From NCBI GenBank assembly GCA_001630475.1, contig KV419405.1, positions 367,769 to 431,768 on the forward strand: a stretch of DNA of 64,000 nt, written 5' to 3'. The stretch comes from Sistotremastrum niveocremeum HHB9708. Taxonomy: Eukaryota; Basidiomycota; Agaricomycetes; Sistotremastrales; Sistotremastraceae. Each line of letters opens with the position of its first letter. The first letter of the stretch is position 1. Shown piece after piece: positions 1-64,000 of the stretch. Below the pieces are notes generated by a model that saw only the letters and a program-made list of their open reading frames with translations, had not been told where the DNA came from and did no database searches. Both the position numbers and the translations under genes were made by a program.

Positions 1-1024
1 TAGGTTTGTCTTCTCAGCCGAAGAACAGATAAGACACTGATATTGTTCGACAGCGGGTGCTGATACGGTCAGTGCATGATATGCAGCACGCGCCACAATT
101 CTTAGTTCCTATGTCTGTGAAGACTGTCGCAAGTATTGAGACTTTCATTATTGCAATGATAGTTCATCCCGAGATTCAAAGGGAGGCCCAAGGCACAATC
201 GATGACTTACTGCAGGGTGAACGATTGCCTACGTTCGACGACAGAGAATCTTTACCTTACGTGGAGGCTATCTTGAAGGAGGTTGTTCGGTGAGCATGCC
301 TCGTCATTGAATAGGATTCTACTTATTCGAGAAGATGGAGACCAGTCGTTCCAGGAGGTATGCGTCATGACACGTCCGTCTCCTATAACTGACTCGTGCT
401 CGTCTTACAGGCATTCCACACCGTTCCATCGAGGACGACGAGTACAAAGGAAACTTCATCCCGAAAGGCAGTATGATGATTTTCAATACAATGTGAGGAT
501 ATAATTTGTGTGTAGGACTGTGACTTATATCGAACAGAGCCATGATGTACAACACCACAGACTTTCCTGACCCCGAGAATTTCTTCCCTCGACGTTTTTT
601 AAATTTTGATGGGACGAGCTACACGCTAAGGACGGACATACGGAATCCCGAAGAGATTGGATTTGGATTTGGACGAAGGTGGGTCTACGGCGCGCCGTGT
701 TGGGCACGAGTACTTATTCGATACTCCAGAATATGTCCAGGCCGACATTTCGCGCTTTCCTGGCTCTGGGTAACGATAGCCAGTTTTCTTGCGGTCTTCG
801 AAATTTCTGCGGAGTTGGATGCAGACGGAAATACCGTCTTGCCTGATCTGGAGTACGATGCGGGATTTATCAGGTAATAATAGTCCAGTTCAGAGTCTTC
901 AGACTTGCCCTTCTCTTCTGTACTGATGACTCTTTTCACTAGTCATCCCAAGCCTTTCAAGTGCAGATTGAGACTTCGTCCAGAGATGGCTGATGCCTTC
1001 TCAGCGGCTAATAGTGCTCAGTAG
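1..1024 (+). CDS. Cytochrome P450, 3' part only (cut by window start)
   Basis: Heme-thiolate monooxygenase, C-terminal part of about 218 residues; the 5' part lies before the window. Visible exons are about 1-3, 54-67 (a 14-nt micro-exon encoding AGADT of the I helix), 123-289, 335-357, 411-492, 538-678, 730-873 and 943-1024. Motifs in order: AGADT|TVASIE, the K-helix region ending LKEVVR followed by WRPVVPGG, the meander and FGFGRR, then the heme loop RICPGRHF with the Cys ligand. The tail SHPKPFK is on the last exon and the stop is TAG at 1022-1024. No break is seen in what remains. It closely resembles the next gene (same intron positions), so the two are probably a tandem duplicate. Substrate unknown; fungal relatives are often annotated as O-methylsterigmatocystin oxidoreductase-like, which says little about true activity. 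Confidence 0.9.
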
Positions 1025-1969
1025 TAGCCGTAGACCGCGTCTTGCTGGTCCTGCATCAAATGCCTCCGAGTCCGAGTCGACTTGTCATCCTTGTCTCAAT
1101 ACGGCCGCGATGATATTCATATCACAGCTGGTTCCCACAGGATCTACTGTTGCCGCGAGTCGACGTCGTATCTTATAGCGAATTGAGTTATGTTCCTATA
1201 GCTTAGAATTTATCTTGGACTTCATGCGTGTCCAGCCTGTGTTCGGGGGCTTTAGGCTAGGTCGAGCTCATCCGAGCCGGGCCCCGGGCTGGACTCCGAG
1301 TTCACTGTTTCTCGACCTTTTTCTGTCATGTGTGTGAAATTCGACTGCTCCAAACGTTCGGGTGACCATCATCGGATTTTTCATTTGTGTCTGCAAGCTG
1401 GCCCACAGCTGGGTCTCGAGAACGACCATGTATACGTACCCGTTGACTTTGCGAGCCCCTCACCATGCCATAAATACCCCAGCTCCAAGATTTCCAATGC
1501 TTCGATCTTGAGAAGTTTACAGCTTGAAGCGCTGAACCCCACTCCTGAGATTGGCCTGGCGCGGAAGCATGGAGTTGGAGAGCAAGTTTGATGCCTTGCC
1601 AAAAGTTTGACCTGAACTGGAGACAAACCCTGGGGCTTCAGATTCTTGCTATCAATGTTACTCGTTCTTCTCTCTGTGTGGGCTCTGAAACCCATTGGAT
1701 TCGCACAATGGATCCAAACTGGACCTGGATAGAATGCTTGCGTCATTCGGGCCTCGATGATCAAGTGACTCTCGGACCGTGCCACTCATTTCCCACAAAT
1801 ATGAACCTAGAAGTTTGGAGCCGTTTGAATTGACCCTTTCTTTCAAAGCTGCATCGACAGTGCACTCACTGCATTTAACGGACGTGTAGCTTCGCCTGGC
1901 ATGCCCTCTAGCAACTGTAACATCAGTCACTCCCTGCATACTCCTCATTCGCGCTACTTTGAATGCACA
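1025..1969. other. Intergenic region between two tandem P450 genes
   Basis: About 0.9 kb with no reading frame that looks like a gene. Short overlapping ORFs occur on both strands without recognisable motifs. A small GC-rich block with a CCGGG/CCCGG inverted repeat lies near 1276-1292. The last part should hold the promoter of the downstream P450, but I see no clear TATA box. Confidence 0.5.
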
Positions 1970-4262
1970 ATGATCACCCCTATGAATGATACCAGCCTCG
2001 ATGCTGTTGGCTCGATATTTTCACCAGAGAACGCCTCCGGAACTATTCTGCTTGTATTCTGTGGCTTGCTTACCAGCGCCGCATTATGGCTGGCGATAAA
2101 TCGTTGGAGAAGATATGAGCAACTTCCGCTGCCTCCCGGCCCTAAAGGACTTCCAATCATAGGAAATGCCTTGCAGCTTCCTGTCAAGGCTCCCTGGATT
2201 CAATTTACCAAATGGGCCGCCATCTACGGTGCGATTATTGATACGTCTCATGAATGTTCTAAAGGCCGCGTCAGGCGACATGTTTTATCTCAGTATGCTT
2301 GGGCAACACGTCATTGTTCTAAATTCCTATCAGTGCGGATTCGATTTACTGCATAAGCGTGGGGCTACATACTCAGATCGCCCCGGGATGACCCTCGTAC
2401 GAGATTAGTGAGTTTTCATTCATCGGGTGTCAAGACCCGTGTGACTGAATCGAGTAGCGGAGGGTGGGATATTTCAGTGGCGACGGAACCGTATGGAGAG
2501 ATATTTCACACTAAGCGCAAATTCATCAATATGTCTCTTAACCCGAGTGCGACTAAGAGGCAATATGGTCTGATGCTCCAGAATGTGCGACGATTTATCC
2601 AAAGCGCTCTTAAGAATCCTTTCGAAGTTCGTGCCTATAACCGCATGTAAGTCGATATTATGTCGTGCTCTTAAATCTTGCCTGACGACTCGGAAAAGGT
2701 ACACTGGAGCGAACGCCATGATGCTAACCTATGGTCATGAAGGTGGGAATCTGTTATCGCGGTGTCGTTGAATCGAGACTTATCTGTGTGCAGTGACTAG
2801 CGTGGACGATGAATGGGTGAAGAACGCGGACGATGCTGCGATTGCCCTGGAGTCTAGTGGCACAATTGGTGCTCATCCCATCGACATGTGGCCGATTTGT
2901 TAGCAGCGCTCTACTGTTCATTGGGCACGTCTTGATATTGCCGTAGTGGGAAAGCTGCCTTTTTTCATCTGGGGAAATAAATTCGTCAAACATATGAAAA
3001 AGATGAGGGAAACAACGCATTTGGCTTCGACAGTTCCGTACAATATTGTGAAACAGAAGTTTGTGAGTAGTATCGTAGTATACGCGGTCCGTAGTGAAGG
3101 CTTATTTTATGGGCATTATTCAGTTCGATGGGATGGCCCTACCTTCGATGGCAACGTTGTTGATCGAACAGAACCTCAATGCCGATAAGACCATAAATAA
3201 CGAAGACTGCATTAACGGCAGTCTGGCCATCACATATATAGGTACGTTTGTCTAAATGTTGTTGAGAAAATTCCGCGCTGATGAAGTCAACCGCAACCGC
3301 AAGCCGGAGCTGATACAGTCCGTTTATTCGTCTCAACAATTTAGAGTCGAGGCCTAATTCCTTCGGAAAGACCGTCGCCAGTATCGATACCTTTCTCATC
3401 GCTATGATAGTCCATCCGGAGATACAACGCGAAGCTCAAAGGACAATCGATGATTTAGTGCGAGGCGAACGATTGCCTACATTCGACGATAGATCCTCGT
3501 TGCGTTATGTAGAAGCTATTTTAAGGGAGGTCATCCGGTAAGCATGAGTACTCTAAGCTGTCGATCATACCTGACCTCGTACAGGTGGAGACCGGTTGTA
3601 CCTGGAGGTATTTCGTATAATAAATTTGAAGTCGCCGGATAACCGGTTCTCTAATATAGGTGTTCCACACCGCTCCATTCAGGACGATGAATATCGAGGA
3701 CGATTCATACCGAAAGGGACTATGGTTATCTTCAATGCATTGTGAGCATGCCAAGACGCCGCATTACCAGTCAATGATCATCTGTATGTAGGGCGATGAT
3801 GTATGATGTCAACGACTTTCCCGAGCCTCAGAAATTCTATCCGCAACGATTCCTGGACTTCGACGGGAAGAAACACAGTATGAAAACGAATCAACGGAAT
3901 CCCGCCGACATCGGCTTTGGTTTTGGGCGAAGGTAAGAGTACGCTGTACATCTCAACCTGATCACACTTGGTGCTGCAGAATATGTCCTGGTCGGCATCT
4001 CGCCGATACTTGGCTCTGGATTACCATAGCTACCTTTCTAGCCGTGTTCGAAATTTCTCCAGAGTTGGACGCGGCTGGCAATACAGTTCTACCCGGTCTG
4101 GAATACGTGGCGGGATTCATCAGGTGCTGTCATCTCAATTTCCACCAGAGCCTTTACGGACTAATGTCTCTGCTGCCCAGCCATCCCAAGCCTTTCAAAT
4201 GTTCTTTGAAACTTCGTCCAGAGATGAAGTCGTTCTTAGCGACAACAGATTCTATGCAGTAA
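1970..4262 (+). CDS. Cytochrome P450 monooxygenase, full length
   Basis: Membrane-anchored P450 of roughly 500 residues in about a dozen exons. Start ATG at 1970; a second in-frame ATG at 1982 is possible. The N terminus has one transmembrane anchor (GTILLVFCGLLTSAALWLAI) followed by the proline-rich hinge LPLPPGPKGLPIIGNA. Further motifs: GDMFYLSMLGQ, FHTKRKFINMSLNPSA, TYGHE, a 14-nt micro-exon at 3304-3317 encoding AGADT, then TVASIDTFLIAMIVHPEIQ, WRPVVPGG, FGFGRR, and the heme loop RICPGRHL. The tail is SHPKPFKCSLKLRPEM and the stop is TAA at 4260-4262. All introns that I could place are GT-AG and keep frame, so the gene appears intact. It is the closest relative of the truncated P450 upstream. 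Role inferred only by family: oxidation of small lipophilic compounds at the ER. Confidence 0.93.
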
Positions 4263-4533
4263 TAAAAGCAAACCCCAACAACAGACACTCAAAAAATCTG
4301 CCTGTCTATTATCCATGTACCCACTCGGAAATGAACCAATGATCAATTATCACAACGTCAAAGTGGTTTCTTCGTACGCCAATCGTTTTGGAATTGGGCC
4401 CGTGACGTTATCGCGAGAACTTGTGAATAGTTAACTGGGCTCCCCGCGCATCCGTTGGCTATCACCCTCGAAGCCACTGATACATGTAGTGCTGCTTCTG
4501 CCAGTCCGTATGTTAGATGGAAACAAAGCGCAA

Positions 4534-6221
4534 TCACGTCATGATAACGAACGGAGTATCTGCTTCCCAATATAATGGCTTATTATCTTTCCCGTCTGCT
4601 GCAGGTGTACAATTGCTCGACCAGTTTATGTCGAGAACGTCATCCGCATTCGGAACGGTATGAGTCGTGACAAAAGGAACGGGGATCAAATCATCGACAA
4701 TGCCGGCACCGTTCCTCTTCGGCCGTCTGAAAGCAGCGACTTTCTCGGGATGCGCAGTCTCGTCCTCCCCGTTTCCGGCTCGCAGGACGAGTTTGGGTCT
4801 GGTGATGATGAATAGTAGGACATCGAAAAATCCGAGTAAGGTGAAGAGGACCAGAGAGGCAGCTGTGAATGCGAAGGGGGGCTCATGCTGCGGCCTGGTA
4901 AAATACCATATACGATTGATGCTGAGCGGCAAGACCTAAGACAGCCGATGGAAAATGCATCAGGCTCAAGATTTTCTCGCACAATATGACAGGGGGGTGC
5001 TTACCGCGGTCACATACATAACGGGATACCTGGCAAGACAAGATAAATATGAAGCGTAACCGGGTATTACGGCCATACCATATCATGAATATTGCCATAG
5101 TGAGCACACTTCGCTGAGTCGATTGGCGTAAATTGCCCAGACCAAGTAGAACACAGCGCGACACAATCGCGACCACTGCAGAGAAGTAGAGGATGATTTC
5201 GAAGATGGCAGCCATCCATAGCCACCCCATGTCAAATACTGGAGGAGAAGGGGTCGTGAGCGACTGCTAGCGGAATTTATACTGGACCGTTACCAATAGC
5301 ATCTCGAAGACCATCCGAAGGACGTATCCAACACCCTACGTCCAGAAGCTTGTCAGAAGCATGCTTTGGTACTAAAAGAAACAGGATGCGCACAGTATTT
5401 GGTGTTACCGAAGAACGGAGATTCCCTACGTATAGCGAGCTGCATAGGCGACAACAAGAGAGCAGAAATCCAGATAGCTAGGACTAAGGCGGCTGCTAAT
5501 GAAGTCGAGCACCGACGCCATCCTTTGATCACGATGGCCCAAGTACTGAAAGTGATTGCCTACAATCCGGGTCAACACGAGTGTTAGAATAATTGTCGAA
5601 TTTTGAGTCTTACCAAAGTTCTGGAGGCAGAGAACAATGCTCAGTCCATAGTAGTAAAATCTTCAGATAACGAGCGCTTACGCCAATGCACCTCCAATTT
5701 GCCCTGTTTGTCGTAGGATGGCCTGAGTTGTGCATAGTCCGCCTTCAGTTACGCCCTATGTGCCTCTGTTCAGAATGGAGAAATTCGAGGATCTTGAGAT
5801 GTTCGTACCGCTTCGCGAAGCCACACCAAATTCAAAAGGGTGCCTGCGGTCTGATCAGAAATTTGTTTGGGGGCAGAGTACTCGAATCAATTCACCGAGG
5901 GATTGCAGCAGATGAGAGAAAAGCAACGAGACGTAAAATATTTGGAGGTGAGAGGCCCTCGCACTGTCGCGCCCATCGCTTCGAAAGATATTCTGGAAAG
6001 CTTGCCACTTGGAGAATAAGATCAACAGATGAAGTTCATTGATGAAGGTGGCATTCGCTCTGCACACTCACCAGAATGTTGCACAGGAGACCGAAGACGG
6101 CGAGTCCAGATAGTATCGCGGCCGCAATACTCAGCCCCAAGCCTATGTAGACGTCGCTGGTGAAGGTGCCTCTCGTGTCTGCACTGAGGCCGAATGATGG
6201 TTCTTCGTGGAGGAACGCCAT
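4534..6221 (-). CDS. Seven-transmembrane receptor, Git3/Stm1-like glucose-receptor GPCR
   Basis: Integral membrane protein in about eight exons. Starting from ATG at 6221: an extracellular N terminus MAFLHEEPSF, then TM1 (YIGLGLSIAAAILSGLAVFG), TM2 (LQIFYVSLLFSHLLQSLGEL), and a loop with TAGTLLNLVWLREA. TM3 carries the family-typical GGLCTTQAILRQTGQIGGAL, TM4 IKGWRRCSTSLAAALVLAIW, then FFGNTKYCAHP. A later helix begins GWLWMAAIFEIILYFSAV, followed by YPVMYVTAVLPLSINRIW and a last helix ending LLFIITRPKLVL. The cytoplasmic tail is short. The LCTTQ and GNTxYC motifs are what point to the fungal Git3-like class, which in yeasts signals to a G-alpha/cAMP pathway; ligand and partner here are unknown. 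It is divergent from the HEM25 gene. Exact intron borders between 5200 and 6040 are my best reading. Confidence 0.75.
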
Positions 6222-6928
6222 GGAGGAATGGGAGTAGGTTCATCATATCACTGATGAGTTGAAATATACTGGCTGGTCATGTTCTTATCGATTTTTATGG
6301 TACCACCATTGACACCATTGCACAATGGTGTCGCAAGAAAGACCGAGCGCTTGCCTGGGGGTGCGAGCTGTCTCGAACTTGCCCCGAACGGGCGCGGAAC
6401 ATAGCTAGCTCCACGTTGCCACACGGGTCGATTATATCGCTGAAGGGCATCAGTACAGAGATATTCTTTCACTTAAGCAATTACCTCGGGCTATTAAGGG
6501 GGTCATTCCGACCAGTGTACATGTACCGGACCTCTCACACACGAGGTGGGCCAAGTTGTCGAAATCCATCGCTATGTGGCACAATCTGGTGTGGATACCA
6601 CAGGCGTGGTTGCTACTGCCAGTGGGAAACTTGAAGCTTGCAGAAATATAGAAGGCGAACGGTTCAACTAGGACGAAGCTAGTACAAGACTGCCTCGTCG
6701 GTAACCTGATTATTGAAGCGTACATCAGCGGACGCCCTGTGCAGTCGATTTTTGCGACTAGAGAGAATGTCGTGTCCGGGTCAGGAGTTGCAGGGACAAT
6801 GACGAGAGCGTTCCTAGAGTTGGGTAGAACGTAATCGCGATCGACTCCGAGCCCGAGGTCGTGTTTCAAAATCAACCGCAGCTCACTGGCACAGTCAGTT
6901 GAGTCATCTGAGGTCGTCGCAGCTCTTG
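6222..6928. other. Divergent promoter region with one doubtful ORF
   Basis: About 0.7 kb between the starts of the receptor gene (-) and HEM25 (+). It contains one uninterrupted 141-codon frame on the minus strand at 6450-6875 (begins MILKHDLGLG), with no recognised domain, signal or family. It could be a lineage-specific gene or chance. I see no other feature. Confidence 0.3.
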
Positions 6929-8220
6929 ATGAGTCTAGGACAACATTTGACGTCTGGTGAGTCCAGTCGATGGAAGAAGAAGACGAAGCTGCGTCTCGGC
7001 CGTTCCTGAGCTCAAATTTCCCGTTCTAGGCGCAATATCTGGCTTCACCTCTGCTATCGCTCTTCAGCCTTGTAAGCACCCATATATTCTTCCAAGGGCG
7101 TGCGTTGATGGTGGCATGTAGTCGATCTACTCAAAACTAGACTCCAGCAGTCGGATGATCATGTTCGGGGAAGGTCTGTCTGCTTCACGAAAGTCTAGGA
7201 CTTGACTGAAACCTCGTGGTAATCTGTAGAGCACCAAGAAACGTGTTTCAGGTTACGAAGGAGATCCTTGCAAAAGATGGACCGCTGGGGTTATGGCGAG
7301 GGACTGTTCCAACGCTTATGAGGTGCGCTCCTTCCTTGGCTTTCGCTCGAATTCTTTCTAAGTTACCGCCCAGAAATGTACCTGGTATCGCAGTATACTT
7401 CTCAACACTCCAGAAAATCCGTGGTGTCATGTCCCGAACAACATACTTCTCAATACCCCAAACATCTCGATCCACAACCACCCTACCGACAATATCCAGT
7501 CAAGGAAATTTAATTGCAGGAGCTACGACGCGTGTTGTCATTGGAATCATCTTGAATCCGTTCTCAGTACTCAAGGCGAGGTTCGAAGTGAGTTTATGTC
7601 TTTTGATCTGATGAAACACGGCCATTGACGGTGATGCTAGAGTGGACTATATGCGTACAGTGGGATTGGGAGCGCTCTTGTGTCGGTCTATAAGGCAGGC
7701 CCTCGAGAGCTGTTCAAGGGTGCAGGGGCATCAGCTCTGCGCGATGCTCCTTATGCTGGCCTTTTCTTATATACATACGAAGCGTTCAAGCATGACATCC
7801 GTACGTCGTCGTGACTTCACCCTGATATGCCACTCTCTTGCTAAACCTATTACTTCCAGCCTTCTTGAACGAGTTACCGTCAACGCTTCAACACGTTATC
7901 GCAGCATCGTCAGCGGGGACCATTGCCACAATGGCAACACAACCGTTTGACGTCCTGAAAGTATGCTTCGTCATTCCCCGCTCCACCCTCTATGCTCATC
8001 ACCTCGGCAGACGAAGATCCAAGTCCGTCAAGAACAACGGTATTCATCTATTCAAAAAGCCGCAACGGCGGTATGGAAGCAGAGAGGACCATTAGGTTTC
8101 TTCGACGGAGCTTCATTACGACTCTCAAGAAAAGTCGCCAGCTCAGCGGTAGCATGGGCGATGTACGAAGGCGTCTTACTATTCCTCAAGAATCAGGAAG
8201 ATGCAAAAAAGTTGGTTTGA
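6929..8220 (+). CDS. HEM25: Mitochondrial glycine carrier, SLC25A38/Hem25 type
   Basis: Mitochondrial inner-membrane carrier that supplies glycine for 5-aminolevulinate and thus heme synthesis (family knowledge). Start ATG at 6929, giving MSLGQHLTSG; a GTGAGT-TAG intron then joins to AISGFTSAIALQP. The three carrier repeats are visible: PFDLLKTRLQQ, then PFSVLKARFE (the second repeat of SLC25A38 proteins is typically PxxVxKxRxE), then PFDVLKTKIQ. Family-typical stretches are GLWRGTVPTLMRNVPG, LFKGAGASALRDAPYAG and LGFFDGASLRLSRKV. Stop at 8220. About seven exons, all in frame. Convergent with the acyl-CoA dehydrogenase gene, only about 100 nt apart. Little else it could be within the carrier superfamily. 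Confidence 0.93.
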
Positions 8221-8319
8221 GACAGATGCTAGGTAATACAGTATGATTTATGGACACACGAACACTTCTTCCTACATGTCTTGGCACGTAATCTTCTTCC
8301 TCACTCGCCTTTATACTCA

Positions 8320-10020
8320 TCATGAATATTGTTTCTGAATCTGTTTGGCAATAGTCTGTAGCTGTATGTTTGATGTACCCTCGTATATTGCTCCCTGCAT
8401 TCATAATTTAATTCACCGTTCACCACAAACTGATAAAAGTGTGACTTACGATCTTCGAGTCTCTCCAGTACTTCTCGATGCCCGTCTCACGCGTAAAGCC
8501 AACACCTCCAGCCCACTCAATCGCTGATCCGGCTACACTCATTGCGACTTGTGATGCAAAATACTTAGCCATCGCGGCCTCTTGCGTGAATGATTTTCCT
8601 TCCTCTTTCCTGTTCGAGCATTAGAGAAGGAGTGGAAATCAAAGTGAAGAACTCGTACCGTCGAGCAGCATTGTAGGTCAATAATCTCGCAGCTTCTATA
8701 TCTACCGCTGCTTTCGCAATCTGGAATTGCATGCCTTGGAACGTCCCGATGGCTTGACCGAATTGTTTGCGCTGGAATGTGTAGGGCACTGCCTTGTCAA
8801 ATGCACCCTGTGCGAGACCAAGCATCTGGGCCGCAATTCCTATACGACCTGTGGGAGGGAATTTTTAGAGAGGCCGTGACGCGGACGCGAAGCAAGTACC
8901 TTCGTTCAAGATATTGATGGCGATCTGAAGTAAATAGTCAGTCGTATTGGTCATTGACGCTCTATTTGGATGGGTACGAACCTTGTATCCCAGTCCCTCT
9001 CCTCCTATTAAATTCTCTGCCGGCACCTTCACGTCGTCAAAGTTGACGGTGCATGTGGATGATGCACGAATGCCCAATTTCTGTTCCTTCTTCGCGATTT
9101 CTACACCCATCTCTTTCTCCACAATGAAACAAGTGATTCCCTTATAACCTTTACTGGGGTCTACCTGGTTTTGAATAAGCAATGGACAAAAGGAAATAGA
9201 AGTGTCGGGTCTCACATTGGCAAAGACAAGGAATATTTCAGCCTCGTAAGAATTCGTGATCCACATTTTGGAACCGCTTATAATCCAATGATCGCCTTCC
9301 TTCCTCGCTCGGGTCTGTAGCGCGAATGCATCTGAGCCAGACGCAGGTTCTGACAGACAGAAGCAGCCAAGCTATTAATTCGACCCCTCAGTACGGCCTG
9401 TCTTGAGGGCAGCCTGCAGACAAACCTTGCTCTCCGACAATTGGGGTAGATATTTATCCTTCTGAAAGTCACTTCCATATGTTCGGAAGATGGTGTTCAC
9501 GAGCGTATTATGCACATCGCATGCGACCGATACTGAAGGGTCGATCTTGGCGAGTTCCTCGACTGCGATGATCGCGGAGGTGAAAGAGCATTCGGCACCT
9601 CCGTGCGCTGAGCTCGTTTCGATGCCCATGAGCTGATTGACATTGAGCAACCTTTCCACTGAAAATAGAAAACTGGGCGTACTCCTTGTTCGAAGAGCCC
9701 TTTGATAATTGAAGGGTCCATGCTCTCCTTTTCGTCCATCTCGCGCACGCGAGGACCTACAACCTCTGTGGCAAAGCGTTGGACTGTTCCATTCGGCATA
9801 CATCAGCCCTACTAACAGCTCATCCATTCAAGGCAGACATACCTGACTCTCTGAGCATCTGTTCCTCTTCTGTGAACACATCCAGTGAATTCACGACCGA
9901 ATCGGCTCTAGCAACATGAGAGCTCGAAAACGAACGAGCGAGGGCTCGCTGATTCAGGGCCAAACTCGGCTTTGCCAGTGTCCTCAGGGCAGATCTCGAC
10001 AATCCAGTTGCGGTGAACAT
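8320..10020 (-). CDS. Mitochondrial acyl-CoA dehydrogenase (short/branched-chain type)
   Basis: FAD enzyme that introduces the 2,3 double bond in acyl-CoA and passes electrons to ETF. Start ATG at 10018-10020; the N terminus [19 protein letters not shown] is rich in Arg/Ser/Ala, as in a matrix-targeting signal. Then [19 protein letters not shown], the substrate-binding [20 protein letters not shown], and the FAD-binding signatures [13 protein letters not shown] and [41 protein letters not shown] and [18 protein letters not shown] follow. The catalytic-Glu region is [17 protein letters not shown] on the last exon; stop TGA at 8320-8322. The YEGTSNIQ Glu position is that of short-chain and short/branched-chain dehydrogenases. 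Best match by eye is ACADSB-like (isoleucine/valine breakdown), but short-chain butyryl-CoA activity cannot be excluded. Confidence 0.92.
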
Positions 10021-10186
10021 AGTGATGGTAAGAACAGAGAAGGAATCAAATGGTTAGGCAGTCATAGGAGATGCTCGCCGGAGCATCGTATTCACATGCT
10101 CTTGTTCCGAGAGCTGGCCGTCAGTAGCCGTGAAGATGACAGACATAGACAGATTATATTTGCTATAGAGTGAAGGAGTACAACAA

Positions 10187-10266
10187 GGCAATTTGGCCGA
10201 GTGGTCTAAGGCGCCAGAATCAGGATCTGGTCCGAAAGGGCGTGGGTTCGAATCCCACAGTTGTCA
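10187..10266 (+). tRNA. tRNA-Leu (anticodon CAG)
   Basis: Type II (long variable arm) tRNA without an intron. The acceptor pairs GGCAATT with AGTTGTC (two G-U pairs) and the discriminator base is A. The D arm is GCC...GGC. The anticodon stem is CCAGA/TCTGG with loop ATCAGGA, giving anticodon CAG for CUG codons. The variable arm is about 11-12 nt and the T arm is GTGGG-TTCGAAT-CCCAC. Pol III signals are inside: A box TGGCCGAGTGG at 10194-10204 and B box GGTTCGAATCC at 10245-10255. A short T run follows within about 10 nt, as for pol III termination. Confidence 0.97.
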
Positions 10267-10357
10267 CTTCTTTTGCATCTTTTACCTCGAATATCTTTAT
10301 GCGACCGTCCTAGCCGTGTCTACTAGTAAATTCTTTTGGTCAATCCTTTTTGTCAGT

Positions 10358-10820
10358 TCAGTCAGATTTGACAACGCCTTCTGCTCCTTTACGAAGATCC
10401 TCTAGTAGATCTTTCAATCTTTGTCTCAATGTTGTGGTTATAGGTTCTTCGTCCTTGTCTGGAGGTGGCTATTTCCATATGGCGGGTTAGATTCGTCCAC
10501 TCATAAGCATATAAGCGCATACCAATTGATCCAACAGGTACTAGAGACTAGAGATTAATGCTAGCAACCGCCAATTGTGTTGACTCGTACCTCTGCTTCA
10601 TCAATCGTCTTCCACTCAAAGTCAGCTGAATATTTTGCGAGATATTCCAGTTATATGAAGACGAACAAGAATTATTGGTCCCCTGTTTCAATATCAGAAT
10701 GGCTGCTAAAGAACGAACGTGCGCTGACCTGTTCATTCTGATTGTTGAACGCGGTGGCAGATGAAGGTGATCTAGATCGCCGACGAAACACCGCTCGCGT
10801 CGGCACATTCGATCACTTGG
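10358..10820 (-). CDS. Small unrecognised gene
   Basis: The 3' half reads as coding on the minus strand. An exon with ADFEWKTIDEAE joins through a GT-AG intron to YLLDQL, and another intron joins this to PPPDKDEEPITTTLRQRL and KDLLEDLRKGAEGVVKSD, with stop TGA at 10358-10360. The acidic/basic heptad-like C terminus suggests a short helix. The 5' half is uncertain: an upstream stretch reads RRRSRSPSSATAFNNQNEQ before a GT donor, but I could not join it in frame to an ATG. One candidate ATG overlaps the start codon of the phosphomannose isomerase gene on the other strand and is therefore doubtful. Function unknown. Divergent from PMI with a very short shared promoter. Confidence 0.4.
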
Positions 10821-10845
10821 CTGATCCTCTTCTTTAGCTCCCTCC

Positions 10846-12273
10846 ATGTCATCAGCCCCTCCCGTATTCGCGCTCGCTGCTGGCTTACAATCTTATGACT
10901 GGGGAAAATTAGGAAAAGAGTCAAAAGCTGCACAATACGCGTTATCTGCCGCGTTACCTGACTTCGAGTTAGTGGAGGATAAACCTTACGCTGAGGTGCG
11001 TCAGTGCGGATTATAGCCTATAATCTGTCTGAAAGTGACGATAGCTATGGATGGGAACACATCCTACTCTGCCTTCAAAAGTACATGGCACGTCTGAGAC
11101 ACTCGCCGCTCATCTTGCCACCAACAAGTCATACATTGGCGACTCCGTGTCCGAAAGATTCCAAGTCAAAGACGGAAATCTTCCCTTCCTCTTTAAAATT
11201 CTCGCCATCCGAAAAGCGCTCAGTATACAAGCGCATCCCGACAAAAAGTTTGCTGAGAAGTTGCACGCTGAAAGACCCGATCTCTACAAAGGCACGCCTC
11301 CACTCTGTAGCCTCTCAGCGAACCGGCGGTCCTCATACCATAACGTCCAGATGACAATCATAAGCCTGAGATGGCTATTGCCCTAACCCCATTCAAAGCC
11401 CTTTGTGGCTTCCGCCCGCTGCCTGAGATTTCCAACTTCCTGACAACCGTGCCTGAACTAGGCGCTCTCATCCCCCCAACCATCATCGCTAAATTCACCA
11501 CCGTCGCTGCATCACCTAATCCCAATGGTCCCGCAGAGAAAGCTGCTCTTCGAGAAGTCTTCTCTGCACTCATGACTGTTGAACCTGAGCAGGTCAAAGG
11601 TCAATTATCACTCTTGATAGCAAGATATAAAGCAGGGGCGGTCACTCCTCAAGAGGTGCCGCTGAGAGACCTTGCTATCGCCATCGAATCTGACTTCCCT
11701 AACGATATCGGCGTCTTTTGTCCGTTCGTTCTGAACGTGATTGATTTGGAGCCTGGACAAGCTATATTCCTCGGCGCAGGTGAACCACACGCGTATATAT
11801 CCGGGGGTCGGTACCTTGCTTTCATTTCCATTATAATCTCATGATCATTAATATTTCTAGATATCGTCGAAACGATGGCTACATCCGATAATGTCCTTCG
11901 TGCGGGTCTGACTCCCAAAGTCCGCGACGTACCCAATCTCATCACTTCCCTCACATACGAGTCAGGACCCGGATTGAACCATTGCGTTCGCCCCTCACAG
12001 TTCTCCGATAATACGCTCCTATATGACCCTCCTATCCCCGAATTCTCCGTTCTTGAGGTGAATGTGCCCAAGGATGGAGCTGAGAAACACAAGGCGCTTG
12101 ATGGCCCTAGTTTGGCTATCGTCACGGAGGGCGAAGGGTCGGTTCATTGGGATAATGAGGAATTGGGATTGAAGGAAGGAAGTGTAATCTTCATTGCTGC
12201 TGGTCAGGAGGTCGACTTGAAAGCGACCTGCGGAGGGTTGACTGTATACCGCGCATTTGTTGAGGCCAAATAG
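10846..12273 (+). CDS. PMI40: Mannose-6-phosphate isomerase (phosphomannose isomerase, type I)
   Basis: Zinc enzyme converting fructose-6-phosphate and mannose-6-phosphate, the entry to GDP-mannose for glycosylation and cell-wall mannan. Start ATG at 10846 (MSSAPPVFALAAGLQSYDWG); the QSYDWGKLG opening is typical. The next exon carries LWMGTHPTLPSKV. Zinc-site and signature regions are visible: LPFLFKILAIRKALSIQAHPDKKFAEKLH (QAHPDK), DDNHKPEMAIALTPFKALCGFR, and the late [29 protein letters not shown]. C-terminal cupin part ends GLTVYRAFVEAK with TAG at 12271-12273. Three introns, all in frame. The region is syntenically ordinary; it is convergent with the P450 downstream. Confidence 0.96.
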
Positions 12274-12458
12274 AACATGGAAAATAATACCTGTAGAAGC
12301 AGATTGGACCGAATAGTTATACATAGTAGTAGAAGTAACCTGTACTCTTGTATGGTGTACTTGTCGTAATACATAATAGTCATACTAATAAGATTTTTGA
12401 GAGAAACTGATCCAGGTTCTTTCAATGTATCATATCGGGGATTGGACGAAATCTTCAC

Positions 12459-14700
12459 TCAGACTCCCTTGGACTCCCTCTCTTGCATCAAGGCTTTCAA
12501 ATAACCGTCCGACCGAGGCTTGAAGACGGCCTTGCAAGGTTTCGGGTGACTGCGCGATCGAAATCAGTACGAATTCTCGATTGATACCGAATCAGACATA
12601 CCTCACGAGTCCATCTATATAATCCGTATCCGGCTTTGTGGGCTTTCCCTCCTCATCCAACGGGCACGAGATATCGAACAAGGTCAGAAGAGAGGCTACA
12701 GCAATCCATAGCGAAGAACGGGCTAGATGACGTCCCGGACAGACTCTGTTCGAAAGTAATCGGGATGGGGTTCATGAGGACGCGTGTGGAATGGTTACCT
12801 TCGTCCGAAACCGAATATGACGTCTTCAGGATCAAGAGGTTGTTTCTCTGCGGGAACCACGAAGTGCTCGGGATAGAATTGTTCGGGATACGAGTATTCC
12901 TTTGGATCGTGGAGGATATACCTTGGGGCGCATCAATCTCGTGTGCCAGATATTAAGCATGAAAGTGGTGTCCATACCATGAATTCCAGATCGCCATCGT
13001 TCCAGCGGGGATGAACATGCCGTTATATGTGATATCTTGTGTTGAAAGATGGGGGAAACCTAACTCGCATGTTAAGATCAAACTGTTCAAACGACCCTGA
13101 ACGCCGTACCTGCAGGCGAGACTGGCCTCCATCTGTGCTTCCAAGTCAGACACATTCGAAAACAGCCCTAGAATATTTACCTTAAAGTTTCTTTCACGAT
13201 TGCGGTGATATACGGTAAGCTTTCCATCTCTTCGAAAGTCGGCAATCTTTCATGTTGCAGAACCTTGTCGAGTTCGACTTGAGCTTTCTTCTGGGCTTCG
13301 GGATATAATAGCATTGCGATCAGGAAGAAGTCCAACGTCGAAGTAGTCTAAGCTTATCATTAGAGGATGTCAAGCAAGCACGGATTAGTGTGCATACAGT
13401 GTCAGATCCAGCTGTGGCTTTATCAGCAAACAGGGAGGAAAGAATGAAACGGTGAAACGCACCAGAATAGATACTACCAGCACTCCATGCTATAGCCTGC
13501 TCATTGGCGACCGAACCGTCTTTTTGCATATTCTCGTCGATCAGTCTGGTAGCCATGGATGGGGCTGCTAATCCTTTCGCCTGTGAATAACAGATTAGAC
13601 GATCATCCCGAGGACACCACTAAATACCTACATGTCTGTCTTTGACCGTCTCGTAAGTTTTGACATGCATATTTATGCCCGAGTCCTTGACAGACTGCAT
13701 AGTCTTGGGAAATTTCGAGCCCCAGACCCAAAGAGGAAGCTTTCCCACTTGTTTTGATCAGTTAGTGAGCTCGCAAGTCAGAATTTTGAAACTCACGAAT
13801 GGGGAAGAGGTCAACTGGATGACCTCCTACAGTGCCCAGATCTTCCATGGACTCTCCACCTCTTTCTGACACTTGAATCCATTCATCATCGTGACCCAGA
13901 ACTGGTGCATGTTGAGTCTACAGAAAGAAAGAGCTCGAATAAAGCGAGGATACCTTCGTGACCATATGCAAGCTTCAAAATGACCGATCCTTGCATTCTA
14001 TTGAAAGATTTGAATGATGGTAAACGTCAGAGAGAGTAACATACAGTAAGTTATGTTGATGAAATTGCGGGCCTTCTTTCCAGAGTCTGTACAACATAAC
14101 ACGCGCCTGCTCTTGAATAGCGGGTTGTGCCTCGCGGACTGCGTTCGGGTTCACTGCCGAGTTCATGAATTTTCTGCTCGTCTGGAAATCGCTTCCATAT
14201 GGAAGCAAAAGGAGCGAGAGACTCCAGTCGGAGCTGGGATATTGAGATGGATATGAGTTAGATTTGGGAGAAAAATCGGACTGACTTCATGTCAACTAGA
14301 GGCAATCGTGGTCGACTTGAGAAGATGGAACTCTTTTTATCCAGAACCTCTTTCGCAGCTTGGTAGGAATTGAAGATGACCAGTCTTTTTCCGAGAATCT
14401 TGACTCCAACAACGTCCCCTGTACCAAACGTTCAGTCACTTCCTCCCTCATTCATTGAAAACCTTGCTGACCGTAAGTTTTCGCCCACTCAGTATATTTT
14501 ATCCAAGGGTGCTTCGTTGGCATCTCATGAGCATTGCCGATAAGAGGCAGAGCCCTCGGTCCCGGTGGATACGGTATACTCTGAGAGCTGGAGAACACAT
14601 TTCGGAGCACAAGCCATAATCCCAAGCATGCAAGAACGCTGCCAAGTCCAATCCAAGGATTGCCAAAGAGCAGTTCAGAGGGGATGCCACCACCAGCCAT
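12459..14700 (-). CDS. Cytochrome P450 monooxygenase, full length
   Basis: Microsomal P450. Start ATG at 14700; MAGGGIPSELL is followed by a membrane anchor (GLGSVLACLGLWLVL) and the hinge YPPGPRALPLIGNAHEMP. Motifs: FQTSRKFMNSAVNPNAVREA, DLEDLGTVGGHPVDLFPI-like region, a 14-nt micro-exon at 13398-13411 encoding AGSDT, then TSTLDFFLIAMLLYPEAQKK. These are followed by FEEMESLPYITAIVKETLR, WRPVSPAG, FPHLSTQDI, PEDVIFGFGRR, the heme loop RVCPGRHLA, and a last exon SHPKPCKAVFKPRSDGY. Stop TGA at 12459-12461. About a dozen introns, all compatible with an intact product near 500 residues. It is closely related to the next P450 on the same strand and more distantly to the two at the window start. 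Substrate unknown. Confidence 0.92.
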
Positions 14701-14982
14701 GAAGTTTCAGATGAAGGATAAGGAGATACCGACGTTTAGCCATTAGATTAAGCTTGAGCACGCTCAGGCACCGGAATCGAGGCTTTCCCGTGGACGAGCT
14801 CGAGCGCTCTCGACTCGGAACCGACAGGGGTTTCCGAACACGTGGCTGGCACCCATTTTTGGATGTTCTCACGCCCGTCGGAATTTGTTCCTGCTGTCTT
14901 CAGAATTTGCCGCCGCACCATCAATCGACATGGGTATCGTATATTACCAGTGCTAGGAACGTCGTCGCTGTCGTATGCAGCC

Positions 14983-17239
14983 CTACTTGGCCTCCCTCTC
15001 CTCCATCAGAACCTTCAAATAGCCTTCAGAACGGGGCTTGAACACGCTCTTGAAGGGTTTCGGGTGGCTAACCGACACGAGTAAGACATGCAATTCGACA
15101 AATATACAGTTGCCGAGCATACCTCACGACGCCATCAATATAATTGGTCTCGGGTTTGATCGGATCCCCTTCCTCATCTATCGGGCACGAAATTTCGAAC
15201 AATGTAAGCAGAGATGCCATCGCGATCCAGAGTGATGTGCGGGCTAGATGACGACCTGGGCAGACCCTACGAATGGATTTCAGCATCATAAAAATGATAT
15301 GTATAGTCGGAGTACCTTCGGCCAAAGCCAAATGCAACGTCTTCAGGGTCGAGAGGTTGTTTCTCGGACGGGACGAGGAAGTGTTCAGGATAGAACTCCT
15401 CTGGATGAGAATACTGCTCTGGATCGTGAAGTATAGACCTCGAAGGATATGTTAGCATTCTGAGGCGATTGCAAGAGCTGTACTCGGAGCATACCATGCA
15501 TTCCATAGGACGATAGTGCCTGACGGAAGGTGCATATTGTTGTACATGGCGTCTTGTGTTGACAAGTGAGGGAAGCCTTGATAATGTATTAGTCCATACA
15601 GTCACTGGGTCGGTCAACGTGGTCTGACCTGCAGGAACAATAGGCCTCCATCTGCGGCGTGTCAATACGTGTTTGCTCGTAGGTCAAATCAAACCTTAAT
15701 GTCTCTTTCATAAGCGCTGTTATGTACGGTAAGTTCTCCATATCTTCGAACGTCGGCAGCCGATCATGCTGGAGCAGTTTATCCAGTTGCTCTTGAGCCT
15801 TCTTCTGTACTTCAGGATACAACATCATCGCCATGACAAAGAAATCTAGGGATGTCGTGGTCTAGGTTGAAGTGTCAAGATGGATCACCGCCAGAGACAT
15901 CACCGGACTGACCGTATCAGAACCACCTTGACATGGGTCAGTTCGTCCTTCAGAAGCTTAGTCCAAACATACACACCTCCGTATACGGCACCGGCGCTCC
16001 ACGCAATATCGTGTGCGTTGGATACCGTCCCGTCATATTGCATGTTCTCATCGATGAGACGAGTGGTCATCGACGGGTGAGCGAGTCCCTTGGCCTAAAG
16101 AGCGGTGAGGCTGATAAGACAATTTTCTCCTTGACGGCGACGTACATGTTTCTCTTTGACAACTTCGTATGGCCGTATATGCATGTCAATTCCTGATTGT
16201 TTGACTCCCTCTAAGGTTCTCTTCGTCTTTTTGCCCCAAACCCAAAGTGGCAGTTTTCCCACTAAATCACGTTCAGTAAATGAAGGTCGCATCATGATGA
16301 AACCTTACGAATAGTAGGGAACAGATCGACTGGATGACCGCCCACATTCCCTAGATCTTCCATACATCTCGTAGCTTTCTCTGAGACTTGTATCCAGTGA
16401 TCGTCGTGGTCCAGAACTGTACTTGTCGGTCAATCATCCAGAAAAAAACGCACAGGGATGGGTCGATGCCTACCTTCATGTCCATAAGCAATTTTTAGAA
16501 TAATCGCGCCCTGCATTCTGTGTGCGGCGAGTTAGCAGGTCGTATCCTCACAGAAAAGGGACTTACAATAGATTATGTTGATGGAACTCAGGACTTTTCA
16601 AAATCCTGTACAGAAGGGTCCGTGCTTGCTCTTGTATAACCGACTGGACCTCTCTAACCGCACCCGGATTTACCGCCGAGTTCATGAATCGTCTACTTGT
16701 TTGGAACTGACTGCCATATGGGAGCAAGAGGAGAAAGGATCCCCAGTCCGAGCTAGTTTAGACGCGTCAGCGGGGACGGTACTGCGCGCGAAATTAGGCT
16801 TACTTCATGTCGACTAAGGGCAAGCGTGGTCGGCTGGAAAATATCAAGCTCTGTTTGTCCAGAATTTCTTTCGCCGCTTGATACGTGTTCAGAATGACCA
16901 TCGGTTTTCCGAGGATTTTGAGTCCGACGATATCCCCTGTAGATCAGACTTTAGTTTTACGCTGTACAAGCAGCCATCGAGAGAATAATTACCATAGATC
17001 TCTGCCCATTCAGTGTATTTCACGAAAGGGTTCTTCCTGGGCATGTCGAGCACATTCCCGATAAGAGGCAGACCTTTCGGTCCCGGAGGAAATGGTAGGC
17101 CATCAGATTTCGACTGCAGACGATTCAGAGCGCTCCTCAATCCAAGAAAGGCAAGATATGTCGCGAATAAAAAAGCAATTGACAGAGCCTTGTTTGAAGC
17201 AGCAGGAGGTGCTTCAAGGATGGCAGTATCGTTGACCAT
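14983..17239 (-). CDS. Cytochrome P450 monooxygenase, full length
   Basis: Start ATG at 17239: MVNDTAILEAPPAASNK, anchor ALSIAFLFATYLAFLGL, then the hinge LPFPPGPKGLPLIGNVLDMP. Further on: QFQTSRRFMNSAVNPGAVRE, the exon with ILKIAYGHE, then DDHWIQVSEKATRCMEDLG, KLPLWVWGKKTKRTLEG and HPSMTTRLIDENMQYDG. A 14-nt micro-exon at 15913-15926 supplies GGSDT; the next exon begins TTTSLDFFVMAMMLYPEVQ. Then FEDMENLPYITALMKETLR, WRPIVPAG, PEDVAFGFGRR, heme loop VCPGRHLARTS, and last exon SHPKPFKSVFKPRSEGYL ending EEREAK and TAG at 14983-14985. Appears intact. Tandem duplicate of the P450 at 12459-14700; divergent from SEC63. Substrate unknown. Confidence 0.92.
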
Positions 17240-17506
17240 GGGCGCGAACGATAAGGAGGTGCCGATTTGGCCATTTGATCAAACCTTTTATCTATTCAGC
17301 TTGAAGGTCCAGATGCTTGGCCACCAGGTGGACGAACAGCGTGCAAAAGCCACCGCCAGGGGTTGTAGCAGCCAATGACAGCCGACGAGACGCACGGGAA
17401 CTAATTTCCCTTCCGGGATCAGAGCACGTGAGAAAGGCCAGCGCATACCTTTCTCGTCCACGACCATCAGCCAACGCGACCTCGTCACTGCCTTCTCCGG
17501 ACGACC

Positions 17507-20018
17507 ATGGCACAATATCACTACGATGAGGCGGGCAACATGGCCGCCTACTTCGTTCTCACTTTCCTTTCGCTCGTTCTGGTCCCGTTATCTTTCTCTT
17601 ATGTACCTACTACCAAAAAGGCTGGTGAGTCTCATCTTTTGGTCCCGTGACAGTGGTTTCTTTGTGGCATTGGAACTGACAACTTTGCTGTAGTAAAAGC
17701 CCCTCCCCCCGCATGTGAATGCTCTGCGTGTGTTGACCATCGTGAGGCGCTCCGGAAGCGTAGTCAGAGACCCTGGTACCGGCCGCAGATAGGGACAAAG
17801 TGAGTGTCACAACGTCTCGTCGTTGGGATGAAGTTTTGACTAGGCTATAGGGCACTCTTCACTCTCGGAGGATGGGTTGTCTTCGGATTACTTGTCTACA
17901 AAATTGCTACCACCGTCGACGAGAGCAAGATGTATGACCCGTTCCAAATTCTTGGTGTTAGCTTGGTGCGTCTGGGATCAACTCTAATCTCCTTCGAGTC
18001 TTATATACATATTCTAGAGCGCTACTGAGCAAGAGATCAAACGACACTACAAGAAACTCTCTATCAAATTGTGCGTCCATAATTCGTGACACGTGGATGG
18101 AAACTGACTGGCTCACGACCTATAGCCATCCGGATAAAGTCAAACTGAGCGGAAATGATACTCTCGATTCGGTGGCAGAGCGTTTCGTGGAATTGACAAA
18201 GGCATACAAAGCGTTCGTAGAAATCCCCGGTGGCTTGAATTAGGTCTGACCGTTTAATACAGGTTGACGAACGAAGAAATCCGGAAGAACTGGGAACAGT
18301 ATGGTCATCCCGATGGTCGCCAAGAGATGTCTATGGGCATTGCCATTCCCTTGTGGATCATTGAGAGCAAAAACAACATCTGGGTGTTGGGCGTTTACGG
18401 TTTAGTCTTCGGTGGAGCTCTCCCTCTACTTGTGGTAAGCATCGACTCTGGTTTCTGTGTGATCGGATCGGTCTTTAACGCGTCTTTTGTCTAGGGTCGC
18501 TGGTGGTTTGGTTCGAGATCATACACCAAAGATGGCGTCCACGCGAAGACCGCTGAAAGCTTCTTCAAAACTCTCCGTGAAGAAAGTACATTGGAGGATA
18601 CCATCCGGACGCTTGCCACTGCTTGGAAATTCGAAAAGCAAAGAAATGCTGTGCCCTCTAAGCCATCGAGCGACCAGGAAATCAACAGACTTGCGGGAGA
18701 AATTTCTTCAAGGTCGGGCCAGCAATGGACCAGCAAGGTCAGTGCCACAATTCTCGTCTTTCGAGTTATCTGACATGTGTCGGTAGTCGGATGATGCGTT
18801 GACCCGTCGCGCTCTTGTTCTCATGTGGTCCCACCTTCTTCGTATACCGGTAAAGGAACCCCTCGTACAGAAAGGTACGATATTGCCGTACTCATCGGGG
18901 GAATCAAACTGATCGGGAGGCAGAGCAAGAGAACTTCCTGGTCCATTCCCAGGTCCTCCTCACATCTCTGTTGAACATCACCCTTTCGCGAAACTGGCTG
19001 AACACCTCTGTCCACGTCATTCATCTCAGTGCCTATTTGACTCAAGCACTGGCGCCTTCTTCGGATCCCAACAATATCTTACTGCAGCTTCCCGGCGTGA
19101 CATCAGATGATCTCAAAGAGCTGCCTTCGAGATCAGGTGGCCAGATCGAGTCTTTCATTGGCAGACTGAAAGAGAAGGAAGATTCTAGAGTCGCGAATAT
19201 CGAAGCCGCTGCGAAACGATGGGGTCATCTGGACGTCGTGGACGTATCTTACAAAGGTAAAAAGCTTTCTTGTAATAGAAAGGATCACACTCATGGTATC
19301 TTAAGTCCTCGGCGAACGAATCATCCCTGCGGGCTCTTTTGTGAACCTTGTCATGAAGCTCCGGGTTGTCCCTCCGTTGTCATCTCCTGAAGTTTCCAAG
19401 AAGTCAATCGTGCCAAATTCGGCGGCTAGTGTAGACGCAGAGGAAGCGTTTTTGCAATCCCGCAAAGAGGCCGATGACCTCCCTCAAAATTCAGTAAGCC
19501 CCGGAGCAGCTCATGCACCTTTCTATCCTGCTTCACGAAGACCGCAATGGTGGGCTATTCTGTGTGACGACAAGCTTGGCAAAGTCATTGTACCGCCGGT
19601 CAAAATCGTCGATGTGCCATTCGCGACGGGCGGCGAGAAAGATTACCGAACGTACAAAACACAATTCCAAGCACCGAACCAAGTCGGATCGTTCGTGTGG
19701 AAAGTCCTGTTTGTGAGCGATACGTTTGTCGGAGAAGACGTTTCAGCGGATGCTACTGTACGTCTTTATTTTTTCCGCTTGTCCGAGTAGTGTTCTGATT
19801 TGAATGGTCGCTAGCTTAATTTGGAAGATCCTGCGAAATTAGAAGAACAATTACGCGAGGACGAGATCTCAGATCCGGAAGAAGATAGTTTAGCGGGCCA
19901 GATGGCACTTATGAAAGGTGGCTCGGTGAAGAGGGCAAGCGCAAGAGACGAGAGCGACGACGAGAGCACTACTGATGGTGAACAAGAAGAAGCTGACAGC
20001 AGTAGCGATAGCGATTAA
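17507..20018 (+). CDS. SEC63: Sec63, ER translocon J-domain protein
   Basis: Subunit of the ER post-translational translocon (Sec62/63), which recruits the lumenal Hsp70 through its J domain. Start ATG at 17507 (MAQYHYDEAG). Order: TM1 (AAYFVLTFLSLVLVPLSFSY), a Cys-containing cytosolic loop, TM2 (ALFTLGGWVVFGLLVYKIAT), and the J domain DPFQILGVSLSATEQEIKRH with the HPDK tripeptide in KLSIKFHPDKVKL. TM3 follows (NNIWVLGVYGLVFGGALPLL), then the Brl/Sec63 domain with RWWFGSRSYTKDGV and LLQLPGVTSDDLKEL. Late features are RPQWWAILCDDKLGKVI and FQAPNQVGSFVWKVLFVSDTFVG. The tail is very acidic, ending SSDSD (TAA at 20016-20018), as in other Sec63 proteins. Many short introns, all in frame. Confidence 0.95.
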
Positions 20019-20453
20019 TTACTTGGTAGAGCAGCGCTGTATTTTTGAGGTCTTGGACGTCACGACAGACGGAGGCCAAGTGCCTTATTTATTCTGGGAA
20101 TATTCGACTAAGTGAAGCGAAGAACTGAGCGGGTATTTGTTTGTGTTTCATCGCTGCTGGCCAGCCCCTTGCCTGCAGGCGGGTATAAATAGGTCGGCTA
20201 TAGGGCTTCGTGGAGTTCTTTGAGCTATAAGCGTATTGGGGTGTTGCTGGCAAGTCGAAATAAAGCTGGGAGTATTTAAAAATGCTCTAAAATATTCAGG
20301 ACGACGTCCAAGTGTCTGCGAAGGCTGTACTGATTTTTTTCAAAACTTGAGCGGAGGGCCGAAGCGTCGCTTGCCGCTGAAACGATTGCGAAGCGACCAA
20401 TAGGAATCGCTGTCGGAGTTAAAAGAGCGGAGTGCGAAAGGGTGTTGGCGCGG

Positions 20454-20545
20454 TATATATGTGGCTTGTTTTTCACGACCAACCTCACAACGACCACCCC
20501 CTTCTCCCCATCCACCAACCACCTTCCTCTTTCTTTCTTCCACGC
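20454..20545 (+). promoter_or_regulatory. TATA box and CT-rich leader of the mannoprotein gene
   Basis: A TATATAT run at 20454-20460 lies about 155 nt before the ATG at 20613. It is followed by a long pyrimidine-rich stretch (about 20480-20545). In fungi this arrangement is typical of strongly expressed genes. Confidence 0.6.
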
Positions 20546-20612
20546 AACTTGTTTCTTTGTTTCCCTGCTTTTACAAATACTACATATCGAGGGCATCTTT
20601 TTCTTTGAAAAC

Positions 20613-21950
20613 ATGGCCCGTGTCACTCTTTTACCTATCGTCGCCGTCGCGGTATCTATGGTCCGCGCACAATCTGGCACCACTACTTCCCTTGAGCCTT
20701 TGGCTTCAAAACACTTCACCTGGCCCAACATTCCTTACCAAGTCACCGGAGACGAAGGAGGCATCCGTGGTCCTCAGTTCGGTTACAACTTGTGTAACTC
20801 GACTACCGAGAACCAGCAATCACTTTGCCAAGTGCGTATCTTATCAGCATGTGCTGTACTCATTTCTTAATGTCTTATCTGTCATTCAGACTTCGTTCTT
20901 GAACAGTCTCGATGACTTCTGCATGTGGAGTTCCTCGCAGACCGATGACACTATCGGTGAGAGTGAGGCTCGTGAAGTTGCTTGGTGCACCAAGCCCGGT
21001 CACGGCACTCGTGTCCTTCCCCCTGGCACTCTCCAAGGTGCTCAGTTCCTCTACGCCAAAAACTACCTCCAAGTTGTCGGCTTCCTCGATCAGACCAAGG
21101 TTGGATTGGACCCCACTGACGAGGGTGGTGGTACGTTTCGTCTTCTTTTTGTCTAGTAACATTCTCTAAATCATCTCCAGAACTCGACCCTCACGGTGCT
21201 GACGAGCAGGGCAACCCTCTCGGCGGTATCGTCTTTACCAACGGCTTCGGACAGAACTCTGCCTCTTACCAGAGTCAGTTCAAGGCCGGTGGCAACGGTA
21301 GCCAGACTTTCACCCAGGTTATTGAATGGATTGAGTGCGTTGTCCTTGGAGTTCTTTGCATTCCATCGCGCTAACTTTCATTGTTCAGCTTCATTGGTGG
21401 AGGTATCTTCTGCTTGAAGATGTGCAACCCCTCTGACCCCAACGCGGCCGAGCTCTGCCAACACGTCTACGATGAAATAGGCTGCAACTGGAACGCTCTT
21501 GCCGACTACGGCTCCATCAACGGTACCTTCTCCGTCTGCGACTCCGACGATATGACCCCTCCCGGTGTCTTCACTGCTCCCAATGGCCAGCTCACCACCT
21601 GGTTCCAACCCCTCAACGGACCAATCACCACTATTCCCTACACCACTACCATCCCCTCATCCTCTAACTGTGTGACCTACCAGTCAACTGACTTGTATGC
21701 CGCTGCCGCCAGTGCCTTCCCTACCACCACCTCTGGCAGCTCCACCGCGACTACCACGAGTGGAGCGTCATCGTCAACGGGCACTGCCAAGAGCGGTAGC
21801 TCCAGCAGTGGAGCCACTTCACGCACTGGCTCTTCTACCTCTTCCCAACCCACCAACACCTCTTCCAGTGGTGCTTTGTCAATCAACTCCGCACCTCTGG
21901 CCGTTGGTGCCTTGACTGGACTCGCATTGATCATGAGCATCTTCGCATAG
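20613..21950 (+). CDS. Secreted GPI-anchored mannoprotein, macrofage-activating glycoprotein / MP88-like
   Basis: Extracellular, probably cell-wall protein. Start ATG at 20613; signal peptide MARVTLLPIVAVAVSMVRA, cleavage likely before QSG. The Cys-containing ectodomain reads SKHFTWPNIPYQVTGDEGG, GPQFGYNLCNSTTENQQSLCQ, FCMWSSSQTDDTIGESEARE, VAWCTKPGHGTRVLPPGTL, then GGIFCLKMCNPSDP and HVYDEIGCNWNALADYGSIN. A long Ser/Thr/Gly-rich region (about 21690-21880), suited to O-mannosylation, leads to a hydrophobic C-terminal GPI signal (PLAVGALTGLALIMSIFA); TAG at 21948-21950. Three to four introns. The architecture resembles the basidiomycete family named macrofage activating glycoprotein, which includes Cryptococcus MP88; I recognise the family only from the overall pattern. 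Molecular function unknown. Confidence 0.8.
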
Positions 21951-22539
21951 ACGCGAAGTCATTCCACGTTATGAACATTCACTGATCTGGAGCTGTGGCG
22001 GATGGTTGTCTGGTGCTATTGTTGTGATGGATTATCTTTCTCGCTTTTTACTTTCGGACTTTGATATCACTTTTAGTCCCATTCTCTTCCTTAATCTCGT
22101 CTTTCCTCTTTGCTTTCATTCTGCTCCATCTTATTCATCATTGCATGATGTCGAGTACATGTTCTTACGAAGGACAATACGACCAATGGACATTCCTTCT
22201 GAGCATGATATCGGAATAATTTGTATTGAGCTTGACTGGATCGATAAGTTTAATCAAGAGAATCGGGGAAGCCTCTCTTTTACCTTATCTACGCGTGGCC
22301 TGAAGTCATACCACATGGAACTCCAGGATGCAACGAGGCCCAAGTTTATTCTGCCGATTGATGGCATTGATGGCATTGATGTCACTAGTAACAAATGATT
22401 GCGAGACAATGTGATGATAGATGTGTATGCAGGATAGCCGTGTACTAGTACTAATACGAGTACATGATGAAACCAAAAGCTTCACTGGATGTTCAGACGC
22501 TAGAGTGACTAAGTCAACGGCCTGTTCAACAGTTTCAGA
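21951..22539. other. 3' flanks of two convergent genes
   Basis: About 0.6 kb between the mannoprotein gene and eIF5B, which converge here. A 130-codon + frame (22006-22398) exists but starts only 56 nt after the mannoprotein stop and has no recognised domain; I take it as 3' untranslated sequence. It includes a short direct repeat of GATGGCATT near 22360-22380. Confidence 0.5.
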
Positions 22540-25500
22540 TCAAAGAGCACGTACGGGTTTGAGAGCTTTGATGAGATGCCATTCTTCCATCGATACATCC
22601 TCTTTGAATGATGACTATTGAAATACGAACGTGTTAGCATACATAACAGACTGCCAGAGATAGAGGACAGACCTTGAGAACGTCGATACTCTGCCGCGTG
22701 ATATGACTGACAATCTCATCCTTATCGTCGAAATGACGGCCGAACATCTTGGTCGATTGATAGACTGCTGATTCGATCTTGACTGCTACACCGCCACCTG
22801 CTTGAGATTTCTTGACGAGCTACGAATGGCGACGTTAAAGAATGTGCGGCCGACAAGACAAGAAGAACGAACCTCCATCGACTTGTGATTGATCTCCAGT
22901 GAAGTACTATATGCATTATAAGTATCAGTAAGAAGTATAACTTGACTAGACTTACATCTTTCCAAGATCGATGATTTCTTTCTTTTGCGTCACCGGGTCC
23001 ACTTTAACCACACACAGAGGTGTACCGACGCGCAAAGTTCCATCAAGGATATCGACGCCAAGAATGATAGGATCTCTCTTCGCGAAGACAGCGATGGTCT
23101 TCAGTCTGCAAGGCCATACGGCTTGAGGAGCTGCGTCTTTACGCTTTGCTTCGGTGATTTCGGCGTTGTAAGCGGTGAACGCGTCGAAAAGATGGTAGAT
23201 AATGTCGGCTATGAACGTGATGAGCACTTCAAGGATCTGCAGATGGGACGAATGAGTACCTTTGAAGAGCTTGATCCCTTCTTCCTCTGCCAACTTCTCG
23301 GCCTCCTTGTCGACGGGAACGTCGAAACAGAGAATACAAGCCAATTCCTTAGCTTTCTCCAACATCGTTGCAGCCCTTCGGATATTCTTCTTGTGGACGG
23401 GACCGATGTCGATGCCTGATACAGGGATCTTGCTGACCTTCAAGAAATCGAGCAACGCTTCTAATGAACCGAGAGTGCTGGCCTGTACACAGACACCACG
23501 ACCTGACTTGTCGATCGACTCCATGAGACTGGTAAGATCTGACATGACTTCCTCAGCCAGCTCTTCTTCGTCGTCGTCGGGGCCGCAGACTAGGAGTCGT
23601 GAACCAGCGATCGCCTTTTCCAGATCTGGCGCCGCAATCTTGACACCCAAGGCGGCTTTGACCTCTTTGTGGTGCACATATTGCGACTGTCACTACGGGT
23701 AAGAAAACGGCGATCAAGACACATGCGAGTTGGCTCACCTTTATACGTAACTCGCGTAGAGGTTGGGGAGTCAATAGGGCTCGCACTTGAGTGATGATAG
23801 GACCGTTCAAACCGCAAACAACAATCTTGTCGCCTTCGTGCAAAATACCATTTGAGAGAACAACATCGATCGTCGTGCCAAGACCTTCGATAACCTTGAC
23901 TTCTAGCACTGTGCACTCCAACGTAGAGAGGTACATGAGACTTTCGCTCATGCGCTGCTGCGTTAGGTTGACCAGAAGCATAATCATGTCGGGGACACCC
24001 TCGCCAGTAATAGCAGAAGTTGGCACGAGGGAGACGTTGCGAGCGAAGTTCTTGTTTTCGTAGTAGAGAACAGAGTTGAGACCTTGCTCAGCAAAAGCAA
24101 GAATAGTCTTCTGAACACGATCCGCAAATTCACGTTGAACGGCAGGCTTTTGTTTTGCTAATGAATCCTGGAATCCGTTATCGGGAGTTGCTTCCCAGCC
24201 ATAAATTCTGTCAATCTGAGGATCTTGGTGAGACCGGTCGTAGGCTTCGAACGGAGGACATACCTTGTTCAAAGCGACAATGAATGGTGTTTTTCGATCG
24301 CGGAGAAGGCGTAGAGATTCGAGCGTTTGGGGTTCGAGGTAGTGCTGAAATGTAATCAGTACTGGCGGTGTACTTGGTTCAAACATTCATACCATGATAT
24401 CAACAACCAGGATGGCGATGTTGCAGAGTGAACTTCCACGGGAACGCAAGTTAGTGAAAGACTCGTGACCTGGAGTATCGATAATTAGGAGACCCGGGAT
24501 CTTATACTCCTGGGTTCCCGCCTGAGAACGAGTGTCAGTCCCACAATCATAGGGTCTTTCTTTAACTACTGACCGTATTGACGACCTGAGTTTTCTGCTT
24601 GATGGCATCAACAGGGAAGTAAGTTGCGCCAATTTGTTGCGTGATACCCCCGGCCTCGCCCTCCTGCACATTCGTCTGTCGGATCTTATCCAAAAGCTTC
24701 GTTTTGCCAGTGTCGACGTGACCAAGAATGCAGCAAATGGGACTTCGAAGGTCATCCTTATTTCTCGCAGCCACGGCAGCTTCATACGCTTTCTTCCTCC
24801 TCTCGACGGCCTCTGCTTTTCGTTGTGCTTGCAACCGCTGAGCAGTTGTCATACCGTCGTCGTCAGACGAATCTTCATCGGAATCGTCTGAGTCTGAGTC
24901 TTCTTCAGAGTCTTCCTCTTCCGACTCTGACTCGGATTCTGACTCTTCCTTGACGGGTGTCTTCTTTGCGGAACCGGGAGCTGCTTTGGGCGCGGGCGAC
25001 GGGGCTGCCTTGGCACCCGGTTTAAGGCTGGGCTTGAGGGGTGTGGGAGATTTCGACCTGGCTGCGGTGGCTTTGGGCGTCGCGGCAGTGCCGTTCTTTC
25101 CATTCGTGGCTAAAGCTGCATGTAAGTAGGGAGGATGGGGAAGTACATGGACTATGCCTACCTTTCGATGGGGTAGCTGCCGGGGTAGGGGCAGGTTTCG
25201 CTGCTTCATCATCCGAACTAGCATCCCAATCGCTTTTCACACCATCATCTGCTTTAGCAGCAGGAGTGGGCACGGGAGCCTTCACTTCATGGTCGCTTTC
25301 TGCGTCCCAATCGCTCTTCACGTCCTCTTTCTCCGCAATTGGACTGGTAATTTCGTCATCAGCAGGTAATGAGGGAGTAGTCACTGATGGCGAAACAACA
25401 GAGGGTTCGGGTGATTCGGTTGCTCTTGTTGAGGCTTTGTCGACCGGACCCTTCTTCTTCCGCGATCCATAGGTCACCTTTTTAGGAGGTCCACTGGGAA

Positions 25501-27059
25501 TACCACTAGGAGCGCCATTGTGTTGCAATCCTTCGACAATCATGCCACTTTCCAGGAGGGCTTTCCGCCGAATCTCAGCAGCGGCCTTCTCGCGTTTTTG
25601 CTTATCTGTGAGAAGACGCCCTTCTTTACGAGCTTGCTCTCGTTTTGCCTATAAATCATGGTTAGCCAAGTAGTTAATGGTGTATGGACGCAAAACCCAA
25701 CCTTTTCTTTCTCTTTGCGTCGTTGTTTCTCTTCCTCTTTTCGCTTCTCTTCCTCAGCCGCTTTCCGTTCTTCTTCTTCAATTCTCTTTCGCTCTTCTTC
25801 TTCTCTCTTCTTCGCCTCTTCCTCCAGCCTCTTCTTCTCTTCCATCGCAGCTCTTAGAACAGCCAGAGCACCGGTCGGTTTCTTTTTTCCTTTATCTGCA
25901 GCCGCAGCTGGCGCGGGAGCTTCTTCCTCTTTCTTCGCGCCTGCTTTCTTCTTTTTCTTTTTCTTAGAGGCGGAGGTGCCTTCAGCTGCGCCAGCGTCGT
26001 CGTCGTCGTCTTCCGCCTCCTTTTCGGGAGCAGGAGCAGGTGTGGGAGGGGTTTCAGGCGCATCTTGGCCCTTAGCAGCGGCTGCTGCCGCTTTTTTCTT
26101 CGCCTGCAGAAGCGTCAGTTAGAGGCACATGCTTAGAATGTAAAGAAAGAGCTTGCCTTTTCCCTCTCCTTCTTCAGTTTCTCCTTCTCTTTTTTGGACA
26201 AGACCTTCGTCGTAGGCTGATCTTCCTCATCCTCCTCCTCCACAGCAGCTGTCTCGGCAGCGGGGGCCGGAGAGGCAGCAGGTTCTTCCTTTGCCGCTCC
26301 TTTCTTCCCCTTTTTGCCTTTAGGCTTAATAGGTCCAAACTCCTCATCCGCCAGTTCCTCTGCTGTCATCTCTGCGGGTCCCTTCTTCGTCTCGACTTCA
26401 ACAGTTTCTGGGGGTTCGACCACGGGTTCAGTAGCGGGAGTGTCGTCTAAATCTTCGTCGAGGGCAGCAGCAGCATTCTTCTTGCCCTTCTTGCCCTTCT
26501 TTCCTTTCTTGTCTTTAGTGGATGACGGACCCCATTCTTCGTCCGCGAGCTCCTCAGCAGTCATCTCGACAGCCTTTTTAGACTTCGAGATATCTCCTTT
26601 GGCTGCCTGCTCTTCGCCTTCAGAGCCTTCGCCGGGAGCGGGGCCATCTTCGAAGGTTACGGCATCCCTTTTATTTTTCTTCTTGTCCTTCTTCGACTTC
26701 GCTACTTTCATTAATGACTGTAGGTTGCCAATAAGTATATACATCTAGAGGCACATAATAGATTCTGGGACGCACCATTAACCCTCCCTGTTCCTCGTCT
26801 TCGTCCTCCTCAGGCGCATCAGCCGTCATACTGAGTGCAGCGAATCCGCCAAAGGCACTTTTGCGTGCAGGACCTGGCACTGGCTCATCGTCGAGCGACA
26901 CGTCCTTTAATTTTGATGCTACAGACTCTCCAGCCTTCTCCCTAAAATCGACTTGAATTTCAGCGATCTGATCTGGGTCAGGGCAAGGTAGAAATGACGG
27001 TACCAAAAATCTTCATCATCGCCCTTCTTTCCCTTCTTTCCTTTATTCTTAGGCGGCAT
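22540..27059 (-). CDS. FUN12: Eukaryotic translation initiation factor 5B
   Basis: GTPase that joins the 60S subunit to the 40S initiation complex (IF2 homolog). Start ATG at 27057-27059: [19 protein letters not shown], joined by an intron to [13 protein letters not shown]. The long N-terminal region is low-complexity: Lys-rich KKGKKGKK blocks, two copies of [11 protein letters not shown] followed by WGP or FGP, Glu/Arg-rich coiled coil, two VKSDWDA motifs and a Ser/Asp/Glu run. The G domain follows: [19 protein letters not shown] (G1), [32 protein letters not shown] (G3), and FIVALNKIDRIYGW (G4). After it come the beta-barrel ([20 protein letters not shown]) and domains III-IV ([37 protein letters not shown]). 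The end is [17 protein letters not shown] at 22540-22542. Complete; about 12 exons. Confidence 0.97.
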
Positions 27060-27796
27060 TGATCAGGATGCGGTAGTGATGGTCAGGTATCAAATTGGTT
27101 ATGATGTGAGTTCGTTGATCCAGTCACTCGAGTCGACTGTGGGTGCCGGCGGGTCCGTAGGGAAAACTCCGCGAAAGTTTCGATTTCTACTGCCACCTCG
27201 TCGGCGACTTTCAGCTTCGTGACTATTGTTAAATTCTGGACAAACGAACACGATGCAGTCGAGGCTATGATATGCTGGGACCAGAATACCTGACTTGCGC
27301 GCCGGATTCTCGAAACTACCGCGTCCATCAAATTTCTATCTTTCCGACGTCACGATTCAGCATTTACTTGCCTCTTCATCGGGATATACTCAAAGTCTTC
27401 TGTGCACATCCTGATACTAACTGGGCCTATGATATCTTATATATTTGCCCTGTTGTGCCGCGGACTCATCCCTGGGCTAACTGCCAGGCGGTCTTCGGTC
27501 GCTCGTGGAGGTTGTCGGCCGTTGATCTTTGTCTGCAAGAGAGTCATCAGTCTTTGAATTGCTTGCCTCACAGTCATATATCTCAATCTTCATTGGTTCA
27601 CGCCAAAAGCAACGTTGAATTTAGGTAACGAATAATCACTGCTCTTATCCGAACACATCCGATTATCGCTCCCCGTCGGCCGACTGCCTGCCTTCATCCT
27701 GAACGACCACCGTTACTTGAAGGGTATAAAGCAACTTGCTTACCGCGCCTTAAACATCATCATCGCATCCACTTCGCCGTCCTTTCATCCCCTGCA
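27060..27796. promoter_or_regulatory. Bidirectional promoter, with TATA box at 27725-27730
   Basis: About 0.74 kb between the divergent starts of eIF5B (-) and the methyltransferase (+). A clear TATAAA at 27725-27730 lies about 70 nt before the methyltransferase ATG, followed by a CATCATCATCGC run. Short frames on both strands here show no gene-like features. Confidence 0.6.
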
Positions 27797-28741
27797 ATGT
27801 CTCAACCAACTGCTCCAGAAGATACCTGGTCTGCCCAGAAATACAACGACGTCGCCTCGTTCGTTTACTCCCCCAAGTACACTTCTGCAGTCTTGACTCT
27901 TCTCGATGCGAAACCCGGCGAGCATATCATCGACTTCGGATGTGGAAGTGGAGAAGTCACCCTCGAACTGCAAAAGATTGTCGGTGAAACGGGAAAGGTC
28001 GTCGGCGTCGACGCGAGTCAGAGCATGGTAAGCTCAAATGTATTCAATCGGCGGGGTTGCTGACTCGTGGTATAGATATCCAAGTCCATTTCAAATGGCG
28101 TCAAGGATGCAGCTGTCCTCGATCTCCAGGTCTTCGCCCCCGAATACGTCAATAAGTTCGACGCGGTGTTCACCAATGCCACTCTCCATTGGTGCAAACG
28201 CGACCCGAAGGCAGTCGTCGAGAATGCCCGAAAGTACTTGAAGCCGGGAGGTCGCTTCGTGGGTGAATTTGGAGGCATGTTGAACTGCGTTGGTAAGTCA
28301 AATCCCCTTCTGCTCTTTCGTCTCAAGTCCTAAATGAGAGCAGGTGTCAGAGCAGCTCTCCACGTAGCCCTTAAGCGACGAGGTCACGACACGAAAGGGC
28401 TCGATCCTTGGTATTTCCCCTCCGTCAATGAATACAGCAAGGTACTTCCAAATTTCTTCTCTCCATTCGTCTTTGCTCAAACATAATAGGTCCTCGAATC
28501 TTCCGGCTTTACCATCAATCATATCGTTCTCGAGCCCCGACCCACTCCTCTCCTCGGGCCTCTCGTTGACTGGCTTGACACCTTCTGTCGCCAAAGTTGG
28601 CTCGCAAACTTGGACGATCAAGAAGCCAACGAAGTTATGGAAGAGGCCCAGGAGATCTGCAGTGTTGATTGTAGAGATTCGGATGGGAATTGGTGGCTGC
28701 CTTATTATAGACTGAGATTCGCTACCGTGCTCAAAGCGTGA
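27797..28741 (+). CDS. SAM-dependent methyltransferase, class I (trans-aconitate methyltransferase-like)
   Basis: Start ATG at 27797, MSQPTAPEDTWSAQKYNDVA. The SAM-binding motif I is IIDFGCGSGEVTLELQ, followed by the acidic motif VVGVDASQSM. Then an intron, KSISNGVKDAAVLDLQ, the motif IV region FDAVFTNATLHWCKRDP, and PGGRFVGEFGGMLNCVG. The C-terminal part contains GLDPWYFPSVNEYSKVLESS and PRPTPLLGPLVDWLDTFC, ending YYRLRFATVLKA with TGA at 28739-28741. The Y-N-D opening and the FxNATLHW motif resemble trans-aconitate and related small-acid methyltransferases, but the substrate cannot be assigned. Three introns, all in frame. Confidence 0.85.
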
Positions 28742-29454
28742 AATTATGCTGAATATGAATGGAATTATTGCTCAGGTCGGGGTTTTGAGTCACTTCAGAC
28801 CAATCGTCAGCAGCTGAACGACTCGAGAATTGAGCACATCCGGAGTCATCCGCTACCGCCGCCATCCTCTTCAGCGCCGTCACCTCAAAGAATTTCTCAA
28901 TCGAAAAATGGCCTTTGATATTGCTTCAAGGACGATGAATAGCAAAGTTGCTCAACAATTTCGACGCCGAATACTTACGACTCAATACCGGAACCAAGAC
29001 CATACGTCTGTTACTTTTCATGGTCAGCGAAATGCCTGAGGGAGCGTCCTGTCCACTGTCAATTCAGGTCGTCAGCTACTCTGTCGAGGCCTCGAGGGCT
29101 CCGTTCTCCAAGAAATCCCTGTCTCGTCAGGACAACGAAGGGCACAGGTGCGCAATATTTCTGTCACCGAATATTTACGACTCAAATGTCAAACTCAAGG
29201 TTGGGCTTCTTGAGCTTCTCAGCGGAACGTCTATAGCAGCTGCTTCTCGTTCACTATCGACTCACTTCGTCAGCAAAACTACTGTATCTTCCTACTCAGG
29301 ATCCCCTTCACTACGGCTCGGTTTGATTGGCTCCCGTGCTCGCATTCCTCTCCCGTCGTCCGAATCTTCGTCCCGCGAAAAGCATATAATCCAGCCCACC
29401 TCCGGAATACTCTCTTTCTCCATCCACCACCATCCCCTCTCACCTGCCTCTGGC
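28742..29454. other. Intergenic region before a repeat array
   Basis: About 0.7 kb. A long + frame spans part of it (28948-29619) but runs into the repeat array and has no recognised domain, so I do not call it. Nothing else seen. Confidence 0.4.
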
Positions 29455-30178
29455 AGGGCTCCCTGTCTCCGGACAAAATCCTCGGTGGCTCCAGATCTTC
29501 TGTGCTGGGCCAATGGCTACCCGTCGCGCAGTGCTACCTTGCGTAGCGTTGCCGGCCTGCGTAGTCTGCCGTCGAAGGAGAGCCTAGTGGGAGGCTGCGC
29601 ACGGTTACATCCCCCCTGACTCGACACCTGTCTTCTAGGCAGGGCTCACTGTCCTCGCGACGAAATCCACAGTGGCTCCAGATCTTCTGTGCTGGGCCAA
29701 TGACTACCCGTCGTGCAGCGCTTGCGTTGTCGGCCTGCGTAGTCTGCCGTTGTTGGAGAGCCTAGTGAGAGTCAGCGTAACCTATTCCACCTCACCTGCA
29801 TTGCATTGCATTGCAGGGCTTCTCGTCTTCATGACGAAATCCACAGTGGCTCCGGATCTTCTGTGCCGGGTCACTGGCTGCCCGTCGCGCGATGCTTTTG
29901 CGTCGCCGGCCTGTGCAGTCGGCCGTTGTGGAGAGCCTAGTGAGAGTCTGCGCTACTGTCATCCAGCCTCGCCTGCCAATGGCAGGGCTCCGTGTCCTAT
30001 GGACCGAATCCACATTCCTCTTCGGAGTGATGGAGAGCCTAGTGAGAGCGGTGGACCCCCAACCCGGCCTCAACCTCTTGTGGTGCTCCTTGTCCTTTGG
30101 ACAGAATCTGATGGTGTCTTCGGACTCATCGGAGAGCCTAGTGAGCGCCCCACCCCACCTTCAATCCGGCCTCTCTAA
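29455..30178. repeat. Tandem hairpin-bearing repeat array, copy 1
   Basis: About five head-to-tail units beginning near 29455, 29640, 29814, 29983 and 30084; the first three are 170-185 bp and the last two shortened to about 100 bp. Units open with GCAGGGCT, contain GACGAAATCCACAGTGGCTC (variants) and CTTCTGTGCTGGGCCA, and close with GGAGAGCCTAGTGAGAG followed by a CTCACCTGC-type stretch. Unit junctions form short inverted repeats (for example CTGCCAATGGCAG), and inner palindromes such as GCGATGCTTTTGCGTCGC occur. The same family returns, same strand, at 55140-55870. Not recognised as any known element. Confidence 0.8.
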
Positions 30179-30629
30179 AACATGAGAGCTGGTATGACCA
30201 TAACTGCACGGTCATTAAATTGAAGGCGTCTTCAAAATAACTGCTTTGTCATCTCTCAAGACCTGATCATCGATCATCGTCGCTATCGAGTCTCGACCGA
30301 CAGATGGACGGTCACAGCCTACTTTATTACTATTTGTACATCCGTCTAACTTGTTGTCGTCGGTATCCGATCGTATCAAATTGTGGAAACCCAGATTCCA
30401 CTCACGGCCAAAATAATCTAGTCATGATTGCCCAAACTACTTATCATATTTCAATTGCCGGATAACGCCATGCGCAATGACACATGATCGATCTTCAGTC
30501 TGTCCTACTGACGTTGAATAGTATCATTCTTTCTATCCACTTCTGTATTCAGAGGCTGCCAGTGTCAGAAGCGTGCAGATATGATGTACGTACCAAACAG
30601 CTTACTGGACCATAGGGAAGGTAATATTG
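30179..30629. other. Short intergenic region
   Basis: About 450 bp between the repeat array and the 3' end of the F-box gene. I see no gene, repeat or clear signal in it. Confidence 0.5.
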
Positions 30630-32230
30630 TCAATACTCCAGAATTCTCAAATCAAACCCGCCATTCAAGATCAGCCTTCCACGCGATGCATCAAACAGCA
30701 AGACATCAAAATCTCCCTTCTCTCCGACCAACTCAGGAGGAAGTCCAAGGTGTACCCAAGAACGCTCGACATCCGAGCCTGCACCCTCGCAGAACATCAT
30801 GACCTCAACATCTTTCCGTGGATATTCCTCTCGTACAAAGTTGAAAGGGTGTCGGCCGGGACTGCGTACCACCGCCATTTTTGAAGTGTATTTTCCCGCT
30901 TTATGATGCAACTTGTTTCGATTAACGAATTTCAGCGATTTATCGTTTGGCGGCTTGAGTCTTATTATGTAGTAGTCTCCTCTGATGTTGGAGAAAACGA
31001 TTGGCGTGGTGAACCAGTCGAAAGATGGTGGAGGGGGGAGAACCAAGCATTGATCTTGGGTAGGAGGAGACCCGGGATTTCGGCTTGGTGTTATGGCTCT
31101 GAAAAGGCGCCACTTTGGATTAGACCCGAACAGGTGAATAGGAACGAAAGGGCAAGGCTCCCTGGGCCATGGCTGTTGATCGGAAGCTGCTTGTCGTGAT
31201 TTGAGAATTAATTTCTTGGACGCAATGCTAGGCATGGAGCTAGGAATCTCCATTGAATATATAGCAGCGGAGAGACGGTCCTCGTCGTCCTGCTCCATTC
31301 TGACAAAATAGACTTTGGAACCATCAGTGTCGATGTGAAGCTTAATGAACGGATTCTGGCAAAGGGATTGACCGGTTCAAAAGGTTTTCAACAAGGGCTA
31401 TCGATTGTTTGCTCACCGCGAAAGTCCTATTCGGCACCACAATGCCTGTCACCTCTCTCCAATTACAGACGAGGAGTTCTTTCGGCGTCTGCATGACGAA
31501 GAAGGTTTTCGAGACGGCCATCTCTATCATTGACATTTCATCCCCCAATGTGTAATGGTGGTCCAAGTCCAGGCCAACATGCTCGGAAACATGAGCAAAT
31601 GATCCAGCGGTGAGACGGAATTCATCAATATTCAAGCGTTGACAATTTGTCCAGACAATGGTGGCGAGTATCAGAGTAGTTCCATCCTCTGAGAAATCGC
31701 AGCAGGCAGACATAATAGTGTCTCCAGCCTTGAACTGAAATTGTTTTTCAGGATAACGAAGATCCCTGAAAATGAAGCTGTTCGGAGAATTTTGCAAGAT
31801 GACTACTTCGCGAAATGAAAATGCGAGTGGCGATGGCCTGTCAAAGAAATCAACATCTAGTGCGAGATCGATCTTGATTGATTTCCGCGGAGCAAGCGGA
31901 CTCTTCTGGCCAAGTCGCCTACGCAGTGCGCTAGACCAGAGGGCTTGGCGGTACAACAAATCTGGAGAAATGCTTTCGAGGGTGTGGCCCATTGGTATTG
32001 CGATTTCAAAGGAATTTAAGGACCCTGCTATAGCATCCTTGCTTGAACATATGAGTGAATAGAGGGTGCCATTTGTCTGCATGCGGTGTCGTTGTAGTCA
32101 ACATTGAAACTGAGCAATTGCAATGTTTCCAGTTATTACTGACCTGCGACATATTCACGACGTCTTCGAACTTCAATAAACGGAGTATCTTGAGATATAT
32201 CTCTGCAGGTAGAGTTTCAAAAGGCGCCAT
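30630..32230 (-). CDS. F-box protein
   Basis: Likely substrate adaptor of an SCF ubiquitin ligase. Start ATG at 32230: MAPFETLPAEIYLKILRLLK, an F-box opening (LPxEI...IL..L), then FEDVVNMSQ, where an intron interrupts. The second exon continues TNGTLYSLICSSKDAIAGSL and runs for about 220 residues. It includes LALDVDFFDRPSPLAFSFRE and AGDTIMSACCDFSEDGTTLI, which resembles beta-propeller-like repeats. A further intron joins RTFA to NPFIKLHIDTDGSKVYFVRM. The C-terminal part ends LLFDASRGRLILNGGFDLRI-LEY; stop at 30630. Intact, three exons. Such F-box families are expanded and variable in Agaricomycetes; the target is unknown. Confidence 0.7.
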
Positions 32231-32637
32231 TTTGTATTGTTATCCTGTCGATCGTAGCCCTGATCAACGATAATGCGTGGAATGGAGCTAAACCTTTTCG
32301 TCTGAGATCATTGAGATCCAAGGCGTGCGACTCACTGCAAATAAGTTGGGTCCACCCTGGAAATTCACGCCAGGATGTATTGGGCGATATACGACGTGAC
32401 TGTCGACCGATGTGGGACAAAGCAAACAAGGGTTTGTTAGTTCAAACCCCGGCGGCCCGCTCTTTCCATCGATTGAACACGCGTTCTTTACGTAAATATC
32501 TCGAAGAGCGACAAATATATCCGATCCTTACCTCACCGATAGTCTCAGAAGGTAAGCTCTACGTGACGTTCCGACCCGATATAGCATTCGGCCCACATGA
32601 TGGTCTTACCAGTAAATCGACAAAATATCCAAGACAG

Positions 32638-32766
32638 GTGACGACTATGCAACGGAATCGCGGTGTGCCATCTATCCAGTACCGAACATGTTGGAATCGG
32701 ATTTATTGGATCACTTTAGGCCCTAAATTGGTGTATATAGTGCTCTACTATTATATTCTGCACTTG
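32638..32766 (+). pseudogene. Orphan last exon of a class 3 lipase gene
   Basis: After an AG acceptor (ends 32637) this stretch aligns with the last exon of the intact lipase at 60716-60840 (minus). The left copy reads GDDYATESRCAIYPVPNMLE then SDLLDHFRP before an early stop; the intact gene reads GDDDATDSQCTIASVPNILE then SDILDHLGPYNG. The rest of the lipase gene is not recognisable upstream, where the F-box gene begins, so this is a duplication remnant. A frame just before it (GKLYVTFRPDIAFG) might be a very diverged preceding exon, but I am not convinced. Confidence 0.65.
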
Positions 32767-33303
32767 AGAACGGTGTCAGGATGTTGCGGTTCTGGATCGC
32801 CTTCAACTACGGGCATGAGCTGTATTGATCTATGAGCTCGTACCATCATATAGTTGATGAGGTGCGAGAGAATGCACTTGAAATAATTTTGCTTCCGAAA
32901 GACTCGAGTACCCAAAAGGGAAAAAAAGATCCGTTGCCGGAAATGCCGCGCGAGCGCTGGCTGTCGCTTCTTCTCAGCAACGACGTCTGCTATAACAGCT
33001 GCTATATCTCTCGAAGACAGACATACAAGGACGACTCAGGCTGCTCTATGGGAGCAACATGAATCACTCTGGACGGGAAATTGACTGAATGCGACCAAAA
33101 TTGGGCTGTTGATAATTTCCTTTTCAAGCTACCTCGCGAGCTGCAGTAGATGTCTCAAGAATATTTGCGAAGAACAAACAGACTTTCGAATATATGAATC
33201 TGCCGAATACGCTACTACTCCTGTTCCCTACGTTCACACCCAGTGTAAACGCCGGTATCATCTACCACATTCACCACTCCACACAATCACTCGATTTTCA
33301 ACC

Positions 33304-33837
33304 ATGTTCGCACGCATCGCTGCCTCTGCATCCAACATCACCGGACGGATAGGACTCCGAGCGATCAGGACATCCAAGGCGGCCAAGCTTGTCGCAGATG
33401 CTTCTCGCTCGTCGACCTCCTCCTTGAAGACGGCCGCAACACCCTCCTTCACCCTCAATCCCGCGCATGCTCCCATTCCGACTTCTAGGATTTCTAGAGT
33501 TCGGGTTGAGAGTAATGCGACTCTGGCTGGTGCTCAGCGTTGCCTGTTCACTGTCAAGAAGTCAGACCCGCTGTGTCTCACTTCTGTCTCAGACACTTGT
33601 GAGACACCGTCGGTCAAGGTCAAGACTCCCAAGGCCAAGGTCAAGAAGACCACTCGCTGGGCCGACGAGGTACCGGATTCGAAGACCTCTCCAGTGAGCG
33701 TCCTCGCTGAAGTCAAGAAGGTCAAGAAGACGGTTCGTTTCGCCGAATATAGCCAGGTCAAGTACGTCCCCTTTCCCACAAGGGCGCGCAAGGCTATGTT
33801 GGCGGATTACCTCGCTACAAGACGGCACTGGCGATAA
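33304..33837 (+). CDS. Small basic protein with RVxF-like motif, left copy
   Basis: 178-residue intact single-exon frame. Start ATG at 33304 is chosen because the paralog at 59667-60203 starts at the same residue; an upstream in-frame ATG at 33109 is not conserved. The N terminus MFARIAASASNITGRIGLRA is Arg/Ala/Ser-rich without acidic residues, suggesting mitochondrial import. The C-terminal half has two related basic-aromatic motifs, KKTTRWADEVPDS and KKTVRFAEYSQVKYVPFP; KKTVRF matches the RVxF docking motif for protein phosphatase 1. The stop TAA is followed at once by a GTGAGT sequence, a possible 3' UTR intron donor. Function unknown. About 88% identical in protein to its partner by eye. 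Confidence 0.6.
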   Translation: MFARIAASASNITGRIGLRAIRTSKAAKLVADASRSSTSSLKTAATPSFTLNPAHAPIPTSRISRVRVESNATLAGAQRCLFTVKKSDPLCLTSVSDTCETPSVKVKTPKAKVKKTTRWADEVPDSKTSPVSVLAEVKKVKKTVRFAEYSQVKYVPFPTRARKAMLADYLATRRHWR

Positions 33838-34434
33838 AGTGAGTGCTTCATTTCGTATCAGCATTTGCTTCCTGCTTCGTTTGTCGAAGTGGGAGGGTTC
33901 GTCGATTCAGATGAGGGGACGCCCGAGGCTGAACCGACGTCACTGATATACTATGTTTCAGATCGAAGGTCCGTTGGATTGGGAGGCGAGACTTATTCTT
34001 TGAGGTTGGCTACCTCGGATTATAAGTCAAGCCTGGCACGTACCTGCCCCTCTGGCGAAGGGTTATGGTATATCGCCACTGTCTCTCTTCCTTTGCATCT
34101 TCGGCTCGCCACCGATGTTGTGTTGGTTGAGCGATCCAAGTCAGTGACAATGTCATCAACTCGTTGAGCTCATTCGTAGTCTGTCTGGGATGTTTCTCTT
34201 TGTGAGGACTGAGGCAGATGTGAATCGGACGAGCTTGATGAATTTTTGTGATCAACGTTTGGCCACGTTGTGACAATCTTTCAACATTGTCGGCTTCATG
34301 CAGACATTTACTGTGTACTCGAGTATACCGTATACATGGACCGGTACACTACGTCGACGGATGAGTTGCCGGACCCGAAACCCCCGCGCGAAAATAGACT
34401 AATTGTCTTTATTATGCTGTCAATATAGTAAATT

Positions 34435-34650
34435 TTGTCTGATTTTTTCTCGTCGCTACAGGCGTCGTCTGAGAAGAGCTCTGAGGACAATGAGAAGATG
34501 GTTACTACGGGCGCTAGTAGAGACGGAAGCGAGGAAGCGAGAGTGCCGAAGTCCGACGTGCTTCCGATGCTCGCTCTCTCGACCCCTTCTATTCAGCCCA
34601 TCGTTACCGCCTTGAGGAGTCAGCTGGAAATCGTCTGGAAAGCCATCTGA
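34435..34650 (+). CDS. Conserved short ORF in the duplication, left copy (doubtful)
   Basis: 71-codon frame, MSDFFSSLQASSEKSSEDNE onward, ending VWKAI. A CAG acceptor stands just before ASSEKSSED, so it may be an exon rather than a gene of its own. The frame is also open in the right arm (58852-59103, minus), but the two arms are almost identical here, so conservation says little. No known domain; rich in Ser/Glu. Confidence 0.25.
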   Translation: MSDFFSSLQASSEKSSEDNEKMVTTGASRDGSEEARVPKSDVLPMLALSTPSIQPIVTALRSQLEIVWKAI

Positions 34651-34874
34651 TGAGTGCTTGAACTACTCGTATTGCTCGCTGGGGCACTGACACTCCCGCA
34701 TCCGGCTTGGACGCACAGCGCTGTTCGTCAGGTCATGTTCCCCCTTCTCGACGCATCGACTGCGACCGCACGCTCTCTTTCACAACCAAGTTACCTGGTT
34801 AGAAACGACCTGCCCTAAACCACGGAATTTTCAATATCTTCCGAGTCTCCTATAGAGACTTTCTTCAGTCGTAC

Positions 34875-35880
34875 CATGAGGAGCGATGGGGTGGAGATTG
34901 AGGTCTTGGGGCTTCGGTCACTCGAACTCTCTCTGCTGCATCGTTTCCTCTCTGGTACTTCCTCTGTCGTCGCTGGCAGTGACTCGGGAAGGTAAACGCG
35001 CAAACTGTCTCCACCTCATGAAGCCTGCCTGTTCATGGGAGCACCCGGCACTAAAAACTGGGTGGAAATGTGGGGCATCAGGCGTGGCGAGGCTGGCGGC
35101 GGCGACATTCTGACCTTTCTGCTCTAGAGCTTCTTCCACGATGGCGTCGTTGACAGTCACTCGGCAAGGTAAACACGCAAACTGTTCGACCCCATGGAGC
35201 CTGCCTGTCCATGGGAGCACCCGGCACTAAAAACTGGGTGACATTGTAGGACATCAGGCGCGGCGAGGCTGTCGGCGACGTTGTGACGGTGATGATCTGA
35301 CGTTTTATTGCAGCAGCAACAACGAGGAGCGATGGGGTGGAGATCGAGGTCCTGGGGCTTCGGTCGCTGGAACTCTCTCTGCCCCATCGCTTCCTCTACT
35401 ACCTCTCCCGGCGCCGTTGTCAGTGACTCGATAAGGTAAACACGCAAACTGTCTCCACCTCATGGAGCCTGCCTGTCCATGGGAGCACCCGGCACTAAAA
35501 ACCGGGTGATATTGTGGGACATCAGGTGTGGCGAGGCTGGCGACGGCGACGGATATCTCACCTTCTGCTCTAGAGTTTCTTCCACCCACGGCGTCGTTGG
35601 CAGTCACTCGGCAAGGTAAACACGCAAACTGTTCCACCTCATGAAGCATGCCTGTTCATGGGAGCGCCCGGCACTAAAAACTGGGTGGAAATGTGGGACA
35701 TCAGGCGCGGCGAGGCTGTCGACGACGTTGTGACGGTGATGGACTCACTTTTTGCTGCAGCTTTCTATCGACGAGGAGCGATGGGGTGTGAGATCAAGGT
35801 CTTGTGGCTTCGGTCGCTCGAACTCTCTCTGCCGCATTGCTTTCTCTGCCGTTTCTTCCTCCCACTAGTGGCTCCCCTAT
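34875..35880. repeat. Tandem array of alternating A (~177 bp) and B (~270 bp) units, left arm
   Basis: The core with CCCGGCACTAAAAACTGGGT recurs at about 35050, 35227, 35494 and 35672, that is, spacings of about 177, 267 and 178 bp. The longer B units contain GAGGAGCGATGGGGTG and CTTCGGTCGCTGGAACTCTC, which A units lack; A units contain CTCTAGAG(C/T)TTCTTCCAC. The array opens with a partial B unit and reads (B)-A-B-A-B. Every unit has a donor-like AAGGTAAAC and an acceptor-like TGCAG or CTCTAG. The same order is found inverted at 57620-58625. No long consistent reading frame crosses it. Confidence 0.85.
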
Positions 35881-36256
35881 ATGATCTGAGGAGCTGTGAA
35901 TTGGGTGGATTATAGTCACGATACACTTTAGATGTACAGAATTCGGGTCGCCGGTGGTTTATGGGGTTACCCTAGCCACATCCAGCGAGTTCGATATTTC
36001 ACTGAGCGTCACATTTCTCTTCGGACTCTGCCAGATTTTGGCTATATATATTTACAAATTTGGGAAGCAAACTCGACCGGGCAGAGGTGCAGTACTGTGA
36101 GGCCGTCATTCTACCCCACGATATTGTACCTCGACTGGTGGAAGTAGAAGCACAGCTCTCAAACTGGCATATGTTCCCACAGGAACTATATTGGACGAAG
36201 TCCGTTCGTCAATAGCAAGTGTCGTACACGGCCTCCGAGTCGACTCTGCAGATGCT

Positions 36257-37013
36257 CTACGCCGCGACACTCTTGGTGGCGACCACCAGCTCATTGACAA
36301 TCCTCTTTTCTTCATCTCCTTTCACACCTGCAAGGACAACATCACCGTTGAGCTTGTACATCTAAGGGGATTCCATCAGCATATGCATCGGGCGATAGTG
36401 ATAGGAGACGCACCTTGCGTACAGCGGCCCAGTCTGTCACCGCAGACAACCGATCAAGCTCTACAGGCTCTCCATTCACGAGATCATTCATCGCGGTCTC
36501 AAGTTCCTCGATTGAAAGATGTGGTGGTCGTTCATTGACTCGAATGAGAATGAGCGATCGTGTCGATTTGGATACACCGAATCTTCGAAGAGCTTCCATT
36601 ATCTGAAACCCCATATAAGCGTTTCATTCGAGCAACGCAGACGTGAATTGGGTACCGAACGTTATTGGTAGGATTTAGGATATATATGATTTCCGAATGG
36701 ACAGTTTTAGTGCGTAGATTCGATTGAGTCGATGAGAGGAGAGCATGATCGACAGCAGTCTGCAACTGAGTCAGACTCGTCACCTAACAGCGACTTTATA
36801 ATTAGCGATGTCTCTGACCTAGACTGAAAGAAGTAGAACACACGAGCGTAGGATCCACGAATGCATAGTTCAGCAATGCCCGCTCTCGATCTCCTTCATC
36901 TCCTTCGAGAGTCGACGCAGCGATGATGCGTTTGAGGAGCTCTTCAGAATTGGACACGTTTTGGTAGAGAGCAATGTGGATTGTTACATCCAGATGTGGA
37001 ATAGCGTATACAT
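36257..37013 (-). pseudogene. CGI121-like copy with disrupted start, left arm
   Basis: Second copy of the KEOPS subunit gene at 56477-57244. From its ATG (37013) it lacks 4 nt after codon 2 relative to the intact copy, so the frame meets a stop at codon 10 and no other in-frame ATG lies upstream. Downstream all exons and GT-AG introns are preserved: VSNSEELLKRIIAASTLEGD, VTSLTQLQTAVDHALLSSTQ, IMEALRRFGVSKSTRSLILI, AMNDLVNGEPVELDRLSAVT and LNGDVVLAGVKGDEEKRIV, ending VAA with TAG at 36257-36259. The otherwise intact body implies recent loss, or use of a different first exon that I cannot see. Confidence 0.7.
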
Positions 37014-37023
37014 GATGATATAT

Positions 37024-37730
37024 TCAAGGATTGCCTAGCGCTCTCGACGTCTCAAAGTCGTTCCGGCGGAGTTGCTGAGAGCGATGGTCCTTCTCCTGTT
37101 CTCAGAACAGTTCTGCAGACATGTCGAGCCTGGCTCCTCTCCGGTGCTGACTATTGGACGACTCTGACGACTCCCTAATGCCTCGAGATTCAGAAGAATG
37201 CCTAAGGCGGGAATGATCAAACAGGCTCGTGGATCACTCGTGACACGAGTCGACCGATGAACAGAGCAATTTTGTGAGCCACCCTCTCGTCGTATGCAAT
37301 GAACTCTGGCTGTTTACCTGTTCGAAATATTATGACTTGAATACTTGGCGGCGTTGAATATTCTACCCATGGATCTTCTTGGATTACATTTTATGTGGAT
37401 GAAGCTTCGTCCGAGCCCCTCGATTCCGTTCGCACTCGAGCCCGACCATCGACCTCCTCAACTATTCCCGCTCGATCGATCGTGCTCCGTCTATGGCTCT
37501 AATAGATTTTCCTTACTTGGATGACATCAATTAGGACTGGCTTTTTCCACTTGCGGTCAAAAACGTCATCTTTGCATCGCAGCCACCAAAACCTATAGGG
37601 ATATTCCATTCTCCTACTACTTCATGAACGTTTGACTGTCGATAATGTTGAGCCTGCTCCACTAGTACTGGGTAGTATAAGAAGGTCGAAAAATTGTGGT
37701 TCAATCTAAGCCCCCTTTGTATCTTTTTCA
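37024..37730. promoter_or_regulatory. Spacer side of left arm and Rds1 promoter (TATA at 37675-37681)
   Basis: About 0.7 kb. A TATAAG box sits near 37676, 55 nt before the ATG of the Rds1-like gene, a normal fungal distance. The rest shows no gene that I can support; short frames on both strands lack motifs. Confidence 0.55.
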
Positions 37731-39045
37731 ATGTTCTCTCTCGCGTCCTTAGGAGCGCTCGCTCTCTCAGCTTCAGTACTCGCAGCTCCTCCACCTCCTA
37801 TGGTCGCTCCCTATACTCCCCAGGGTGGCTTAGGAACCAACTCGACGCCTTTCCAATATGCGCCGCTCAGTGACTTTGACTTTCAATCATTAGTGAGTAC
37901 TTCCTCAGATGTCAAACCTCCCTGAGCTTATATTCGGGCCACAGAACCTTGCCTTGAACCAGGAGTGGATAGAGCTCGACCTCTTCCACTATGGTCTCGC
38001 AAAGTTTTCCGTCGCAGACTTTGAGGCTGCAGGACTAGGTGCCGAAGACCGCTTCTTAATCGAATACATGGCAGACCAAGAAGTCGGACACGCAAAGCTA
38101 ATCACCAACATCCTCGGTCGTACGCCCCCATCTCCTTGTTCTACTTGATAGCTCCCTAACTCCTGACTCCCAGACGCCGCCGCCAAACAATGCACCTACA
38201 AATACTCCTTCAACACCGTCCGCGAATTCGTCGATACATGTATCCAAATCACCCGATTCGGCGAATCAGGCGTCTACGGCTTCTTAGAGCATTTAAATTC
38301 TCGACCTGCTGCTGAATTGTTGTTGCAGAGTATCTCGACGGAAGCTCGTCAACAGATGATTTTTAGGCAGTTTGAGGGATTGTTCCCTATGCCTGTATGG
38401 TTTGAGACGGGGGTTACGCAGAGTATGGCGTGGACGCTTTTGGCGCCGTATCTTGTTACTTGTCCGGCCGAGAATCCGAGGATTGAGTGGCAGAATTTCC
38501 CGGCTTTGAACATCACCGTGAGTATTCTGTGTCTTCCGAAGTTCGCGGCTTATTGGTTGGCAGAATAACCCTTCATACGTTGCTTTGAGCAATTCTTCGA
38601 CGATCGGAAACAACACTCTCCCCGCCATCACCCACAACCGATCCATCCCTCTATCATCCCCCGGCCGTACCATCGACTTATCATGGGAACTCCCTGGCAA
38701 GAAAGTAGGCTACAACCAATCCTACACAACCAACACAACCGCCGGACCCGGAAAGGTACTTCCCTTCCCCTCTCTCCTCTCCCCCCACTAACCTCACACA
38801 TTTAATAGTACGCAATCTGGATCTCCCAATTAAACACCACCTACACCCCTCTCGAAAACGTCAACGGTACAACCGGGACAACTACCCAGCCTGAAGGCTT
38901 CGTTTTCGGGAATGGGACGGCTCCAATCGTTAATGGGACGATGTTCGTCGCTATCACTGATACGAACCTTTACGTGACGCCCTTTAACCTCTCGATGGTG
39001 AATCCGCATATTGTTGCTGGGCCTGCTTTGTATATGTCAGGTTAA
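37731..39045 (+). CDS. Rds1-like secreted protein with ferritin-like fold
   Basis: Start ATG at 37731; signal peptide MFSLASLGALALSASVLAAP. After YTPQGGLGTNSTPFQYAPLSD a GT-AG intron leads to the ferritin-like helical domain: NLALNQEWIELDLFHYGLAK, FEAAGLGAEDRFLIEYMADQ EVGHAKLITN (an ExxH-type metal-site pattern), YKYSFNTVREFVDTC and FGESGVYGFLEHLNSRPAAE. STEARQQMIFRQFEGLFPMP and WTLLAPYLVTCPAENPRI follow. The C-terminal part is Asn-X-Thr rich (several N-glycosylation sites) and ends PHIVAGPALYMSG, TAA at 39043-39045. Fission yeast rds1 is a stress- and starvation-induced protein of unknown biochemical activity; most basidiomycete genomes have several copies. Intact, about five exons. Confidence 0.85.
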
Positions 39046-39568
39046 AGTCGTCGTATGCGCAGAATATAGAAGTGAAGAGAAAGTAAAATGTATTGTATAT
39101 ACTTAGATAATTAATGTCATTGCAATCGAACATCTTAGACGGTATGCGAGTCGAGAAATCTATGCCGGCTCTATAGAAGTAATCGGAAATAGCACATTTC
39201 CAGGCACAGTTTTTTTGAGCCCGAGCGTCGACGAAGTTTACGTAAGCAGTCCAAGCACTCCCCGCCGCTCTCGACATTTTATTCAATGTCCATCCTACTA
39301 TAATCCCCTCGACGATCTCGACGAACTGTGTCATCTCAAGTCCATCCTATTAACAGAGCGTCAAATGTCTTACTTATTTGTCCATGACATTCACAGCCCA
39401 TGTTCAACCTACACGTGCGGCATTCAGGCTCAGGCCAGGAACGTCCTTCGTGGCTTCTTGCAGCGTCTTTACGTGCCAGTACTTTCGGACATGTGAACAA
39501 AGATATCGGTCTGAAGAATGGACCGTGTTCCTGGACCTGATGGAAATGAATAAGAGAGGCTGGATAGG

Positions 39569-39574
39569 TATAAA
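39569..39574 (+). promoter_or_regulatory. TATA box of FAD oxidase 1
   Basis: TATAAA 50 nt upstream of the ATG at 39624. Its position supports the very short first coding exon (ATGGAG) chosen for this gene. The rest of the interval 39046-39623 shows no gene. Confidence 0.55.
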
Positions 39575-39623
39575 GCATCGCGGATTCGACGTGCTCGGGA
39601 TCATTGACTTTGTGTCGTAGCTA

Positions 39624-41862
39624 TGGAGGTACGTCGGCCGTTTTTTTGTATGCCTTGTGAAGTCTTTGATGGTTTGACAGAATATTGAGGCTGCCGTCGA
39701 AGAGCTCCGTGATCTCTGCGATGCACATCCTGGTACCCAATTATTCGTCGAAGGCACGTCATCTAGTATCCTGCCAGTACTAGTGCATCAATGGGTTGAC
39801 ATTAATGTTACGGCTATAGGAAGTCAAGGGTATAAAGATTCCGTACGACATTTCCTCGATAGCAGCAGTGAAGTCGCACATGTCGCTATCCAACCAGGCA
39901 CCGAAGCCGCTCTCGCCGAAATCGTATGTGTCCTCAACATGACAGTACAAGTGAATCATCAATTGATTATATCCAGATCAAAGTGATCGGGAAATACAAA
40001 GTCCCCTTCGCAGTTAGTCCCTCCCCCCCTTTTCCCATTCTCATCTTATTAATTCCATCATCGTAGGTAAAAGGTGGCGGACACTCCATGGTGCCCCTTT
40101 TCTCCTCCACAAAAGGCATCCAAATAGCCCTTAGCAGACTCGACAAAATGCACTACAACTCATCGGATCAAACAGTCCAAATAGGCGCAGGATGTCTCTG
40201 GGATCAAGTATATAAATACATGGCCCCGTTCAAGAGAAATGTAGTTGGTGGAGCTTCAGGGCAGGGTGTGGGCGTTGCGGGGTGGTTGCTTGGAGGAGGA
40301 TATTCGTTGAAGACTAATCAGTTTGGGTTGGGGATTGATAATGTTTTGAAGACTAGAGTTGTGTTGCCTGATGGACGGATTGTGGAGGCGAGCGACGAGA
40401 GTGAAGAATTCCGTGATTTGTTCCATGCTTTGCGGGTTTGTGTTTTTTGGTGATCTGGCGACTGGGATACTTTCTCATTCACCATGTTCTTTGTTGCAGG
40501 GAGGCGGTAATAACTTTGGGATTGTGACACAGTGGACTCTGAAAACTTATCCTCAAACGCTCGCCTATGTAAGCACTGTCCAGGAGTTGGTCTTATCCGT
40601 CGATTAAAATGCTCCTTACAGGGCGCATCCCTTTCATTCCCCGAGTCCAAAGCCGAAGAAGTGAAGAACGCGATTGTCGAATATCTAGAAACTGAAAAGC
40701 GACCTCAAGCAGCTATTGTTTGTGCTTTCAAGTGGACGCTGAGTCTCGGAAAGCCAAAGGTGCACCCGATATGAGTATCGGAAATCAACGAGCTAACGCG
40801 TTGCGGAACTAGCTGGCGATCACCGTCATGAGCGTCTTTGATGCACCCGCGCCCGCTGATAATCTTCCATTCCGAATGTTCAGCAAGCTCATCCCCGGCG
40901 ATTGGGGAAATGATCCAGCCAATTGGGGCGCACAGCAGGCCTTCATGGCTGCAGGTGCATTTAGCAATGCAGCAAACATCATGCCCAGTCGAACTGAACC
41001 GGCGGACGACTGGGATTACGGGATACCTCTCCGACCAATGTCATACGAAGATGTGAACGCCATCTCGTCGATCCCTTATCAAATTGTTCAGCCGCAGACA
41101 TCTACATCGTCCGGAGCACCAGCGAATGCATCTGGGTTTAATCTCCAGATGTTGCAGATGCTGGTATTCCAAACGTCGGCTTTACAATCCAACGCTATTG
41201 GGAATGCGAACGCACTGAAACCGTCGAAACCTTCGAAGCCGATGCTTGGCGTAGGCGAGTTGAACGCTCGGTAGGTATGCGCCTTTCTATCAAATTGCGC
41301 AATTGACACGTCTCTATGTAGCGGCCGATTTGGATCCATCATGGTCTCTCGTTATACGAAAGGTCTCATAGACGAGGTCGCGAGGCAAGCTGAGGTATGT
41401 ATCCGCATTGCACGAAGGTAGAAAACTCTGATTTCGTCCATCTATATATAGCTGGCGTCCAAATTCCTAAGCACCAACGGAGGCAAACATATACTAATTG
41501 ACGTCTGGCCATTCCGCAGCGACATCTTCGACAAAGCCGCTCCGGGCGCTGCATGGCCTCACGAAGCAGGAAAAGGTTTCGGTCCCCTTCTAGTCTATTT
41601 CCTTTGGGACGACGAGAAAGACGACGAATTCTGGCTCACGCTTATGAAGAATACATTGGAGACTCTTCTGGAAGTCGCGCTTGCGGAGGGCGCTACTGTT
41701 CCTGATGTTGCTCAGTATCTCAATCTTTCTTTGGAAGATGTTCCTGTGGAGTATGTTTATCGGGGAAATCTGGAGGCGTTGGGGAGAGTGCGGCAAAAAT
41801 ATGATCCGAATGATGTGATGGGTCAGACTGGAGGCTTCAGGATTCCGCTTGTTTCCTTTTAG
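39624..41862 (+). CDS. FAD-linked oxidase, berberine-bridge (BBE/AA7-like), copy 1
   Basis: Oxidoreductase with PCMH-type FAD domain and C-terminal BBE domain. A 6-nt first coding exon (Met-Glu) is spliced to NIEAAVEELRDLCDAHPGTQ. FAD-domain motifs: SQGYKDSVRHFLDSSSEVAH, VKGGGHSMVP (the His that usually binds FAD covalently), IGAGCLWDQVYKYMAP, VVGGASGQGVGVAGWLLGGGYS, and GGGNNFGIVTQWTLKTYP. The second, Cys-type flavin attachment site is absent from the VGVAGWLLGGG loop, so single covalent attachment is likely. BBE end: VYRGNLEALGRVRQKYDPND VMGQTGGFRIP; stop at 41862. One intron (39754-39819) has a GC donor. I see no signal peptide, so the protein may be cytosolic. Paralog of 50456-52609. Confidence 0.85.
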
Positions 41863-42456
41863 GATGTCTAGACTCGAAAGTTATTGGGAGCATCCGATGG
41901 GGCTAGGGAAACCCAGTTTATTGATGAAGTTGAAGGCGTTGGTAAACATGGCCAAACAAACTATTTGTTCGCTCTGTCCATATTCCCAAGCCCAGTCCCT
42001 GCTAGGGGCTTGGCTAAATCCACTCCCCTAGCCATTCGAAATGCGCATTTTGAAACATTGACAAACAACTCTTTTTGGTCCGTTAGTAGTTGCAGCTTCG
42101 GTAAATTGTTGTTGTTCTTTTTTCGTTTGCTCAATCATGAGTCTTTTGCAGTGTGCCTTCGGATTGTCTCCTTGTGGAGATTGTAATGTGGAATTTTTCT
42201 GCTATCATCATGCCGCGAATGAGCTCGTCGTACTTGCATTATTGACTTACCTGCGCAAGTTTCCAGTGAAGCATGCTGAACATTAATAAGGTTGGTTTAT
42301 TATGCAGATATATGTACAGGGAAATATGATTAGATATCGATCTTAATAGAGATGAAGCTATGATTAGACATGCGAATTTCCCAAGCAGCCCATAGCTCGA
42401 GTATCCGTCACTCAGCCCAGCGCTAGAACTCCCGAGTATTCCAGCAGCCATCAGTC

Positions 42457-44262
42457 CTATGGTATGCCTGTTGACGCCGGTTCAGGATCGAGTTCGTACA
42501 GCTGTGGGATCAGAGAAGACAGTCCGTCTGTATCAGGCTGACAGCATCCTTTGGTAAATTTGAGTTCGTGAAGACCAACTCCCATTTCCTGGCGGAAATT
42601 GAGGAAATGCTTCATGCGCGCATTGTTGAATTCTGTCCCAGTGCAGTCCAAACTTCTGAGAAGGGGACACACGACGTCGGGAGTTTCCTCTAGCGCGGTG
42701 AGGAAATTGTCAAAGTCATTTTCGCTCGCGCCAAGACGGATGTGGGTCAACAGGGGCAGATTTCGAAGCACTTCGATCTGCCATCGCGTGTTACCTAGCG
42801 TCCGAGCGCGGAGGTGCATTCGAGAGACGTTCCTGGTAGCCTCGGAATTAATGAATAGGTGACAACCCCTGATTTCGACTTTTGCATCGACATCAAGCCG
42901 GAACCCAATCTCTAATCGACTGATCGATTTGTCAACCGGTGCGAAAGTGTAGACGACCCGTCCGAAGTCCCAGAGCGTGGCCATCTCATCGAAATTTGTC
43001 GGGAGCAAAGATTTCACAAATTCAACAAATCCGACAGATGTCACTGTATCTCCAGCTGGATCAAGTAGAGTCTCTATTGAGAGATTGGCGGAGGCAGGAT
43101 AATTAAGATATTTCAGAATGGCACGCATGTTGGAGACATGGAAAACGTTGATAGAAAGGCTTTTCAACCTGTTCAACGACGTCGGGAGACGATCATTCCT
43201 GGGGGGTGCAGAAAATATTGGGCGAGAATTCTGTATATGGCAGTGCTCCAGGAGAGGAAACTCGACCAAGAGGTCGAGAACTTGCTCAACCGTCATGGAT
43301 GCCCAGGAATAATATAGAGTGACGAGATGAGTCACAGAAACGCGGAGAACGTGTGATGGGGGACCATGGAAATGAAATTCACGGAGTGCCGGAGTGGTCA
43401 ACGCCTCACTTTCGCCTTGTACGCGAGGATCGTTCATACTCAAGACTTTGAGTGAGCTAAATACTTTTCTCCCAATGTGCTCGTCGATGAACTGGCTGAA
43501 TGACTGAGAGTTAGGGTCGTCATTTTCCCAGTCTATCCGAAGGTTCGCGATCCGGGGGATGAGGTAGCGGAAACGGTCACCCAGTTGGCGGCTCTCCATA
43601 CTGTTTCCGATGAAATTTTTGTTGTTGATGCGTACGTGAAGAAGGCAGGTTCCACTTCGCCCTTGGAAGAGCTTCACAAGGTTGAGGGGTGATGGGAGTG
43701 CAATCATGGACCAAAGACTCGGGGAGTTGATTGCAATTGTCCTCCATTTTGCACATCTATGTCACGGTTCAAGCTCATACTACCAAACTTTGAAAAGGGA
43801 GTACGCACAGTGCAAAAGCTGAAGGAAGTCGGAAGGTCGGCTGTGAGTGTTCATAGAGCATGCAGTATTGCATGACCTCGACAACAAGCTCGTCGGAAAG
43901 TTTGCCTATGCAAGTGCATGCATTTTGGCGTGCCTTCAGGAAGAGCATCGAACGGGCCAGCCTGTGTTCGATTTCGCGCAGGTCTGAAGAGAGGGGGGGG
44001 AAATGGAGGATCCGCGGTCAGTAGTAGGAAGAAAGTCGCTGTAAAGTGTGGCTCACGGTCATGCGGACAGTGTTCTGAGTCGCTGAGTCGGGCCTCACCG
44101 AGTTTTGCCTGTTGTCTACGCGTTCAAAAGGTTTCGAAGATCAGCTTTGGGAAGTATCAAGGGAATGCAATACGACTCACATTTCGTCCGCAAGTTCGTC
44201 CGCAAGCCTCATCTCAAATTCGGTGCAGATGTCAGATAATTTGGACATCTTGGGAGGTTGAG
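42457..44262 (-). CDS. F-box / leucine-rich-repeat-like protein
   Basis: Start probably ATG at 44262 (MSQPPKMSKLSDICTEFEMR), then introns, DLREIEHRLARSMLFLKARQ, and an F-box-like exon GKLSDELVVEVMQYCMLYEH. Another intron leads to KWRTIAINSPSLWSMIALPS, the usual wording after the F-box in Agaricomycete proteins. The last exon of more than 400 codons has irregular Leu-rich repeats (VLSMNDPRVQGESEALTTPA, LVTLYYSWASMTVEQVLDLL, LPLLTHIRLGASENDFDNFL). It ends ELDPEPASTGIP, stop at 42457. The first exons are less certain than the last. Probable SCF adaptor, target unknown. The interval 41863-42456 downstream holds nothing I can name. Confidence 0.7.
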
Positions 44263-44699
44263 ACATAATTCAACGACTGGTGTGTCTATACTTCGGCCCA
44301 GCTAGAGGTCTCAGGTGTGCTGCACTGCTGTGGTTCCGGAGTCGGTTTTGGGTGGCTCCTCAAGCCAAGCCTCAACTTGAAGCTGTCCTATGGAACCTTT
44401 GTCACGGTCACGTCGCGTCGTCACGGTCGGGCCGTTCAAGTTCGACCAACTTTTCGAGCTGCTTTTCGACGTTCGCTCCCTGGGTCTACCTAATAATTCG
44501 GCCAGCTTATTCAGAGGTGCCCGTGAATATCCTCGTTCGCGCGAGCCTTTCAAGTTTACTCTGTTATTGGATCCAAATGCACCATCAAATTATGGTGGCA
44601 TCGCCAGCCTGAGTTTTTCGAAGTCGTAAACAGAAAACTGGAATTCTTGGAGTAATTTTTACATCTTTTGTTCAGTGGATCTTCTTGTCTGAGGCGTGT
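44263..44699. other. Intergenic region with doubtful small ORF
   Basis: About 440 bp between the F-box gene start and the peptidase gene end. A 79-codon + frame at 44390-44629 (MEPLSRSRRVVTVGPFKFDQ onward) has no known family; I would not call it without expression data. Confidence 0.3.
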
Positions 44700-47091
44700 T
44701 TACTTTCCCGCAACTACCACTTCATGATACCAGGCTAACTCTTCCTCCAGCGACCTCTTGATATTCTCTGCCTTTCTCCAACCGTGTCCTTCGCCTTCGA
44801 ATACAATGTATTTGACCTTCCCATGATTTTTCTCAATCTTCTCCAGAATAGCCTCCGCCTGAGAAGGAGGAACCACTTTATCGATGGAGCCTTGCAAAAT
44901 CTAGCAAAGCCCGATCAGCCATGATTTTCGACTCCGAGTCAGAACATTATACGCTCACCAATAAAGGGCTTTCAATCTTTTCCGCATGATGCACGGGCGA
45001 TCTTTCTTCGTATAACTCAGGTTTCTCTTGATACGTCCCACCAACAAGCTTGTCCAAATATCGAGACTCGAATTTATGGGTGTCTTCCGATAAAAGCTTC
45101 AAGTCCGATACGCCGTATGAGGAGGTTCCGGCAGCGAAGAAAGTGGGATATTTGACGAGAGATGCCAAGACTGTGTAGCCACCTGCAGAACCTCCACGGA
45201 TGAAGGCGCGGGCTGGATCGATGAGATTCTCTTTTGCGAGCTGCTTCACAGCCTCGACAGTATCATCAACGTCAACGACGCCCCATTGGCCGGCAAGACG
45301 TTCACTGATCGCAAGAACTTAGAACACATCTCGTAGTGAGAAACCCGATGCTTACATATACTGTCGTCCGTAACCTGAAGACCCGCCATAGTTGACGTCC
45401 AACCATGCATAACCTCGACTGGTAAAATATTGAGTGGTCCATGTTAATCCAGATGGAGTCCTTCCGGTAGGGCCACCGTGGATATGCACTACGACAGGGG
45501 GTTTCTCGTCCGTGGGTCCAACGTATTCGGGATTTGTAGGCGGATAGAAGACAACGTGAACGGTCGGATTCTTGAAGGTGTAAGGCTTTGCGACTGAGAC
45601 GATACCGGAAGGCAAAGTCGAAGCGATGTTAGACGTTGCTTTGAGAGTCTTGGCATTTGCAGTCTTCGCGCCTACGTCTATATCCAGAGAGACGTAAGAC
45701 AGAGCTTCATCTGACTTCATCCCAATGAAGACAACTGTGCTACTGTTAGCAACGGTTCGGATTCCTCGTATCTCCACATAAGGAGTGATCAGATCGACAA
45801 TCGCTCCCGATGAAAGGTCAATGAGGTTGAGATTCGCTCGACCTCCTCGGATTGACACCGCTGCGATGTGATTGCCAGGCAGAACAGCGAAGGACGATCC
45901 GCCGAGCTGCCACGCAGGCTCGCCGAAATCTTCATCGATGGGCTTTTTCAGTACGGCTTTAGGGGAAGAGCCGATAGTGTACACGAAAGGATTCAAGAAT
46001 CCAGAGACATCTGAAAGGAACAGAATGGTATCGTTTGAGATCCAGGTGGGCTGCTGAGCGACCTCGGTCTGCTTGTGCCCCGCTACAGGAGACGGAACTG
46101 AGGATTCCAGTGAAATGGTATCCGCTGATGCTTTGACGGGTGCCACGATCAGCTCTGCGCCTTCCCAGGGCATATCTGGGTGCCACCATTGGATCCAAGA
46201 GACATGCTTGCCATCGGGGCTGAATGTCGCCGAAGAGTAAAAGTCGGCGCCACTTGCAAGGGTAGTGAGGCTTTTGGTTTTAGTGTTGATGATGACGAGG
46301 GACGTCACGACATCGGCGGGGAGAGGCTTTGTGTGGTCTTCGAGGATGGCAACGAGAAGATGAGATTGTTGTGGATGCGCCGAAAGATCTGCGTAGCGGT
46401 AGTTCTCATTCTCTGAGGAACAGCAAGATCCAGCTTAAGACGACATTAGATGCTATGGGATAGTTTACGTACCTGGCGTAACGGCGATAGGTTCAGCACC
46501 AGGACTGGCGATCTGATATACTCTCCCATCACTGATGTTGGAGAAATATACAACGCCCTTATAGACAAAAGATGATGCACCTCCGTACTCTTGCACGCCA
46601 GTCCTTCAGGCTTATCAGCATGGCTCCTACCAAGCAGAATCACTGCACAACTGGCGTACCTCGAAGCGTAGGTCTTGCCGAACACGTCTTTGCCCACGAT
46701 AGAATCAACAAGGACGGCTCTGCCTCCTTCAGAAGGGCGTCCTTCAACATGATAGATGCCAGTAGTACCACTGAGAGGCTCAGCATCGACAAGGCTCTCG
46801 CTGATCTGGATCGCCTAGGTAGTGAACAAGAGATCAGCTAAGATCAACATGGAATATGCAGCCCGTTTACCAACGAACCTTCTGAGTGAGGAGATCAGCC
46901 GTTATCGGCGAGGACCAGGTCCCATAAGGTGCTGTCTTTGATGGCATGAGTGTTCGAGTAGTAGTTGTAGATGCCTGAGAAGGCCGGCATGGCAAGCCTT
47001 GAAATGAGCCTGGCGCGCTGCGGCGATCGCGTGCTGAGCGCTGAACCCTGGCCACAGCTTGCATTAGCAGACTAGGTTTGAATAGATGCAC
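44700..47091 (-). CDS. Serine peptidase of the prolyl-oligopeptidase family (S9, acylaminoacyl-peptidase-like)
   Basis: Alpha/beta-hydrolase peptidase with N-terminal beta-propeller. Start at 47091 gives an Arg-rich, acid-free leader (MHLFKPSLLMQAVARVQRSA) followed by MPSKTAPYGTWSSPITADLL; the second Met is the usual cytosolic start, so two forms are possible. Propeller motifs: GGASSFVYKGVVYFSNISDG, FSPDGKHVSWIQWWHPDMPW and QPTWISNDTILFLSDVSGF. Catalytic domain: VVVHIHGGPTGRTPSGLTWT, YAWLDVNYGGSSGYGRQY, and the nucleophile Ser in RGGSAGGYT. The Asp is in LQGSIDKVVPPSQAEAI and the His in EGEGHGWRKAENI. It ends VVVAGK at 44700. All triad residues are present. Role: release of residues from peptides or acylated peptides; exact substrate unknown. 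Confidence 0.88.
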
Positions 47092-47137
47092 AAGTAGCTC
47101 GATGCCTCGAAAAAAATGTAGTACAGAATATATGTGA

Positions 47138-48844
47138 TTATATATCTTCTTCTTCTTCTTCCTCCGTGGCTTCCACAGCAGGCCACATCCCTTGGCTCAG
47201 GTCCTCCTCGCTTCTTTTCAAAAATCTCATAGCTTCGCGGAACACGCGCTCAGCTTCCAAAGTGAGAGCATCTCCAATCTCCGTCCACCGCTGTTCTGAA
47301 GGCCGATGAATGGGAATGATTGATGGGTGAAGAGGTTGTTTATCTGCTTGTGTCCCCACTTGCTCTACGAAGAACACAGCGAGATCTGGAGCCGAAGGCG
47401 ACAATGCCTCCAGGTATGGCCCAAGCAACTGTGCTGGTTCTGAGCCTGCATGCGTTGTCGATTGTAGATATATGTTATCTAGAAGATCCAATCAATATCG
47501 TATTTATGAAATGAGAAGGATAATAGACAACACACGTTTGGTTGATGGGCTTGACAAAGTATGTTGTCCGGTCACAAAAGCGGAAACCGAGAAGCTATCA
47601 GGCTCTCGCGGTGGGAAGATGTAAGTCGTAGATTCTTGTTGTTCTGCTGGAGCTTCGGTGCCGCTTGCTTCGGTCGGCGAACTGTCGGTGATGGCAATGC
47701 ACTTGGCAAGATATTTGGCGGATGATAAGGAATCTTGAGGCGGGATTGTAGATAAATTGGCAGGTAGCGAACTTGGATTCGAGATGATTATCTTCGCCTC
47801 CAAGACATCCGGTATATCCTCGATCTCGATTTTCCAGGTTTCACCGCCGGATTCAGAAGGGGGTTTGAGGGACACGAGATTATGGCCAAGAATATATGCA
47901 CCACCGTGCACAGCGGACATGCTGCAATGGCTCAGCGTCGAAATTCAGCTCATAAAATCGGGAGAGACATACCGACAAAACCCTTGAGCTATCTCTCCCA
48001 ACCCTCCGTAATGCCCGATGATGAACGGTGAGTCGCCGTACCGCCCTGAAGAGCGAAGATATCTCTGTATTCGTTGTAAAGCCGGTAAAGTGGGATCTGC
48101 AGCGACCATGAGAAAGACCACGGGATGAATATGAATCAATCGACCTTCAATTTTGTCACAAAATGCTAAGGCAAAAGCAACAGCTTCTGCCACCTCCGGG
48201 CCAAGGCTGAACGGGCCATCGCTCGATGTAAGAAACTCGACGAAACCCAGATTCTCTTTGCCCTCGATCTCTGACCGTTCCGATAGGTCTTCAGGAGATG
48301 CACAGAACAGCAACAGGCGCATAAGCTTTCTCTTCTGACTGTTGGACAACGAAGAGCTGAAGATGGCAGCCTTGGAAGAGGGGACTGGGGTGAATTGATC
48401 ATCGCCTGCTCCAATAAACGTCCGTTCCAGCAGTTTGAACGAGCTGTATCGTGATACGCCCGAGGAAATAAGACTGGCAATCAGCGGCCCAGTGGCTTGT
48501 ATGATCGAAGGGGATAGGGATAACGAGTATGACCTGGGAGCGGGTGGTGCATTGCCAGCGTACGAAACATTTGAATATCGTCCTCCTGTAGCACCCGTGC
48601 TCTGTTTCTTCGCCCATTCGACTAGCTCATCCGCTCCAATAGCAGCTTCGTCGGAGCCATAGTAAGCGTTTTGGTCAATGTGGACAACTTTGAGACCCCA
48701 TTTCGAGAGAGCACTGTTCTAGGCGGACGCGATAAGGATAATAGTTTGGAAGGAGCATGGTGATCGTGCCTACGCTGCGACGATGGATTCAGTCAGGCCC
48801 GTGCCAATAATACATACGTCGAATTTTGCGTCGTCTTCGCTCAT
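47138..48844 (-). CDS. MRS6: Rab escort protein (Rab geranylgeranyltransferase component A), GDI family
   Basis: Presents newly made Rab GTPases to geranylgeranyltransferase II. Start ATG at 48844: MSEDDAKFDVCIIGTGLTES IVAA, the GDI-family dinucleotide-fold motif (GTGLTES). Then NSALSKWGLKVVHIDQNAYY GSDEAA (family: DxNxYYG). Further: YSLSLSPSIIQATGPLIASL ISSGVSRYSSFKLLER, KRKLMRLLLFCASPEDLSER, and GLGEIAQGFCR followed by the exon MSAVHGGAYILGHNLVSLKP, the conserved GGxYxL region. The C terminus contains FFVEQVG and an acidic end EATEEEEEEDI, stop at 47138. The interrupted sequence between these blocks favours REP over plain GDI. Intact, about six exons. Only 46 nt separate its stop from the start of the peptidase gene on the same strand. 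Confidence 0.87.
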
Positions 48845-50455
48845 GACAGTCAGTTTACTGACACAGCTCAAGGTTGTGACCCCTGCGCCCGGGGATCGCA
48901 GTCGCGGTTGAGGGCAAAGATTGACTCAAGACAGGTGGACTTCTTTCAACTACAAAAATTTACTAATTCATTTCAATTTGTGTAACGGACACCAGCACGA
49001 GTAGCTGTGAGTGTTTGATATCGCACAATCTCTATTTATATAGTCAAGAATGCTGTTTCAGAATGACCACTACATTCGCTTTGGGCACAGATGGTCAAGC
49101 AAAGATATCGAGCAAAGAGCCGTCGCGCAAGAAATGAGTCCACGAAGGTGGATATAAGACGAAGACATTTGTGGAGTACTAATCAGCCAAGGTCGAAGTC
49201 GCTAGAGAAACAGATATAGGTCCAGAATGAGTTGGAGATGAGGATGGACCTCTCAATAGTATGCGTCAGAAGGATTGGCAAAAAGTACCCGGCGTAGTGC
49301 TTATAGAGTCATATAATGCAGATTCGAACGGAAAGCATAAGCCAATAAGCACGTACCATAGGCATCGTTTCCACAGGAAGTCGAATAGTAGGCACGATTT
49401 GCAATGAGTTTCATGACCATAAACAAGTTGGATTATAGCGATCGAAAGATGAGATTGATCTCGATAGCAGGCGGCGATGGTCCAAATAATCTAGAGCATG
49501 CCACGTTCTGTCATTGTCAGACTGTCAATGGGTGTGATGCTGGATCCACGGAGACTTGACTTTGAGGCTATTCAAGTCGCGGAGCAGATATGTCGGACAA
49601 CGACAAGAGTGATGAGATGGGCGATTCTGGTAACGGTACTCACATTCTCATTATGAGAATGCTGAGGGACCATCGTTAAGAGTCAATTGCAACCTGGGGT
49701 GAAGTCGCAGGCTAGGAGAACCAAACACCACCAAACATCACACTCGCTCTGTTGAGCGTACCAGAAAATTCGCCTGAAGCCAATAGAAGAGCCAATAGGT
49801 CATTTCAACGCATTCTGATGTTTTCCTGACACTCAAATACCTGTCAAAAATTTCCAGGATCCCAAAGATGAATCTGACACATGGTTCCAAATTTTTTGAT
49901 CTGAAATATCTCGTTGGCCGCCAATTCTTGCTGTCTTGGGAAAGTCAGAGAACGGCATTATCACCAGCTATTGAACACCGTCTGATCGTGGCTCTGCCGA
50001 GCCAGAAATCATTTAATACACCTGGATGATTCCCCTATGTTTCAGACCTACCCTTTCCGACTGCCTCTTTCCTCATCGAACTTGGCTCTGGGCTATTACT
50101 ATACAATCGATCTCGACCGATTCGAATGATTGCGGCTTTCTCTATTCACCCCTCGTATCTCGTGATGCTCGACCTATGATGGCCCTGCGAGTTCCTAGTT
50201 GCAGAAGTGATAGGCTTTCAGACTAGTCACCGGTTCTGAATTCTGATCGTGCCGATTGTTACATGAACGTGGCTTGTGCGTTTCAAACCGGCACTACATG
50301 GGATCGAGCCCTGGACCCAACTCTGGCCGGCTCTCACGACTTCATTCGCTGGCTCACTTATAAGCAAGAATGGGGACTCTCACCCCAGACACCTCGTCTT
50401 TGGTCACCCATAGCCTGCGCAACAGTGACATTTCGAAGGTCTCTCACAATACAGA
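48845..50455. other. Long gene-poor divergent interval
   Basis: About 1.6 kb between REP (-) and FAD oxidase 2 (+), the longest stretch without a supported gene in the spacer. Only short frames occur. Visible signals: a TTTATATAG box near 49034, a 19-nt palindrome (CATTCTCAT-T-ATGAGAATG) at 49643-49661, and TATAAG at 50359-50364 about 92 nt before the proposed ATG of FAD oxidase 2. Nothing else recognised. Confidence 0.5.
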
Positions 50456-52609
50456 ATGTCACAACCACAAAGCGTCAGATCATATATCTCGTAATGCTCG
50501 AAGCTACCACTAAATGATTCGAAACAGGACGTCGCGGCCGCCATCAGAGCCATCGAGCAAATCTGCGCCAGATCTACAAGCGGTACTCGACTGTACAAGT
50601 ATGGTGAGTTGTTCATCGTTCGCAATCTGCGCGATGTAACTGACCCTTCGTGCTTCAGGTAGTACAGGATACAAGGATTCAGTCCGGCATTTTCTCAATA
50701 GCAGCACTGACGTCGCCCTGGTCGGCGTTCAGCCGGGAAGTGAAAAGGATCTTTCAGAGATCGTATGCCTTTTTTTTCTATCGCCATTCACATCATGCAA
50801 CTTACCTTGGACCATAGATCAAAGCGATCGCTGAGAACCGAGCCCCCTTTGCTGTGAGATCTTGTCGTTTCCTGTTTTGAACACTGCGTCTAAAATTTGT
50901 GCTCGATAGGTCAAAGGAGGCGGTCATTCAATGGTTCCCGGATTTAGCTCTACAACTGGCATCCAGATCGCTATGTCCCAATTCAACAAAACCTCCTATA
51001 ACAAGAATGAAGAGACTCTGGATATTGGTGCAGGATGCCTATGGGACGAAGTGTACAGGGCAGCCGATGAAGAGCGTCGCAGAATAGTGGGCGGTGCTAC
51101 AAGCGAAGGCGTCGGAGTTGCCGGATATTTACTTGGAGGAGGATATTCTCTGAAGACGAACCAGTTCGGGCTGGGATGCGACAACATCACTAAGATTCGC
51201 ATTATCCTCACGGATGGGAAGATCGTTGAATGCAGCCCCAGGGATCAGAACTACAGAGATTTGTTCTACGGCTTGCTTGTGAGGACTCGTTTGCTGCGAA
51301 GTCGAGTTCGCGCGTTAACTCTCATGCAAGGGCGGCGGCAACAATTTTGGGATTGTCACTCAATTCACCATTAAGACATATCCGTTATCGGAATTGAACC
51401 AAGTGCGTGTCTCTATTGTAGATGTCCGGCTTGGAGCTTATTGTCCATCGCCATAGCTTTATGCGCTTCATTACAACGACATGCTGTCTGGAAAGGCCCA
51501 AGAGGCTATTGTTAAATTCGTCACAGATAAAACGAAGTTCACGCCGGAGGCCAACATTTTTTGTTCATTCACACAGCAGCTGGTCGGAGGAAATACAACA
51601 GTAAGTTGCCAAAGTCATCAAAAGCATAAGATGTAACCAGTTAACCTCGAGCAGTCTCTTTTGACTGTGTATTGCATCTATGACGGTGTCAGATATGTTG
51701 ACAACCCTTTCAAAGATTTTCTATTCTATGGGTATGTGGATCCACCGACTGATTGCGATGCGGACTGATATCATTGGCCTAGTGCGCAAGACTCCCCTTT
51801 GGTGGGCCAGGGGAGCTTGGATCCGAGTCGGAATTTATCCCCTAAAGAATTCAACTCTATCGCTTCACGCATACACGACATCTCCTTGAAGCATGAAATT
51901 GCTAGTACTACTGCGATCCAGGCAGGGACACAACGTTCACAGGCTGCTTCACTTGTGGCTCCCGAAGGGCTCACTCTCAAACCAATGAGTGGAGTTGGAG
52001 AGACGAATGCTCGGTAAATATATAGTTTCGTGTTTTGTGATCCATTCATCATAACGATCATCAGTGGCCGCTTTGGTTGTATCATGGTTTCTCGCTACAC
52101 CGCGAGACTTGTCAAGGCTGTGGCAGACGAATCTAAGGTAAGACTGATCTTGTCGTTCATGACGATATCACGCCATATCTAAGGGTGCCATGCAATAGAA
52201 AGCAGCCAGCACTCTGAAATCGAAGAACGGAAAATTGATCTTCATGGATATTTGGCCTTTCCTTCCTACTATCTTTGACAACAGCCCCCCGGAAGCAGCT
52301 TGGCCACACAAAAAGGGAGAAGTATACGGTCCCATAGTCACTTATTTCCTCTGGGAGAACGAAAAGGACGATGATCACTGGCTGGGTGTCTTGACAGAGA
52401 CACTGGAGAGGCTACGACAGGTCGCACTCAAGGAACGTGTCACGAAAGATGACGTTCCATATTACTGGAATACGTCTTTGGAACCGGAGCACATCACAGT
52501 TGAGCAGATCTATCGAGGCAACCTCGATCGCCTCAAGAAGTTACGCGCTAAATATGACCCCGACGATGTCATGGGGTTGACAGGGGGTTTCAGGATCCCT
52601 ATTTCCTAG
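50456..52609 (+). CDS. FAD-linked oxidase, berberine-bridge (BBE/AA7-like), copy 2
   Basis: Paralog of the gene at 39624-41862, same strand, same intron positions. The start is proposed at 50456 (MSQPQS), spliced into DVAAAIRAIEQICARS, by analogy with the short first exon of copy 1; this is the least certain part. FAD-domain motifs: STGYKDSVRHFLNSSTDVAL, VKGGGHSMVPGFSSTTGIQI (covalent His), IGAGCLWDEVYRAADEERRR, VGVAGYLLGGGYSLKTNQFG, and GGGNNFGIVTQFTIKTYP. BBE part: RYTARLVKAVADESKK, MDIWPFLPTIFDNSPP, YRGNLDRLKKLRAKYDPDDV, and MGLTGGFRIPIS with TAG at 52607-52609. No Cys in the GVAGYLLGGG loop. Substrate unknown; relatives oxidise carbohydrates or secondary-metabolite alcohols. Confidence 0.83.
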
Positions 52610-52872
52610 TCGTATTAGGTCATGCCACCATCGACTGGACGGAATATGTCAATGAAAGATTTGAGAGTCTGAATTAAGATTCATAGTGAGCCGAGACGAT
52701 TTAGGTTTCCGTGACTGGGTGCACAAGCGCTATAGTAGCTCAGCGTTCTCTCTATATAATTGATCATAACGACTACACGTGCACCTTTCGGGATCTACTC
52801 CCGCCCTTTCAAAGTACGTCCGCGCTAGTGTTCCCGCACAACGCAGTACTCTATGACAACAGTCCATGCGTA

Positions 52873-54735
52873 TCACATGTTATTGCCTGCGACAGACTCT
52901 AGAGCTTCACTTTTGGCCACTTTCATCAAGATACCAACTTGTTCCGCGACTGAGCGCAGCACTCCTCGAACTTCAGCATTCCCTTCCACAAAGCCAAACT
53001 CGGCGTATTCAAGGCCGTGCTCTGCTGCAAACTCCTTCACAAGTACGCTGGCACGTTTGAGATTGTGTCGGGGAAGGCGCGGGAATAGATGATGGGTGAC
53101 TTGAAGATGGAGTCCTCCATGTAAGAACTCGACCGACGGATCGCACTTGACGTCAGTCGTAGTTCGTAGCTGGCGATGTGGGAAAGACTCGAATGGTCCC
53201 AGATCCTCCGTAGAGCGCGAGAAGTGCGAGAGAACGATCTGTCGATGATCATACGAATGAGCCAGTGATACGGTCATGCACACTATAACTTACCTGCACA
53301 TGGAGAGGGCTTGGAACTACATGGCTGACGAGGAGGTATAAGGCTCGCATTCTCCATGTAGGAATGCCCTTCAAGAGAAGACCGAACCAACACCAAAATA
53401 ACGCGATGCAAGCGATTTCCAACCACCAAACGAACTTGCCTCCCCGGGCATCCTTCCGATCTCGGGCATGTTTGAAGAGGAACGAATAAGAGTTGGCGTA
53501 TAGATTGAACCGAGCCAGAGACATGACGACGTAGAACAGCATGTGCTGAGCACCGATCAAATAGGTCGAGAAGGCATCGAAAGCCATGACTCTTTTATAG
53601 TATGATGACCAGAGGGATGTTAAGAAGTGGGGAGAAATGGCGAAGAACGGGATATGCTGTACGATCAGATTAGCTCCAAGAGACGACACGGTTCGATAGC
53701 TGCAGGATCCCTTACCTGAATATCCGGATCGTGCGATGGATGGTTTGTGACAACTGTGAGTCCAAGGCATCAGGTTTCCGCAACACCGAGTAGGGGCTAC
53801 GTCTTACGATGATGGATATTGTGATTCTGGAGAAGAATGAGCGTCGGTTTGAGTTGGTAGCTAACTCGTTAACTCACATCGACCCACCAACCAATGCTCA
53901 GACCACCAAGGAAATCGGCAATGAAAACGCCCAATAGACGATCGATAACCCAGCTATGTGTAACGCCATTATGACCCAAGTCATGCGCGGTAAACGTGAG
54001 CTGATGCCAGAAGCCGCCCAAGAATATAGCACTGCATATATACCAGCGCTGATAATAGGTCAATGCTGCCAGGAGGCCTAGCAGCGTATATCTGAGGACT
54101 TCGGGTCCGTAACCAGTGAAGAAAGGAGTCGCATAAAGCCCTTGCTCTTTGATTCGGCGATGTAGCTCGTCATACTCTCGAGTTTGTTTCCATTGTTCCG
54201 AGCGTGATAGCGATGGCGGGGAGGAAATTAAACTCTCCATAGTAGGCGTAACAGATGAAGCATCCCCGACAATGTCCTTGTCTACGAGTAGGATCTGTGA
54301 TTGCGGTGTCGGTTCTATCGTGCCATCCAAACGAAGGGGGCGAGCCTCTTGGTACCATTCGCCGTTTTTACGAATCCAGCCGCTCTGGACAGGGGGTATG
54401 AATGGTTCCCAACCCAGTTCTGTACTCTCGACCTTCCCCACTATAAAGCTCCTGATGCGTTTCAAAGCTTCCTCTGGATGATATGCGGCTATCTCATTTT
54501 GTGCGTCCCTTCCAACAAAATGCAATATGGCCAGTGCGCCACCAGGATGTTTGACGAGCCAGGAGTCTGGTATCCGAAGCAAACTATCGCCAAGGATGAC
54601 GAGAGTGTCCCCCTGAAGAATACCATCAGCGACCTCACGACGGGTCCATATTCGCTCGCTGTTCATGGAGGCGGTCGGGTCGAAAGCGGCCGCGGCGGCT
54701 GCGAGGTCGGAAATCGTCGGAATTCCGGAACCCAC
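52873..54735 (-). CDS. Delta-8 sphingolipid desaturase with N-terminal cytochrome b5 domain
   Basis: ER membrane enzyme placing the delta-8 double bond in the long-chain base of fungal glucosylceramides (family knowledge). Start at 54735 ([20 protein letters not shown]); a second Met at 54666 begins MNSERIWTRREVADGI, the usual family start. The b5 domain has the heme motif HPGG in SWLVKHPGGALAILHFVGRD. Three His boxes of a front-end desaturase: HDLGHNG, HNIHH (in NHNIHHLVTNHPSHDPDIQ), and QVTHH in HLQVTHHLFPRLPRHNLKRA. The first His of the b5-fused third box is replaced by Gln, as expected. Membrane helices lie between boxes. It ends SVAGNNM at 52873. Intact, about six exons. Confidence 0.92.
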
Positions 54736-55139
54736 CCTTCATCGTTCCGAGTCGGCCCTGACTCACTGGCAATATTCAGCACTGCAAGTTCTCCGCCGCT
54801 CTCCCTTCAGCTTCACGGTCGCCGGCTCTGTTGAACTTGCATACGGCGCCGTACTATCCTGCTTCCTATTGGGTGTATCCAATGTTGACTGGCGAGTCTT
54901 CTCAACAAGAAGTCTGAACTTCAAGTTGGCAACGACCGGTGCTTCCCTGGCTGCCTTCTGTAGTATAGTCTTGCTTCAGTCAGCGACCAAATTTGTCGTC
55001 TTGTGTCATTTGGCTTGCTTGGATGCTATGCTGGCTCGCCCTCTTGATTGCAGAGTCCATCCCCGTGCGAATTTTCGCCGTACGAATCATATAAGAAACG
55101 AGGGCTCACCTGTCACTTCTCTCTATCGACCACACCCCA

Positions 55140-55870
55140 TTCCCACTCGCCTGCTAGGTTCTCCTAGCGGGTGCCCACTGTCTGCCGGACGAAATCGACA
55201 ATGGTTCCAGACATTATGTGCTGGGTCAGCGACTGTCCAGGGCCCCAGCGACGCTTCGGCGTCGTATGACCCTGGCTGTCCACCATTGTTCGAGGGCCTA
55301 GGAGGGCGCACGGTTTCTTTTCCCCACCTGCATTGCAGGGCTCATCGTCCTCTGGACGAAATCCACATCGTTCCAGCCATTATATGGCTGGGTAAGCCGA
55401 CGTGGAGAGCCAAGCGAGGGACCGGCATAACCTACTTCAACCTCACCTGCCTTATGCGCGATGGCCTCCTGCATCGCGTGAATGCGCGGGGCTCACCGTC
55501 CTCTGGACGAAATCCACAGTGGCTCCAGACATTATGTGCTGGGTCAGTGATAGTTCAGGGCCCCAGCGATGCTTCGGCGTCGTATGGCCCCTTGCTATCC
55601 GCCACTGTTGGAGAGCCGGTCATTGACCTAGTGAGAGTCCGCGCCACTCAAGGGAAATCATTTCGATTTTCCTCAGCCTCACCTGCTTAGCTTTTGCTTC
55701 GCAGGGCTCGTTGTCTGACGACAGTATCCATTCCGCTGCTTGCAGCAATGGAGAGCCTAGTGAGGTGGCGACCCCCACCCCAGCTTCACCTGCATAGCAG
55801 GGCTCCCTGTCCTTGTGACGAAATCCCCATCACTGCTTGCAGCGATGTCGGAGAGCCTAGTGATAGCCAA
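55140..55870. repeat. Tandem hairpin-bearing repeat array, copy 2
   Basis: Same family and same orientation as 29455-30178. Units again carry GGACGAAATCCACAGTGGCTC-like and TTATGTGCTGGGTCA cores and end GGAGAGCCTAGTGA. They are joined by CACCTGC...GCAGGGCTC junctions that can fold back (CCTGCATAGCAGG; CTGCTTAGC...GCAGGG). At least five units, of varying length (about 90-200 bp), more diverged than copy 1. A long frame on + crosses it (54665-55690) but overlaps the desaturase N terminus antisense and has no domain, so it is not called. Confidence 0.78.
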
Positions 55871-56476
55871 CCCAACCCTCATTCCAGTCTCAACTGCCTA
55901 TCGAGCACTGGCGTGACCACCACTGCAGGGTCACAACACTGAGGTGTATATGTACTACATGGATTTTCTGCCGATGAGTGGGGAATCCCGATTGTCGATG
56001 ACATGCGAGCCACGGGTCGCGTACCCGGTATGTCTTTTTCTTTCTAGATCGTCGTCTTGGCTGATGTCCCCTCACACTCATATAATCAGCTTGCGACAGC
56101 CATGAACTCCAAATATGTCCATCGAATGGTCGTTTTGATTCTGACTTTTGTTGCTCCTGCTCTTGTTCTGAACGTTGTCGAACCATAGAATCCCTTGTTG
56201 GTGATAATATTGTGACAGGGCATAGCAGAGATAATGGGCATCTGTGAAACTTGAAATTAAATGGGACAGCTAATGGTCTTTGACGATTTTTGTGTTACTG
56301 TAAAGAATGTGTTCAGAGAATAGCCAGCCCAGACGCATTGGCATAGTTTGGCATGCCCACTATCGAAATAGCCAAAACGACTTTCGGAAACCCCGCAGCG
56401 GATATCGGATCATCATTTTTCCCGAAATCGCTGTCGACATCGACGCCAGGCAATCCTAGCTATATAATATATCACC

Positions 56477-57244
56477 ATGTATTCATACGCCATCCCACAT
56501 CTCGACGCAACCATACACATCGCCCTCTACGAAAACGTTTCCAATTCCGAAGAGCTCCTCAAACGCATCATTGCAGCGTCGACTCTAGAAGGGGATGAAG
56601 GAGATATAGAAAGGGCTACTTTGAACTATGCATTCGTAGATCCTACACTCGTGTGTTTTACTTCTTTTATCTAGGTGAGAGGCATCACTGACTTGAAGGT
56701 CGTTGATAGGTTACGAGTCTGACTCAGTTGCAGACTGCCGTCTATCATGCCCTCCTCTCGTCCAGTCAATCGAATCTACGCACTAAAACTGTCCATTCCG
56801 AGATCATATATATTCTAAATCCCACCAATAACGTTCGGTATCTAATGCACTTTCATTTCGCTCGGATCGAGTGCTTATATGGTGGATAGATAACGGAGGC
56901 GCTGCGAAGATTCGGTGTATCCAAATCGACACGATCGCTCATTCTCATTCGAGTCAATGAACGACCTCCGCATCCTTCAATCGAGGAACTTGAGACCGCG
57001 ATGAATGATCTCGTGAATGGAGAGCCTGTAGAGCTTGATCGGTTGTCTGCGGTGACAGACTGGGCCGCTGTACGCAAGGTGCGCCTCATATCACTATCGC
57101 CCGATGCATATGCTGATGGAATCTCCTTAGGTGTACAAGCTCAATGGCGACGTTGTCCTTGCAGGTGTGAAAGGAGACGAGGAAAAGAGGATTGTCAATG
57201 AACTCGTGATCAGCACAGTCGCTACAAAGAGTGTCGCGGCGTAG
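56477..57244 (+). CDS. CGI121: KEOPS/EKC complex subunit Cgi121 (TPRKB homolog)
   Basis: Binds the kinase Bud32 within KEOPS, which makes the t6A modification at A37 of ANN-decoding tRNAs and affects telomeres in yeast. Start ATG at 56477: MYSYAIPHLDATIHIALYEN, then VSNSEELLKRIIAASTLEGD, ending exon 1 at NYAFVDPTL. Introns separate VTSLTQLQTAVYHALLSSSQ, ITEALRRFGVSKSTRSLILI and AMNDLVNGEPVELDRLSAVT DWAAVRK. The last exon is VYKLNGDVVLAGVKGDEEKR onward, ending SVAA, TAG at 57242-57244. About 190 residues, the usual length. Four exons, all GT-AG and in frame. Its copy at 36257-37013 has a disrupted start. Confidence 0.88.
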
Positions 57245-57619
57245 AGCAGCCGCAGAGTCGACTTAGAAGCCGTCTGTGACACTTTCTGTTGCGGAACGGA
57301 CTATGTCCAATGTAGTCCCTGTGGGAACATATGCCAATTTGAGAAATGTGCCTCTACTTCGACCAGTTGAGGTACAATATCGTGGGGTAGAATGACGGCC
57401 TCACAGTACTGCACCTTTGCCCATTCGAGTTTGCTTCCCAAATTTGTAAATATATATAGCCAAATCTGGCAGAGTCCGAAGAGAAATGTGACGCTCAGTG
57501 AAATATCGAACTCGCTAGATGTGGCTAGGGTAACCCCATAAACCACCGGCGACCCGAATTCTGTACATCTAAAGCGTATCGTGACTATAATCCATCCAGT
57601 TCACAGCTCCCCAGATCAT

Positions 57620-58625
57620 ATAGGGGAGCCGCCAATGGGAGGAAAAAAGGCAGAGAAAGCAATGCGGCGGGGAGAGTTCGAGCGACCGAAGCCCCAAGAC
57701 CTCAATCTCACACCGCACCGCCCCTCGTCGTTGAGAAGCTGCAAGAAAAAGTAAGATCATCACCGTCACAACGTCGTCGACAGCCTCGCCACGCCTGATG
57801 TCCCGCATTTCCACCCAGTTTTTAGTGCCGGGTGCTCCCATGAACAGGCAGGCTTCATGAGGCTGGACAGTTTGCGCGTTTACCTTAACGAGTGACTGCA
57901 ACGACGCCAGAGGTGGAAGAAGCTCTAGAGCAGAAGGTGAGATATCCGTCGCCGTCGCCAGCCTCGCCACACCTGATGTCCCACAATATCACCCAGTTTT
58001 TAGTGCCGGGCGCTCCCATGGACAGGCAGGCTCCATGAGGTGGAGACAGTTTGCGTGTTTACCTTATCGAGTCACTGAAAACGGCGCCGGGAGAGGTAGT
58101 AGAGGAAGCGATGGGGCAGAGAGAGTTCCAGCGACCGAAGCCCCAGGACCTCGATCTCCACCCCATCGCTCCTCGTCGTCGTCAGAAAGCTGCAACGAAA
58201 GGTAAGATCATCACCGTCACAACGTCGTCGACAGCCTCGCCGCGCCTGATGTCCGACAATATCACCCAGTTTTTAGTGCTGGGCGCTCCCATGGACAGGC
58301 AGGCTCCATGGGGTCGAACAGTTTGCGTGTTTACCTTATCGAGTGACTGTCAACGACGCAATCGTGGAAGAAGCTCTAGAGCAGAAAGGTCAGAATGTCG
58401 CCGCCGCCAGCCTCGCCACGCCTGATGCCCCACATTTCCACCCAGTTTTTAGTGCCGGGTGCTCCCATGAACAGGCAGGCTTCATGAGGTGGAGACAGTT
58501 TGCGCGTTTACCTTCCCGAGTCACTGCCAGCGACGACAGAGGAAGTACCAGGGAGGAAACGATGCAGCAGAGAGAGAGTTCGAGTGACCGAAGCCCCAAG
58601 ACCTCAATCTCCACCCCATCGCTCC
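57620..58625. repeat. Tandem array of alternating A and B units, right arm
   Basis: Inverted partner of 34875-35880. The core CCCAGTTTTTAGTGC(C/T)GGG lies at about 57814, 57991, 58264 and 58441, spacings 177, 273 and 177 bp, the same order as in the left arm. Array structure was therefore present before or shared after the duplication. No gene called; frames across the units are not consistent between copies. Confidence 0.85.
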
Positions 58626-58851
58626 TCATGGTACGACTGAAAAAAGTGTCTATAGGAGACTCGGAAGATATTGAAAAATCCGTGGTTTAGGGCAGGTCGT
58701 TTCTACCCAGGTAACTTGAATGTGAAAGAGAGTCTTTGGTCGCAGTCGATGCGTCGAGAAGGGGGAACATGACCTGACGAACAGGGCTGTGCGTCCAAGC
58801 CGGATGCGGGAGTGTCAGTGCCCCAGCGAGCAATACGAGTAGTTCAAGCAC

Positions 58852-59103
58852 TCAGCAGATGGCTTTCCAGTCGGTTTCCAGTTGACTCCTCAAGGCGGTA
58901 ACGATGGGCTGAATAGAAGGGGTCGAGAGAGCGAGCATCGGAAGCACGTCGGACTTCGGCACTCTCGCTTCCTCGCTTCCGTCTCTACTAGCGCCCGTAG
59001 TAACCATCTTCTCATTGTCCTCAGAGCTCTTCTCAGACGACGCCTGTAGCGACGGGAAAAAAATCAGACAAAATTTACTATACTGACAGCATAATAAAGA
59101 CAA
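58852..59103 (-). CDS. Conserved short ORF in the duplication, right copy (doubtful)
   Basis: Partner of 34435-34650: an 83-codon frame with SLQASSEKSSEDNEKMVTTG and ALSTPSIQPIVTALRSQLE. It differs at its start and end from the left copy through small indels, which argues against strong constraint. It may be an exon, since an AG acceptor precedes ASSEK. Confidence 0.22.
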   Translation of the reverse strand: MSLLCCQYSKFCLIFFPSLQASSEKSSEDNEKMVTTGASRDGSEEARVPKSDVLPMLALSTPSIQPIVTALRSQLETDWKAIC

Positions 59104-59666
59104 TTAGTCTATTTTCGCGCGGGGTTTTCGGGTCCGGCAACTCATCCGTCGACGTAGTGTACCGGTCCATGTATACGGTATACTCGAGTATACAGTAAAT
59201 GTCTGCATGAAGCCGACAATGTTGAAAGATTGTCACAACGTGGCCAAACGTTGATCACAAAAATTCATCAAGCTCATCCGATTCTCATCTGCCTCAGTCC
59301 TCACAAAGAGAAACATCCCAGACAGACTACGAATGAGCTCAACGAGTTGATGACATTGTCACCGACTTGGATCGCTCAACCAACACAACATCGGTGGCGA
59401 GCCGATGATGCAAAGGAAGAGAGACGGTGGCGATATACCATAACCCTTCGCCAGAGGGGCAGGTACGTGCCAGGCTTGACTTATAATCCGAGGTAGCCAA
59501 CCCCAAAGAATAAGTCTCGCCTCCCAATCCAACGCACCTTCGATCTGAAACATAGTATATCAGTGACGTCGTTCCAGCCTCGGGCGTCCCCTCCTCTGGA
59601 CCGACGAACCCTCCCACTTCGACAAACGAAGCAGGAGGCAAATGCTTATAAAATGAAGAACTCACT

Positions 59667-60203
59667 TTATCGCCAGGCACTTCTTGAAGCGAGGTGTTCC
59701 GCCAACATAGCCTTGCGCGCCCTTGTGGGAAAGGGAACGTACTTGACCTGGGTATATTCGGCGAAACGAACCGTCTTCTTGACCTTCTTGACTTCAGCGA
59801 GGACGCTCACTGATAAGGTCTTCGAATCCGGTACCTCGTCGGCCCAGCGAAAGCTCTTCTTGACATTGGCCACGGGAGTCTTGACAGTGACCTTGGCCCG
59901 CGGTGTCTCACAAGTGTCTGAGACAGAAGTGAGACACAGCGGGTCTGACTTCTTGACAGTGAACAGGCAACGCTGAACACCAGCCAGAATCGCATTACTC
60001 TCAACCCGAACTCTAGGAATCCTAGAAGTCGGATTGGGAGCATGCGCGGGATTGAGGGAGAGGGAGGGTGTCGCGGCCGTCGTGGAGGAAGTCGACGAGC
60101 GAGAAGCATCTGCGACAAGCTTGGCCGCCTTGGATGTCCTAATCGCTCGGAGTCCTATCCGTCCGGTGATGTTGGATGCAGAGGCAGCGATGCGTGCGAA
60201 CAT
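59667..60203 (-). CDS. Small basic protein with RVxF-like motif, right copy
   Basis: Intact 178-residue frame, partner of 33304-33837. Start ATG at 60203 (MFARIAASASNITGRIGLRA, import-like leader). The centre differs by small in-frame indels (a Leu-Lys loss near residue 41, two residues gained near residue 115). The motifs KKSFRWADEVPDS and KKTVRFAEYTQVKYVPFP are kept, as is the tail PFPTRARKAMLAEHLA. Differences between copies keep the frame and cluster outside the two motifs, suggesting selection on the protein. No known domain otherwise. Confidence 0.6.
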   Translation of the reverse strand: MFARIAASASNITGRIGLRAIRTSKAAKLVADASRSSTSSTTAATPSLSLNPAHAPNPTSRIPRVRVESNAILAGVQRCLFTVKKSDPLCLTSVSDTCETPRAKVTVKTPVANVKKSFRWADEVPDSKTLSVSVLAEVKKVKKTVRFAEYTQVKYVPFPTRARKAMLAEHLASRSAWR

Positions 60204-60715
60204 GGTTGAAAATCGAGTGATTGGGTGAAGTGGTGAATGTGGTAGTTGATACCGGCGTTTACACTGGGTGTGAACGTAGGAAACAGGAGCAGTAGCAGAG
60301 TCGGCTGGTTCATATATTCGAACATCTATTTGTTCGTCGCAAATATTCTTGAGACATGTAGTGTAGCTCGCGAGGTAGCTCGAAAAGGAAATGATCGATA
60401 GCCCAATTGGGTTCGCCTCCAGCCGGAGCCATTAATATGCTGATGCCATAGTACACGCTGAGCCTTCGGTGAGACCTCGAGTTCGAATTATAGCAGATGT
60501 CGTGGACGTGGTCGAGAAGAAGCGACACGCTGCAAGCGCTCGGGCGGCAATCTCGGCAATGGAACTTCTGCCCCTTTTGAGTCTTTCGGAAGCAAAAGTT
60601 TACTCTCAGGGACAGCGCGCGCGCACCTCAAAAATACAATAAAACACGAACTAAATAAATACAGCTTCTGCACATATTTGAAAGTAACCCAGCATACGAG
60701 ACCCCGTCACCGCCC

Positions 60716-61911
60716 TCAGGTGCAGGATAGGGTACCAATATATACCCCATTATAAGGCCCCAAATGATCCAGTATATCCGATTCCAGGATGTTCGGTACT
60801 GAAGCGATGGTACACTGCGAGTCAGTCGCATCATCGTCACCTGACATGGGTAATTCGTCAATTTGAGACTTTCATTTGGATTGAATAGCACGTACCGGGA
60901 CATGATACCCAATCCAAAGCCGAATCTGTAACGATGTGGACCTCTCCGTGGGGATGTTGGAAGCCCAAGAACCGTCCAGGAACGATAGGGATAGGATCAA
61001 GAACGTTGTTGATATGCGTCACATCTGAGATATGCGAATCAACCCAGGAAGCAAATGCTGGATTGCCGACCTGTAGCCGACTGTGAGTAAAGGTAAGATC
61101 ACGAAGAAGCAGGAAACTTACGCGAGGCAATCCGAACGCGACCAATTTTATCGCGATATTCGAGGGAAGATTGACTTTCATGAATACCGCGTCTAACAAT
61201 GCCAATGCTCCACCAAGCGAATGTCCAACCTGATCAAAGATTCACGATCAGACGGGACACGAAAGCTGTTTCGCAGAAAATGGATTACCAATGTGACGCT
61301 CGTCGCGCCCTTCTGCTTAATGATCGTCTTGACAGTAGACAATATCGAAGATGCAGTCAAAGCGTGTTCGTTGGCAAATCCAGCGTGGACTTCGATGCTG
61401 CTTGACATGCCGGGGAATAATGAAGGGTTAAGAGTCGTCATTAGGATGTCAACATCCGTAAGGAGACTCAAGCTGTATGTGGAATTGTTTCGACAATGAG
61501 AGACGGCAGATGAAGGATAAAATATCCCTACAATTGCGTAGGGTCGGTTCCCTGATGCGCTACGACGACGCTCCTTGTCTTCGGCTCATACCCGACGAAA
61601 ACTTCAGCTCAGGTTAGCATTGAATCCGCGTGCGAGTAGACAAACTCACAAAACTGAACGATATTCCCGTCTCCTCCAACAAGATACGGTATAAAATCAG
61701 AGTTGGCCTCGCAAGCTTGTCCACAGAACCAGCCCGCAGTCAAGAGGGGGTTGCAGTACGCTGCTCGGGCGAATTGAGCGTATGGAGTGTACGTTGAGAT
61801 TTGAGACGATGAGAGTGTCGTCACGGATCTGGATTGGTGGGCGATCGGGGATACCGGTGTCGCTTGAACGGATGCCACGGAGAGCAAAGAGAACAGAATG
61901 GTCGTCCACAT
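60716..61911 (-). CDS. Secreted class 3 lipase
   Basis: Alpha/beta-hydrolase triacylglycerol lipase or feruloyl-esterase-like enzyme. Start ATG at 61911, chosen because it opens a signal peptide (MWTTILFSLLSVASVQATPV); an upstream in-frame Met at 61962 lacks that property. Then ISTYTPYAQFARAAYCNPL, YEPKTRSVVVAHQGTDPTQL, VHAGFANEHALTASSILSTV, and the nucleophile elbow GHSLGGALALLDAVF with the catalytic Ser. Next LVAFGLPRVGNPAFASWVD, the Asp region NNVLDPIPIVPG, and the His region FQHPHGEVHIV. After WVSCPG an intron leads to the last exon GDDDATDSQCTIASVPNILE SDILDHLGPYNGVYIGTLSC T, TGA at 60716-60718. The paired Cys near the end is typical. About six exons, intact. The last exon lies inside the inverted duplication. 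Confidence 0.9.
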
Positions 61912-61970
61912 CCTTTGGAGGCAACAAGAGGTTTGAAGCACCTGCTGAACACTCTGTCGCACCTAGACTT

Positions 61971-61980
61971 GATTATAAAG
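61971..61980 (-). promoter_or_regulatory. TATA-like box of the lipase gene
   Basis: On the minus strand this reads CTTTATAATC, about 60 nt upstream of the chosen ATG at 61911 and just upstream of the alternative ATG at 61962. Its position favours transcription starting near 61940 and therefore the downstream start. Confidence 0.5.
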
Positions 61981-64000
61981 GCTTCGTCTTGTGCAGTTTG
62001 GGCGGTTGAAATCACAGGGATCTGGTGGCTTCACCAATGCCGCCTAGCAACACACACTGGTACCAGCAGAGAAGAGACCTCTAGAGCGGATATGAAAGCT
62101 ATAGAACGGGTATGGGACCATCATAACCGGACATGGACCACAAAGAGGAGCAATATTCCAGACGGAGCAAACTCAAGCAGTAGCAATTGAGTTACAGGAA
62201 TATAAGGGTGCCCGAAACTGCATCATCTGACCCGGAACGCCAGGTTTAGAAACCAAAAAGTGACAAAGGTCCGAGCATCCAGCAGAGCACACATGGGCAT
62301 CGAGCAAGATATACATAGTCCCGAGGTCATTTGACGGACTCTCCATATCCAGCGAATTCAGATCCTTGATCTAAGCAGACGAATGGAGGATCGGACCCGA
62401 CCGAACGACAATAGATGAAGATGATGCCAGTGATGCCATTGGGCGATGAAAGAGAAACGGGAGACGGTTATGAAACAACCGACGCCTTCACAGGATCAAT
62501 TACAAGAGTCGAAGGCTCGAGGGTCGGCTTTCAAGTCCCCTGACTCGTCGTGAATTCAGTTTGGCGTTGAGTAGCGCATGGTTGCTCCTTCTTTGAGAGA
62601 GCGAACAAAGAGAACCAAATAATTATCCTCCGAAAATACAAAAGCGCCCAAAAAGTGCCGGCACTCGCTGATGGCTGACAGGGTCGAAATTAAGGCTTTA
62701 TGAACTTATGAACATTTAGACATGATCATTTCAAGATAGAGCGGATGAGATAGGTGCTGATCTGATGTGAGTTGTAGTAAAAGAATCATGTGTATGAATA
62801 TGATATTGCCTATTAATTTATTAGTGGCGCCATGGGCAACGGACGTATTACATGTCATTTGCTTCTCTGTGAATCGAAGTGATGGGAGTGATGGGAGAAT
62901 GTCCTCTACGACGCATCTTTCTGTCCCAAAATGCTGAGTCAAGTCATGCTGGAATTGACAGTCCGGGTGCGGAGATAACTGGGAGAAGTTCTCCCCACAA
63001 GCAAAGGGGATGTTTAGCAGTCATGTCCGCACACCGAGCCCTGCAGTCGACATTGCGCAAGAAGGAGTATTATAGTGTTGTATCACATCGCGCGTTCGAT
63101 GCTTCATCGTCCTCTCACAAAGCACCGACACTATATGGGCTGTGCCTTTGTCGGCGACGAAAATGACAACTGGATATCAAAGTGAGAGGAAACCCCAGCC
63201 TGAGCACGTGCCGAATCAAGTACCGGTAACTTTCGAGTCACTGAATGCGGAGGTGAGCTTGGCTTGGTCGGTGGATTGCCCGAGGCGAAACTGGATGTGG
63301 CGAGAGTGATATTAGAGACCCCGACACGACTCAGCGTGATCTGTCGGTAGCGCACCTTGTACGTATTTCTCTTCACAGAAAGAGTTTTCGCCGTGAGCTC
63401 TGGTCGGTGTGGATGTTGCTATACCTTACCGAGTTCTTTCGCTTCTCCCAGGATATAATGATGGTAAGAAAGAGAGAAATAATAATTTCGGTGCACATTG
63501 TATGTAGAAGACTCACAATAATGGCCTTTGCGGATCCAGTTTCTCCCATATCCTGAATGATGCCCTGCCAGTGGGCATCATGCCGCATCACAGTAACTGG
63601 AGTGTTTCACAACAGCCTCGTTGATGCATCGAACATTCAGGATCTCGCTGACTGCTTGCATGCATCGTATCCGAACAAGTCAGCCACACCTTTTCTGGAG
63701 CACTATCAGAAATATTCTCGAGGAGACTGGATGCTGGACTGGGACTCGGATATCGGATATCGGACACGGAGACCAGTACGGTCGCCCTCGAGTCTGTAGT
63801 AGACTTTGCCCGATTTTTTTTCCCGAGCTCAGTCTTCGACTTCGATTCCCAGGCCGGTTTCCCCGAGGCCAATCCTCAGGTTCAATTTTTGCGATCCCAA
63901 GATCTTCGATCGTAGGTAAGTACGCGTAGGTAAGATCCGGCAACAAAGGGTTACGTACTACAGTAGTTGTATTCGCCATGCAGCAAAACTGTACGACTTC
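61981..64000. other. Right end, no firm gene; possible partial gene on minus strand
   Basis: About 2 kb without a gene I can support. Between about 63131 and 63979 several minus-strand frames could be exons of one gene (start candidate at 63979, MANTTTVVRNPLLPDLTYAY; later frames near 63588-63872, 63373-63591 and 63131-63376), with AG/GT signals between them, but I recognise no domain and the frames do not join uniquely. The stretch 61981-63130 holds nothing I can name. Confidence 0.25.

What the first reader, a model, noticed from the sequence alone, without database searches (positions are those of the whole stretch)
32635..60850. Large inverted segmental duplication flanking a 19.4-kb gene block
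Two arms of about 4.4 kb (32635-37023 and 56465-60850) are reverse complements, carrying the same ordered features. Such long inverted repeats permit inversion of the spacer by recombination between arms. The spacer holds seven genes, including two FAD oxidases and the sphingolipid desaturase.
Basis: seen in the sequence. Interest (0 to 1): 0.75.

Follow-up and report, generated by a model that had tools for sequence, protein, structure and literature searches.

The report
Old inverted duplication with homogenised centre
A 4.4-kb stretch of a wood-inhabiting fungus's genome is present twice in mirror-image orientation around about 19 kb of ordinary genes; it is a real, old duplication whose middle seems to have been kept alike by copying between copies, and nothing here shows that the genes in between are flipped.

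Summary
Arm A (32614-37040) and arm B (56444-60864) form one continuous inverted match, 89.5% identical, around 19.4 kb of spacer. An assembly artefact is unlikely: each arm's ORF has its own counterpart in S. suecicum, and the arm-B counterpart lies on a contig of the same length as a spacer gene's.

Each arm holds a 178-codon lineage-specific ORF, a mostly non-coding core with four repeated intron-like units, and the KEOPS gene CGI121. The ends look old, the middle young: CGI121 synonymous divergence is 0.39 and outer-flank divergence about 0.3, while ORF and core differ by about 4-6%. Three core copies on this contig are about 95% alike; two on other contigs are less alike. I read this as ectopic gene conversion limited to the centre. 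That is well supported for arm B with the third copy and inferred for arm A with arm B. Arm A's CGI121 has lost its in-frame start; arm B's is complete.

Spacer inversion is possible, but nothing here could show it. New example of a known kind; low-to-moderate interest.

The parts
32614..37040 (+). Arm A of the inverted duplication
   Evidence: 89.5% inverted match to arm B
56444..60864 (-). Arm B of the inverted duplication
   Evidence: 89.5% inverted match to arm A
37041..56443 (.). Spacer of 19.4 kb with ferritin-like, FAD oxidase, F-box-like, S9 peptidase, GDI-family, FAD oxidase and desaturase genes
   Evidence: Pfam on the strands scanned; 416-aa ORF at 42457-43707
33304..33837 (+). 178-codon ORF in arm A, lineage-specific
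   Evidence: open in A, B and C12:572k; 5 of 5 hits from Sistotremastrum
59667..60203 (-). The same ORF in arm B (178 codons)
34406..35909 (+). Core of arm A, mostly non-coding, also present at C12:505k, C24:158k and C16:487k
57591..59095 (-). Core of arm B (borders approximate)
34992..35127 (+). Intron-like unit A1
   Evidence: GT...AG repeat unit
35169..35313 (+). Intron-like unit A2
35436..35573 (+). Intron-like unit A3
35616..35760 (+). Intron-like unit A4
58376..58511 (-). Intron-like unit B1
58190..58334 (-). Intron-like unit B2
57925..58062 (-). Intron-like unit B3
57739..57883 (-). Intron-like unit B4
56477..57244 (+). CGI121 of arm B: four exons (56477-56650, 56710-56832, 56890-57078, 57131-57244), 199 codons, with ATG and stop
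   Evidence: model; PF08617
36257..37008 (-). CGI121 of arm A: same four exons, no in-frame ATG
   Evidence: its public record is named partial; PF08617

Best explanation
This is an old inverted segmental duplication. A 4.4-kb segment (lineage-specific ORF, non-coding core, CGI121) exists twice in opposite orientation about 19 kb apart (shown; how it was copied is unknown). Since the duplication both ends of the arms have diverged, while the central 2.5-2.8 kb has been partly reset by ectopic gene conversion among the two arms and a third core copy about 80 kb from B and 103 kb from A on the same contig (inferred). CGI121 was under purifying selection for most of that time (inferred from dN/dS). 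Arm A's copy then lost its in-frame start, leaving arm B's as the complete gene (the lesion is shown; the order of events is inferred). Inversion of the spacer by crossing over is possible, unobserved, and not needed to explain anything seen here.
For: Continuous inverted match. CGI121 A/B dS 0.39 and dN 0.026, 44 synonymous against 11 non-synonymous changes, but ORF A/B dS 0.041 and dN 0.068 in the same arms. Core differences 74 of 1920 sites against 147 of 627 in the outer flank plus the ORF 5' region and 35 of 196 in the CGI121 introns. Core copies on C12 (A, B, C505) differ by 4.6-5.7%, but A from the C24 and C16 copies by 17-18% in the multiple alignment or about 13-15% in BLAST matches. 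B and C505 share 347 identical bases, P 0.0006 with neighbouring differences merged. Each arm's ORF is identical over the shared first exon to its own S. suecicum counterpart, while A and B differ by 12%, so the arms are older than that split.
Against: For A with B, and for A with C505, the longest identical tracts are not significant once neighbouring differences are merged (P 0.09-0.19 and 0.11). The mosaic order of site patterns weakens from median P 0.002 to 0.195 as sites are thinned from 3 to 15 bases. Low dN and low dS together could also mean nucleotide-level constraint instead of recent conversion. The divergence of the C24 and C16 copies is inflated because their first 50-130 aligned bases are not homologous. 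CGI121 exon-1 dS rests on only 40 synonymous sites.
Confidence: 0.7

Rival explanations
1. The centre of the arms is under strong constraint at the nucleotide level (for example as a spliced non-coding RNA), and the low divergence there reflects selection, not conversion.
For: The ORF has dN and dS both low and dN/dS 1.66. The intron-like units pair in 195 of 195 cells of two hairpins, with 4 cells changed on both sides.
Against: Core copies on C24 and C16 have diverged by about 13-18%. The identical 347-base B-C505 tract is patchy, not uniform. Single-unit folding energy is ordinary in 6 of 6 units tested (z +0.42 to -1.91). No Rfam family reaches its gathering score in 32000-37500.
Confidence: 0.2
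2. The arms act as a recombination switch: crossovers between them repeatedly invert the 19-kb spacer, so that both orientations occur in the population.
For: Arms are inverted, 4.4 kb long, with identical tracts up to 191 bases and signs of exchange between copies. The C12:505k and C12:572k pieces look like two halves of one copy in opposite orientation 65 kb apart, as an inversion break would leave (inference).
Against: No second orientation was seen, and none could be seen with the data at hand. Arms are only 89.5% identical overall. The spacer holds ordinary genes with no evident reason to be switched. In the human Y palindrome P6 frequent conversion goes with rare inversions (PMC3723533, abstract).
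Confidence: 0.1
3. The arms are the terminal repeats of a large mobile element and the spacer is its cargo.
For: Long inverted repeats at both ends of a gene block.
Against: No sharp ends: divergence rises to about 0.29-0.31 in the outermost 500 bases. No transposase, integrase or recombinase family among the Pfam matches in the frames scanned (the spacer was not scanned on every strand). Pieces of the arms lie elsewhere without this spacer. Target-site duplications were not searched for.
Confidence: 0.03
4. Assembly artefact: one arm is a misplaced copy or an alternative haplotype.
For: Inverted repeats often break assemblies; an S. suecicum record ends inside the arm-A gene (P0001, named partial).
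Against: Arms differ by 9-10% and lie between different sequences. Both arm types exist in the S. suecicum assembly, and the arm-B type lies on a contig of the same length (28947) as a spacer gene's (equal length read as the same contig).
Confidence: 0.02

Closest known systems
Gene-converted palindromes of sex chromosomes, such as human Y P6 (PMC3723533, abstract read)
   Same: Large inverted arms with sequence exchange between them; in P6 conversion is frequent and inversions are rare.
   Different: P6-type arms exceed 99.9% identity over their length; here arms are 89.5% identical and only the centre is homogenised. The contig shows no mating-type genes in two searches.
Ectopic gene conversion among paralogs in Aspergillus flavus and A. 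oryzae (PMC12844118, abstract read)
   Same: Conversion among several homologous copies in one chromosome region of a fungus, with gene decay in some copies.
   Different: Different phylum and genes; the abstract does not mention long inverted arms.
Introner-like elements of fungi (PMC4457414, abstract read)
   Same: Near-identical intron-like units present in several copies in a fungal genome.
   Different: Here all 17 matches lie in one repeat family at five loci, so they spread with the core and not as independent introns.

Membership tests
Segmental duplication (usual definition, recalled: at least 1 kb and 90% identity) | Length of at least 1 kb | tested here: met
   4.4 kb
Segmental duplication (usual definition, recalled: at least 1 kb and 90% identity) | Identity of at least 90% | tested here: inconclusive
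   89.5% in the BLAST alignment, 91.1% over aligned bases of 32640-37009: on the border
Gene-converted palindrome | Inverted arms around a spacer | tested here: met
Gene-converted palindrome | Arms almost identical over their whole length | tested here: not met
   divergence from 0.012 in the centre to about 0.3 at the outer end
Gene-converted palindrome | Conversion between the arms | tested here: inconclusive
   uneven divergence strongly suggests it; the A-B identical-tract test is not significant
Inversion switch | Both orientations of the spacer occur | not testable with these tools
   one assembly only; no reads; S. suecicum contigs known only by length
Introner-like elements | Near-identical introns scattered in unrelated genes | tested here: not met
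   17 matches, all at the five core loci (counts are lower bounds)
Terminal-inverted-repeat mobile element | Sharp repeat ends | tested here: not met
   identity decays outward
Terminal-inverted-repeat mobile element | Target-site duplication | not tested
   not searched for
CGI121 (KEOPS subunit) | PF08617 domain over its cut-off | tested here: met
   4 matches over 25 bits, two in each arm and none elsewhere in the genome

The most novel reading that the evidence does not exclude
The core with its tandem, hairpin-bearing intron-like units is itself a functional spliced non-coding RNA or a local recombination hot spot that draws conversion to the centre of each copy, so that the arms stay recombinable in the middle while their genes diverge.
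Probability: 0.1. Interest if true: 0.5.

Novelty: new member of a known kind. Interest (0 to 1): 0.3.

Why it matters
It is a compact natural case for studying ectopic gene conversion in a mushroom-class fungus: the same arms hold a conserved gene that kept its age and a centre that looks reset. It also warns that dating a duplication from one gene can mislead about ten-fold (dS 0.39 against 0.04 in the same arms). The lost start in one CGI121 copy beside an intact one marks a gene-loss event that could be dated. If the spacer did invert, it would be a new example of inverted-repeat-mediated structural variation, but that is unshown.

Tried and rejected
Mating-type locus: homeodomain (PF05920) matches lie on C69 and C14, and STE3 matches on C35 and C13; of 3 and 25 matches none is on C12. 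Repeat-induced mutation: 225 transitions against 162 transversions between the arms, 56 of the transitions in CpG context, so no single mutation type dominates. GC-biased conversion: core GC is 0.55 against 0.49 for the window, but the copies on C24 and C16 have it too, and A-strong/B-weak and A-weak/B-strong differences are 146 and 167, so no sign of bias between arms. Known RNA family: none of five matches in 32000-37500 reaches its gathering score (E 0.67-4.2). Dispersed introners: rejected. Core as one coding gene: spliced core exons of A, B and C505 have stops in all three frames beyond a short open stretch. Core as trigger of local duplication: core loci L008 and L010 are bracketed by direct repeats, but C12 pieces without a core (L012, L013) have repeats too, core locus L011 has none of 300 bases or more, and 4 of 4 control pieces have none; at most a property of this part of C12, and the sample is small. 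Runs test: the raw result (0 of 10,000) overstates the mosaic because changes cluster; the collapsed version was unfair, since merging same-type neighbours cannot change the number of runs; I replaced it by thinning. ORF as protein: after 31, 45 or 60 random changes no stop arises in 42, 29 or 20% of simulations, so the open frame alone is weak evidence. RNA structure: the second hairpin alone does not exceed its shuffles (287 of 500 reach it), and of the measures the number of pairs with changes on both sides is reached by 423 of 500 shuffles. Literature: searches; in their listings (titles and starts of abstracts) I saw no paper on this locus or on a duplicated fungal CGI121; one search listed 10 of 27 papers.
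Full report
Where it is. The window is contig C12, bases 367769-431768, of a 34.7-Mb genome in 111 contigs. Protein P0002, identical to the arm-A ORF over its first 142 residues, is recorded from Sistotremastrum niveocremeum HHB9708 on a contig of 929182 bases, the length of C12. I therefore take the genome to be that fungus; NCBI taxonomy now places the species in Sertulicium, Sistotremastrales.

The repeat is real. Comparing the window with itself gives one long inverted match, 32614-37040 against 60864-56444, at 89.5%. Between 32640 and 37009, 386 of 4323 aligned bases differ. The stated borders are good to about 20 bases. The match is far beyond chance (E = 0).

It is unlikely to be an artefact. 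The arms differ by 9-10% and lie between different sequences. The arm-A ORF is identical over its first 142 residues to S. suecicum P0001, and the arm-B ORF over the shared first exon to P0005. P0005 and the S. suecicum counterpart of the spacer's 416-aa ORF (P0108, 100% identity) are both on contigs of 28947 bases; reading equal length as the same contig is an inference. P0001 lies on a contig of 44479 bases and is named partial, as expected if that assembly stopped inside the arm-A core.

What the arms contain. From the outside inwards: a 178-codon ORF (A 33304-33837; B 59667-60203) whose 5 database hits are all from Sistotremastrum; a mostly non-coding stretch with a core (34406-35909 in A) in which four intron-like units of 136-145 bases alternate with short exon-like pieces; and CGI121, a subunit of the KEOPS tRNA-modification complex, on the opposite strand. 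In this genome PF08617 matched only in the two arms (4 matches).

Partial copies elsewhere. A search with arm A gave seven matches: the two arms; C12:505k with the core (91%); C12:572k with the ORF part (87%); C24:158k with part of the core (86%); and C16:487k with the core in two pieces (85 and 87%). Such counts are lower bounds. The 505k copy matches arm A at 34403-36161 and the 572k copy at 32965-34308. Together they look like two halves of one further copy, now in opposite orientation 65 kb apart; this would fit an inversion break but was not tested.

Old at the ends, young in the middle. For CGI121, A against B gives 44 synonymous and 11 non-synonymous changes, dS 0.39 and dN 0.026; exon 1 alone has dS 0.90 on 40 synonymous sites and exons 2-4 0.26. 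The ORF in the same arms has dS 0.041 and dN 0.068. In 250-base blocks divergence is 0.29-0.31 at the outer end, 0.08 at 33100-33349, 0.012-0.108 from 33350 to 36099, 0.124 and 0.044 from 36100 to 36599, and 0.15-0.17 at the inner end. Core differences, 74 of 1920 sites, are far fewer than the 147 of 627 in the outer flank plus the ORF 5' region (P about 1e-43) and the 35 of 196 in the CGI121 introns (P about 4e-12). The intron borders used there come and were revised (intron 1 is shorter), so the intron figure is approximate.

Why gene conversion. The core pairs A-B, A-C505 and B-C505 differ by 5.0, 4.6 and 5.7%, while A-D24, A-E16 and D24-E16 differ by 16.6, 18.3 and 15.3% in the multiple alignment. 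The latter three are somewhat inflated by non-homologous start positions; BLAST gives about 13-15% for A against these copies and 10-11% between them. The three copies on C12 are thus much more alike than the rest, although A and B are old by their CGI121 genes. B and C505 share 347 identical bases (P 0.0006 when differences within 6 bases are merged); the longest A-B tract (191 bases, P 0.09-0.19) and A-C505 tract (215 bases, P 0.11) are not significant on that test. The order of site patterns along the core is clustered on raw sites (0 of 10,000 shuffles), but after thinning at 3, 6, 10 and 15 bases the median P is 0.002, 0.011, 0.031 and 0.195. Conversion is the best reading, well supported for B with C505 and inferred for A with B. 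The main alternative is nucleotide-level constraint, which would also lower dN and dS together.

CGI121. Arm B has a complete four-exon gene of 199 codons. Arm A has the same exons but is 4 bases shorter beside the start codon; its ATG is out of frame, and a stop lies a few codons upstream in the coding frame. The public record that matches arm A is named partial and begins without Met. Of 9 aligned amino-acid differences, arm B agrees better with other homologs at 6 and arm A at 3 (using 59 of the 101 other hits). The low dN/dS suggests that both copies were constrained for most of their history, so the loss in arm A looks recent (inference).

The intron-like units. A pattern search in the fetched core loci gave 17 units of 134-146 bases, one of them interrupted by an assembly gap. 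The other 16 all begin with GT and end with AG. Two hairpins pair in 195 of 195 cells over 13 distinct sequences, with 4 cells changed on both sides; sliding the partners drops pairing to 20-47%. Against this, folding energy is ordinary in six units tested (z +0.42 to -1.91), only one pair carries the two-sided change (reached by 423 of 500 shuffles), and the second hairpin alone does not exceed its shuffles. A conserved RNA structure is possible, not proven. No transcript data were available; calling them introns rests on their ends and on a branch-point-like CTNAC (motif recalled).

Spacer. Pfam finds a ferritin-like gene, two FAD_binding_4 oxidases, an S9 peptidase, a GDI-family gene and a cytochrome-b5/fatty-acid desaturase (mainly the strands with long open frames were scanned). 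The two oxidases are paralogs, 53-84% identical by exon-sized piece. One of three hits of the 416-aa ORF is labelled F-box. Nothing in this block suggests a switch.

Papers. Abstracts of PMC12844118, PMC3723533 and PMC4457414 were read. Other papers were seen only in search listings.

Verdict. It is an old inverted segmental duplication with a homogenised centre. Inversion of the spacer remains a possibility without evidence.

Noticed in passing
L012:2414-4196 and 7272-9068 (C12:434182-435964 and 439040-440836): A second inverted duplication, 78% over 1815 columns, just right of the window.
   Followed up: no
window 12468-14576 and 14986-17097; 120-988 and 3368-4226: Direct duplications at 65% and 67%; this part of C12 seems rich in local duplications, 4 of 4 other C12 pieces against 0 of 4 controls.
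   Followed up: partly
window 34992-35760 and 57739-58511: Tandem array of GT...AG units with two conserved hairpins, found only in this repeat family.
   Followed up: partly
window 33304-33837 and 59667-60203: Lineage-specific ORF with 25.5 non-synonymous against 5.5 synonymous changes between arms (dN/dS 1.66); its arginine-rich start resembles a mitochondrial targeting signal (recalled, not tested).
   Followed up: partly
C12:505439-507202 and C12:572307-573644 (L008, L009): Two partial copies with complementary parts of the arm in opposite orientation, as if one copy had been split by a 66-kb inversion.
   Followed up: no
L010:3788-4514 and 6172-6885: The core copy on C24 lies between 82% direct repeats of about 740 bases.
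   Followed up: partly
window 39000-42300 and 49600-52800: The two FAD oxidases of the spacer are paralogs in the same orientation.
   Followed up: partly
window 29441-30214 and 55167-55933: Short internal repeats at 29.4-30.2 kb and 55.2-55.9 kb also resemble each other, 65-73%.
   Followed up: no
G000 C35 and C13: 25 STE3 (pheromone receptor) matches fall in two groups of neighbouring places.
   Followed up: no
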